Assembly (NCBI GenBank): GCA_914767715.1
Contig: OU612069.1
Coordinates: 10,229,387-10,293,386 of the forward strand
DNA length: 64,000 bases
Direction: 5' to 3'
Source of the DNA: Membranipora membranacea
Taxonomy: Eukaryota; Bryozoa; Gymnolaemata; Cheilostomatida; Membraniporidae
Part shown: positions 1-64,000 of the stretch, in pieces
Numbering within the stretch: the stretch's first letter is position 1
Layout of the letters: each line of letters starts with the position of its first letter
Made by a program: the position numbers and the translations under genes
The notes under the pieces: generated by a model
Seen by the model: the letters and a program-made list of their open reading frames with translations, nothing else
Told to the model about the DNA's origin: nothing
Databases searched by the model: none

Positions 1-547
1 CTCAAAACTTTACTCTCTAAATTGCCCTCTATTATTAATTACACAAACTGCATGGCATGTTTTCATATTCTCAAGTGCCAAGGTAGTTACCTGACCTTCA
101 AGAATATGGACTTATCTCCCCAACTATAACATGATATTTGGGCTCTTTGAGGATAGCCATTCTCAGCTGTTTAATGATTAAGAAGAATAATTTCATCTAA
201 TGCCACCATTGCTTGATGCTTGACACCATTCTTCTAGACCTTGCTAAGCTTCTTCAGAACTGTTTGACTATGAGCACCCTTATAACATCTGATATTAAAT
301 CACTACTTCAGTAACGCTGCTGCAGTAACAATAATCTATCATTGTAATGTTACACCGAGCATCGCATACTGTGCTATTGGAATATCATGGCTTCAAATTT
401 CCCTTACTGCAATAGTGCCATTACAACCAAGTGAAAAAAGTTTATTATCGCTTCAGTGTTTATTTTATATCCTTCACTTATGTTATCTTGCTACAAGATA
501 CTTTGATGTGTACTTTTATACTGATAAAAAAGATTTGATTCTTTCAG
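1..547. other. No supported gene; AT-rich flank, presumed intron
   Basis: I see no exon here that can be joined to the downstream N4BP2-like gene. That gene's first recognisable exon opens at 548 in mid-codon, so this stretch is most simply intron or 5' flank. Short open frames exist but lack splice context. Confidence 0.4.
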
Positions 548-3500
548 GTTGGATTTTACTGACTGCTCGTTCCAGGGAACCTTTTCACCCACCACAAGAC
601 GCCATACCATATAAGTCAGCTGTACTAACACACGGTATGTATGTCTGTGTGAGCTATCCTTGAGGTGTTTTCTAAAGAAAGGAGATTTTCTAAGGAGTGG
701 GAGAGCGCCAGTCTTCAGCGTGGAAGTGTTGAAGTTAGTGGGTTCGAATCCTACTTCAGTCCACTGTCTTCTGGGGCTTGCTGGGGCTTGCTCTGACCTG
801 CCTACAAACTGAGCAAATAAGTGCAGACATTGCGGCTTTGTCCTTAGGGCACTCCCTATTACTGGGCCCCCTCTTTGGGACAGGGTGAGTGAGTAAACCT
901 TGTGAGTATAACCTACACAGCTGACATGTTATTGTTATTAGACGCAGCTGATGAACACACTGAAACTGTTTTATTTATTCATTAATTGGCAGAAAAAGGT
1001 ACTAATATCACTGAGGATGATAAACCAGACCTGCCATACGTAGACCGCTCTGCTGACGCTGACACAGCCCCGCTGACATCACACAGAGAGCAGCAGGTAC
1101 AACATCTCAGCTCATGCTTTCCTCAGGTATGATAAAGGTCATGCTGCTCATGAACCTTTCTAATGCGTGGTGTCCTTGCATAGCTTGAAAACATCTATGA
1201 TAGGTCATTAATGTGTGAATGCAGGTCACTACCACAAATAAAGTTTCCGAACTATAATGTAATAAAAAGCCCTTGTTATTGACAGGCGAGGTTTGGACTC
1301 CAAAAATTCAATGAAATAGAGGGAGGAAGGGCAGAGAGGAGGGAGGGAGGGAGGGAGGGAGGTGTGAAGCATGATTTGCCATGGGAAAGATATGTTGTTG
1401 CGATCAAACCAGGGGCTTTCCCACTCATGGTATATATGAGGATGTGGTTTGTCCCAGACTCACTAATTTGTGGGGTGAAGAATTGAATTGTTAGGACACT
1501 TTTGAGTTGTGCTCTCTCTGAACTAATACCTCCGAGAGAAGACAACCTTCAAAAAATCTAGTAAAAGTAACAAAGAAATTATTTTGTACTATATAACCTA
1601 TGTTCAATGTTATGTTTTGCAGCTTACAGAGGGTCAGCTTTCTGAGTTCCTTGATTTATGTCAGGGTGATGAAACTTGGGCTACAAATTTATTACTGGAC
1701 TCTAATAAGCTGAATCTTCCGAAGCCGAAACGCTCTCTCAACAGCCGAGTTCATACTATACCAGATAATATCAGTGAGTTATAGCTCATTGTAATGAGCC
1801 AAGAGTGTATCAAGAAACTCACTAAGGGGTAATAACAAACTGCATGATTTTGTGCGTGGATTGGGAGGTGAGGGTTTAGGTGTCACAGTTAAGCAGGACT
1901 AGCAACTTTATAATATAAGAGTTTTATTCTTGTGCATATTTATTACGTTTTTAATAGCCAACTATTTGTTCTGTTTAGGGTCAAGGAAGTCTAGCCTGAG
2001 TAAATCAGCTCTAGTCCGGAAGTTAAATAAAGCGATCGTACCAGTAACAAGCTGTCTAAGAGGACAAGAATCACAGGCTAGTTTGTTACCCGCGTCCAGC
2101 CCTGAGACTATGAGTATTAATCTGACAGTAAGCCAGGCTAGAGATCTCCATGCTGTGTTTGGTCAGTCTATGGAGCTACCAAGCATTGGTAAGTGTGCCA
2201 CTTTGTGCTACTATATATAACTGAGTGCTAGTATTTGTATATTGCTCATGTTAGTACTCAAACCAGGTGCATAAAAGTTGAATGGTATTTCCCACGCCGG
2301 GGACCGTCGGGCGGGGGCAAAAGCCTGGGGAGCTCAGACTAGGCATTTGTATTTATTATTATGCTGGCTAAAATCGGGAAATCTAAAATATGTGTTGATA
2401 GTTACGATTGATAAATATATAAGTGATAGATATGTTAATGGGGATAATTGTTACTCTGAACTATGAACTGCTCTTTTATAGATGGTGAGGAGCTCAGTAT
2501 CACAGTACCTAAGTGGTTAGCGAGGAGGATACATAGATGCATGCTAACTTCTCTCACACATACCGACGATACATCTATAAATACTACAGGCCATAAAACT
2601 ATCACAGGTAATGTTATAATATATACAGTACCACAATACCACAGTGCCACAGTACCACAGTGCCACAGTACCACAGTACCACATAACTTACTGGCTGTAT
2701 ATATTAACTGATAACCACAAATACCATAAGAGAGACGACCCCCATCCCCATGCTATAGTAGGCTTCTACTCGTTCTTAATCCTCACCTTTTGTTGCATAT
2801 TTTGATTTTAATTTTTCCCGTTTTTTAGGTTTGGCCAATATATTTTTGACTCACCTGAAAACACATGAAGGCCTGGTGAGCATTACGAGTGAACCTACCT
2901 GTAGATGGTTGTAGGTTGATAGTTTGCCTCAGTTTCCAAATGATAAAATCTCCTTTAATATTTCACAGCTTTGCCTAGCACACCAAAGAGACCACCGCGA
3001 CACAAAAGGAAACATATACAATCCAAACCACACATAGCAGGTGCAGCTGCTTACCAACCTACAAATCAATCAAACTACAAACCTGCTGTTACTACTAATG
3101 ATGTCAATGACGGAGTCACAAGTCATGTGACTCAGAGCAGCAGCAGTGTGAGTGAGGATGATTGGAGGACCGACGCCGAGGTGTGGCAGCGCGAGGAGGC
3201 CTTACAGAAAGCAGGTCGGTTATCTGGTAATCATGAGCTACAACTGCAATACTAGAAACTATCTAAATTTATATCCTCTTTCCGATGACACTCAAAGGGT
3301 TAAAGTGCCGCACAGTTCATTTGCTTATGATTCCATCTTAACATCAGCTAAATATTTACTTACAGTGGAGGTCAGACCAGGTCAGTTTGTCTTTATTTGC
3401 AGGCAGCACATAGCCCATATTATTACTATTTTTGTTAGACAAAAGACTTGTGCATGGTGTTATGTCCTATACGTTCTGCTGTTGGCTACAGTTGGGCAAT

Positions 3501-6500
3501 GCATGCAATGCTAGTATTGTGTACAATGATGATCAGCTAGTTTCACAAGCTCTGATGCATTTAATGAATATTCAATGCAAATACCTGATGACCCTGAATA
3601 TTAAAACGCATTGTGTGAAATGATATCATTGCTAAGTGAAAGTTGTTTGCATCTTTCAAAAGTGCAGCTTTCTCTGTGAGAATGATAGTATTACATCTGA
3701 ACTGTATTATTATTATTAGTGTTAGCTGTTAAAACGTAGTCATTATGGTATCTTGTTTGTCATGATATTCGCCTAAAATTCTGTTATGCCTATCACATGG
3801 TAAGGTTGGAGGGTCACCATGATTAGGAGATAAAATCGTGCTGTGGTGGGGCGCTGGTTTTCCTAAGATCATGGTTTGTCTAGAGACTCAAATCAACATC
3901 AGACAAGCGCAGTGTTGATTCTGTTTCTCTGCACAGTTTGTTATTGTCCAGTTTAATGACATATGAGTGATTGTGAGCAGAGAAGAGCTCAGGCGGGATT
4001 GATTTATATGTTTCCCACTCTACATGGGAGAGATACTCCATATAATACATACATAGAGGATACATCGATCACGTCATGAGCGTTGTTGTCTGTGTACTTA
4101 ATTGTTTGCTTTGAGCTTACAACATAGAGACCCCATCGATACATCTTATCTCAAATTTATCTCAGAGCTTTTACCTTTTATCCAAAGAGTTCTTTGAAGG
4201 TTAACTAGAATTTAACTCAGCTAGTGAGCTAGAGTAGCCATCTAGACTGGGGTAGGAGATTAACAGTAAAATCATAATAGACGCTTGTTAATAAATGATT
4301 CTTTGAGTTAAATTTAATCCTTTGTTATGAACATCACATCAGAGGTTTGTGAGCTATTGACACATGATGTGTTAGATTATCGCAGCCTTTGTAATAGGAT
4401 TAAACCTGAGGGTTGTAGGGTAAAATTAATTTGTACTCACTCTCTGCTATAAGCCTCACTATAAATATCAAACAAAATCATCACCCACCATCATTAACAT
4501 ATGAGACATAAAACAGCAAACATGTCCTATCAGTTAACTACCTGTACCACTGCACTCTACTCACAATTTCAAAAAGATTTCACTCAGCTGAATAAATCTG
4601 GGAACTGCTTCAGCGACTATTATGGTCAAGTACAATATAAATATCAGATGAGAGATGGTAAGAGAATACAGTAATCTGTCCAGCTCATATAGATCCAGTC
4701 TTATTATTAGCTGTCAGTTTTGTACTTTTTAAGTATTTGTGAATTGTGTAGGAAAACCAATGACTCGAGTTTTTAGTGGAAATTGGAAATTCCCCATACC
4801 ATAGATCAGGGCATAACTATTGTCTATGGATATAATAACTGATTGCACAAGTGTGTCATCATAAAATTATTGCATCATGAATAGTTGGATTGAGCCAACT
4901 CAATAGTAATGTTCCAAAGCTAAGCAGCACACAGTGAGAGAGGTTGTATATTTTGATTTCTGAGACCATGGACTCACCACTATCAGTTTTTACTGCTCGA
5001 CCTGGCTCAGGGTATTACAGAGAGACTAGATATCTACAGCTAAGACAAGGTATCTGTCTTATATTCAGATAGCTCAGTTACTCGGCTCAAACTTGTGGTG
5101 TTATTATTGCTTTTCTACAACTAGTCTCGTTACTGGGAAAGTTGCGTTAAAGTTGCGGCTGATCTATCCTATATTCTCCTGCTGTTTGACAGTGGTGTTG
5201 CTGTTTTCCTCATTGGAATATCTCCTCTTCATAGGGCAAGCTTTGTCTCCAGGCGAAGTTCTGTTCAGCTGTTTAGTCTGTTCAGCAATTTACAGTTACC
5301 GACAATAATGTAATAATAAATTTTTCATGACTTGGCTAGGTTACTAGAATCAGCTTATTGGAGAGTAAATTTCGACAAATTTCTTAAATCAGAATTTTAA
5401 GAAATATTTCTATTGCTTTCATGCCTTGCAGTTGATGTTGAGCAGGTTATCATTGTAATATATTTCCTCTCCTGGTAGTTTATTTTGAGCTGTTGAACGT
5501 GGACTCTCATACGTATAACCTCAATTATTACAGTGATGATAATTATATCATATGATAATCTGTGTGTTATAGATGAGGAGCTGGCGAGGCGTTTACAATC
5601 CGAGGATCTATTACAAGTGATACGTGAGACGTCCCCAGGGGTGAGCCCGGCTCGCCACCCTCACTCCACCACCACCTCCACCTCCAGTATGACACTGATC
5701 ACAGATGAGCAGTACGCCCGCTCCCTCGCTCAGCAGGATATTAAGTCTAGTATGTCACAGCCTGACCTGTCTGCTCAGCTAAAGAGACAAAAGCTGTATG
5801 GTCTGTATCCACAGGCCGATAAAACCTTCTTAGATGAGATATTCTCGTCATGTGGGTAAGTGTACATTATATCTCTACTGCTACGTCTCAGCACAGTCTT
5901 CTTATATATTGTCATTACTAGTTCTAGGAGCTGGTTTTGTTTTGTGCAAGCTTAGGCCTGATATTGACATGATAATGCTTATAATCTCAAATGACTCGTT
6001 ATGATGTTATGCATTGTTAAGGGGTAAAAAAGGGACGAGACAGTCTTAGATACCATCTATCATTTTGTACATGTTTTATGATGTAGATATATTTGGTATG
6101 TACTTGTTTTCCTGTCCAATCATTTGCATTTAATTTTGGCTGATTCGGAAGCCTGTTCAATCACTGTAACTTTTCTGGTCAACCATTTTGTTTTGCATCG
6201 TCAGGGCTGTATCTCCTTCTTTCAATTTTTAACTGATATTTACCAGTCATTGATATGAATATATAATGTATATCAGTGATACCAGTCATTTTCTTGCCTG
6301 GCTTCTGTACCTTGAGAAAAAAATGCACAACACAGTATAGATCAGCTATTCATCATGTGCAGGTAAATTATGTCAGATAACCTGATATGTTAGAAAATAG
6401 TGTCGCACTTTTTTACAAACAAACATCTAAAATAGTTGTTGGTCAATCACAATCTGAGTATCAAGTGGAGAAATCATTGTAAATGTTTGTAGGTATAACC

Positions 6501-9500
6501 TAGAGCCAACCTTACAGTTTCTAAGTCAGGAGCGTGGGCCACCAAATCTCTCTTCAGCTGCTTCAAGATCTGCACTGTCAACTCCAGACAGACCCAATAC
6601 AAGTAAGTACAGAGCCTGCTGAGTAGTCAGCTACTCTCATAAGCCTGCATGGATATGATAGCTTGTTGGCTAGGACCACTTGATACTTGTAGATTTGAGT
6701 TGTACAAGGGATGTATATTATTGATATCATCAATAAGACAAAATAGGGCAGACAATCATGTCGCCAGCGCTGAGGTAGAGAAAGCAGGCTAACGGTGGCT
6801 CATAGTCTGTATAACTAATCATAATATGTACACTTCTTCTGTATTGTACTAATATACATTATGATTTTTAGACGGTGGGAAGGGTACATCAGTTAACAGC
6901 CGAGAGACTACACCAAATAAAGAGATAAGATCTCAGGCTACTGCTGCTGATAATGATGATGATCAGGTGAGTGCAGTAGTCACTTGAGTAATAAGAAGGC
7001 TTGTAGTCTCCTTATCATTATACATTACCAATATATCCAGCAATATCATAGGCCTCTGCCAAAAGCCACTGCTAATATGGCCACTGTGCTTATTTATTTA
7101 TTCTTTTTGCCACCCTACTTCTCTGCAAATTACTTGTTAGTTCATAGTGACTTTCAATATGTTACCCATAGCATAAAATTCATAGACTCATTTAATTAAA
7201 TTTTTTATTATCACATCAAACTTTGGATTTTTGATTTTTTGTATTTACCCTAAAACCCAAGTGGTTTACCAAGTCCGAAAAACAAACTTTCCCACTATCC
7301 CTATATATCCAAGAGCCTAACTATTCTTCGAGCTATATCGTTTGAAAACATAATTGTACATACATTTTGCCTGCAAAAAGAGGCGTAGTTGTTTTTATTT
7401 TGTCTACCTAAAGATAAAATAGAATAGATAACTAACTAGATTATTTACTGTCCTACATGACATATTGCCTAACATGGCCTGTCTGGTCACTATCATAGTG
7501 TCAAGCTAGGCAAGTGTGGGTGGTCTACAACAAAGTGCCATGATAGCTCAGTCTGGGTGGTCTACAACAAATTGTTATGAAAGGCTAGAATAGGAAAACA
7601 ATATAGTGTCATGATAGACTACCATGGTGGTCTACAACAAAGTGTTTCGATATGAACAATGGTTCCTAGCTGGGGCTTGCAGTAGCGAACTAGAGACATT
7701 CCTAATCCTATGGTATTGAGGGGCGGAGACTATACCATTAATGGGACCTGTCACATGATGAAAGGTTGTTGCAGAGGGCTTTTATCATGGCTCAATGCAA
7801 TTGAAGTAACTAAATTTTCCTGGCTTCATCTCATGGAGAGGGATTTTATTTATAGATTATCATTACAAAGCAAACTGGGAACAGTAACTGGAAGCAATCG
7901 CCTGGGTCACTTTGTACGTGCAGAACAATCATCCTTCTTTTTGTAAGACTGAGTACATAAATTCTGTTTTAGTGGTATGATGTGGAGGATGTCGCTAGCG
8001 TTATCGACAATCCCAGCTATCAAGACTATAGAGCTGAGGCTAACCTGCACTTACAGAAACGTACCGAGTGTTTGCAGAAGGCCTCAGTAGCTAGAAGGAA
8101 GGGTATGGGAGATGTCAGTACTTATTATACAAGATTGGTGAGTATTTGTCGGACGGACTCACTAGCTGTAAAGAGTTGTGATCATGGGGCTGCCTTTTCT
8201 GTTTGATTTAAGGTGTCTGCTACACTGAAATGATGATGACGACCTGCTGCTAAGAGAGAACAACTCTGTTTATGTAGCCTAATAAAATCATCTGACTGCC
8301 CTGTGAGTTTGACTGTGAGATGATTTGCTGTGTGTTGGCCCGTATAGTAAGATAGCATTGACCCTGCAGGTGATGAGAACACACCGGCAGCTCCGACTCA
8401 TCCTCTACTCTCTTGTTTACAGGCTGAACATCACAGAGTTAAATCTAAAGAGGCTGATTTTTCTGCTGCTTCTCGTATTTTTGAGGATAAGAACAGATAT
8501 AGAGATAATAATGAGGTAGATTTACACGGCCTTCATTCTCATGAATCTGTGGCTCTATTAGAACAAGTCATACAACTAAAACGTACAGGTAAGATAGAAC
8601 AACTGTTATGATGTGTCAGCTGAATCGGAACCCCGAGTTGTAAAGTCACTCTATAGACATTATTAGTATTGGTGATTAAAGGCTTGTGCCCGTGTAGTGT
8701 ACTTTCCAGCACTAAGTATCTTATTGTCATGTTACTATGGTAACTATGATGTACATGTATTCAAATTTTTGTTGGCACCAGAAGGACCCGATACCTGTTG
8801 TGTTGAGAGGGGTAGGGGGGTCTCCTTCAAATAACCCATGAACTACCTTCAATACTGTTTGTCAGTTATACTTCCTGAACTTTATTTCATACTTTAAAGT
8901 ATCTGTCATTCAACGTAGTCTTTTCCTTGAATGGAAGCAATCCTCCTCACTCTAGGGTCAGTTAAATTAAAATCTCTATACCATTCGCACAATTAACACA
9001 ATATATTGATTTCTTCTGTTCTCTTTTACTGTAGAGGGTAAAATGAAGTATATAAATGTTATAACTGGCCGCGGTAATAGAAGTAGAGGAGGCGTTGCTA
9101 AAGTTAAACAGGCTGTAGTAAGCTATCTGGATAATCAGCGAATCAGGTCAGTATGTATAACTTAATCTTATGGTGTCATCTGTATGAACTTTCGCATAAA
9201 TTAGATATCATAGATTGTCTATTATTGCGTTGAAGGTGAACAGTCCATAAAACACACAGTTTGCTACATCTACCACAGCATTACAACATTGTGGTATTTC
9301 CACCTCATAACTTTTTGGTAGAAATGGTTGGTTATTATTCTCTGCTCAGTCCTCTTGTTACTCAGTGTACGTTACTCATGTTTACTCATACGTGTCTCCT
9401 CACTCACAACCTGCTCACATACAGAGATAACTCCTCACTACACACAGCAGCTTCAGAGGCAGCAGCTTCAGAGGCAGCAGCTTCAGAGGCAGATACATGA

Positions 9501-9576
9501 ACCTAACATTGTATGTTCTATCTGTTTTAGTTATCGGGTAGAGAATGGAGGAGGTATGATTCGTGTTGTACTCTGA
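548..9576 (+). CDS. N4BP2-like protein (CUE-like, DUF1771 and Smr domains), 5' end outside window
   Basis: Spliced gene. Exons I can join in phase: 548-634, 993-1096, 1623-1773, 1979-2188, 2482-2607, about 2829-2876 (donor uncertain), 2969-3213, 5573-5855, 6493-6602, 6872-6966, 7973-8137, 8423-8588, 9035-9146, 9531-9576 (TGA). Exon 3 encodes a CUE-like helix pair (LTEGQLSEFLDLCQGDETWA). The join of exons 8 and 9 gives a second CUE-like segment (FLDEIFSSCGYNLEPTLQFL). The 7973 and 8423 exons encode a DUF1771 helix (NPSYQDYRAEANLHLQKR). The C-terminus is an Smr domain with the VDLHGLH motif, the TGRGNRSRGG loop and a terminal GGGMIRVVL strand. In N4BP2 relatives the Smr domain is a nuclease or nucleic-acid-binding fold and CUE domains bind ubiquitin; a role in ubiquitin-linked RNA or DNA processing is inference. 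The polynucleotide kinase domain of vertebrate N4BP2 is not in the window, so it is either upstream or absent. Confidence 0.82.
698..885 (+). repeat. tRNA-derived SINE, family A (copy 1)
   Basis: Contains an intact box B (GGTTCGAATCC near 740) and a degraded box A, followed by a tail (TCTGACCTGCCTACAAACTG) shared with copies at 39.5 kb and 43.8 kb. It lies in an intron of the N4BP2-like gene, in sense orientation. Confidence 0.7.
6240..6286. mobile_element. Possible palindromic micro-element, CAT-type, about 8-bp target duplication
   Basis: A 31-bp imperfect palindrome at 6248-6278 (CATTGATAT ... ATATCAGTG) is flanked by TTACCAGT and ATACCAGT, which match at 7 of 8 positions. It resembles the better-preserved copies at 48509 and 63245. 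It lies in an intron. Confidence 0.4.
7500..7645 (+). repeat. Degenerate direct repeat, about 50-70 bp period
   Basis: GGTGGTCTACAACAAA recurs three times with interspersed variants of GTGTCATGATAG. Intronic; no coding potential seen. Confidence 0.55.
9447..9494 (+). repeat. Short tandem repeat, 15-bp unit
   Basis: Three near-perfect copies of CAGCTTCAGAGGCAG in the last intron of the N4BP2-like gene. The repeat creates long Ala/Ser or Gln/Leu-Arg open frames that are artefacts. Confidence 0.8.
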
Positions 9577-11140
9577 TTTTCATATTAATCTACTCTATAT
9601 TTTTTGGTGGTGTCATACTTTACATACTTATGTGATTAGGCCTATATATAACTGCCAGATTGATGCTTGTCAAAAACTTTTTATGCCTGACTTTTTTCCT
9701 TTACACACATAATCATATCCTGTTTTATACTGAGAAGATATCCTCCTTTACATTAATAGGTGAGCACTGATTGGTTTACGCTGCTGCCTACAATATTTTA
9801 TTTATTATAATCCTTATAACTCTTTTTTTTTTCTATTTTCATGTTATCCTCATGTTATCCTCATGTTAATGATATGAAAGCAACAAATTGTTATAAAATG
9901 ACGGAAAATCAAGCTTTTTCAGTATATAAATAATGTTTATATTTGTCCATTAATAGCATCCATAAAAATAATGTTAAAATGGTTTGATGTCAGAATTATT
10001 AAAAATATGCCAATTACTAGAAAGGCTGGGTGCTCAACATTCCAAAGGAATGATTACTATTTTACCACACATTTAGACCAGGGAAGGGATTGCCTATTTA
10101 GACACACTGGTCAAGCTTTGGGTCGTGTACCAATCCTGGTATATCACAGTAAGACATGAGTATAACATGAGCTGTGGATCCATCTACTCTCTCTACTGGA
10201 TACATCACTCTGCAAACAATCAACAGATAATCAAATTCTGTCTGTATGATTTGATATAAATTCCACATGTAATATATGACGCAAAACAATACTGGTCCTG
10301 CCTTCGGTAGATCCCCAAAATCAGCCAGGTGTGTTCCAGCCTTAAGTTTCAGTTCAATTCACTGGGTGCATTGTCATTGAAAATCGTCGGGGTTTTGTTG
10401 TATGGAAATATGGTTGAAACTGATGAAGTCATAATTGGCAAGTCTTACGGAGGATGGTGGCCGACGATGACCAGACTAAAGGCTGATCCCTTTCTCTTCA
10501 GGTTATTAGATATGACAGTAAGTGTAACTGTTGGAATGTCTCTGGTATAGCCTCCATATATCAGGTCTGTGGGCCAACGAACAGTGAGCTCATCATCTGA
10601 ACAGGTTGTGATTGGCTCAGTATCGCTGGCTGTTTGGCATTCTGTTCAATGGAAAACGACATTAGAATAGTCTAAGGTAACATAATTATGACTAAGTTTA
10701 CATGGATATTATACTAAGGTAGCTCGTATCTGTGATAGATTTACTCTTATGTCTAGGGTAGTAGAGATACTAATAATCTCACATCTACTAAATATGGCAA
10801 CTTTGATGCCGAGGAGTTACAATAACACATCGGTGTGGCCCTCTGATTGCCGTGTTCATAAACTTGTTGAACGGCGTTGGCCTTGGCTTTGAAAATATTT
10901 ACCAATTATGACAACATATATAAAAAAAGGAATGGTCACTAAAGTTAGTTGTAATTTCACCAATTGAAGGAGTGCAGCGCGGCTTTAACCTTTAACCAGT
11001 TTGCCTGTTATCCTGCAGACCTTTGATTCACTGGAGGACTGCCTACCTTGCTCACAGATTTCAGTTATCTGACTCTTGTGAAGCTCTACTGTTTCTCGTA
11101 GAATCTGATTATTGACAGGAATCTCAAGATGAGAGCAGTT
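9577..11140. other. Intergenic or terminal-exon region with no confident gene
   Basis: This lies between the convergent ends of the N4BP2-like (+) and NHL (-) genes. A 73-codon + frame at 10329 and a - frame around 11187-11144 (DPHVRRRVYLESNYQ) were examined. The latter may be a further exon of the NHL gene, but its phase does not join cleanly to the exon ending at 11352. Three copies of CTCATGTTATC near 9838-9867 are a minor repeat. Confidence 0.35.
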
Positions 11141-11351
11141 TACCTGATAGTTAGACTCCAAATACACGCGCCTCCTCACATGCGGATCTGCAGAATGTAT
11201 GATTGTCTTATCAAAGCACAAAACTTAAGTTTTCATTGATGTTCTATAGAGGTTTGAAATCTTAATTTGAGGTAATTCGAGTGGAGATTCCACTCTTTTT
11301 TATGTTTAACAATGACATTGTTGTAATTCGTACCGAGTTGGTTTACTTTAC

Positions 11352-14089
11352 CCTAACATTTTTCTCATGTATGATGTGAATGCCATCAGCTGGAATCATA
11401 CCTATAACATTGATTGATAAGGGACAGCTGATACCATCATAGCTGAGATAATAAGAGTGAGTACCGATGGGCAACTCAATACTCTGAGTTAGTCCTGACA
11501 CACTTATCTCAATGTTAGATCTCAGGCTTTCTCTGGAGGCCACCTCTGTGATATTATCAGGGCATGATGGCTTCTCTATCATCTTCACAGGTACTGCAGC
11601 TACAATGATCATGTTAATAATATACTATTGTCTGCAATATAATGTAACATAGCGGAAATAATCTATATACCCCTCATTTGTGCCCCATATTACAAACGGT
11701 GTGAAAACAGCCACTTCTTTGAACAGTGGAGAAATCATCCGAGAAAATTTGATGGAACTAGTGATCAATATTGGTATTTTAATTTGTAAATAAATTGGTA
11801 AATGAATTCACACCACACAACCTTTGGTTATGTTGATATTCTTTGTACAGTTTAGGTTTGTGTCTGTATATCGTACTGTTCCTTCAACTGCTGACTGTAG
11901 GAATTTGCCAGGCCTCAGTTCTGCTGTGAGGCTGCCATTGCCGGCTTCGGGCATGTGAGAACTTGTTGAGTTCTGAGGACAGCTTGCTGATGTAGAAGAG
12001 ATTTCTGTAACAGAGATTGTTCTAAGCATGATGTATTTATAATTAGCTTTTGGTAGATGACTTACCATTTGTTTTGCATCTGGGTGCAAGTACAGATACA
12101 AATATTGGAAAGTCACTCAAGCATAATAGACGAGTATGCATGATATCTGACGGTTTGCATGCAGTTAGTAAGGAGATTGGCAGTAGCATCTATCCTATGA
12201 ATTCAGAATCTTGGAAAAACTTTTTTAAATCTTTCATTGACATGTTTTATTTCAAGTGTAGTAAGAATAAGATTGTCTGATTCCGTGTCAAAATACCATT
12301 GGGACAAAATGCCAGTGACATAATGCCATTGCCATAATGCCATGGCCATAATGCCGGGTACCAGATTGTCTCCCTATAGTTTTACATTCAAAGCCACCCA
12401 CCCCCGGCATCCTGCCCAGGCTAATGCAAACCGAATCTTAAATAAGGGTAAATACATAAATGAAGGAGTATACTAACTTGATTTTCCATCCTGAAGGACA
12501 TGAATCCTGATGGTACAGTAATCTCCCCTCACATAGATATAGTCTCCTTCGGTCAGCTCTGCTGTGTAATCAGAAGTGATGCGTAGTATTGCTGTCAGCT
12601 CACCGACAGGTAGGGTATGTGTTATTGTTGTATTACATTCAGTCTCTTCAAGATTATGTGGAATGTTGACTGGAAACAGAAAAGTGAATACATGTAGAGA
12701 TAGTGTTGTAGTTAGAAGTGTTGGAATCATGTATTATTATGTGTAAAATAAACACCAGTGGCAGAAATGAACATATTAATTTTACAATTATCAAAGCACT
12801 CATTCAATGAAGAGCCAACTATTGGGTGTATTTGTACGCGTGTTACCCACTCCTAGCCTGCTAACCCACCTGGTATCTCAATGATGTCGTTATCCCCACC
12901 TATCAGCAGAGTGTCGTTTATTACTACGGCAGATCTTGGTGTGGTTAGATTACATGGGGTCTCAGCAAGTCCCTGACTGATGAGAGGCTCACCAATACAG
13001 TATGTCCACATCATCTCAGTTTGAGTATTTAAAAGCTGCACGGCATTGTGAGTCGCTACTGCAAAAACACGATCTGTTACTTGGGCTATCTCTCTGGGAT
13101 AGCTCAATTTTGATTGGCTTAACAGTCCGTCGACTAACCCGTGCTGATTTATCCCACCAGCTAATAACTCCATGACTTTTGTGAAGAGATTGAATTTATA
13201 GATGGCAGAATATGACCCTGTCAGATAGATGGTACTAGTGTGGCTTCTGTCAAACACCATACAGCGAGGTGCAACCAGCATCACAGCATCATGAAAAAGT
13301 GTGGTCACATTGCGTGTCTCAATATCCAGCAGTCTCAAAGCATTGTTACCTGTATCACCTATGATAATCTCTGATGCATTATTTATGTTCTTGATTATAC
13401 CAACAGGGTTTTTGAATTTGGCCTCCACAGTTCCATCAGTATATCCGGGGTTACCACAAACTCCAGAAAATTGGATGGATGTTGCATTAGCTCTGTCGAT
13501 CAAGTGGAGGCAACTGTGCCCCCAGCTTACTGCTACTACATGATCCGAGTCTAATTGCACAAACCCTGTAATGGATTGGTATCTAGCATCAAGTGCAGGC
13601 CCTACAGCGTGACCCATCTCCTCAGTGGACCCAGCTATGAGAGTGGTGGTGTTGTGATCGGAGGACTTAAGGGAATGGAGATCTGAGAACAACAGATTCC
13701 CTACTATTCTCAGATCTGGCTCCATGTGGAATACTCTCCCTTCAGTTCTTACATGTTTTGTTGAATGGCGCAAATAATCTAATGGTGTCAATGACCTACA
13801 AGAGACAGACAAATAGGTTGTTGCCAAAAGTGTTGAACTGTTCATAGTATTACATTAAATGTAAAAATTACCACAATCAGGGAATAAAACCCAGTCCTGG
13901 GGCCAAGCAAGCCAACCCTTCGGACATCAGACGTTGTTTACACACCAGGAACAAGACAGCAGATATATGACAAATATCACAAACTTACTGATTTCTGATG
14001 ATTAAGCTGGAGGCAGGCGGTTGTTCTTCTATTGACTCCACCTTACACACAACAAGTAGCAGTAAATGTGCTGCCTGTAAAATGAACAT
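11352..14089 (-). CDS. Secreted or membrane NHL-repeat (beta-propeller) protein with tandem cysteine-containing ectodomain modules
   Basis: Exons on the - strand in phase: 14089-13989 (start), 13795-12870, 12669-12478, 12004-11822, 11593-11352; further 3' exons are likely. The ATG at 14089 gives a classic signal peptide (MFILQAAHLLLLLVVC). The large second exon (about 309 codons) encodes NHL-type propeller blades; visible elements include FVQLDSDHVVAVSWGH, GVCGNPGYTDG, FKNPVGI, IIIGDTGNNALRLLD and LLAGGINQHGLVDGL. The next three exons each carry a related module with paired cysteines and many N-glycosylation sequons (for example ECNTTITH, CPQNSTSSH, CPDNITEV), each bounded by phase-1 introns on its 5' side. 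This suggests exon-shuffled ectodomains. The NHL assignment rests on repeat pattern. The ligand and the presence of a transmembrane anchor are unknown because the 3' end is not resolved. Confidence 0.7.
12296..12356 (+). repeat. Short degenerate repeat (ATAATGCC)
   Basis: Successive variants of CATAATGCCATTG and GGCCATAATGCC sit in an intron of the NHL gene. Simple tandem decay; no other feature seen. Confidence 0.5.
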
Positions 14090-14580
14090 GAAAATGAAAA
14101 TGAATATGACAGTTCATTTATGACAGAGATAGTCGTAAAGTTTTGTTAACATATGCAATTATAGTATAATGTAAACTGGGGCTGGTTACTTAGTCAAACA
14201 TACAGTTTCATAATCATGTAGACCTCCAGAACCTCATAACTTTATACCTTTAAGATGTACATAATTATGATGGGCAGATGCTTGGTCTTACCATGTAGAT
14301 ATCCCTCATTCTTCATGGAAGTTTATTCGAAAGAAAGCTGCAGAAGAAGTCGAAAGTTTAGACTGTAATCCAGTGAGACACTTTCAATGAATGTTGGATG
14401 AGCCATTATTATGCAGGATAGTCATCTTATCATAATAACTTATCTTAATCTCTTACTTTTGTCCCATTCGCTGCCATATTCCCTTCATCGCTGTCATGAC
14501 ACTGCAGGTTAGACATACTGGTGTATCACATACAACTGGTGTATCACATAAATTTGATTTTTCACCCCGCAGAGATTAAA

Positions 14581-15040
14581 CTACTTTAATTTGAGTATTA
14601 AATGTTGTGGCATGCTGAGCTGCTCTGTGAGGTCGCATCTCACCTGCCATTCTCCGCTGTTCATCAATCCCTTTTTGCGCAAAATCTTTTCACGCGCTTC
14701 ACCACCAGCATTAGCATATTCACACTTCTCCGTGACATATTTACACAACACTTTCAGGACTTGATTATGCCTATACGTGTATCTTCCCAGGCTCTGCGGG
14801 CAATTCGACAGTATATGTCGTAGTGTGCCCTTGTCCGAGCACTCGGCGCATTTCGAGTTCTCGGTCAAATTCCAGCGTTCCAGGTTCGCCGGGGTCGGTA
14901 GTTGATCATAAGCTGCACCAACCAGAAAGCTGATCCTTTGTGGCTCCATCGACCACATTTCTGTCCATTTGAGCTGACGCTGCTCAACAGACTCCCAACA
15001 AGTCCACCTGCCTTGTTGGGCTTGGCCTATAGCTTGTGTC
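14581..15040 (-). mobile_element. LINE pol C-terminal fragment (zinc-knuckle region)
   Basis: An open frame of about 150 codons on the - strand (MWSMEPQRISFLVGAAYDQL ... CAECSDKGTLRHILSNCPQ) resembles the C-terminal CxxC...HxxxxC segment that follows the reverse transcriptase in R2-like and related non-LTR elements. It ends at 14581 with no RT domain nearby, so it is a 5'-truncated fossil. Confidence 0.65.
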
Positions 15041-15479
15041 CCTATAAGTTACAAAAACACGATTTTATAGAACTTTGATATTACCCATTTTTATGTATAA
15101 CATTGAGTTATGGTATTTCTCAGCCACTCAGGGTAATAGAGTAAAACTGCTCCGTCTATTTCTCGCTTTTTTTTTATCTTGGCTCCTTAGTGTGTAGTAG
15201 GATTGAAAATACTGCAAACAAATTTTATAAATTTTGATACCCATATTCGTAACCAGTGCTACTGTTTTTGCAGGAAATCACACAGGATGCCAAAAATTAA
15301 GACGGAAAGTGTCTACATAGTTTTATACCTACAAGTATCAAAGTTTTAAATGATATGCTATTACAATCACAGAGCCTTTTAAACAATTGTAAACTTTCTT
15401 CGGCGGATTTACCAATAAACTGCTATCTAAACTGCTATCTAAAATGTATGCATGCGCGTATGTATGAGGGTTAACTCGC

Positions 15480-15830
15480 GCTCATCATAAATATAAAGAC
15501 AGTTTGACTCTGCAGCTCTTTGTTTGTCTCTGCAGCTCTTTGTTCTCTGTCAGCGTCCGTTATAATGATGGTCACTTTTGCAATAAAGAAACGTGCCATT
15601 CGCCAGCATTCAGAAATTCAAAGTCTCTCAAATGCGGACTAGTTAGAGCTCAATATGACCTTATTCAAATTTCAAAATATTGATATCCTGAGATAACCTG
15701 GAGGGTAATTATGATGACTTGAAAAAAAAAAAAACTTAACAAAGGGGGATACCATTGTTTTTTTACAGTCAGTTTAAAAAATAGATTCGTTTCAAACCTA
15801 CCCTAAATGGAAGAACAACGAATGAAATTA
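15480..15830 (+). repeat. Satellite-like repeat, variant block 1
   Basis: Shares successive motifs (CGTGCCATTCGCCAGCATTC, AAATGCGGACTAGTTAGAGC, CCTTATTCAAATTTC, AACAAAGGGGGATACC, CAGTCAGTTTAAAAAATAGA) with the block at 18.1-18.6 kb and, more distantly, with the 335-bp tandem array at 50.9-51.7 kb. It contains a duplicated CTCTGCAGCTCTTTGTT. Confidence 0.7.
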
Positions 15831-16599
15831 TCACAGCAAACTTTTCAATCAAGGTGTGTACTGGCGTAATGAATAGGACACCATTATAATTATATGATTT
15901 TTTCACCTTCATTCCTCATTCACATTTGACAGTTTTTGTTACACAGTTTTGACAAAGTGGACGTATTTACCACCAGTGGAAATGAGACCAGCTTCTGGCT
16001 TTGTCGGTCTTAAGAATGGAGGAGCTACCTGCTATATGAACTCTGTATTCCAACACCTCTTCACGATAGAAAAAATCAGAAATGGAATTCTGGAATTAGA
16101 GGGCGTGTCAATCTAGAAGAGGCGAGGAAGAGAAATGCCCTGCCCAGCCTCCTAATGTAAGTGTAATACTAGAAAAAATGAAATATATAATAACAAAGTA
16201 GTATTGATCGATTTGTTCATCTTGTCAGTGTAATATGTCATAACAGTGACATTAAATGATAAGATGTTTAGATATGGAAATATAAGCTCTGTCATCTCAG
16301 ATTCAATACTCAATCTTACCTCATATTTACTGCCGCCAGAACTTAACTTTTTCATCACTTCGAGATGTATTGTAATGTATTATTGTTACATGATAGCATG
16401 ATGTATTATATCCTGTACAGCAGCAGTCCGGAAGTACAGCGGATCTTATAAGAGTCCTCATCATCCAGAGAACCTATGGAATCTTCTGATCCATCTGACA
16501 TTCTATGTAATACAGGTAGTTTATCACCTCGTTTATACTGCTGCTGTTATATGTCAACTATATCACCTTAGCACCATAGCACCCAATACATCGCAAAAC

Positions 16600-16775
16600 A
16601 GTCAGGAGAGGTATACACCCGAGGGTGCTGGGGGCTGGAACAATCAACAATGAAAGCTCCCTCAGTGGGACTCAAACCCACAACTCCTGCGGCACTCATC
16701 GCCTGGCAGTGAATAGCAAGCGCGCTAACCTATTGCGCCATCTCACCATCCCCAAAAAATAATGGGTCGATGGCG
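16600..16775 (-). repeat. tRNA-derived SINE, family C (copy 1)
   Basis: The - strand reads a tRNA-like head with box A (TGGCGCAATAGG) and box B (GGGTTTGAGTCCC), then GAGGGAGC. It is near-identical to 17.06-17.21 kb. A segment ATCACCTTAGCACCATAGCA flanks both copies, so the intervening 600 bp is itself partly duplicated. Confidence 0.75.
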
Positions 16776-16959
16776 CTTATTAGATAGCCCGCTTTTCACT
16801 ACTCGGAGTTGTGTTCTCTCATCCCACAGCACATTCCATTCCACCATTGCCACCCTATGAAACACAGCGTGCGTGTTAGGGTTATTGGCCTTACATGGCC
16901 CATTGCTGGGACCCCTTGTAGTAGGTTTAGCTGTCTTTCCAGCTTGTCAGCATGTCTTT

Positions 16960-17052
16960 CCATGCTGTCACATGTCTTTCCATGAGTCAGTCAGTAGACA
17001 AGTATTTCCATGCTGTCACATGTCTTTCCATGAGTCAGTCAGTAGACAAGTA
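16960..17052 (+). repeat. Tandem duplication, about 62-bp unit
   Basis: CCATGCTGTCACATGTCTTT followed by CCATGAGTCAGTCAGTAGAC occurs twice in tandem, directly upstream of SINE copy 2. Confidence 0.75.
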
Positions 17053-17054
17053 CA

Positions 17055-17215
17055 CAGGAGAGGCATACATCCGAGGGTGCTGGGGGCTGGAACAATCAAC
17101 AATGAAAGCTCCCCCAGTGGGACTCGAACCCACGACTCCTGCGGCACTAATCGCCTGGCAGTGAATAGCAAGCGCTAACCGATTGCGCCATCTCACCATC
17201 CCCAAAAAAGAATTG
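17055..17215 (-). repeat. tRNA-derived SINE, family C (copy 2)
   Basis: Same tRNA-like head as copy 1 on the - strand, with box A TGGCGCAATCGG and box B GGGTTCGAGTCCC, both closer to consensus. CCATCTCACCATCCCCAAAA marks its 5' junction in both copies. Confidence 0.78.
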
Positions 17216-17830
17216 GTCGATGGTCGTTTATTCTGCTGCTGTTATATGCCAACTATCACCTTAGCACCATAGCACCCAATACATCGCAAAACAGTCATAA
17301 CAAAAATGCTCACATATCATCAGTGATCATTATTCAATAAAAACCACATTTCTTGAATATCTCGAGTCCAACTATATTAAAACAGCTTTAAGATACTACC
17401 ATAAACATATGAATGATGTTTATGGATACTACTGAGAAACTGGCACAGTTACCTCTGAGCTAGATAAGCCTGCAGTTATACATGAACAAATAAGCGTGAC
17501 AGGTAATTGCACTTTGGATGAAATTTAGTGAACATTTTGAATGTATACATAATATAAAATTCTCTATTGTTATTGCGTGTTATTATAGAGTAACGGATCC
17601 ATAGGTAAGAAAAGGTTCCACGCTTAAAGGTACAAATAATCACTGATATAATTCTATGACAGATGTAGCGGAGAACGAGAAGACATATAACCTAGGTGTG
17701 ATGCAGCAGATACAAATATATTTGCACATCAACAGCACAGCAAACTACAGCTCTAGTTACCTCTATATACGATTCAGGTAATGATTACATATATAATTCC
17801 CTGTACCATCCTTTGATTGGGTATCAGTCA

Positions 17831-17865
17831 GTTTGATCAAGGAGTTAAAGACTCCTTGGTTTGAT
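17831..17865. mobile_element. Palindromic micro-element, CAAGGAGT type, 7-bp target duplication
   Basis: A 21-bp palindrome at 17838-17858 (ends CAAGGAGT and ACTCCTTG) is flanked on both sides by GTTTGAT. It lies in an intron of the USP9X-like pseudogene. Confidence 0.75.
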
Positions 17866-18119
17866 GCAGTAGTACAAATCTCTTCTCAAATCTTACTGTG
17901 TGGGGATAGACTGTAAAATCTGTATAATATTAACATGGCTGTTTTCTGTGTTTTCAGAATATAGGATGAGCAGGTTATCCTGAGAGAGCAGCATGACGCC
18001 CTAACGTTTTACGGACGCCTATAGATTCGTGTGACAAGGCAGCTAAAACTCTCGGACAAGAGCAAGACGTATGTGATAGGATGACCAGAAGATATGTAAA
18101 GTCTGAATAATTGATAACC

Positions 18120-18625
18120 CTTAACATGTTTAACTTTGCTCCGATTAAAAAATAAATTTATTTCAAACCTGCCCTATGGAAGAGCAACTCTTGATCATCA
18201 CAAATCTATAATCTGTTTGGCTGTGCAGCTCTACGTCCTCTGTCAGCGCCCATTTATATTTGCACAAAAAACCATGCCATACGCATACGTATTAAGAAAT
18301 TATAAGTCTGTCGGATTTCTTTCAAATGCGGACCAGTATGAGCTCAGGTTGACCTTATTCAAATTACAGAATATTGATATCCTGCGATAACCTGGAGGGT
18401 AATTATGCCGACTTGAAAAAAACAAAAAATTAACAAAGGGGACCCCATCATCTTTTTACAGTCAGTTTGAAAGATAGATTTGTTTCAAACCTGTTTTAGT
18501 GACAGTCACCTTTGCACTAAGGAAACATGCCATACGCCAGCATTCATAAATACAAAGTCTGTCAGAATCATATCAAACTCTAACCAGTTAGAGACCCCAT
18601 TGACATACCTTAGTCAGCAGATACC
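18120..18625 (+). repeat. Satellite-like repeat, variant block 2
   Basis: Related to the 15.5-15.8 kb block. It has two copies of the CATGCCATACGC motif about 250 bp apart and CTGCGATAACCTGGAGGGTA, which matches block 1 almost exactly. Confidence 0.7.
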
Positions 18626-19257
18626 ATTGTGTTTTGCACCGCCTTGCCGTCTATTAATGTTGCCACAAACCCAGGGTTGCTATGCAATAATTTTCGATTA
18701 GATATAAGCTCATTTCACAAAACAACCAGACAGGGATACTGCTTTTTATACGATGCCAGGTGACATCCAAATCAGCAATGTGTTAAGTTTGAACCTGTTT
18801 ATTTGTCTAATTCAAAGTTTTTTAAGTATAAAGTAGTAAAATAGTAAAAATGAAATGAGACTTCAATGCACAAGGGTCACCATTCCACACAAAAAACAGC
18901 TATGTTGGCACAACATAAATGATAGAAAGAAGAAAACTCTAGAACACTGTATAACCAAGGAGTTCTCTGTACCTCCCTGGTAAAACTTAAGTATAGCAGA
19001 AAACAGTGAAGTCACAAAATATCCATCAGGCATATGGAGGTATAATAATCTTACATCAAGCCTGTGGACAACCCAAACAACTAACTTAGATGTTTTTTTT
19101 GTTTTTTTCCCTTATTTTTGTTGTAATAAGTACATAAGCACATACAAAAAGAGATACAGAGCAACTTTTTTATATTTAACTGAATTGAAGTTGATTTTAG
19201 CTACTTTGTTTGGGTTTTTAAGTGATGTTTCCTTTCAGGAGCTTTGCTATGTGCTGC
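18626..19257. other. AT-rich 3' flank of SQSTM1, no gene seen
   Basis: No exon-like frame or recognisable repeat. It should include the 3' UTR of the - strand SQSTM1 gene. Confidence 0.4.
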
Positions 19258-23263
<4,006 letters not shown>

Positions 23264-23412
23264 GTTGCTCGCTGTTGTTAGACTCAGGAGAATGTTGTGG
23301 TTGAATTAATTAAAAAATCAAATGCTGTTTTGATGGCTGCAGTTATCTTTCTCCTGTGTATGGTAGTTAATGTACTGTGTCTGCTGTTGTAATTCATCAA
23401 GCAAATACCCTG

Positions 23413-23636
23413 CCTTTATATACTAGCTACAAAATTCTCTCGCTAATTCTAGAATGGTCTAGAAAGACATGTGATCACAGGTAATAATGACTCAATAGCT
23501 GAATCAGCAATTTCTTGTTACCAATATTGACTAGTAATGGTCACATGGTAGTCACATGACAAATGTTTGTAAACACAAAGAAATAGGTCATAGGTAGAAG
23601 GGTCATTCAATGTTTACACCTAGCAGTGTGACGTCA
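23413..23636 (-). promoter_or_regulatory. SQSTM1 promoter with TATA, heat-shock, AP-1/MARE-like and CRE sites
   Basis: Upstream of the SQSTM1 ATG (23263), the - strand reads TATATAAAGG at 23422-23413. Further out are a heat-shock-type array TTCTAGAATGGTCTAGAAA (23447-23465), TGACTCA (AP-1, 23488), GCTGAATCAGC (MARE/ARE-like palindrome, 23498), GTCACATGAC (one base off the CLEAR/E-box GTCACGTGAC, 23551) and a perfect CRE TGACGTCA (23629). Vertebrate SQSTM1 is induced by NRF2 through an ARE and by TFEB through CLEAR sites. Conservation of that wiring here is inference from motif content. Confidence 0.55.
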
Positions 23637-23966
23637 AATGGCACCACCACTTATTCCAGCTTTGTGATTGGCCAAATATATCTAACCAGTTTCTTACTCT
23701 ACTAAAACGTGTAACTACTAACTAGCCAAATCAAATGAGTGATGCAATGATGAGTTGTATTTGTACTGAGTTCCTGATCTAACTCCTCGATCTGAGACTC
23801 GAAATATTTCAATTTTACCCAAGCGATAAATACAAAAAGTGAGCGATAACATTGAAGGTGACAACAATTGAGATTATGGATGGATTTGAAGGTAAGCCTT
23901 ATATGTTTTGACAACTATTATATAATTACTTACTACTACTCTACTGACACCCTGCTCACTCAGTCA

Positions 23967-24022
23967 CTGTGACCAATGAACTTCCTCAAGAGGGAGAGGA
24001 AGAGGGAGTTCATTGCTGTGAC
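23967..24022. mobile_element. Palindromic micro-element, CAATGAAC type, 7-bp target duplication
   Basis: A 42-bp element at 23974-24015 (ends CAATGAACTTCCTC and GGGAGTTCATTG) is flanked on both sides by CTGTGAC. Confidence 0.8.
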
Positions 24023-24149
24023 TGTCGACAGACACACTCACAGACAGTCTGAGTCATAGTAAATAAATATATAGGTAGAATAGTGTATGTATGTATGTAT
24101 GATGATTATATGTATACTATGTATGTTACATTGTTATGTATATAAAATT

Positions 24150-24400
24150 GTTATTATTTATGACTTACTTGAATTATGATGCTGAATGTCTCGTGACACA
24201 TAGCGGCTCCCATAACAGCTTCCCAGTTGCTTTCCACTTCTCCCTATCTTTCGCTATATCTGCTGCCTCATTCCAGGTCTTCACACCAACTGTCTTCAAA
24301 TGCTTCATAACCACTCTCCTCCAAATTTCTTTCGGTCTTCCAGGCAGTCTCTTTCCTTCCGGAGCCCAGCGGAGACTTACAGCCATGCTCGAATCCTTTC
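24150..24400 (-). mobile_element. LINE C-terminal fragment
   Basis: A 70-codon - strand frame (PGRPKEIWRRVVMKHLKTVG ... WNEAADIAKDREKWK) has the GRPK/W-R C-terminal signature common at the end of non-LTR polyproteins. It is a different lineage from the adjacent RT remnants at 24.6-25.9 kb. Confidence 0.65.
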
Positions 24401-24624
24401 TCCTTAAAGTGTGCCCCAGATATCGCCATCTTTATATATCGCCATATTATTTATATCAATCAAATACCATGATACTCTATGTCAGGAGAGGAGCATAATT
24501 TTAAGCATGTCCTTGTCTTCTGGTATACTATACTTACTTTGTACCTTGATTTGTACCTTGATGAGTCTAGTTTCCAGCGCCAGCGTATGCTGTGACTTGA
24601 GAAACTGTTTTTCTCGTATGTCGT

Positions 24625-25900
24625 TTAACATCTCCGATCAGGAACAATTTTGATAATTGAACAGCTTTTGAGGGTTATACACGCGGGGGGGGGGGGGACA
24701 AGAAGTGGGCTCCCAGTGGGTAGGGCATTCCAATCCTTGGCAGTACGGATGAAAAACGATCTGGCTGTTTGGATGTAGTTGTTGATGACGCCTTTGCTGG
24801 AGTGATGGTATTGACTGAAGACTCTGATATGTCTATCACTTCGTCTGTGTGAGAGGGGCTGGAGCGAGAGTTTCATGAGCAATCTGGTTGTGCTTGTTTT
24901 CCTGTCGGTGCGCCATATACCGCAGATGAACCGGGCTGCTCTTCTCTGCACAGCTTTGTGTCGGTTGGTAGCAGAGTCAGCTGCCGAGTCCCAGACTGCG
25001 GAGGCATGTTCTAGGGATGGCCGGACCAGTTGCTTGTACGCTATGTTCTTGATTGTCTCGCAGCCTGTGAGTACATTTCTATGGATGAATCCGAGTGTGG
25101 AGTTTCCCTCAGCTGTGATTGTCAATGTGGCGATTCCAGCTGGTCTTAGGGCCAAAAGTAACTCCTAGATATTTGATGTGCTGTGCTTTCGGGATTTCAG
25201 TGCCATGCAGGTATAGTTTCTTGTTGGTTGGTTGGCGTTTTCTAGTGAACACAATGTGTTGGCACTTGGAGGGGTGGAACTCCATGTCCCATTGATGTTC
25301 CCAGCGTTTAAGTTTGGTGAGATCTTCCTGGGAAAAAAGGCGTACTGATGATTTAAGGTTGTCGGGAGGTCATTGTTGTAGAATAAAAACATCGCTGGTC
25401 CGATGACAGACCCTTGTGGTACACCTGTTACTGCAGCTTCTGGGGAGCTTTCACCGTTGATCACAACATTTTTTCTACGCCCTCTGAGTAGGTTGCCGAT
25501 CCAAGACACGAGTTGGTAGTTGACGCGTTATGATGCGAGTTTTTGAAGCAGCTTGGTGTGGTTGACTTTATCGAAAGCTTAACTAAAGTCTAAAACACAC
25601 GCTTCTGTCTCCTCGCATTTGTCGAGTTTGTTGGTTATATCGCTTATCAGCTCAATCAGTTGACTTTCACAGTCATGGTCTCTGCGAAACCCATGCTGGT
25701 TAGGATGGAAGATGTTGTTGTCCTCTGTGAATGTAATCAGCTGGCTGGTAAGGATGTGTTCCCTTATCTTACTGCATACTACAGGTAAGGCTTACAGGTC
25801 GATAATTTGCCGCTGTGGTCTTCTCGCCCTTCTTGTAGATGATGATCATCAACCAGACCCCTAACAAACCGTTTGTTGGGGAAGGGGTGGTTGATCATGG
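24625..25900 (-). mobile_element. Broken non-LTR retrotransposon (CR1/Jockey-like RT, frameshifted)
   Basis: Two - strand frames, 25509-25165 and 25155-24625, carry an RT segment (VTGVPQGSVIGPAMFLFYNN) and the downstream C-terminal helices (LVRPSLEHASAVWDSA, AVQRRAARFICG, AKDWNALP). Further RT remnants extend to about 25.9 kb in other frames (DHDCESQLIELISDI type text on the - strand). Frames change several times and the YADD region is lost. A poly-G run lies near 24683. 5'-truncated and dead. Confidence 0.8.
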
Positions 25901-26177
25901 ACATTGGCAAATTATACATGCTTATAACTCCAGATGCCTATGGTCAGGAGGCTTTGCTCCTTAATTAATTATAATACGTAGAATATATTACATATAATTA
26001 GTACTTAATTAAGAATATATTTAAATTTCTAGTGTATTTGTGAGTGTAACTTGTTACTTCTAGTCCATGGCTTTATTGCATACCCCTACCATTCCCTACC
26101 CCATGGTCCCCCAGTGGCTGGCTAGGTCCCATACAATTGGTAAGCCACCTAAACCCGTTGATGACATCAGCATGAAA

Positions 26178-26268
26178 GATAGGATAATAGGACTACTTCA
26201 TTTCCTGACTTCCCACCCACACAAAGCTCGAAGTCAGGAAATGCAGTACTAGTCCTTTGGATAGGATA
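26178..26268. mobile_element. Candidate 73-bp foldback with 9-bp flanking repeat
   Basis: The stem CATTTCCTGACTTC / GAAGTCAGGAAATG, with outer AGGACTA / TAGTCCT, spans 26187-26259. GATAGGATA occurs immediately on each side (26178 and 26260). It lies upstream of the SREBP start codon. Confidence 0.5.
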
Positions 26269-26717
26269 TTAAAATGATCGATTGATACATACAGTAAGGA
26301 CATCTACATTTCTTCTAAACAACCACCCAAGACAAATCTAGGATTGTGGCTGTCCGGCCTATCTTCTGTATCTAACTATCTATGGTTTGTAGCTAGAACA
26401 GGTCACACTCTCACTCCGGTTGTAGAAATGCCAATCCAATGATACTCACTAACAGTAATTGATAATAACTTTACCCACTTCCTGCTAGGACTAGTACTAC
26501 TGAATTACCCTAGAGCAGTAAAGTATTTGCAGAAGCTAAATTCTGCCATTTTGCAATGCTTATTTAAAATAGCTTACTCTTATGCTGGCCAACATATACT
26601 CACTTTCGTTACTTTATATAGAAGTCGTCGTTGTTGTTAATTGCCACCATTGTATCTCTTCAAGTTGTTATCATCGTTTTAGAGGTACTTGGTTCTTTCT
26701 CCAATCATGACTCACAT

Positions 26718-29700
26718 ATGGATGAGGATGTGTTCAGCAGCCTCCTCTCTCCAGACTCATCAGGTAACATCACTTCTACTATTAAAGTAATGTTATAGAT
26801 AGTGACAGCCATGAGATCTATGTATTCATGCAATTTTGCAATGGTCGTCTGTAGTATGAAAAAAAATCTATGTGAAAATCCAACGTATTGTTCTCTTCTA
26901 TTAGTCTGGTATTGTTTTGGGGCGCCCTGGTTTAAAGTTTGATATAACATATGATGTACAATGAATTGTAGGAGCTCTTCACACTGATGGCAGCCACTAT
27001 TTCACATCATCAGGATTAGGGGATTCACTCACAACTCCAGAAGACTTTGATTTACTCAAATATGCCTCAGAGGAGGGAGTGGATATCAAACTTGAGCCAA
27101 ATCATAATCTGGACAACATCATTGACCAGGTATGCCATGTGACTGTGAGGCAAACATGAGCTGGTGTTGTGTACCTATAACGAGTTGCAGGCTGTCCATA
27201 GCTCGCTCGGAGATTTGTGGGTAGAATGTCCCTGAAATCTCATTACGATTAATTTGATGATGATTTTATTGAGATTTGACTTTTTTGTCACTGCCACAAT
27301 GAGAAGACCTCAAACTTCCTGTGTTTATATTAAACATGATGACAACTCCCAACTGAACCTTTGAGGCAAAGTCTCAAAACCCAAATGCTAAGCTGATATT
27401 ACTCTGTTGACTGTGGAAGCTTGGATAGTATACTTACATATTCACTATGTTTCCAAGGTTCGATTTTGTAAGGATTTCGGGAGTAATCGCCCCATGGAAA
27501 TGGCATTAAAATCAAATTCAAGTTGTGACGAATGACTTTTTGGAAAACCCAATTGCCGGCGTGGCTGAATGGTTAGCGGCGTTGGCACACAATGACTTCA
27601 AAGAGAATACACGCGGCAGGCTGGGGTTCAAGTCCCAGCCGTGGCAGATTCTGTTCATGTTTTTCCCATCATGGGAATGGTTAGAATCCACTGGATTCTA
27701 ACCATTCGAAATTTGAGTGAACCACAAAATCGAAGCATGGAACCATAGTGATTATGTTTTACTTCATTGTGCTCACAATATTAGTTAGTTTTGATAATAT
27801 GATAATTGGTCACTCACCTTACATGGGTTGAGTAGATATGACAGGTTACACCATATACCTGTATGAATTGAGACATCAGACTTTGTCATCTTATTCTCGC
27901 ATCCTTGTATACAGAGTAACATAGTAATATCACCAACTATGGTGTGTTTATGTATCATCTACATTTATATTTTACTAATTGCTGTTTATTACAGTTGATA
28001 GTCAATCCTAACCTGGCGTTTGATGATATCGAAGATGGAACACACCATCAGCTTGTTTCTCCCTCTCAGAGACACTACTCCCCCTCCTCACAACATCAGT
28101 CTCAGCTTCAGCATATGGACGTGGTATGTGTCACTGTTAATTGATGAGAGATATAGATACAGGTAGAAACTGAAACATAGACGTAACCCCGCATCAACAA
28201 CTTATGATACTCTAACTTGAACCAACTATTACTGCTACTTAGATTCTGAGTGAGATCTGCAACAATGTGATAAGATGTCCAGACATAAATTGAAGAACTA
28301 ACTGGGTTCAATATTGGTAACTTGAATTCAGCCATAATGGATCAAATCTAAACCCATTCATTGACAGTGTTCTGGACTGTCGCCCTGACAGCAGTTTGGA
28401 ATACCAGTCGAGAGCAAAAACTTACATCACTTGCCACATCCCGTATAATGGGCGACTTAATATACGCTTGAGGCTGCAGTTTTTGTCCTAATTTCATACC
28501 TGTCTACAGGTAGGTAGAGGGACACCTGGAGTCCACTAACGCCAGTAGTCAGTGAACTGCAGTGTTATTCAAACCCTTGGCCGACAACAATTTTGATGAC
28601 AGTCCGAAACTCTTACAATTTGAACTATCTCCAACTCGTTATTCTTTCACCGCTGTGAATGTAATATTGTTTTACTTATGCGTCTCAGATGGAGACCCTA
28701 GGTACTCTCCCCTCACCGACACAATCAGCTACCGCTTCAGCCCCTCAACCAGCTAACATCATACAGCCAGCACCACAGTCACAGATATCTGGTAATACTA
28801 GAGTGTCACAACTACAACCGGGACAACTCTCACAGAGTCAGCTCAGCCAACTACAATCACAGAATATGGGAAATATCAATGTGGGTCAACTTACTGTAGA
28901 CCAGCTTAGACAGGTAAACATGACAAGATTAATAACTAATCCAATGGTGTTTCCAGTTCTGGGCTAATTGTGCTAATCTTGGTTAAAAATAGTACATGGA
29001 AGCAGGTTACATGTTGTGACTAGGCATGAGGTTATTTTTGGTCCTGTAAAGCAGAATAAAGAAGTCAATCAGTGAAATAAGTAAGGGTATGAACTGTGAT
29101 GTATCTCCAATGCATATCGACCCCCACCGACCCCCAAACTGTCAGATTGAACAATGCGATTCATCATTTATTATTACAAATGAAAACTAATAATGTCATG
29201 ATGTTGCTATTTCCATGCTTTGTAGTTATTGTGTTGTTATAACTGCATACTGTAAATCTGCTAGTTATGGTAGGATATCTTTGTGTCTGCTGCTGCTGCA
29301 AAAAAAGAAAACTAATATATTGAGACGATCGCAATGATTAGTTGGTCATTTTTGTGTATACCTTTTTACATAGTCAGAGATTGAAACAGCTGACAAAACT
29401 TCTACACTAATGTTTGGCAAATTGTTGATGTATGGCATTTACATTGTTTACCCAACTGTTGGTAACCCTCCCGGCCACCCCGGTTTTTGGCCTGATATTT
29501 TGAAAACCTTGCCCCATAACTACATCAAAAATGAAGAACAACATATTATCTGATTATACTTGATGTGAATGTTTCAGATTCTGATGCAAACGATGCCTGC
29601 CTCACCACCAGCTGCCCAGCAACCAGTTGAGCCATCAACAGGAAGTACAAGTACTACTACTACACTGCTGCTGAGCCCTGCTACTGGTACCACTACCACT

Positions 29701-32700
29701 ATAAATCATCCTGTCAGCATAACTCCTAAAACTACTAACCCAGCAACTAGAGGTGTGTAACAAACAAATATAACCAGTTTATTTTTACCTCTTATCTTGT
29801 ACAATGTATAGCTATATAATATATATCTTCTCATGTGAATTTCGGCAGCCCATTAAAGGAAAAAAATTGATTGCTTCATGGGCAACACAGTGGGAACACA
29901 ATACTAGGTGACAACGAACACCTTATTAAATTTTACAAGTAAGAAATAGCTCGGCGCACAACAACAATTCTACACAATTAGTGCTTTAGTTTTGGAGATT
30001 TTAATTGGCTTGGGATTTTGGGGATCTTCTCTGGTAAGGATTCAGGTTATGAAGCTTGATGTTTGTTGGTTAACTTGGTGAGTTTTTGTTTACCAGACAT
30101 ATCGCAGTATGTTACGTGAAATCCGATCTCTATCTCAATTACAGCCGCCCTCATGACTCCTACCACAGTCAGACAAGTGCAAGTCAAACAACCAGCCAAT
30201 AATCTGCCAGCTGTTCGTGTGATCGCCCCCTCTACTGCAGCCACATCACCCATATCCACCCCCACAGTGGTGGCTTCTATAGTAGCTACCGCCCCTCGGC
30301 ATACTATTGTGACCGCGTCATCCCCTGTTGATGGAGCAGCTATGACATATTCAGTCGATGGTAATAACAAATTACCCATCTCTAAACTGCGGGGTCAGTG
30401 CAAACCTAAAGAACGCAAGTCTTCTCACAATGTCATTGAAAAGAGGTATAGAACAAGTTATTGCAATGTACATATCATTGAGTTTTATTCGCATTGACAT
30501 CGGAAAGACAAATCCAAGTGATTGCAAACATTATTTTCACAAGTTCGTGTCAGTGATTCCAAGTTGAGAAGAACAAGATATTCTAAACAATTTATAAGCT
30601 TTTGCTCCCTCTGTAATGTAATGCATTGTATTAAGATACATGTAGTTGATATCTTATTTCAGATATCGTATGAGCATCAATGATAAGATACTGGAACTGA
30701 AGGATTTGGTGATGGGTAGAGAAGCAAAGCTGAACAAGTCTGCAGTGCTTAAGAAAGCTATTGAGTCAGTGACGCATCTAAGACAAGCTAATGCTAGACT
30801 CACTCAACAAAACCTTGTCCTCAAGATGGCTCTGACAGAGATCGGCAAAAACCCTGATAAGGTGGGAATAATACGCTGCAGCCTTTCTACTTTAATGGTC
30901 TTAGTTCTCAGAAGGCTCATTTCTAGATTTGTTAATAAATGATAATAATGATTTGATAACTAGATTCCTGTGAATATAAGTTCTCTATCTTAACAGTAGG
31001 CTGATATATATTACATTATTCAAGTACCTACATTGTTTGAATTTTTAGATATTAGCATCTTGTGAAGCTTCCACATTGGGTGTTCAGCCTCTAACCCCCT
31101 CTTCAGACGGCTCATCTTATAGTCCTGAGACTATGTTGCCGGAGTCCCCGCAATCTTCAAGTGATGAGGGAATGCACGGAGGTGGGGGATATTCCCCTAA
31201 CTCTGCCTATAGCACAGGTCACTCAGGCATGGTGGACGGCAGTAGAATCATACTCTGCATGTTCATGTTCAGCATTCTTCTCTTCAACCCGTTCAGGTAT
31301 AAAACTAAACTTAACTCTATTGATGTCAGAACTGTTTGTTAGGGTGTTACAGTTTGTTCAATTAGTGTATAGTTTATAAGACCTTTGCCTCTTGAGCTGA
31401 CTGTACATGAATACTTGGACCTGTTTTGGTATTATAATGTAATCTATAACCCAACTTAACTCAAGCATGTATCACATTAGCTTGTCTTGACAAACTCAGT
31501 ACAGTGGACAAAGCTAGTCAAGCCAGACTAGTATTTCCTATGGCTTAGGAGGTTAATAACGCTCACCATATCTGTGATCTAGTGATGATCCTTAACCATA
31601 CGGGAGATTTTTGACCAACATTCCATTATTTTGTTACAGCTCTATGTTTGATGATAGCGGTGCAGCACTAGGCAGCCTAGAGACAGGAGGGTCAAGCAGG
31701 ACACTAAAGGGTTTCACAGATAGTATATCTGATTCTCTTGGACTGTGGAGCTGGCTCATCCCCTCGGTACAGTTTATTATGATCATAGTTAAGAGCAACA
31801 AGTGCAGCTGGATACTGCATACATTAGATCAATCATGTGTGCATTGTGAAAAAAATCATATCTTTCACCGGACTTACATTTTGCATAACAGACAACTCCT
31901 GGTTGAAGTAGTGTACTTACAATTTTATTTCACTCTCAACTAACAGGCGCTGACGTGGATTATAAACTTAATACTTCTGGCGTTGGTTCTAGTGAAGGTT
32001 TTAGTATATGGAGAACCTGTTACTGCCTCACAGAGTAAAGAGTCTACTAGATTTTGGAGGCATATGAACCAAGCTGATACTGATCTTGAAAAAGGGTCAG
32101 TTAGATTTTTTCTTGGTGTTCCGTATAAATAGTCAAATGTGTTTCTTGGAAAATTATGCTTGTTGAACCTTTGATTGGGTATCAGTCACAAACAATGGTT
32201 GTGGTGCTATTTTAGAAATAGTTCACTGATGTATATGGCTTTGGTAATGCAAATGATTGTAGCCATAGCTAATTATTATTAGTGGTGTAGCTTTTTCCCC
32301 GGCGGCACTGAAACTTTAACCATAAGTTGACGATGGTGATGTTTGTGATACCGTACAGGTGTCACTCATCAGCTGCTGTACAGCTTAAGGAGGCGTTACA
32401 GACACTAGGCAGGCCTTATCCTACTACAAGATTAGAGCTAGTCACTAGTCTAACATGGCAGAGTCTCAGGCAGGTCAGTACTAACTACAAACATAACATC
32501 ACAGAGTAAGGATAAGCAGAGGGGACACTTCAATGATCGTTATAGTGCCTGCGGTTTTTATCCACTGGGGGAAATTCATCAATCTGGCCACCTGCCAATT
32601 TCAGAATATATATAAGTTACAGTGGAGTTTTGTCATGCAGACATAGCCACCTTTGATAGGTCATAATTCATTCTGTATTTATCCTAAAGACTGATTTCTA

Positions 32701-35700
32701 ACTTTTCTGAAATGTCCAATCTTCGAGCTATACACCATATTATTGTCATTTTTTGCTAGGATACATAGGCTATGAGTAATCCAGGTTTTTAAAATGAGTT
32801 TTATCATATAGATTTACATAGGGCTTAGGTCAATGCACGGACATTTCCTAATTTTGATGACCAGCCGTCTATCAATTGTCACACGTAAATCTATATGACA
32901 AAACTCATTTTAAAAACCTGGATTACTCTTAGCCTATGAATCCTAGCAAAAAATGATAATAATATGGTGTATAGCTTGAAGCTTGGACATTCCAGCAAAG
33001 TTGGAAATCAGTCTTTAGGATAAATACAGAATGAATTATGGCCCATCAAAGGTAGGGATGTCTGCAAGAAAAATGCCATTATAACATATAGAGATAATGA
33101 GTTTTTGGCATCCAGCTGTGCACAAATTTCCCCCAGTGAATCAAAAACCGCAGGCACTATAACGATCATTGAAGTGTCCCCTCTGCTTATCCTTACTCTG
33201 TGATAACATCATACCAACATTGTCTTTTCTACTTGTACGGCATTCTGCAGATGCAGTAGTTTGAATATAATTTTTGATAGCCCTGTACAAAGAAGAATGA
33301 ACGATCCAAGCTTGTTTTTATTTCCATATGTGGCATAGACAACTTAATGAAGTAGAGTTTTTTCTACACACACAGTTATTACACAGGACATATATAGCTC
33401 GTATATTCGGTAGCACTGCTGCTAAGAGGAATAGAGATGTAGTTAAATCATCACATCACGCTGCTTTAGCCTATTACAGGTTACTACAGCTAAGTCTCAC
33501 TGGAAAGGTTTGTCTTATCTTTTATTTCTCAATTATTGAACTATCTGTCCCATTACTAGTGAAACAAGTAATCAAAACCAAACCAAACAATCACCTCCAA
33601 TATTCAGATAAAATGTTAAAATCGTTTCAAGATATTGTTACAACTAATTTACTAATTTCTAACAGGGATCTAGTGATTCAGATCGTTGATATGTGCCTAC
33701 TTCTTTACGACCATTTGATATATGTGATATATAAGATATACGTGTACTTAGGTGGAGAGCACAGGTTGGCAGCAGTTGAATCTTGCTCTCTGCTCACTGA
33801 ACTTAGCTGAGGCATCAACTAGTATAATGTCTAGAGATATACTGGCTCAGATATACGCTACTGCTGCTGTGACTGTCATGCATACACTTGTAGATAATCT
33901 TCACTTCATCGCTGTAAGTTATCCGGCTGACATCGAAGTTAGTTTTCTGCACCATTATAGTGACCACGTATTATTGTAGTACAATCTTATACTTAAGTTT
34001 CTTGTTAAGAGGTGTCCACTTGCATTGAGCATTAACTGTCAGATCAATCTGGTATTGTGTCACTGTAGACTTAATAATAATAACAGTAATGATAATATTA
34101 ATAATACTATAAAGTCTATGGTTGTGACCGATCATTTGTACACCATATCATACTTGTATTTCTCCTGTGGTACATAGTTGACTTGAATGCCCTGTGAGAA
34201 AGCTGAGGGATTTTATATTTCCTATTGTAAATGGTCTTTGTTTACTGATTATGTGTACATTTGTAGAGATTTTTGTTGAGCCGATGCAGAAAGCAGTGTT
34301 TGAGACATGATAGAGACAACATCCCTGCACATCTCAAATGGCTTTGTGAACCGGCTGGTCACAGGTGAGTCCTCACACACAGTAGTTAATATATAAACTT
34401 CATCATGTACCGTCAACGCTCCCACCATCATAGCAAGTAACATTTTTTTAACCATTTTACTAAGCATTGAATGATGGGTTCAATTTATTGTAAAGTTTAC
34501 GTATTGCCAAATTAAATAAGATAGTGATATAGGACAGCGAATAGCTCTCAGGTATTCGCTTTATTCCCTGCAATTGGACTTGCTATAATACTTTTGCTAA
34601 TAATTATTTTATCTCATCTCCACAATCACTGTTTGTGTTCTCATGGTTGCATAATATCCCAGTTGGCACCTTAACTTTGTGCTTGACTGACATCAGGCAG
34701 GAAAACAAACACTTATACCAATGAACTAAACCTCAGTTTAGTTCATTGCTTATACATGTGTCAGATTGCTCCTTAAAGTAGCTTAGGCTCTAAAACAGTA
34801 TTTTGTCAGCTGATTAAATCAGAACTGATAATGAGCCCTTCGTATCACTGCCAAAGCTGATAAGGTTTATAACTCAAGAAATTACCAGAGAAATTTTAAG
34901 ACGGGCTGTCTGTCTTCTGGTTTCTAAAGTCTTTTAAAATTGTTGCTTCTTCCAGATTACAGATTATGGACCCAGACGAAGCCCGGTAGTCTGAAGCTGT
35001 CTAGTCTTAGCTTTTTGAAGAATAAAAATATCATTTCTTTTTGGGTTGTGATTATTGCAGGTATCTGGTTGATTTGACATGGTACGATGATTTGAAATGC
35101 TTAGAGCAGGGATTCAGTACAAACAAGCATCCATACGATCCTCTATCAACCCTCATGCAGTGCTACAGACAGCATCAACTAGACAGAGCTCTCTATGAGG
35201 TCATCACACCTAAACCTGATAGTAACATGTAAGTGTCAGTCTTATCATTCATGTCATCATAGAATACTTTCATAAACCCATGAAATTTCCTACCCTATAG
35301 AATAATGTCTGTTTATCTTAGTTGGTCTATAAAAAAAAGAACTCTGTCTGCTAGTTAAATTTTCATATTTTGAATGAAGGTTTTCAGTCTCACAGTTGTT
35401 TCTTTAAATTTTGCCAACACGAAAATGTTACTCTTCACATATTGTAAGAATGGTGATAGTAGATTGAGCTGATGAGACCAGTGTATGTCTAATCATTGTA
35501 AGTAAATTAAAACCGTGACTTGTAGTGAGGCGGCTCTGAATCACCTAGAGGACATAGAATGTACCAATCCACAAGAGAAGACAACAGATAAACCCTATGA
35601 TCTGGTGGAAAGGGTGGATGATGTGGCTCACTGGTGGTCTGCTATGGTCAGTATGAGCCACATAACCTCCATAAGCCTAAAGATGTTGATCTTCTCATAT

Positions 35701-38424
35701 GACATCTTTTCTCTCTGTGTATTTCAAATTTAAGTGACCTTCATATAATAAATAGCCTCATACACAAGGCTTGTATATGCTGAACTAGATATGCAGCCAC
35801 TTTTGCTGGTAGGCCTATATGTTATAGTATATATTGGGAGTGGACTTATTATTTGGTGGGGGAATGAGAGGCCTATAAACCTGGATAGCTGAGGCTCATT
35901 GCATAATGAAGAAGATAGATTTAAACACAAACTTTCTCATTTCATTATTTACAGTGAGCCCCAGAATTCCCGTGACTTTATTTGCTACTTTGCTCTTGTT
36001 GTGTCATAACCTAAATGCCCTGAAAAGCTGGTTTGTTACATTTGAATTATTGAGGGAAAATGATGTATCTTCAGGGAAAACTACCAGTCATTTCATACAT
36101 TGTTGGTAGATTTGGGCTACTTGTTGTTGATTTTAAATGCTCGCCGCCGCGCACTGATTGACGCACTGATTGACGCACTGATTGACGCACTGATTGACGC
36201 ACTGATTGACGCACTGATTGACGCACTGATTGACGGCGGACTGTTATTGATAGATTGCTGTAGGAGTTCATTGGTCTAAAGGTGACTACACACAAGCAGA
36301 GAGATATTACCATACATTGTCATCTTTACCTGCCAGCCTTTCTCAGTCTACAGATGATGAGATAACTGCACTACCCAGAGCAATACATGATATATTCAAA
36401 GTTAGTCGCTATCGTAAACATCCTGTTTATTACTAGAGCTTATTGAATTGTTTGGGTTGTATTCAAAGTAAATTCTAGTAACAAAGAGCACAGCTTAAGA
36501 TCTTGATTATGATCTGGAGGTTGCAAACGACCACAACTAGAAAGTTGGATACACCACTCACAAGTTGATTTGCAAGCTGTTTGTTAATTTTAAATTGGAC
36601 AATCATTAAAGCTCAGATGTATGATGTATCATATACATATTTTACTATTGATATAGGCCAGAAGTGGAATGCTGACTCGGACAATTTGTGTATATGCTGC
36701 AAATAAATCAGCTAATAAAGCCAGCTATCTGCTGAATGAGAATATTCTATCCTCATCATCTCATACTCATCAAAGACTGAAACAGGTGTGGTCAGAGTCA
36801 TGTTCATTCACATCTGGTAATTTGTGATTGAAGAGAGAGAATTTCATTGTTTTCTTATTATTATCACCGGTACGAGTGATCTTATTCATGCTTCATCTTT
36901 ATCACAGGCTACTCAGGTATGCACAAAAATATGCTTTCAGTAAATGCATTATTTTTTTTATGTTTTCACAGGGTTTCCAGATGCTGGCCTGTGATTGGCT
37001 CCTGACAACGCGTACAGAATTATGGGAACAGGAGGTAGACTCCGCCCCTGGAAGTGTCAATGCAAAAGATACTGCCACTGGATTTAAGAATGATCTGAAC
37101 AATCTACAGAAGCTGTCTGATAAACACAAGGGTATAGCAATAAAACCATAACACTGTTTTTACTTACAATATCAATTTCATAATTTTGACGGTAATCCAC
37201 AAAATTCTCATTAAAAGTGAAGTGAATGGTTTAATTTAACATGCATTTATAAAATTAAGTTCCCAAAATTATCTACCCGCAGTGTTTGACTGAATAAAAC
37301 TAGAGATAGTTTTGTTATGGTAACTCTATTTGCAGCAAGACACAAAATTATTCTGTACTTTGACTTATTATATGATATTTCCCTTCTACTCATCCAGGTC
37401 TGACCCACAAGGTCGCAATGTATCAGGCCACCTACAGAATAATGCTGGGAGCTAATCCATCCAAAACTAACCATCTACTGAAAACATCACTACACAATAC
37501 CCCAACTTCATACAAGGTTCGTCTTCTATTGGCTTGCGAGGTCATGATGAGCTAGAAGCCATTATTGTTGCGTTTCAAGAGACGATTTCATTCACCATTA
37601 TATGAATGTCAAACCTCTCTCGTACCAACTTACCTCAAGACATAGTCACACATGTTCTGCATAAATTGATGAGGACATGATATGTGCTAATTTTAACTCT
37701 AATATTGTATATCTCTATATAAAGCTTATTGGCATTACCCTGGCACCTGGCTGTTTCAAGTAAAATTAACACCATTCTAATATTTTCTTCATCTCATGCG
37801 TCGTACTTCCCATCAAAACATTTTTCTGAGATAACAACATGACCATATATTATGGTTCCATACCACTGCTATTTAGCCGTATATGTGATGAACATATCTT
37901 ACCTTCCACAAGCACATGGTATTTATGCATAGCCGTAGGAATGCAGTTCTCATCTTTGATCCACACAGTTTGACTAGCCTTGTCACACGGCTTCTTTTTT
38001 GTTTTGGGGGTAAACAAAAAATAGCCTCCGCGTGACAAGACTAGCTGTCGACCATTTGCGAAACCTTTATAGAGCAGCTTGCCTGAGATTATATTTTGAG
38101 GCATGGGCTGAACTCTGCATTATTGAGTCTCGGAATTTCAAACTGATCTGATTGGCTACCTTTTCTTTGTGGTTATGGTCCGCCTGCTAACCAGGGAGTT
38201 TGGGACACATGTCCCAAGCTTGTATATATGAAATAACTAAATTAAGTCATCAGCTGTTTTGCTTACTATTTTTACTATTTCTGGTTTTTGTTCTTTAGCT
38301 GCCAGGAGGACATCATCTCACATCAACACCTACTATGCTAAACTCTAGGTCGGATCAGAAAAGACAGCTCCTGTCTGAAGCAGCACAAAGTTATGAACTC
38401 AGCTCCGAGATAGCCAACTATTAA
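26718..38424 (+). CDS. SREBP: Sterol regulatory element-binding protein (SREBP), complete
   Basis: 22 exons join in frame to 1088 codons: 26718-26763, 26972-27129, 27995-28123, 28689-28913, 29578-29752, 30145-30445, 30663-30861, 31049-31296, 31640-31766, 31947-32095, 32359-32469, 33339-33507, 33666-33684 (19-bp microexon), 33765-33913, 34267-34364, 35061-35228, 35526-35650, 36264-36400, 36657-36785, 36972-37131, 37398-37516, 38299-38424. Domains: acidic N-terminus ([12 protein letters not shown]), Gln/Ser-rich linker, bHLH-zipper across exons 6-7 with the SREBP-specific Tyr ([19 protein letters not shown]), first membrane helix with SRIILC and the Asn-Pro needed for S2P cleavage (LLFNPF), lumenal loop with an S1P-type RTLK, second helix ([19 protein letters not shown]) and the SCAP-binding C-terminal domain ([43 protein letters not shown]). 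It is a membrane-bound factor released by Golgi proteolysis to drive lipid synthesis genes. Intron 11 appears to use a GC donor. Confidence 0.95.
27460..27750 (+). repeat. tRNA-derived SINE, family B (copy 1)
   Basis: A tRNA-like head (GGCGTGGCTGAATGG as box A, GGTTCAAGTCC as box B) sits in SREBP intron 2. Flanking sequence on both sides (GGGAGTAATCGCCCCATGGA; GAACCACAAAATCGAAGCAT) matches the inverted copy at 53.76-54.07 kb, so the element is about 290 bp. Confidence 0.75.
32493..33209. mobile_element. 703-bp CACAGAG foldback element with 7-bp target duplication (copy 1)
   Basis: The element spans 32500-33202, flanked by ATAACAT on both sides. The ends are CACAGAGTAAGGATAAGCAG and its complement; arms of about 310-320 bp run almost to the centre, leaving a loop of roughly 60-70 bp near 32819-32885. 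No transposase frame is visible, so it is non-autonomous. It fills most of SREBP intron 11. The same-length copy at 49495 differs by scattered substitutions. Confidence 0.92.
34712..34755. mobile_element. Palindromic micro-element, CAATGAAC type, 7-bp target duplication
   Basis: A 30-bp palindrome at 34719-34748 (CAATGAACTAAAC ... GTTTAGTTCATTG) is flanked on both sides by CTTATAC. It lies in an SREBP intron. Confidence 0.85.
36151..36234 (+). repeat. 12-bp minisatellite, 7 perfect copies
   Basis: GCACTGATTGAC is repeated seven times exactly, 30 bases upstream of the SREBP exon at 36264. It lies in the intron and shares no phase with the exon. The reverse-strand frame of repeated RQSV residues is an artefact. 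Confidence 0.93.
37850..38110 (-). repeat. Dispersed repeat R1 (copy in last SREBP intron)
   Basis: Shares CTTACCTTCCACAAGCACATGG and following blocks with 43.93-44.10 kb, and CTTGCCTGAG / CTTGTCTGAG motifs with 42.94-43.01 kb. A 84-codon - strand frame is open but not recognised. Probably remnants of one old element. Confidence 0.5.
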
Positions 38425-39443
38425 ATTATTAAGCTCTTCGCTGCATCATCTTAAATTTATCGTCAACATTATCACTACATCCTACAATTGATTAGCAAAA
38501 ATACGGTACAATCCTTACCTGCACTTAAACCCCACCAATTATGTTATACCTGATCATAATACAATGGACTCTATTTTCTAGTCCGTTGAAAATAACTTTT
38601 TTGCTGGTTATGGTTGACTGTATTTTATTGTTCTTTATATTATTGTTTCCCCACCCATATTTTATGTGGTAACTGATACTGTAAATCTTAACTTATTTCT
38701 ACGGAAACTACTGAAAGAAAATCCAGCAAAACAATAAATAGCATATGTTCTATAGGGTGATTATTGATATTGGTTTTTTCTTCACCATAGCTTACCAGTG
38801 CTTGTATTGTATGTTCAGAAAGTTTCTGCTCTTTATTTGCGGTACATGTTATCATTATTATTTGCTTTGTACAGATAAAATTGTATAATGTTTTATTAAA
38901 TAAATTGGGCAATACACATAGAAGCTTGGTTCACGTTGAGCACGAGACGTGTCAGCGCCCTCCCCTCCCATTAATCTAATCTAACACAGATCATCCTTGT
39001 AGATATACATGTACTGGATTTTTCTAAGTAAAAAAAATACCAGTCGGGGGGAATTTAAATTAAAACCGGCAGCCAAAATCGCAATCCGATTGCACACTCG
39101 ATGAGCGAGTGATACCTGCTCGGGTCTCGCTCAGAAATCGCTCACTCATTGACGGAACTCTATAAATTCTGAGTGAGTGATTTGGGAACGATTATGTCTA
39201 ATAGAAAGACCAAGTGAGTGATAATTTTGAGTGATATGATGGTGAGAATTTGTTTTATAGTAATGCATTACTTATTCTTACTAAAAGACCCTGCTGGTTG
39301 CTAAGTTTACAGCATGTAATGGTAGCAGAAGCATTCATATGAAGATGGTGCCGATGCAATGTTGACCCAGCATTGTGCGTTTTAGGAACGAGAAAGAACA
39401 TTAAAGAAGAAAAATTACTAAAAGTTATCTTCACCACCGTTTA

Positions 39444-39486
39444 CACAAATCAAGGAGTTAGAGGCCATTTAACTCCCTGCACGAAT
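39444..39486. mobile_element. Decayed palindromic micro-element, CAAGGAGT type
   Basis: A 29-bp element at 39451-39479 (CAAGGAGTTAGAGG ... TTTAACTCCCTG) is flanked by CACAAAT and CACGAAT, which match at 6 of 7 positions. It appears to be an older copy of the type at 17838. Confidence 0.55.
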
Positions 39487-39524
39487 GAACTCCCTGTTTT
39501 GGTTTTGGACACGGTTAGGAGTAG

Positions 39525-39745
39525 GAGGTGGCTCAGTTGGTTAGAGCGCCGGACTTCAACACGCAAGTTTTGAAGGTAGTGGGTTCGAATCCCACTGCAG
39601 TCCATCTTCTACTGGGGATTGGTTGGTCCCTCAGGTGTGCTCCGACCTGCCTGCAAACAGAGAGCAAATTGGCGCAGATATTGTGGCCTCGCCATGAAGG
39701 CAATAATATTTCGCCGCTCATGCCTTGGGATGGGCGAGTGATAAG
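39525..39745 (+). repeat. tRNA-derived SINE, family A (best copy)
   Basis: Complete tRNA-like head: box A TGGCTCAGTTGG, then GGTTCGAATCC as box B near 39582, followed by a tail (GCTCCGACCTGCCTGCAAAC) shared with the copies at 0.7 and 43.8 kb. The head lacks a convincing acceptor stem, so I do not call a functional tRNA gene. Confidence 0.8.
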
Positions 39746-39957
39746 ACATCGGATTTTAATCAACCTTTTAATCAACCTTAACAGCATTGACATGATGTTA
39801 TACTGAGCAGAGCATTCCCACAATAACTACCCTCGCATCGCAGGTTCCTTGTAATTTAGTGTAAGGCTTTACCAATACAAAGTAAAGGGCTGCAATGATA
39901 AGGTTCTTATTCTTGGTTGGCTGCTTCTATAGACAATGTTTTAAATTTCAATGCTCC

Positions 39958-39988
39958 TATCAAGCAATGAACAGTTCATTGTATCAAG
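39958..39988. mobile_element. 17-bp palindromic micro-element with 7-bp target duplication
   Basis: CAATGAACAGTTCATTG (39965-39981) is a perfect palindrome with no spacer beyond its centre, flanked on both sides by TATCAAG. It is the smallest member of the CAATGAAC type in the window. Confidence 0.8.
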
Positions 39989-40186
39989 TGGTCAGATAGT
40001 ATTAGAATTTAGAGGGTAGACAAGTCCTAGTATAGGCACCAAATCCCACAAAGAAAACCTACACTTTGTTATTGTCTGAGTGCGCATGCCCGGCGGGAGA
40101 TTGTGCATGCTTCACTTTTCTCTGTTGGAGAAGAATACACATATTATTAGGTGACAGAGACACAGACAGCTTATCTTTATATAGTC

Positions 40187-43100
40187 ATGCAGGGCCTTCA
40201 GTCTCATCAGCTATGGGTGGATAAACACAGACCAAATAAGCTAAAGGATATGACTTACCATCAGTCACAAGCAAAACAACTCATAGCGCTGGTATGTCAA
40301 ATATTGATTATGTATTGACAACAACAAGTCAAGTGTCAATAATATTAATTGTATAATAAAATAAATAAATGTCTCAATTGCAGGCTTCTAAATTAATTAT
40401 TAATTAATAATAACCTATCTATATTAATATAGGCCTACAGTAAGACTAGCAATATCACAGATAGATAGTAACCTCCAAATATGAATGATAGGCATGTTGT
40501 CACAACGAACATCAGGACCTATTGTTGTTTTCTTGGCATCTGGACTGGGAATCTGGTCCTGGAGCAAGCAGCAGCATGTATACTTAAATTATTATTATAT
40601 ATATATATAGTGTCCATGTTCAACCTTGATCAACCACGTCATTACAGTCCACACACACCGTCTGTAGTGTAACTAAAGATGTTGTCATACATGACAAGTT
40701 GGTAGACCAAGAAATCAGGAGGTCTCGGCGTACGAACTCCCGACCAAAAGTACCACTCTGCGCGTCCCGCAATGGGGGGGGGGGTTGTAATTCGGCCCTT
40801 GTTGTCATTTATTTTAAGCCAAAACTAGAGCGTTCATATTATGAAATGCGTAATTTTACCTGATTTTACAAATTATATTGTTGCACTTTATCCGAAAGAG
40901 GAGAGATAGTATGTTAACAGGCAATTATATCTAGGTATATGTGCTGTTGGGGTAGGAAAACATAGTTTTTCTTGCAACGAGAAGCTTAAAAAATCTTCTG
41001 GGTGAAGGAAGCTGAAAAAAGGGAGGAAAAAGGGAGATAGGGAGGAGGTAGAAAATACCCCTAAAAACTGGGAGCCTCCCTATCAAAAAGGGAGACTTGT
41101 CAGGTATAGATGTTGTATGTGAAGTGGTCAGCTCAAGGTCTAGACTAGAGCTAGAGAATTTTGGTGGGGTTACCCACCACTGACTCTATTGAATTGTTGG
41201 GGGTTGGTGGGCACGGGATGTATAAATAAATGTGTTGAGGTACCATGACTTGGAGAGTTCCCCCCACAAGAAACTGTTGGAATTAGTGCGTACCCTCGCA
41301 TACCCACAGACTTTGACCACACTGTCCCGTCTGCTTTTAGTTTTGCGAGTGTGCAACAATTACTGCAGTTACTGCTACCCCCTTGGTTTTACAGCTTGAC
41401 TCTGCTATAGAAAATAGATCCACAAACATTGTTGTGGGAGAATGATCAAACTGTATGTTAGCCTCTATCTAGACAAGCTAGAGTAGATTAATGTCACTGA
41501 GTTGGCAGGTGATGATGTGATGTGTAAACCAGCAGAAACAAGTTAACGATTCTGTTGTTTTATCCCTGTTGTGTCTCATAATTATTATGGAGAGATAGGT
41601 ACTTGTATGCCTTCCTCCAATCAGCGGGGGGGGGGGGGAGGGCTGATGGTATAATCATTGGTAGTAGCTGAGTAGGCCTAGTAGGTTGCGAGCATTTACT
41701 CTCAAAGTTGCTTATTCTGTACTATCAAGTGATAGCTATACACCTATATTACCTAGCTGAACCATAGGCGTAATGATACGCAGACAACACATTTCTGCTG
41801 CAGGTGTTACTGGGAGTCTTAGGATCATTTTACTAAAGATTGCTGGAATTTTGATCTTCATGGACTGAGGTTTGTGGCCTTTACTTGGCATGGCTATGTC
41901 ACCTATTTGATTTGTCCAGCAGGACCTAGGATGTGGGGTGTCGCGTTACCGGGCCCCAGATAAAGGTCAGACTCTTACCCACTATCTAATCACTGAACTC
42001 GACAGAGATGACAATAATTAAGTGCGAATATAACATCACTCTCTTTGTTTTCATTATTTAGAAAGAAGGGTGTGATTTTCCCCACCTACTGTTTTATGGA
42101 CCAAGCGGTGCAGGAAAAAAGACGAGAGTGATGGCGTTTCTACGTGAGTTGTATGGGGACTCATCTATAGATAGACTCAGGTTCGAGCACGTAGAAATGA
42201 AAGCTCCTTCTGGTGCTAAAGTGGAGCTGAGAGCTGTGGCTACTAACTATCACATTGATGTCACTCCCAGGTAGATACTGATCTTATATACTAATTATAG
42301 TACATTCATCTACATTCGTTTTGGCATCGTTTGACTAATCTGTCTAATATGTCTAGCTAAAGACATTCTGTTACCGAGGTGATTTAATCATAAGCGTTAC
42401 TGTCACTCCTGGCTTGACAAAAATCGCAATTAACTTCCACTGTCACATGAAATAGAAATCCCTCTTATTTTATAAGGCTGGTCAATATGAAGTGTAGAGT
42501 ATACTAATTATTTGTACTTATGATGGCAGTGACTGTGGAATACATGACAGAGTAGTCATACAAGAAGTGATTAAGAATCTCGCATCTACAGCCAGGCTTG
42601 GATCAGATAACAGCAGCCGTTCCAAGTTTAAAGGTTAGTCCAAACCTGACCACTATCTATAGATGGCTGTGTAAAGCTAGTCACATAGAAAGGATATATC
42701 CTGTGAGCTAATGGGTTCTTAGGAATGTGCTATACATAAAATAAATTGTACCAGTATCCAAAATTTACATGAAGATTTGAGTGTTTACCAGGTCTTTTCA
42801 GGTCCTGAGTAAATTATTTCCCTAGATGGGTAGACCTTGCGGACATACTCATTAAAGTTATTGCAAAGGAATCAGGTTTCTGGTATCTATTATAGAATAC
42901 TGCTGGTCCAAAATTTCAGTAATGTTACAGCCGCCGATACCTTGCAAACATTTGACTTGTCAATAAGCTTGTCTGAGTTTTTAAAGGTTGTTAAATAACG
43001 TTAAAGCTGCCAGAATTTAAGCTAGATCCAATGACTGACACAAAGTTATATGATGAAATTTCTCCACGAATAGCCATACTGTGTATTTTTAGACTAATCC

Positions 43101-46100
43101 ATGAATTCATATCGATACTCATGTCTTCTTGAAATTGTTCAATTCGATACCTTGAGGCCTTGAAAATCTCCTTTTCTAATAATACTACCTTGGCAATGCA
43201 CCTGTCATGAAACACGTTCTGATATATATCAGGGTGAAGTGATTCCTCATCAGATGAGCTTTCATATGGTATATAGAAAATCTGAAAATTTATACTTGAT
43301 AATAAATTATTTGGTCTATACATAAAAGGCAAGCAACATGTACATTGAAAGAAAATTGATTATTGATAATCCATACAAAGTTGAGAGCTTCTGTGTATGG
43401 GATTTTATATTGTCTATCAATGATGAAAAAATTTCCACAAGCGACGTTTTGCGCTTTTTGGGACTCCTGAGACCAAAAAGTTGCTGCTTGACAAGGCTTC
43501 CCATTACCAACTAAGCATACCTACACTAGTGACTTTTATATATTTTTAGTGGTTGTGATGAATGAAGTGGATAGATTAACTAAGGACGCTCAGCATGCAC
43601 TTAGGAGAACGATGGAAAAATATGTGGCCTCTTGTAGATTAATCCTCATATGTACATCTACTAGTAAAGTTATACCTGCTATACGTAGCCGATGTCTCGC
43701 TATCAAAGTTTCCTCTCCCACCGCTAATGAGGTGGGTTTGTTTTAATTTTAGTTTACAGTATGCAAGCATGCGTTGGAAGTCTCGGGTTGGAATCCCCCG
43801 GCAGTCTACTGACTACTGGGCTCCGACCTGCCTGCAAACTGACAGCAACTTGGCACCGAATATGGCGATTTTAACCCACATATCCTCATAGCCATAAGTC
43901 AATTTTCTTTAATTCTTCCGATCAATTATATGGCATATCCAATGATATATTCATGGATTAGAGAACATATCTGACCCTCCACAAGCACATGGCAATTTGT
44001 GTATGATTAAAGGAATGCATTCATTCTATTTGATTGGTTCCAAAGTTCAAAAATGCTACAGCCAACCACTTGTAAAATAGCTTGTCTGAATTTAGATGGT
44101 TGTTGCTGGGTCGTCAATCAATGCACGAGGTGAAAGCTGCGGATTTACAGATTCGTTTAATTGCTGACACTAAGTCACGTACTGCTGGAACTTCATTTCA
44201 AATTGCCACAATCCATGAATTCGTATCAGTGGGTATCAGTGGGCTTATCTTTTTACAACTTTTTCTACTTACACTGCCAACAACGAGTTAACATTTTTCT
44301 TTTAAAGTGTTTGTAAAGGAACAGGGTTCTTGGTATCATTTTTGAGCTTGAAATGAGATTAAGACAACTATCACACATGCATTTGCATGAAAAATAAGTC
44401 TTCAGGGTTACTTGGTCTGGTAGGTTTGGGGGTTATAAGTTAACACTATTGAGTTGCCTACTCATGCACAGCCCAACTTGTCCAGGCGATTTGTAATGAG
44501 CCTATTATGGGGGAAATACAGTAATATTAGTGACTATTGTGGTCAGATAACAACATTTGCAAATACATGACAAAGTCACTCACAAGTCTGTCGATGACAT
44601 AAAAGTTCAAATTTAATGAGTTGAGACCGCTAATCAAAACAACCTTCATTTCTGTTATGAGCCCATGTTGAAGAAGAGATTAGAAGAACCCATGTACCAA
44701 AGATTATAAATACTGACTGTACATTACAATCAATGACTATGACCCATTCCCTGTCCACAGCTTTTCAAGCGAGTGATTTTCATTTCATACCGCTGCGCTT
44801 GTTTGCTCTGTTTAAATAAGATTACACTGGAGCAATGGATTCTTCCTTGCTTATTTCAGATTTACCTAAAAATGGTCCATACAATGCTTTATGGTTAGTA
44901 CCAAATCTTGCGATGATATCTAACACTAGCCCCCAAAATAAGATCCATACTGATGAAATAACTCAAAAACTCGACAAAATAATTTCCTATGTGACTGATG
45001 TGTGCTTTGACATAGGTTCTCATATGGCATGCTGCACTCAGTCAGTAATATTGATAGTCCATGTTTAGATGTGCTGAGTATCTGTGATGCACAGATGGAC
45101 AAGATCTGATGTAAAATAATATAGAAAGTTTCTCAAGGTATTCCACTGCTTACACGATTATCAATACTCCTCTCTTTAGGAGGCAGTCAAATTCATTTAC
45201 ATTTTTCATCACCCTGAAGTCCGAAATAACTAGATGACAATTTTATTTACTTTAATTTACTTTGTGACTTGTAAATTCCAGTTTTTGATGTAAACAACAA
45301 AGTTTACCCGAGAAAATCTTGTGAGTCCAAACATCAGAATATTTGCAAAAATTGTTGTAAAGATTCTCAAAACTTCAAATCACTCAGTATTAATCATCGC
45401 ATGCTTTGGATTTTAACACATCCTAATGCCTGAAATGTCGAGATTTAAAAACAAATTATTTTAGATTTTTGTGCAAATTAGAAAAACATCCAGTCTACAT
45501 GTGTAAATTTTGTATCTTCCATTGAAATTCTATTGAAAGCCACTAATCATAAAGCATAACGGCTGAAGACAGAGTTTGATTGGAATGTCATATCTTAGTA
45601 TTTATAATCTTCAATACAATCCATGTAGCCACAATCTCATTTATTCATCAAATAAATATAAACAAAACCTTGAAATACTTTAGCCATGTATTGATCTGCC
45701 TTCATATTGCCAATTTCTATCTCAGCAGTAACCATGGTTAACAGAAAATGTTGTATCTGTCAAAGCACTGTGGGTTATTTCAAGTGGCCGAAATCATACA
45801 GATTTAAACTTAGTGGTGTGACCAATTAACTAAGTTCATTGGTGTGACTACCTCAGGGACATTTTCCCTATGATAATCACATGGACTCGACATCGATTTG
45901 CTACAATTGCCTCCTGAATGATATTCAATCTCACTCACTCACTGGATCTGTTAATCTCCCTATAATTTTCACTCTCGCTGTCGGATGAGCTAGAGTTGTA
46001 ATTTTTGCCGTGCTTGATTTCGATCGTTTCGATTATGAAATTTTATACACTATCCCATTTTACCAGCTAAGCCACATAACATGGGACAGATAAACTTTGC

Positions 46101-48831
46101 ATTGTATTCACTCATTCATTCAATAGATAAATTCTGTGTGGTTTAATATTGTACGCAGGGAATATCAAAACCACTGTGTCATAACAAAAAGTCTTATTTA
46201 CGAGATACTGTATATTCCCATTATAATCTAAGGTACTAAAAAGGTACTATTTTCTACAAGTGATCACAACTCCAAAGGAGAAAAATAGTACCTTTTTAGT
46301 ACCTTCTCAACCCAACTTTGAGTGAAAATAAATCATAACTGGGCCACAGGCTGCTTTTGGACATAGCATAATGTTCTAAACTAGACTGAGAGCTCTAGAA
46401 TGATACCAAAAACCTGTTTCCTTTACAATCACTTTAATGAATTAATATATATCTATCTGTCAATCCCAATGACACAAGGTATGACACTGTGTTGCGATTA
46501 CTCTTGTTGTACCAAACTACTTTCTACTATGAGGTTGAAATGAGTTATTCCTTTAATAATGCTTCTTGATTCATTCAACTGACAACATGTGGTGATCACA
46601 AAGTTTAATACATGTTACCTCGTCTGTCATGTTTTTATCTCACGCTGGCCGTTGATATTTTAATTGCTTCTATTTTTTATTGTCCCTCCATATATTATCT
46701 AACCTAACATATTGGCCCGCATCACTGATAATTGAGTTACATGAAAACTAAGAAACCAACAAAATCCTGGACTGTGCCCTCAAGGACTCCTTGGTTGAGG
46801 GCAAACCAATGATAGCATCAATGCTATTACACAATGCAATGTTGTAACGTCACCCATAATTAAGTGCCTCACCCATATCAAGGAGTACAAGTTACAGTGT
46901 CCTGTCAGATTCAGCTAGATTAGTACCACATATCGTAGTATCTTGTTATTGATAGCGTGTGCTCCCTCATTACTACAGTAATATCTCTGAACCACCCATA
47001 ACTGAATTGTTAATCAGAATAGAGTGAGCGGCTATATTTGGATTTGGCAGTGTCATGCAAAAACGAGCTGATGGTGATCAGGATATTCGTTATGAGGCCA
47101 ATATATTGGTAAAAGGCAAAGTTGATTGGGTAATATTACATGTTATGTTGAATGAACTGTTAGTTAGCTTGGCACAATGGCAACTAAGTGGACCGTAATA
47201 TAATATAAATCAGTTTTGATTGAAGGTGAAGTACTCACTGATGGAGGTCGCCAAATCAGAAGGTGTTACATTACCTGAACAGCTAGCTGATAGAATAGTA
47301 GAGAAATCTGATAGAAATATGAGAAGGGCTATGCTTATGTTACAAGCTTGCCATGTCACTCAGTGAGTTATACAAATGTTTTAGCTGCAGTATGCATGTC
47401 TTGGGGTTTATCAACAAAGTTTTCATCTCCCGATCTGCAGCCTTTGATTCAACGCAACGCAGTTACCCAAATTGAAGGAAGAAACACAACCGAAACAAAA
47501 TTGAACCATTACTGTTTCCATGATTAAATAACTCCTGCAATCGACGTAAGATTGATTCATTGGAATACTAGAAGTGTTGAACACTGTAATTTACGGATTT
47601 TCTTACTATTGTACACTGTGCTAGTTATGTTTGCGTGTCCCTTCTGATGATTGTAATGTTGCAAAGAATAAATAATAATAACCAAAATCATACTATCATA
47701 TTAGGCCTATAAGTGGGATATAAATATGATTCATTTACAGGAATCCCCTAGTTGAGAATCAGATTGTACCAGATTTACCCTGGCAGCAGTATTTATATGA
47801 TACAGCTAAGATTATTCTAATGGAGTACAGCAGCGAAAGGTTAGAACTATAATTACTAATATTGTTATCCTTTTGATTATTACTTGCATTCTAAATATTA
47901 GTATTATTTGAAGGTTTACGTTCTTCACATTTTGGTATATCTGTTGATTGCCTGGTTTCCACTATATTTATTGTAGATTGTTGAAGGTTAGAGAGAGATT
48001 ATATGAGTTACAGACTCATCTCATACCAAGCTCACTGGTTTTTACTGTAAGTAGCTCACCTTGTCCGTATATGAATGACTAGCTAATGCTATGTCAGATA
48101 CAGGATGCACATTTGATGCTAACAAAGATTCTGCTACGTCTTTAGGGTAGGAAAATTTCAAGATTTGGCTAGATTACTTTTTTTTGGTTGAATGCTTGAA
48201 TCTCAGCTCGTTACCACATTGATGGGAATTGTCCACATCAAATGCAGAATAAGTTATGTCCGTCAATGGCTGGCCGGCTGTGGAAACGAACATTATATCT
48301 GCCTACACATTTTTTTAAATGTTCACAATAAGTAGATTTGTGGCTGTTGATCTTACTTATGAGTCTGTAAAACTGTAACTTTATTACTCTGTCCTTTCTC
48401 TGTCCTTACAGTGATTATATATAGGAAAGCTGTGATTGTGGTTGGTATCATCGTATAGCTTGTCAAGACAGACTAGGTTAGAAGCTGTCATGTTTCTTTA
48501 GGTTATACCATAGACCTACTAATATTATTAGTAGGTCTATGGGTTATACAGTTTAATGTATTATGTAGATGATTTTCTTACAAATAAAGACTCTTATTTT
48601 GTGCTATATTTACAGACTCTTGTCAATGAGTTGGTGAAATCATTACCGAGCTGTCTGAAAGCTGAGGCTATAAAGTTAGCAGCTAACTGTGAGCACAGAC
48701 TACAGCTAGGATCTAAGGATATATTCCATCTGGAGGCATTCATAGTACAGTTTATGTCTCTACATCAACAGTATAATGAGAGAGGCATTATAGAATCACT
48801 GGAATTCAGCTCTGATATGGATATGGATTAG
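40187..48831 (+). CDS. RFC3: Replication factor C subunit 3 (38-kDa clamp-loader subunit), complete
   Basis: Eight exons join to 373 codons plus stop: 40187-40291, 42062-42270, 42530-42633, 43550-43731, 47226-47362, 47741-47839, 47977-48046, 48616-48831. Motifs: [11 protein letters not shown] at the N-terminus, Walker [10 protein letters not shown], Walker B region [24 protein letters not shown], sensor-1 [13 protein letters not shown] with the SRC motif, then the collar domain and a C-terminal block [12 protein letters not shown]. Length is close to that of animal RFC3. The RFC complex uses ATP to load PCNA on primer-template DNA. Introns 1 (1.8 kb) and 4 (3.5 kb) are long and full of repeats; the others are short. 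Confidence 0.95.
42850..44350. repeat. Dispersed repeat R1 copies around RFC3 exon 4
   Basis: GCAAAGGAATCAGGTTTCTGG (42.87 kb) and GTAAAGGAACAGGGTTCTTGG (44.31 kb) are related, as are AATCCATGAATTC segments at 43.09 and 44.21 kb and CTTGTCTGA segments at 42.97 and 44.08 kb. An inverted relative of the GGAAACAGG box lies near 46.41 kb. No protein is recognised. Confidence 0.45.
43757..43885 (+). repeat. tRNA-derived SINE, family A (5'-truncated)
   Basis: Retains a box B-like GGGTTGGAATCCC and the family tail GCTCCGACCTGCCTGCAAAC. It lies in RFC3 intron 4. Confidence 0.65.
45816..45848. mobile_element. 19-bp palindromic micro-element with 7-bp target duplication
   Basis: CAATTAACTAAGTTCATTG (45823-45841) is flanked on both sides by GTGTGAC. 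One base departs from the CAATGAAC end. It lies in RFC3 intron 4. Confidence 0.75.
46231..46306. repeat. Inverted repeat hairpin
   Basis: AAGGTACTAAAAAGGTACTA is paired with TAGTACCTTTTTAGTACCTT around a loop of about 30 bases. Each arm also holds an internal GGTACTA duplication. No flanking target duplication was found. Confidence 0.7.
48501..48549. mobile_element. 33-bp palindromic micro-element, CATA type, 8-bp target duplication
   Basis: Element at 48509-48541 (CATAGACCTACTAAT ... ATTAGTAGGTCTATG), flanked on both sides by GGTTATAC. It lies in the last RFC3 intron, about 75 bp upstream of the final exon. Confidence 0.8.
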
Positions 48832-49330
48832 CTAGATAATACATGACTAGATAATACTGGAAATCTTAACTGTATGTGAAAAGTTACCAATATATTATTA
48901 TGTCAGATTTGCTTTTTTTAGATGACATGACATTAAGTGATTGACAGCAAAACATGATCACATTAAGTTCAATGTTAGTTGTAGTTTCCTATATTGGTAG
49001 TTTGCACAGTTAGGTCTAGAGAATATATGACATTAATAACACCTCCAAAAACAATATGTGCAGATGCTATTAGTGCACTCTAACTAGGCAATGATTATCT
49101 GGCGAAGTGGTGCAATGGTCACTCACAGTGTCATGACTATCCTCTCATTTGTCTGATTTGCCAATGTGGCGTATATGGTTGTCATTTTATGTCTGGATAA
49201 TCTTCCATTTATCTGCTTTGGCAGCATTTTAAAATTATTAGTTTTTTTCTCTTTGTTTATAATAAAAATAAAACAGTGGTAAATCCTCTGCTTAGCGTAT
49301 TAGAGATTAAGGGTCAAAACCTGAACTTGG

Positions 49331-49450
49331 TGAAGCATGTGTCCCTGCAGTACCAGCGACAGGTGAAGCATGTGTCCCTGCAGTACCAGCGACAGGTGAA
49401 GCATGTGTCCCTGCAGTACCATCGACAGGTGAGGCATGTGTCCCTGCATT
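49331..49450 (+). repeat. 33-bp tandem repeat
   Basis: GTGAAGCATGTGTCCCTGCA followed by GTACCAGCGACAG occurs three times with a partial fourth. It forms the outer end of the left arm of a large inverted repeat; the right arm (about 50735) holds only about one copy. Confidence 0.85.
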
Positions 49451-50740
49451 TAAATCAATCATGATGTAAGGTGAAGCTTGTGTGGGCATTATATCACAGA
49501 GTAAGGATAAGCAGAGGGGACACTTCAATGATCGTTATAGTGCCTGCGGTTTTTATCCACTGGGGGAAATTCATCAATCTGGCCACCTGCCAATTTCAGA
49601 ATATATATAAGTTACAGTGGAGTTTTGTCATGCAGACATAGCCACCTTTGATAGGTCATAATTCATTCTGTATTTATCCTAAAGACTGATTTCTAACTTT
49701 TCTGAAATGTCCAATCTTCGAGCTATACACCATATTATTGTCATTTTTTGCTAGGATACATAGGCTATGAGTAATCCAGGTTTTTAAAATGAGTTTTATC
49801 ATATAGATTTACATAGGGCTTAGGTCAATGCACGGACATTTCCTAATTTTGATGACCAGCTGTTTATCAATTGTCACATGTAAATCTATATGACAAAACT
49901 CATTTCAAAAACCTGGACTACTCTTAGCCTATGAATCCTAGCAAAAAATGACAATAATATGGTGTATAGCTTGAAGCTTGGACATTCCAGCAAAGTTGGA
50001 AATCAGTCTTTAGGATAAATACAGAATGAATTATGGCCCATCAATGGTAGGGATGTCTGCAAGAAAAATGCCATTATAACATATAGAGATAATGAGTTTT
50101 TGGTATCCAGCTGTGCACAATTTTCCCCCAGTGAATCAAAAACCGCAGGCACTATAACGATCATTGAAGTGTCCCCTCTGCTTATCCTTACTCTGTGATT
50201 ATATACACAGTTGTATCTAGAAAAACAGCCAAAGAATTAATAGTGAACCTAGACAGGACACTATATGGAGCATTGGAAAGTGCTAAGCAATGATGTTATC
50301 ATTGAATTACTGTCCACAATCCAGGCTATTTGTTGATAACTGGATCAATTTTTGTTGGATTTTGAGTCTGAAATTTACAATAGATTTAGCAGCTACTCGT
50401 GAACAGTTTGATACTAAGTTGAGACAAAAACTCTTTTTTGAAGAAGAAGAAATAACATCAAGTTGATAACAAGATGCTGCTGATTTTAAAGCAATTTTCA
50501 AACTCAAAATTCGATCAAGATTGATCTAGTTATGAACAAAAAACCTGGACAAAAAACAGTAAATCAATGATAGCATCATTGCTTCTACACCTTCCAATGC
50601 TCCATATAAGCTCACTATTAATTCTTTGGCTGTCTTTCTAGATACAACTGTGTATATAATGCCCACACAAGCTTCACCTTACATTATGATTGATTTAAAT
50701 GCAGGGACACATGCTTCACCTGTCGCTGGTACTGCAATAC
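49420..50740. repeat. Large imperfect inverted repeat with a nested foldback
   Basis: The left arm (about 49420-49494 continuing at 50198-50405) and the right arm (about 50440-50740) are inverted copies. Paired landmarks are GGTGAAGCTTGTGTGGGC / GCCCACACAAGCTTCACC, ACAGTTGTATCTAGAAA and GCCAAAGAATTAATAGTGA. The 703-bp foldback interrupts only the left arm. The arms encode the start of the capsid-like frame described at 50626. Confidence 0.85.
49488..50204. mobile_element. 703-bp CACAGAG foldback element with 7-bp target duplication (copy 2)
   Basis: Element at 49495-50197, flanked by ATTATAT on both sides. The uninterrupted site, one ATTATAT, is preserved inverted in the right arm at 50654-50660. 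Length is identical to copy 1. Confidence 0.94.
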
Positions 50741-50931
50741 TGAAACAAGACGGAAGTTCGCTCACTGATACTGCAGCTGACGTAAAAATTACTCATGTAA
50801 CCAATCTTCTTCATAGCATGATTTCAAATTTTAGAATATACATGAATCAAAAAGAAATAGAGAGCAATCCAAACTACAACTATAAAGCGTTTCTTTCCAC
50901 AATGGAAGTGATGCCAAGAATTCACAGTTGA
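50626..50931 (+). pseudogene. Fragment of a Polinton/adintovirus-type capsid-like protein
   Basis: A 101-codon frame runs across the right arm of the inverted repeat and out into unique sequence. Its second half (residues about 38-93) shows a Lys-x-Asp-Gly, an Ala-Asp-Val, a Leu-Leu-His-Ser and an Asn-Tyr-x-Tyr-Lys-Ala-Phe spacing that recalls the capsid-related proteins of Polintons annotated in many animals. It is cut short where satellite sequence begins. No polymerase, integrase or protease frame lies nearby, so this is a fossil fragment. The assignment is from pattern recall and needs a profile search. Confidence 0.42.
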
Positions 50932-50959
50932 CAACAGCTAAATGGATTAACGATGACAT

Positions 50960-51675
50960 GGAGGAGGAACATGCCAAACGGCAGGATAGAAAAGATAAAA
51001 AGCCATAGGAGTTCTTTCAAACTCTGACCAGTTGATGGCCTTATTGGCCTCATTCAAATTCAAGAATATGAAGATCCTACAATAAATAGAAGAGGAATGA
51101 GAGCGACTTTAAAATTCAAAAAAGTAACAAAAGGGGACCTTTGGCGTTTTTTTACAACCGGTTTAAAAAACAGATTTCCTCCTAACCTACTCTAGACCGT
51201 TGGGAATTTCATGCTGACTTTTGAACTGAAATTCGTTCAGGGCTGCTCCTCTTAGTTTGGCGTCAGCAAGATTTTTGACGGGGGCCACTTTTGTCATAAA
51301 ATAACATGCCAAACGGCAGGGTTAAAAAATTAAAAAGCCATCGAAGTTCTTTCAGACTCTGACCAGTTGATAACCTTATTGGCCTCATTCAAAATCCAGA
51401 ATATGAAGATCCTACAATAAATAGAACAGGAATGAGAACGACTTTAAAATTCAAAACGGTAACAAGGGGGGAACCTTTGGCATTTTTTACGGCCGGTTTA
51501 AAAAAATAGATTTCTTCATAACCTTCTCTATACCGTGGGGAATTTCATGCTGACTTTGTAACTGAAATCCGTTCGGGGCTGCTCCTCTTAGTTTGACGTC
51601 AGCAACATTTTTAATAAGGGCCAATTTTGTCATAAAAAAACATGCCATACGGCGATTTAAAAAAATTAGTGACAG
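50960..51675 (+). repeat. 335-bp tandem repeat (about two units)
   Basis: The marker ACATGCCAAACGG recurs near 50968 and 51303, with a variant near 51639, at spacings of about 335-336 bp. Internal blocks (CTGACCAGTTGATGGCCTTA, AGAATATGAAGATCCTACAA, GCTGCTCCTCTTAGTTT) repeat in the same order. It is related to the blocks at 15.5 and 18.1 kb. Confidence 0.85.
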
Positions 51676-52094
51676 AGATGTCTTTTGAGTAACAACTTAT
51701 TTATTCACGTGTAACCCACATAAAATTGAAATATAATCCATATTAGAGAGACATGTACTGTTATAGTTGGTTCTTTGGTTTTACCTGAAAACCTAACCAT
51801 TCCTGAGTAAGCTAACCTTACCTGAGTAACCTTGCCTTACCTGAGTAAAGGAGTTAGATTTGAGATATTCTTTGATGATTAGAGGACATGATAGATCTGA
51901 GTTTGATTGATTGATTGATTTCATATATTTGTCATGAGTATTAAAAAAACACTATGATTTTTGTTCTGGGTGTAAACTGTCCATAAAGTAGTGTAAAAAG
52001 TGTAAAAATATATAGACTAAAGCAGATTATTATAATAAAATACGTGAGATTGTGGAAGAGCAGAGGAGGGAAAAATAAAACAGCAACCAGAGAG

Positions 52095-53663
52095 TTAAAA
52101 CAGGTTTGCATTTATGATGCGGACTAAAACACGATAAAACGAGTCCGTTCCCTTTGACGACCTGATCTCAGGAGCACGCAGGCGTCCTGACGGCATTGTC
52201 TCGATGATGCTATGAATAAAATGAGTCTCATCTCGATAGATCGTCAGCACATACTTCTGGCATCTTAGTTTGATCGCTTCGTCTAGACTGAGTTGGATAT
52301 TAGCACCGTGTTTTGTGGCTTCATTCAAAATCGATTGCATAGCATTTTGCTGAATACTATACATGTGGGGATAATATAGAAAAATAGCAAACATCAATTT
52401 CGACTCAATAAAAGTTCTATAAAGCTGCGTGACTAGTTTTGTATCTGCACCCAGAGCATGAAAACCCCTCACAACATATAATCTCTGTTTAGCTTTAGAA
52501 ATGACCATATCTGCATGCTCACTAAATCTTAATGAGTTATCAATCAATATGCCGAGATACCTGACAGAGCTGGAAAGCTCGATAGGCGTGTCGTCTAACA
52601 CCAGCTGCGGGACATCAGGAGCAACTCGGGCGGAAGAGAAAACCATCACATGTGTTTTACCTGCGTTCAATACCAGGTCGTCAGCAGCGCAGACACTGGC
52701 AATGCGGCTGACTTCATCAAAGTATAGCATGTTGTCGGTAGTAGGGTCACCAATAAAGCCCAGCAGCACTGTATCGTCAGCATACTTTATCACGGTAGCT
52801 TGGTCATATGAAGCCCGGATACTATCGGTGTAGAGGATAAAGAGAACAGGACTCAGCACTGTCCCTTGTGGCATGCCGGTATTCGTGATTAATAAGTCTG
52901 AGATGGCATCAGGGCTGGTGCGGGTGTACTGCAGGCGGTTGGTAAGGAAACTCAAAACCCAGTTCATGATAGAGACGTCGAGGTGAGCCATTCTTGAGAT
53001 TAGGGTACTAACGTTGATGGTGTTGAAAGCGGAGCTGAAATCTAAGAACAGCGCTCTGACGTAGTTGGTTGGTCTGATGTCGATGAAGCGAGTTATTGAC
53101 GTAGGTAGATACATCAGGGCATCTTGCGACGATCTTTTGGTCTGATACGCAAACTGCAGCGGGTCGATGTTGGTGTTGGAGATTATATATGGTTTTATCA
53201 GCTTCTCAAGCACCTTACATAGATGGCAGGTGATGGCAATGGGTCGGTAGTCTTTGTTGCACTTTGGGTGTGGCACTTTCGGAACAGGCTTGATGACAGC
53301 AGTGCGCCACAACTTTGGAGTTGTCCCCTCTTCGATGGCACATTTATAGAAAACACAGACAGTACCTGCTAGTTGATCTGTACAGTATTTCAACACCTTT
53401 GTTATGATCTTATCCGGACCGGGACCTTTACGTGTGTCTAGCTCCTGGAGCTCAGTTCTAACTTGCTCAGAAGTAATTTTCCCGAACGGGACACAGTTCT
53501 TTTGGTGTTGCAATCCACCGGCCACCGGAGCTGTTTGTGAGGTGTCTTTCTCAAATCTGGCATAGAACGAGTTTAATTCATTCGGGTCAGTATCAACATT
53601 TTGACGGTTTGCGGTCTTAGTAGGAATACCTGCGAGTTTCTTAATGTCGTCCCAGCCATACAC
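52095..53663 (-). mobile_element. Non-LTR retrotransposon reverse transcriptase ORF (CR1/L2/Rex-like)
   Basis: A continuous 522-codon - strand frame encodes a full RT domain: RKGPGPDKI, DYRPIAITCHLCKVLEKLI, ALFLDFSSAFNTIN, TGMPQGTVLSPVLFILY, the catalytic box KYADDTVLLG, and the thumb VRYLGILIDNSLRFSEHA. There is no endonuclease domain upstream, so the copy is 5'-truncated. The open frame suggests recent insertion. Clade assignment is by general resemblance. It lies downstream of the WDPCP remnants, in the same orientation. Confidence 0.9.
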
Positions 53664-53763
53664 AGATTCTCACCAGTAAACCTCATTATACCAACAGGTC
53701 CTCTACAATTAGAGCAGAAAATAGAACTACAGCCCCATCCACTAATACACTGATACTATGGCC

Positions 53764-54075
53764 CCATGCTTCGAATTTGTGGTTCACTCCAATTTCGATT
53801 TATGGATGCTAACCATTCCTATGATGGAAAAAACATGGATATCATTGGCCGTGACCGGGACTTGAACCCCGGCCTCCTGCAACTAATCCCTTTTAAGTCA
53901 TTGTGTGCAACAAACTAACCATTCAGCCACGCGCCAATGAGGTTATCAATCGAATCAACACCGTATGGATATTCGTCCAAAAAGTCATTCGTCACAATCT
54001 GAAAGCGACTTTAATGTCATTTCCATGGGGCGATTACTCCCAAAATCCTTACGAAAAAGAAACATGGGATCATGG
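53764..54075 (-). repeat. tRNA-derived SINE, family B (copy 2)
   Basis: The - strand copy of the 27.5 kb element; the tRNA-like head reads GCGTGGCTGAATGG and GGTTCAAGTCCCGG. Body and both ends match copy 1 with substantial divergence. Confidence 0.75.
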
Positions 54076-54208
54076 TGATTGTACATACATGGCTCAATGT
54101 TAGTGATGACAATCAGGGTATGTTTATAAATAACAATCTAGTGAGCTTCATAAGGGTACAAATATTTTGACAGGGAGATGAGCCAATAGAAATCATGAAA
54201 GTATCGGG

Positions 54209-54517
54209 TTATGAGTAGTGTATTTACCTATTGAATGTTATGAGTAGTGTATTTACCTATTGAATGTTATGAGTAGTGTATTTACCTATTGAATGTTATG
54301 AGTAGTGTATTTACCTTTTGAATGTTATGAGTAGTGTATTTACCTATTGAATGTTATGAGTAGTGTATTTACCTATTGAATGTTATGAGTAGTGTATTTA
54401 CCTATTGAATGTTATGAGTAGTGTATTTACCTATTGAATGTTATGAGTAGTGTATTTACCTATTGAATGTTATGAGTAGTGTATTTACCTGCCAAATGTT
54501 ATTAGTAGTGTATTTCT
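54209..54517 (+). repeat. 29-bp minisatellite, about 10 copies
   Basis: ATGAGTAGTGTATTTACCTA plus TTGAATGTT is repeated with almost no variation except in the last unit. There is no interspersed unique spacer, so it is not a CRISPR array. It lies 3' of the last WDPCP exon recognised. Confidence 0.92.
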
Positions 54518-54850
54518 AGTAGATGGGACACTGCATGTATGCTGTGTACTGTGATTTCACCATGATATCCACCTCACATGTTGATATAATCTACACAATA
54601 GAGCATGATAAACTGACAATACATCAAATGTAAGGCAGCAATTTTTGGACCATCTAAAATATGTTTTTGATAAAATTGAGTATTAATTTGATAATAGGAA
54701 CCAAGACTTTCTCACTAACAATAAATTAGCATAACACGCTATAAATTTGTGGGGTGGTACCGGTACATTGCTTTAGAATAAATGAGTCTTTTTTCGATGT
54801 ACTTTTAACCAAATTATCTAAATAACAGGTTTTGAAAATGTAGCACTCAC

Positions 54851-56382
54851 CTGAAGAAATTGGATAGTTCAATATGAGGCACAAATTCCACTCCTTCTAG
54901 AGTAAGACTCAAGCATGTCAAAGCTTTATCATATACCTGTAATTGCTTCAATATTTAATTACTTGCCAGTTTTGGACAAAAAAATCAAATTTGTCTACAA
55001 GAACTAGAAACAATAGCAGTCCAAGTAAGCCGAACTCCACTCCAAGGATTTAGACTTAGGATATAATTCACATCAAAATCCTACATCACACTATCGCCAC
55101 ATATTTGCTATCATATATTTAACCCGATTGATGAAACCAAGTGTCAAACTCGTACTATCCTCACAAATATTATTGATATCAAGCTGCAGAATATTTACCT
55201 GTAGTTCACCCTTATTATTGAGCACAACAAGTAAAGCACCAGATGGATGCCACTCTATAAAGTCAGCCTGATATTCAGTACGCACTGTCAGGGTGTTCTT
55301 TAAGTTCTCACTGTAATATAATCAGTCATATTGAGGCATGCAGGGGTAGACAGAGGCAAAAAACAACACACATATAGATAATCACAGGGCAAGGATAACT
55401 CAATACTTGATCAATAATTTTCCACTTCTTATTTGGTCAGCAAGATATTAAATTCACGTAAAGTAACACATAAAATCAGTATGCTTTGCAGAATTCAGTT
55501 CAGGTTATTCAGATACCCAATTCGGTTAACATATTCCACCTGAGAGCTATTATATGGTTTTACCTACAGTTAATAGTAGGGCTGAGTTGTCCTAACCAGG
55601 GAGGGTAGGAGGGGTATATCCCACCCTCTCTGCCCTTACATACCTGTAGAGTAGCAGGGAGTTGTCCTCACATGAGGCGATAAGATTCTCTGTGTATAAT
55701 CCCATTTGAGCTTGACGAGATTGCTGGTGAGCGGTACACCTGGTGTGATGTGTTCTGTGTATACAGGATTTTGTGAGCTCATAAGTACATACATCAGCTC
55801 TACACTAACCAACTTACTACCATCTCTCCCGCTATAATAAATAAAATACTATGAGATTCTGCAGCAATACCCATATTAATGAGCAGACTGGCAAACGGGT
55901 ACATTTCAGCGTCCAATCAGGTTATAGTGAGTGAGACCGTCTGTAGGGATTGTAAGTATAGGAACCGGTGTGCAGCTAAACATTGAAGACCAAAAACCTT
56001 AAACATATATCAATAAATTAAACCTGATCTGGCTTGGGAAACTGATGGTCAAATCCAGTGTAATCCTTATAAAACCATGTCAAGTTACTGTATAAACTGA
56101 CATGTATCCACGGTGGGTAGGATCACTTCTCTTAAAAATCAGCTACCGGAACTGAACATCGACAGGTTCACATTCTGTTTTAGTATATGCCAGTATATGA
56201 GGTTTTCCTCCACTTAGTGTTACAATACACAGATTAGCTCGCTCTTCCTGATTGGTCATTGGAGCCCATGGCCACGCCTCCTCTGACGCTATCGGCCAAT
56301 AGAAAAGTAAAGCATCAGCAGTGGGAGATACCTGTAACTGTCGATTACGGCCAGGTCTGCCGGGTAAATCCAACAGGTGTAT
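54851..56382 (-). CDS. WDPCP: WDPCP (Fritz homologue), partial, frameshifted
   Basis: - strand exons: 56382-56147 (LFYWPIASEEAWPWAPMTNQ ... ERANLCIV ... KTECEPVDVQF), about 55831-55644 (VSVELMY ... then TENLIASCEDNSLLLY), 55310-55199 (DFIEWHPSGALLVVLNNKGE), 54936-54851 (VYDKALTCLSLTLEGVEFVP). These follow the order of WDPCP: the conserved WP-WAP block, the CEDSSL strand, the HPSGA...GELQ strand and the following segment. WDPCP is a CPLANE protein in ciliogenesis and planar polarity. The second exon needs a one-base frame change near GGGATTAT (about 55712); its 5' junction is not in phase with the first exon. No downstream exons for the helical C-terminal half were found before the minisatellite and LINE. 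It is either a truncated or decaying gene, or one with assembly errors and distant exons. Confidence 0.72.
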
Positions 56383-56884
56383 CTGTGGAAAACGAATAAA
56401 ATATCTCAGACAGAATGAGGCATTAATTGACGATACACAATCTCAAACTGAACAGAGATTCCTAAGAGGATCAGGTTGATCACAATGTTATTATTGACAT
56501 GATCTCACTGGGAATTCCAAAAAGGTGCATTGTGGGATGCTCATAAGTATCCTACTATGTCCAACTACAAATGCCAGTCAACAAGGGCAGAAAAGCTTCA
56601 TATATTATGAGTGTCAACACATGGAGATTTTTCTAGAAACATTATGACTGTCAACATTAGCAAATGCAGTCATATACTGTTAGACCACCCATGCAAAATA
56701 GCTGCATACATTATGACTGTCAATGTTGGACCACACATAAAGACTTTTCAACAAACAAAACAACTGTCAACATTAGGAGGATTGTCAACTACTAAGAGTA
56801 AGACTACACATGCAGGGTGGCTGCATAAGTGATAGCTGTCAGCGTTAGACCACACCTCCTTCCCATTAAGGATCTTACTATATA

Positions 56885-57219
56885 CCCTATAGGAGTTTAG
56901 TTTTCGCGGCATTTAGGATTCGCTTTTCCCGTTTTTGCCTAAGTAGCGAAATTGTATGATTGCGTTTGTTACTTCCTAAGCAACAAACACCACTCAGTTT
57001 TATAAACAATGTACAATTATACAAGAATACGCCTTACCTGCGCATGCAAGGCAGTGTGGTGTAGTGGTCTAAGTGTCTGCCTTGCAATCAGATCCCAGCT
57101 TGGACATTTTTTTTACATTTTTGCTAGTAAGCCTACTAGCGAAATTTAGTGTATATTAAATTAAACTCACTCACCATAGTAGCGAAATTAAACTCTAGCT
57201 AAATTAAACTCCTATAGGG
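56885..57219. mobile_element. 335-bp TA-flanked MITE (Tc1/mariner-like) with tRNA-like core
   Basis: Terminal inverted repeats CCCTATAGGAGTTTA and TAAACTCCTATAGGG are flanked by TA on both sides, the target type of Tc1/mariner elements. Around 57046-57100 it contains a sequence with box A-like TGGTGTAGTGG and CTGCCTTGCAATC, resembling half a tRNA. It lies in the 5' part of the WDPCP region. The duplicate at 59.78 kb lacks it. Confidence 0.8.
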
Positions 57220-57224
57220 TACAA

Positions 57225-57246
57225 GGAGTTAAAGACTTTAACTCCT
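57225..57246. repeat. Palindrome abutting the MITE
   Basis: AGGAGTTAAAG/CTTTAACTCCT forms a 23-bp near-perfect palindrome starting 3 bp outside the MITE. It resembles the CAAGGAGT micro-elements but has no matching 7-bp flanks. Confidence 0.55.
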
Positions 57247-57249
57247 CGC

Positions 57250-58590
57250 TAATGCTATATATATCTGTCTGAGTAGGTAATTTCTACCATATATGACCAT
57301 TAATATGATTATATATTATAAATCAGTGTATGGCGACTCTAGTAATGTATGTGTGCCAATGTATCGATCAAGTAGCAGGGCTACTAAATCCATTGCTTTG
57401 ATTTGTGGACAAAATTGGGATAAACTCGACACAAATGCATTTAGGTGATTTGAGATAATATTAATAAAGCGTTCAATATGATATTGCATTTCTGACCAAA
57501 ATATATACAAACAAAATCTAACAATTGATGACAAAGATCTTCAAAATGCGCCACATCTCGATCTATCCACTATTCTCATTTCTAATTAATACCACAACAT
57601 GTGTAAAATACAGAGCAAGCTACCATAATGAGATGCACGCAGCTACGCAGACCATCTACCCTTGGTTCAAGTAGTGGGAGTTTTTTCTGAGCGTTTTCCT
57701 TCAGAGAAAGTCTAATAAAGAAGACTACTTCTAGTTCAGATTTATCTGATGAGCAGAGCGCTATGAAAGAGTTTTCAATCACAGCTACGAAATTATACAG
57801 ATTTCAGTCTTTTGAGCAAGTGTGACAATTATTGAGGTTATCAGATATGCATATAAATAAATACTTAAATAATAATAATATTTCAGTTTTATATGAAATT
57901 TTTCAACAATGGCAGCAATTATATTGAGTAGAAATGAGCACGACATTTCAATGTTATCGGACCATGGTTTGATAGAGGGATGAAAATAACACAGTACCAA
58001 TATACATATCTAATAATATATATACAACATTATAAAGCAACTTTGAACAACCTCACCTTGAACTAATGAAATTACGGAGTATCAAGCCAAGCAACCAGAT
58101 TCTAACTGTAAGTCAATTTGGTCATGTTACACTTTGAGAGTTATTCTCTTTCCAAAAATGGGTATGGTTGGAGACTAAATGCTTGGTCATTGGTAAATAA
58201 CAAAAACTGCAGTATGAATACTGAGCACAAACCAAACTGTTAGTTATTGGTAATTTAGTATTGCTAAATTCAAGACTGCTTAATTTAATTCGGAAAGTTG
58301 AGGATTGTCCATTTCACAGAATTAAATATCAGACATTTTGCTTTTGTGAATTTCCTGAGCTTATGCTATAAAGATTGAAGTAAATATTCAGTTTGCAAAA
58401 CGATAAAATGTTCCTCCTTCATCCACAATATACCGTACCAAATACGTAATCAAGCCGGACATGTTACCATCATTATTAACATCATTATTAACATCATCAC
58501 AGTTTGATCTTTTAATCATACCCTCTACACACAATCTGTAAGATAAGGCAGCAGAGCTTACCATATCTATGATCTATAAGGGCATATTAT
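57250..58590. other. AT-rich stretch with no recognised gene
   Basis: Several short - strand frames are open but none shows WDPCP N-terminal similarity or convincing splice context. Upstream WDPCP exons would be expected here or beyond. Confidence 0.35.
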
Positions 58591-58596
58591 ATGGGG

Positions 58597-58690
58597 GGAT
58601 GGTTAGACGGCGCGCTATCGGTTAGCATGCTGTCTAGTGCTGCAGGAGTGGTGGGTACAACTCCCACTGGGGGACCTGTCATCATGGATT
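58597..58690 (+). repeat. Degenerate tRNA-derived SINE, family C head
   Basis: GGTTAGACGGCGCGCTATCG and GTGGGTACAACTCCCACTGG align with the box A and box B regions of the 16.6 kb family, in the opposite orientation. Confidence 0.55.
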
Positions 58691-59099
58691 GTTCCTGTCC
58701 AGCATCCATATTTCCTTTGGCCATGCCAACTATTTTGGTGCAATTATAATCATTATGAATAGTGAATTAGTGAAAAGCTAGCATGCTAACCGATTGCTAT
58801 TAATAAATTTTATTAATTATCATATTATGGTCACTTAAATTTTTCAATATAAGAAGCGAGACCAACAATGTAATTACTATATAGTGTGATGAATTATTTT
58901 CTGAATCTTGGATATTAGAGCACAGACATAGATAATGTAATGTAAGGTTCTCGCTCTTCCAGCCTGTGAACAGCATAACTACAACGTATGAGGCTCAAAG
59001 GCCAGGTTAAAAGTTAGTAAAATTAAAAAGCATAACACAGTACTACATCATTAAACAGCTGAACCTTGTCACATTATTTTAGGAAAAAATGAGTTATTT

Positions 59100-59800
59100 A
59101 GTTGTAAGAAAACTCTGTATCTTTAACCAAATAACAGGTTTTGCCAATGCAGCACTCACCTGAAGAAATTGGAGAGTTGAATATGAGGCACAAATTTCAC
59201 TCCTTCTAGAGTAAGACTCAAGTATGTCCAAGCTTTACCATATACATGTAATACATTCAATATTTATATATCTATATATATCTCTATATTGGTGGAAAAC
59301 AAACAAACAAAATTAATTAAACAACACATCTCAATCGGAATGGGGAATTTATTGACAGTCCAGCAACACAACCTGAAATTGAGATTCCACAGAGGATCAA
59401 GCTGATCATAAATTATTGTTATTGACTTGATCTTACTGGAAATTCCAAAAAAGGTGCATTGTGGGATACTCATAAGTATCCTAGCTAGTATAATCTAATT
59501 ACAAATGCCAGTCAACAGGAGCAGAATAGCTTCACAGTGTAAGCAATGAACTATTTGGTGTAGTTCATTGGTGTAAGGATATATCCTTACTCTGTGATAG
59601 CTTCATACATTATGACTGTCAATGTTGGACCACACATGAAGGCTTTGCAACAAACAACACAACTGTCAATATTAGGAGGATGGTCAACTCCCTTTAGACC
59701 ACCCATACACAATAGCTGGATAACTTATAACTGTCAGTGTTAGACCACGCCTCTTTCCCATTCAGGATCTTACCGAAAAAAGATATCGGAGATGGTAATT
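59100..59800 (-). pseudogene. Partial tandem duplicate of the WDPCP locus
   Basis: 59140-59255 copies the exon at 54936-54851 plus flanks; 59390-59780 copies the intron at 56450-56880. Everything between them in the parent (three exons) is missing. The duplicate exon keeps an open frame, but its 3' splice acceptor AG has become AT (at about 59246-59247), so it cannot be spliced as in the parent. Confidence 0.78.
59526..59603. mobile_element. Nested pair of palindromic micro-elements, each with its own 7-bp target duplication
   Basis: Outer: 59533-59596, flanked by ATAGCTT on both sides. Inner: a 27-bp CAATGAAC-type element at 59544-59570, flanked by GTGTAAG on both sides. Removing the inner element and one GTGTAAG leaves a 30-bp outer palindrome with ends CACAGTGTAAGGATA and TATCCTTACTCTGTG, matching the ends of the 703-bp foldbacks. 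The parental locus near 56591 (AAAAGCTTCA) has no insertion. Confidence 0.9.
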
Positions 59801-60228
59801 TCTACCCATTGATATATATATGAATATGAATATGAATATGAATATATGAATTCATATCAATGTTTCTACCATATATCATAACCATAGCTACAAAGGATAT
59901 TGTAAATCAGTGTTTTGTGACTCTAGTAATGTATGTCTGCAATAATGTATTGATTTTGCTTTTATTTTTGGACAAAATTGTCATTATCTCAACTCCATGG
60001 TTCTTGTCTTCACATTTATTACAGGCGTGACTGAACTTGCATACCCTCCTAGAGCAAGTCCAATAATTAAAAAAATTATGATTCATAATACAGGGGCATC
60101 ATTTTTCAACAAATTTCTGAGGTCAACTAGTATTCCTTCGTTAATCTGGGACACCACTGACTCCGGTACATTGTTCCCCGATAGCTGATTAGGTGGATGG
60201 GTATTACCTGTTTTACTGCCGCTGCTGG

Positions 60229-61612
60229 CTATGCTGTCACTGTAGGAGCCCGCATCGTTCTCCCAGCCTGCATTGCTGCCTGCTCATCAAACGCTTGCTG
60301 CCTCCTTCTTACAAGTGGTTTAATTTCAAGAACATCAGCTGGGCCGCCTGATCGGGTCCTTTGCTGGCTGCTACTGGAATAGAATTAAACTTATAGGATT
60401 ACTGGTATACAATAGAAAAATTGTGTTATATAACTTGCCATGGTTTTCCACGAACAAATTTCTTTATTTACCAGATGTTCCTACTGAAATGACGGAACCT
60501 TTCAACAATTATTTCAGGTCAATACTTATAGACATATAAAATAGGGGAACACATATTCTTGAACATCCGGTCATAGAATTTTTTTTGTAAGATTGGTGTG
60601 ATCAGGTAGGATTTTCACACATTGTCGTCATCATTATATCCAAACCGTCAGGTAAGCTTGGGTTGAGTTGGTCTTGAGTGTCAAGAAGTAATTTTAATCA
60701 ACTGTGCAGGCGACAAAATGACGAGACAACCTTGATTACCTATAGATTACTGTGCGGTGTATGATGAGATAATACTCTACTACTACTACTCTGGGAGGTA
60801 GAGGGGGAGTAGAATGACCACTAGATGGAGTCTTATGTAGTGATGATGTCGTAGATGAGGGGGCATAACTCAAGACTGTATAATAATAGTAAGAGGGTAT
60901 AAAATATTGATGCAATTATTTTTCCTATGTCCAAAGAACTTGACACTCTTAAGACCAACATTAATGTACCATGGTTATGTTGGTCCCAAGGGCGGTAAGT
61001 TCTTTGGACTTATCACAGGAAACCCCATGCCCTTCATTATGATGATTTAGCCCGAACAAAACATTTGACATGACTCGAAATGAAAGCATCAAATTTGTCC
61101 ATTTTGCTGCAGGACTTTGCAGCTGATTTCCCATGTTTTATGCTATCTACCTCCATACACATATCTGAGAATGGGATGTTGAGGAGGTGGGATCACAAAT
61201 TGATGAGTACACTATCCTATGGGATGTTTACTACACTGTTTTTACTTACTGTTGTGTGACAGCCAAACGGTCTAAATAAGGCTAACAAACACAATTAACA
61301 AATGTACCATTGAGAAGAAAACCGTAACTGTATATTTCTGAACAGACTGAAAGGAAAGGAACAACTGAACAGAATTTGTCGGACTACATTTTTCTTTGTT
61401 CTCTTTTTTTGTCTGTGTTTTGCTAAGATTTGATAGAATAGGCGACTTCAAGCTTTTTACTACAGTTGTGTAACCACAAATACATTAATTTTAGCAAAAT
61501 GATTTAGTGACTATAATGACTCAACAATTACCTGTTGGCCCTTAATATAGCTACCCTCTTATTATGGTAATCGGATGTCATGTCAAACACCGATTTAGGG
61601 GAAGACCACAAT
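60229..61612 (-). CDS. Unrecognised gene, three candidate 3' exons
   Basis: Exons that join in phase on the - strand: 61612-61532 (SVFDMTSDYHNKRVAILRAN), 60868-60790 (SYAPSSTTSSLHKTPSSGHS then TPPLPPR), 60363-60229 (RSGGPADVLEIKPLVRRRQQ ... AFDEQAAMQAGR, ending at TAG). The Ser/Pro-rich linker followed by a basic, Gln-rich tail looks coding, and splice sites are acceptable, but the family is not recognised. The position between TANGO6 and WDPCP on the same strand leaves it open whether this belongs to a separate gene or to an alternative end of a neighbour. Confidence 0.35.
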
Positions 61613-61925
61613 CTGCCACTGAAGCAATCAATGTTCCATTTATGCAAAAGTCAGATACCAGTCAGCAAGCCAGGCACATTATCTAGTGCAACCTACCATC
61701 CATCTACCAGTTGTGTAATACCAAGAAAACTACTGTGAACACGTTACACTCCTTAGCTGCAACCCATACTACTCTATTTACATGAATAACAATTTAAGTT
61801 AAAACACTGCTTCTGAAGAACCAGGAACTGCATTCACAGAAATACAGTGATCGAAAGCTTGCACAAAGTAAATCTTTGACTAGATGCTCTTTGCTCTGTA
61901 ATATTTTTTAGAGATTGAGATTAAC

Positions 61926-63934
61926 TAAAGAGCTCGATCTTAGTATATCATGCTCAGCCTTACACCCCATCAGTATAGAGGGTAATATTATATTACTGCA
62001 GGCAGCAGCCATATCACCTGTCAAACTAAATGTACTACGTACGATACTTACACTGCGTACGGTATGTACATCACATACGGTATTTACATCTCGTATGGTA
62101 TGTACTTTGCGTATGGTACGTACATCACGTATGGTATGTACATTGCGTACGGTACTTACATCGCATACGGTATGTACATCACATACGGTATGTATGTACA
62201 TCTCGTATGGTATGTATGTACATCTCATATGATATGTACATCTCTTATGGTATGTACATCTCTTACGGTATGTGCACTGCGTATGGTACGTACATCACAT
62301 ACGGTATGTACATCTCATATGGTATGTACATCTCGTACGGTATGTAGATCTCGTACAGTATGTACACCGCGTACGTTACGTACACACTGTAGGGTATGTA
62401 GATCTCGTACGGTATGTACATCTCGTACGGTATGTTGTACATCGTGTACGATATGTACACAACAAACACTATGTATGTAGGCTATGTGGGCTACGCAAAA
62501 AAACACATAAAGTAGCTGTAGTAGGTTATCTTATGATGATATCATGCAACAAAAGCCATGTTATTTGTTTTCTCAAACTATACTCATTAGAATCATAGAT
62601 GAGGTGCCCTTCAGTATAAGGATGAGTAAATGTGTACCTAAGTGTCTAGTTATCTTTGTGATGACTTCACCAACTTTCAGTCTTGTTTCGGTTACGATAT
62701 TCTGATTGTTGAAGTTTTTGCACAGAGCCTCTAGGACTTTAATAGCTTTGGTATCTGACAGCGCTGATATGGCTACAAGTAGAACAAAATAATATTTATG
62801 TTGATAAGGAGCTTTTATAAGGACTGAGAGGTAAATTATGTTTACATGTAATAAATATAGGAGCTGTTCCTCATAAACACCTTCTAGAATATACATATAT
62901 AGGTTCTGATATTTGTAGTTATGAGGTTCTGATGATATAGTGTGCGTGTACACCTGCAATGACAGTGTTGTGTTGTGATGAAGATATATAACCGATACTA
63001 AGTATATAAGCTCACCGTTGATAGCTGAGAGGTATATGTATGTATCTGAGTGAGGTAAATGTTCTATCAGCAACGCTAGCAATGTCTCACTGTTATCCAG
63101 AGTTTGCTTATCGCGTCTATTAACATATTAAGCAAAAACTATACTTATTGGGCTTGATAATAGTATTTGCACTGTTCTAATCTGTGTGTTATCTCTCCAG
63201 TCCGGTTTGTAACACGCGCATATATGTACCCTATATGATTGTATCATAAACTTATAGATTTCTCTATAAGTTTATGGATTGTATGCATACATACCCAATG
63301 CCAAGTAATTATCGCCTCAAGATAGCTCAAATTTGGCCACACCATAACATACTCTCTAACCAACCCAATCCAAGCCCAATACCACATTTTAGAGGGATTT
63401 AAGTAAGCTTTGCAACCAGGACTGCCAACTTTTATAAGAGTGGATTTACCCTTTTTCCAATTCTGCTCTCTACTCTTATGCTTTTTTCAAAAAGTATAAT
63501 AATCTGCTCTACTCACTCAAGTTTGCACTCATGCCATGCCAACTTTTATATTGAATCACCTGCACCCGTCTTGTGCGTCACTACGGTGCTCAATAAACAC
63601 CAAGCCATATATATCCCCAGCGAAACTACTTTTTATCTACAAAAATAGATGGCAGCCCTTTTGGTTACCTTAAAATTTCTTGTGAAATCAGTAACAATGT
63701 TTGTCATCCATATTTTCAGGACTTTTGATCAAATTGTGTCAGCTATTTGATATTATACTTATAGGATAAGTTGGTACCACCTTTTGATTAGTTTAACGAG
63801 TTGTATCAGAGCATGTCCCTTAACAGCTATCAGTGAGTCACTGATCTCATCTATGGCTATCTCATACTTAGACTTTGATGATGAGGGAGTGTCGTGTGAC
63901 TGTGCATCATTTAACCTTGATGTGACATCTCCAA
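61926..63934 (-). CDS. TANGO6: TANGO6 / Rtp1-like Golgi transport protein, partial
   Basis: - strand exons: about 63934-63781 (IAIDEISDSLIAVKGHALIQ), 63116-63016 (LLALLIEHLPHSDTYIYLSA), 62772-62638 (ETRLKVGEVITKITRHL), 62017-61926 (IILPSILMGCKAEHDILRSS). All four join in phase. Order and text match the C-terminal HEAT-like region of TANGO6/TMCO7 (Rtp1 C1-C2), which in fungi assists RNA polymerase II nuclear import and in flies affects Golgi organisation. The last donor (TTA|gttaat) is weak and the terminal exons are not identified. The 5' half lies outside the window. Confidence 0.8.
62031..62465 (+). repeat. 18-bp minisatellite in TANGO6 intron
   Basis: About 23-24 diverged units of the type GTACATCTCGTATGGTAT, CpG-containing and read as long open frames in all three + frames and on the - strand. 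It begins 14 bases from the TANGO6 exon at 62017, so it adjoins the splice acceptor region. Confidence 0.92.
63237..63284. mobile_element. 32-bp palindromic micro-element, CATA type, 8-bp target duplication
   Basis: Element at 63245-63276 (CATAAACTTATAGA ... TCTATAAGTTTATG), flanked on both sides by GATTGTAT. It lies in a TANGO6 intron. Confidence 0.82.
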
Positions 63935-64000
63935 GAGACAAGTATTATCCTTCTTGGGTGGTCCGATAGGAAAAGAGCAAGTTGCTGATTGGTCACTTTT

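Follow-up and report, generated by a model that had tools for sequence, protein, structure and literature searches.

Short Palindromes in the Window

The analysed stretch of Membranipora membranacea DNA, 64 kb long and hereafter called the window, contains 11 short palindromes of 17–56 bp with CA...TG ends, each lying between exact 7- or 8-bp flanking repeats, where resampled sequence yields 0–1 (Table 1). They were counted after removal of seven matches inside a satellite at 62.0–62.45 kb, and the possible decayed CACAGAG unit was left out of the 11. Longer CA...TG candidates of a loose window scan were dropped as chance-like. Also dropped were 49456–50692, where the apparent duplication ATTTAAAT is a palindrome within a longer inverted repeat, and 37979–38039 and 41036–41084, which are without CA...TG ends. 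Five palindromes of the CAATGAAC family had been described in the sequence-only reading as lying between exact 7-bp direct repeats, and all five (5/5) are found exactly so. The set is real, yet it is a subset of the 11, which belong to several families with duplications of 7 or 8 bp. The five were also said to share their ends and little else; this understates the likeness, as more than 8 bases are common with kin and the arms across the genome follow a few longer ends.

Table 1. Palindromic units, longer elements and a paralogous locus, in window positions.
Feature	Span	Unit	Strand	Target duplication and remarks
Putative CATAAAC-family footprint, 25 bp	17392..17432	17400-17424	.	GATACTAC, 8 bp
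Putative CAAGGAGT-family footprint, 21 bp	17831..17865	17838-17858	.	GTTTGAT
Putative CAATGAAC-family footprint, 42 bp	23967..24022	23974-24015	.	CTGTGAC, both sides
Full-length non-autonomous CACAGAG element, 703 bp	32493..33209	32500-33202	.	ATAACAT
Putative CAATGAAC-family footprint, 30 bp	34712..34755	34719-34748	.	CTTATAC
Putative CAATGAAC-family footprint, 17 bp	39958..39988	39965-39981	.	TATCAAG
Possible decayed CACAGAG footprint	42675..42712	~42682-42705	.	Flanks match at 6/7 bases; BLAST match, read by eye
Putative CAATGAAC-family footprint, one base changed, 19 bp	45816..45848	45823-45841	.	GTGTGAC
Putative CATAGAC-family footprint, 33 bp (16+1+16)	48501..48549	48509-48541	.	GGTTATAC, 8 bp
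Second CACAGAG element, 703 bp	49488..50204	49495-50197	.	ATTATAT
Diverged paralogue of 59.4-59.8 kb, without insert	56468..56880		.	BLAST pieces
Putative outer CACAGAG-family footprint, 64 bp as found	59526..59603	59533-59596	.	ATAGCTT
Putative CAATGAAC-family footprint, 27 bp	59537..59577	59544-59570	.	GTGTAAG; nested in the CACAGAG-family footprint
Putative CATTGAT footprint, 56 bp	59799..59870	59807-59862	.	TTTCTACC, 8 bp; ATATGA repeats in centre
Putative CATAAAC-family footprint, 32 bp (14+4+14)	63237..63284	63245-63276	.	GATTGTAT, 8 bp

The 42-bp unit has 9 bases common to both ends around a purine-rich centre of 24 bp, while the centre of the 27-bp unit, TTTGGTG, includes TTGGTG, which also occurs across the junction of its right end and the duplication (position read by eye). 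Subtracting this nested unit and one 7-bp copy from the outer CACAGAG unit leaves 30 bp, arranged as 15+15 with one mismatch. A matching empty site for the outer unit, placed by eye in the diverged paralogue, is a single AAAGCTT at 56592–56598 in place of ATAGCTT; BLAST identity between the two regions is 83% at 56468–56600 and 92% at 56698–56790, and automatic alignment of the joined flanks put the gap elsewhere because of internal repeats. The termini of the CAAGGAGT-family unit were found again in L179 and L184.

Longer elements with corresponding ends are present as well. The two 703-bp CACAGAG elements of the window are identical at 694/703 positions; the first is foldback-like, its outer 60 bp forming a perfect inverted repeat, and the second sits within a longer inverted repeat. 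A 691-bp CACAGAG element with a 7-bp duplication was also found, and in one further CACAGAG element, L181:4647-5274, the flanks are inverted instead of direct. Relatives of the end of the 703-bp element gave 0 matches in viral contigs. One parent was seen for the CAATGAAC ends of type A, an 826-bp element at L181:1557-2382 with perfect 30-bp inverted repeats and the 7-bp duplication GTGAAAT, whose ends no longer match each other beyond these 30 bp.

Genome-Wide Occurrence and Controls

The pattern CAATGAAC(N0-30)GTTCATTG has 2008 matches in the 339-Mb genome as opposed to 95 for the reversed pattern. Flanks were read at 43 sites among the 50 matches listed, all on C1 at 0–4.1 Mb, two of which overlap each other (L152). 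An exact 7-bp flanking duplication occurs at 31/43 sites, whereas pairing the left flank of one site with the right flank of another that has a different palindrome gives agreement in 2/1782 cases, which upholds the earlier claim that the flanking identity exceeds that of random positions. The other 12 sites differ at one base (4) or at least two (8), and an 8-bp repeat was seen at 0/43. Duplication of a site together with its flanks accounts for three of the 43; with these counted once, 28/40 are exact. In a control with viral contigs, none of the matches listed (122 for CAATGAAC(N0-30)GTTCATTG, in 120 stretches) had a flank match of 4–11 bp. A chance origin is thus ruled out by the resampled sequence, the reversed pattern, the mismatched flanks and the viral-contig matches.

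The centres of the palindromes are mostly different, with 38 distinct sequences at 46 sites; one 26-bp sequence, CAATGAACTAAACCTTTAGTTCATTG, recurs at 9/46, and 8 of these 9 carry exact, mutually different 7-bp duplications. Among 34 duplications read on both strands, T at position 2 / A at position 6 is found in 55/68 strand readings, and G or C at position 1 in 48/68. Units are denser in the window than on average: it has 11 in 64 kb, whereas 200 kb of C1, sampled at even spacing, gave 10, a count that includes the chance-like L180:3204-3216 with its duplication ATTTTTTT. The CATAAAC and CATAGAC units of this sample also have 8-bp duplications, and two of its CATAAAC units measure 34 bp each. 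If the density of the sample, taken over all families, is typical, some 15,000 would be present in the genome.

Length of Transposon End Retained

At 26 type-A sites, 52 arms keep 8–17 bases of the parental end and none keeps more than 17 of the 30 bases of the parental repeat, one arm of the overlapping L152 sites being counted twice. In the window, the arms of the 30-bp unit match the type-A parent end over 16 and 13 nt, and those of the 17-bp unit match the parent end over 8 and 9 nt. In two partnerless type-A ends, L136:282 and L152:223, agreement with the parental sequence stops at exactly 17 bases, as judged by eye. For a second CAATGAAC end type, CAATGAACTCCC/CAATGAACTTCC, no parent was found, and 7/86 arms reach 18–19 nt when scored against provisional ends taken from the scars themselves; the 17-nt limit is therefore a statement on type A alone, and would presumably extend to other end types. 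Indirectly, the type-A units fit a staggered cut 17 nt inside the inverted repeat, as in the P superfamily. Filler copied from nearby sequence was suggestive in 1/7 cases when compared with shuffled filler; templated filler was therefore left out as evidence and rejected as proof of polymerase theta.

Origin of the Palindromes

P transposase leaves 17-nt 3' overhangs which are open to end joining (PMC7776569, PMC2895639). Together with type-A arms of at most 17 nt, this makes the palindromes best read as excision footprints: each is probably the scar of a P-superfamily element, or of one from a group with the same way of cutting, and not a mobile micro-transposon, a reading to which we assign a probability of roughly 0.84. 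A cut-and-paste element would insert and duplicate its target, over 7 bp in the CAATGAAC, CAAGGAGT, CACAGAG and CAGAGAC families and over 8 bp in the CATAAAC, CATAGAC and CATTGAT families. On excision, a presumably P-type transposase would make a staggered cut, with one strand severed at the element end and the opposite strand some 17 nt into the terminal inverted repeat. Each chromosome end would then carry the target duplication, followed by roughly 17 nt of transposon end as a probable 3' overhang. End joining of these overhangs by the host, most likely with trimming, a short overlap or added bases, would yield at most about 2 x 17 nt of transposon sequence and any filler, flanked on either side by the target duplication. 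The product would be palindromic because the two ends of the element are inverted repeats. P-type transposases are marked by a THAP domain and an RNase H-like core with a GTP-binding insert; among the ORFs tested with Pfam (18 window stretches, some of them entered twice, and 10 sample stretches), no transposase was seen, which has little bearing on the genome as a whole.

The sequence-only reading took the units for DNA transposons reduced to a pair of terminal repeats. The ends and the duplications bear this out, but there is no support for the units of 17–42 bp being transposons themselves: their centres differ, longer parents with corresponding ends and 7-bp duplications exist (826 bp for type A, 703 bp for the CACAGAG family), and type-A retention stops at 17 nt. 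Joining of overhangs of about 17 nt would account for the small size, and the question of how such short ends could be synapsed disappears. It is very unlikely that palindromes of 17–56 bp are mobile micro-elements, moved by a transposase in trans as the extreme of MITE reduction. Exact duplications at many sites speak for such mobility, as does the 26-mer with its different duplications; however, units below 34 bp are too small for two 17-nt staggered cuts, and elements of 691–826 bp with such ends exist. MITE copies are homogeneous in length and interior, which holds for the 703-bp CACAGAG pair but not for the palindromes, given their sequence diversity despite the repeated 26-mer. P ends moreover depend on subterminal binding sites, some 100 bp or more of DNA in from the end (in part PMC7776569). 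The recurrence of the 26-mer does seem to exceed what free joining would be expected to produce, although single laboratory junctions recur as well, up to 14 times. There is a very small chance that this sequence is itself mobile, a scar picked up again by transposase and inserted elsewhere; at 26 bp, it would be far smaller than any transposing unit known to us.

Interrupted gap repair, in which the element would be copied from the sister or homologue and synthesis would stop early, could also yield very short, internally deleted copies. It would likewise keep the duplications and leave variable centres, and in wild-type flies P{wa} excision usually ends in incomplete repair synthesis (PMC2895639). 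A spread of deletion sizes would be expected, however, whereas the scan of the window found no unit between 61 and 702 bp apart from the nested 59533 unit, which escapes that scan; a 397-bp hAT-like element in the 200 kb sample confines this gap to the window alone. Combined with the lack of type-A arms above 17 nt (0/52), this renders gap repair unlikely. Of the earlier suggestion of "abortive or gap-repair products of longer elements", the first half was thus nearly right, while direct end joining fits better than the second. The instability of long palindromes and the strongly foldback structure of the 703-bp CACAGAG element would favor the loss of the middle of long foldback elements, through slippage during replication or cleavage of a hairpin, with the palindrome tips remaining. 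Yet type-A scars occur without long inverted repeats, the parent ends matching over 30 bp only, and such deletion gives no reason for the 17-nt limit, which makes it highly improbable.

Comparison With Known Transposon Superfamilies

Excision scars of the proposed kind have a close counterpart in the end-joined junctions recovered after P{wa} excision in Drosophila melanogaster, which show the same anatomy of duplication, up to 17 nt, overlap or 1–15 bp of filler, up to 17 nt, and duplication (PMC2895639, Table 1). Trimming occurs there as well, and single junctions were recovered up to 14 times (PMC2895639). The fly junctions stem from the laboratory, from one locus with an 8-bp duplication in Rad51-deficient animals (PMC2895639), whereas the putative scars described here are natural and cover many loci and several families with 7- or 8-bp duplications. 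Junctions lacking most of one end, a class known from the laboratory, lie outside the reach of the palindrome scan.

Members of the P superfamily make duplications of 7 bp (1360, Galileo) or 8 bp (P) at GTNNNAC-like targets (PMC3276498, PMC4168063). Here, the duplication length is constant within a family, at 7 bp in the CAATGAAC sites and 8 bp in the CATAAAC and CATAGAC units, and the target preference is palindromic, of the GTNNNAC / GTCCGGAC type, although this is weakly diagnostic since the target of hobo, which belongs to hAT, is similar. 1360/Hoppel and Galileo of Drosophila resemble the present families in their 7-bp duplications and palindromic GTNNNAC-type targets. P inverted repeats measure 27–31 bp in Anopheles and 31 bp in Drosophila (PMC1562414, PMC7776569), to be compared with 30 bp in the single type-A parent. 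The 60-bp perfect repeats of the 703-bp elements are longer than those of P, as in long-repeat Galileo, whose long foldback-like inverted repeats these elements recall. The word "footprint" is absent from the Galileo inversion paper (PMC2775673). The P-MITEs of Anopheles gambiae are non-autonomous and have P-type ends with inverted repeats in the range of the type-A parent; in contrast to the units here, which have 7-bp duplications, they are larger, have 8-bp duplications and are not scars (PMC1562414).

Two other groups were considered. The Dada superfamily was weighed because its duplications measure 6–7 bp. It was set aside; multicopy RNA genes are the insertion sites of many of its members (PMC8869645), and 0/11 window units overlap the two tRNA matches. 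The hAT superfamily has 8-bp duplications and, in hobo, a target similar to that found here (PMC3276498). A hAT origin is rejected because 8 nt or more of element end are retained on each side of the units described; the scans required element ends, which places hairpin-type scars from other elements outside their reach. hAT elements have CA...TG ends as well; when they excise, hairpins form on the donor flanks, and no part of the element end is known to stay behind.

End-joined P excision scars are known from experiments in flies; in this genome they apparently persist as fossils at a great number of natural loci, alongside longer elements. No genome-scale natural catalogue of such scars was found in the open-licence literature, judged mostly by titles and the starts of abstracts. 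If the excision reading is true, genome sequence by itself would be enough to tell where an uncharacterised transposase cuts, and a large set of natural break repairs would become available from a non-model organism. The same reading warns against annotating such units as micro-MITEs.

Further Gene Content

The window also contains two tRNA matches and the Pfam domains RTP1_C1 and HLH, and DED and Death domains were found in L184; such domains point to an animal. In two protein searches, the best matches were unnamed metagenome proteins, the named ones being distant reverse transcriptases of fish and sea cucumber.

Short palindromes and their flanking duplications

Five short palindromes in the window, previously described from its bases as each lying between 7-bp flanking repeats, proved on re-reading to be exactly so. 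The entire window was then scanned for palindromes that end in CA...TG, have perfect arms of 4 bp or more and a length of at most 120, and are flanked by an exact direct repeat of 7–9 bp. Of the 18 matches, seven, all within a satellite at 62.0–62.45 kb, were left out. The 11 kept comprise these five, four palindromes with 8-bp repeats, one more with a 7-bp repeat and an outer unit at a nested site, as opposed to 0, 1, 0, 0, 0, 1, 1, 0, 0, and 1 matches in ten resampled sequences. No unit of 61–702 bp was found in the window by one scan, which the nested 64-bp unit escapes.

Coordinates of the palindromic units and longer elements (window positions, except for L181, a stretch fetched from elsewhere in the genome)
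Feature	Position	Flanking repeat or duplication	Remarks
Original palindrome 1	23974-24015	7 bp	
Original palindrome 2	34719-34748	7 bp	
Original palindrome 3	39965-39981	7 bp	
Original palindrome 4	45823-45841	7 bp	
Original palindrome 5	59544-59570	7 bp	
Palindrome	17400 (start)	8 bp	window scan
Palindrome	48509 (start)	8 bp	window scan
Palindrome	59807 (start)	8 bp	window scan
Palindrome	63245 (start)	8 bp	window scan
Palindrome	17838 (start)	7 bp	window scan
Outer unit	59533-59596	ATAGCTT	encloses a CAATGAAC unit
703-bp element, copy 1	32500-33202	own, 7 bp	
703-bp element, copy 2	49495-50197	own, 7 bp	
CAATGAAC-family parent	L181:1557-2382	GTGAAAT	826 bp, perfect 30-bp inverted repeat

The satellite, an 18-bp tandem repeat at 62056–62435, produces false palindrome matches. 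A 49-bp unit at 41036–41084 lacks CA...TG ends; its 10-bp termini, GATAGGGAGG, are inverted repeats, its 9-bp duplication, AAAAAGGGA, is exact, and it is perhaps a tiny Mutator-like derivative. An imperfect 61-bp palindrome, CTTGTCAC...GTGACAAG, lies at 37979–38039 with the flanking 6-bp repeat ACTAGC.

Across the assembly (339 Mb, 18 contigs), the pattern CAATGAAC(N0-30)GTTCATTG occurs 2008 times, versus 95 times for the reversed control pattern. The sequence-only reading had proposed to test such palindromes genome-wide for flanking identity, and the sites read pass this test: among 43 of the 50 matches listed, a sample in which three sites are copies of another site including its flanks and two overlap, 31 carry an exact 7-bp duplication, whereas flanks paired between sites with different palindromes agree in 2 of 1782 cases. 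The other duplications are off at one base (four sites) or at two or more (eight), and none of the 43 sites has an 8-bp duplication. In 20 evenly spaced 10-kb stretches of one contig, C1, ten palindromes with arms of at least 6 have 7- or 8-bp duplications, as opposed to none in three resamplings; repeats of 5, 6, 9, and 10 bp were found in 0, 0, 1, and 0 cases, respectively. Families of the window recur in this sample with duplication length unchanged, CAATGAAC and CAAGGAGT with 7 bp and CATAAAC and CATAGAC (named by their terminal bases) with 8 bp. The window, with 11 units per 64 kb, is richer than the C1 sample with 10 per 200 kb; the latter density, from one contig, extrapolates roughly to some 15,000 in the genome, by a scan blind to units that have lost most of one end. 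Some units were copied together with their flanks, twice within stretch L128, and in the stretch pairs L142/L146 and L143/L147, approximately 390 kb apart; these are included once each among the 46 CAATGAAC sites gathered from C1, its sample and the window.

Retained ends and the 17-nt limit

Of these 46 sites, 26 match the end of the 826-bp parent over at least 11 bases on one side (type A). The parent's longest open stretch is at most 65 codons. The 52 type-A arms, where one arm of overlapping sites in L152 is counted twice, retain 8 to 17 bases of the parent, the number of arms at each successive length being 1, 3, 1, 1, 16, 4, 1, 18, 6, and 1, and none is longer than 17. Since units as long as 46 bp fitted the search pattern, longer arms would have been detectable; mutation after the event would make a measured arm shorter. 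By eye, two partnerless copies of the parent end (L136:282 and L152:223) also diverge from it after exactly 17 bases. Two CATAAAC units in the C1 sample measure 34 bp each, and the CATAGAC unit of the window is built as 16+1+16. The remaining CAATGAAC sites match CAATGAACTCCC or CAATGAACTTCC; here, 7 of 86 arms score 18–19 nt against provisional ends taken from the units themselves, a circular yardstick under which filler may imitate the extension. These arms could also have been cut slightly further in.

Probable excision by a P-like cut

Passages of PMC7776569 place one of the strand cuts made by P-element transposase 17 nt within the inverted repeat; the resulting 17-nt 3' extensions are described there as unusual and as distinguishing P from other characterised cut-and-paste elements. 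In flies lacking Rad51, P excision ends are joined directly, and the sequenced junctions, individually recovered up to 14 times, include ones in which two copies of the duplication enclose a part of each end, with a short overlap or filler between these parts (PMC2895639, Table 1), the same anatomy as that of the units described here. Passages of PMC3276498 and PMC4168063 give duplications of 7 bp for 1360 and Galileo and 8 bp for P, and palindromic targets GTTNAAC, GTANTAC, and GTCCGGAC; the duplications here show T2/A6 in 55 of 68 strand readings. P-superfamily-like elements would thus excise, the host would join the ends and the unit would remain as a scar.

The units probably (about 0.84) arose as scars of excision by a P-like cut; they make better sense as a natural record of how P-type excisions were repaired than as the smallest of transposons. 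A 26-bp junction recurring at 9 of the 46 sites, eight of them with exact, differing duplications, fits scars poorly, and locally templated filler is suggested in one of seven cases. Also not fitting are the imperfect duplications (12/43) and a 628-bp CACAGAG element (L181:4647–5274) flanked by an inverted instead of a direct repeat (AGATATGTC when read inward from either side). Pfam searches of open reading frame stretches in the window and the C1 sample found no transposase, and until one is found we hold strict P-superfamily membership with less confidence than the scar reading.

A nested site and other elements

With the inner CAATGAAC unit taken out, what remains of the outer unit is 15+15 terminal bases, with one mismatch, of the 703-bp element, whose two copies agree at 694 of 703 positions and whose copy 1 is strongly foldback. 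We read this as one family having entered and left, followed by another at the same place. A diverged paralogue at 56.5–56.9 kb (BLAST pieces 83% identical at 56468–56600 and 92% at 56698–56790) is devoid of the insert; its empty site, chosen by eye, is a single AAAGCTT at 56592–56598; when the flanks were joined and aligned automatically, internal repeats shifted the gap to another place. Around one 703-bp element lies an inverted repeat at 49412–50736 with 83-bp arms (96%), the left of which overlaps a 33-bp tandem repeat.

Further elements include a 446-bp inverted-repeat element at 21775–22220 with 65-bp arms (97%) and no obvious duplication, and, in stretch L180 (2434–2830), a 397-bp element with ends CAGGGGCGTATATT/CAGTGGCGTATATT and the 8-bp duplication GTCTGTAG, which we take to be hAT-like. 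A LINE-like reverse transcriptase reading frame (522 aa, PF00078) spans 52095–53663, its best full-length relatives, from metagenome contigs, being 53–55% identical. Weak tRNA matches at 16664–16741 and 39529–39595 may represent tRNA-derived SINEs, and positions 702–785 and 39543–39626 are 80% alike.
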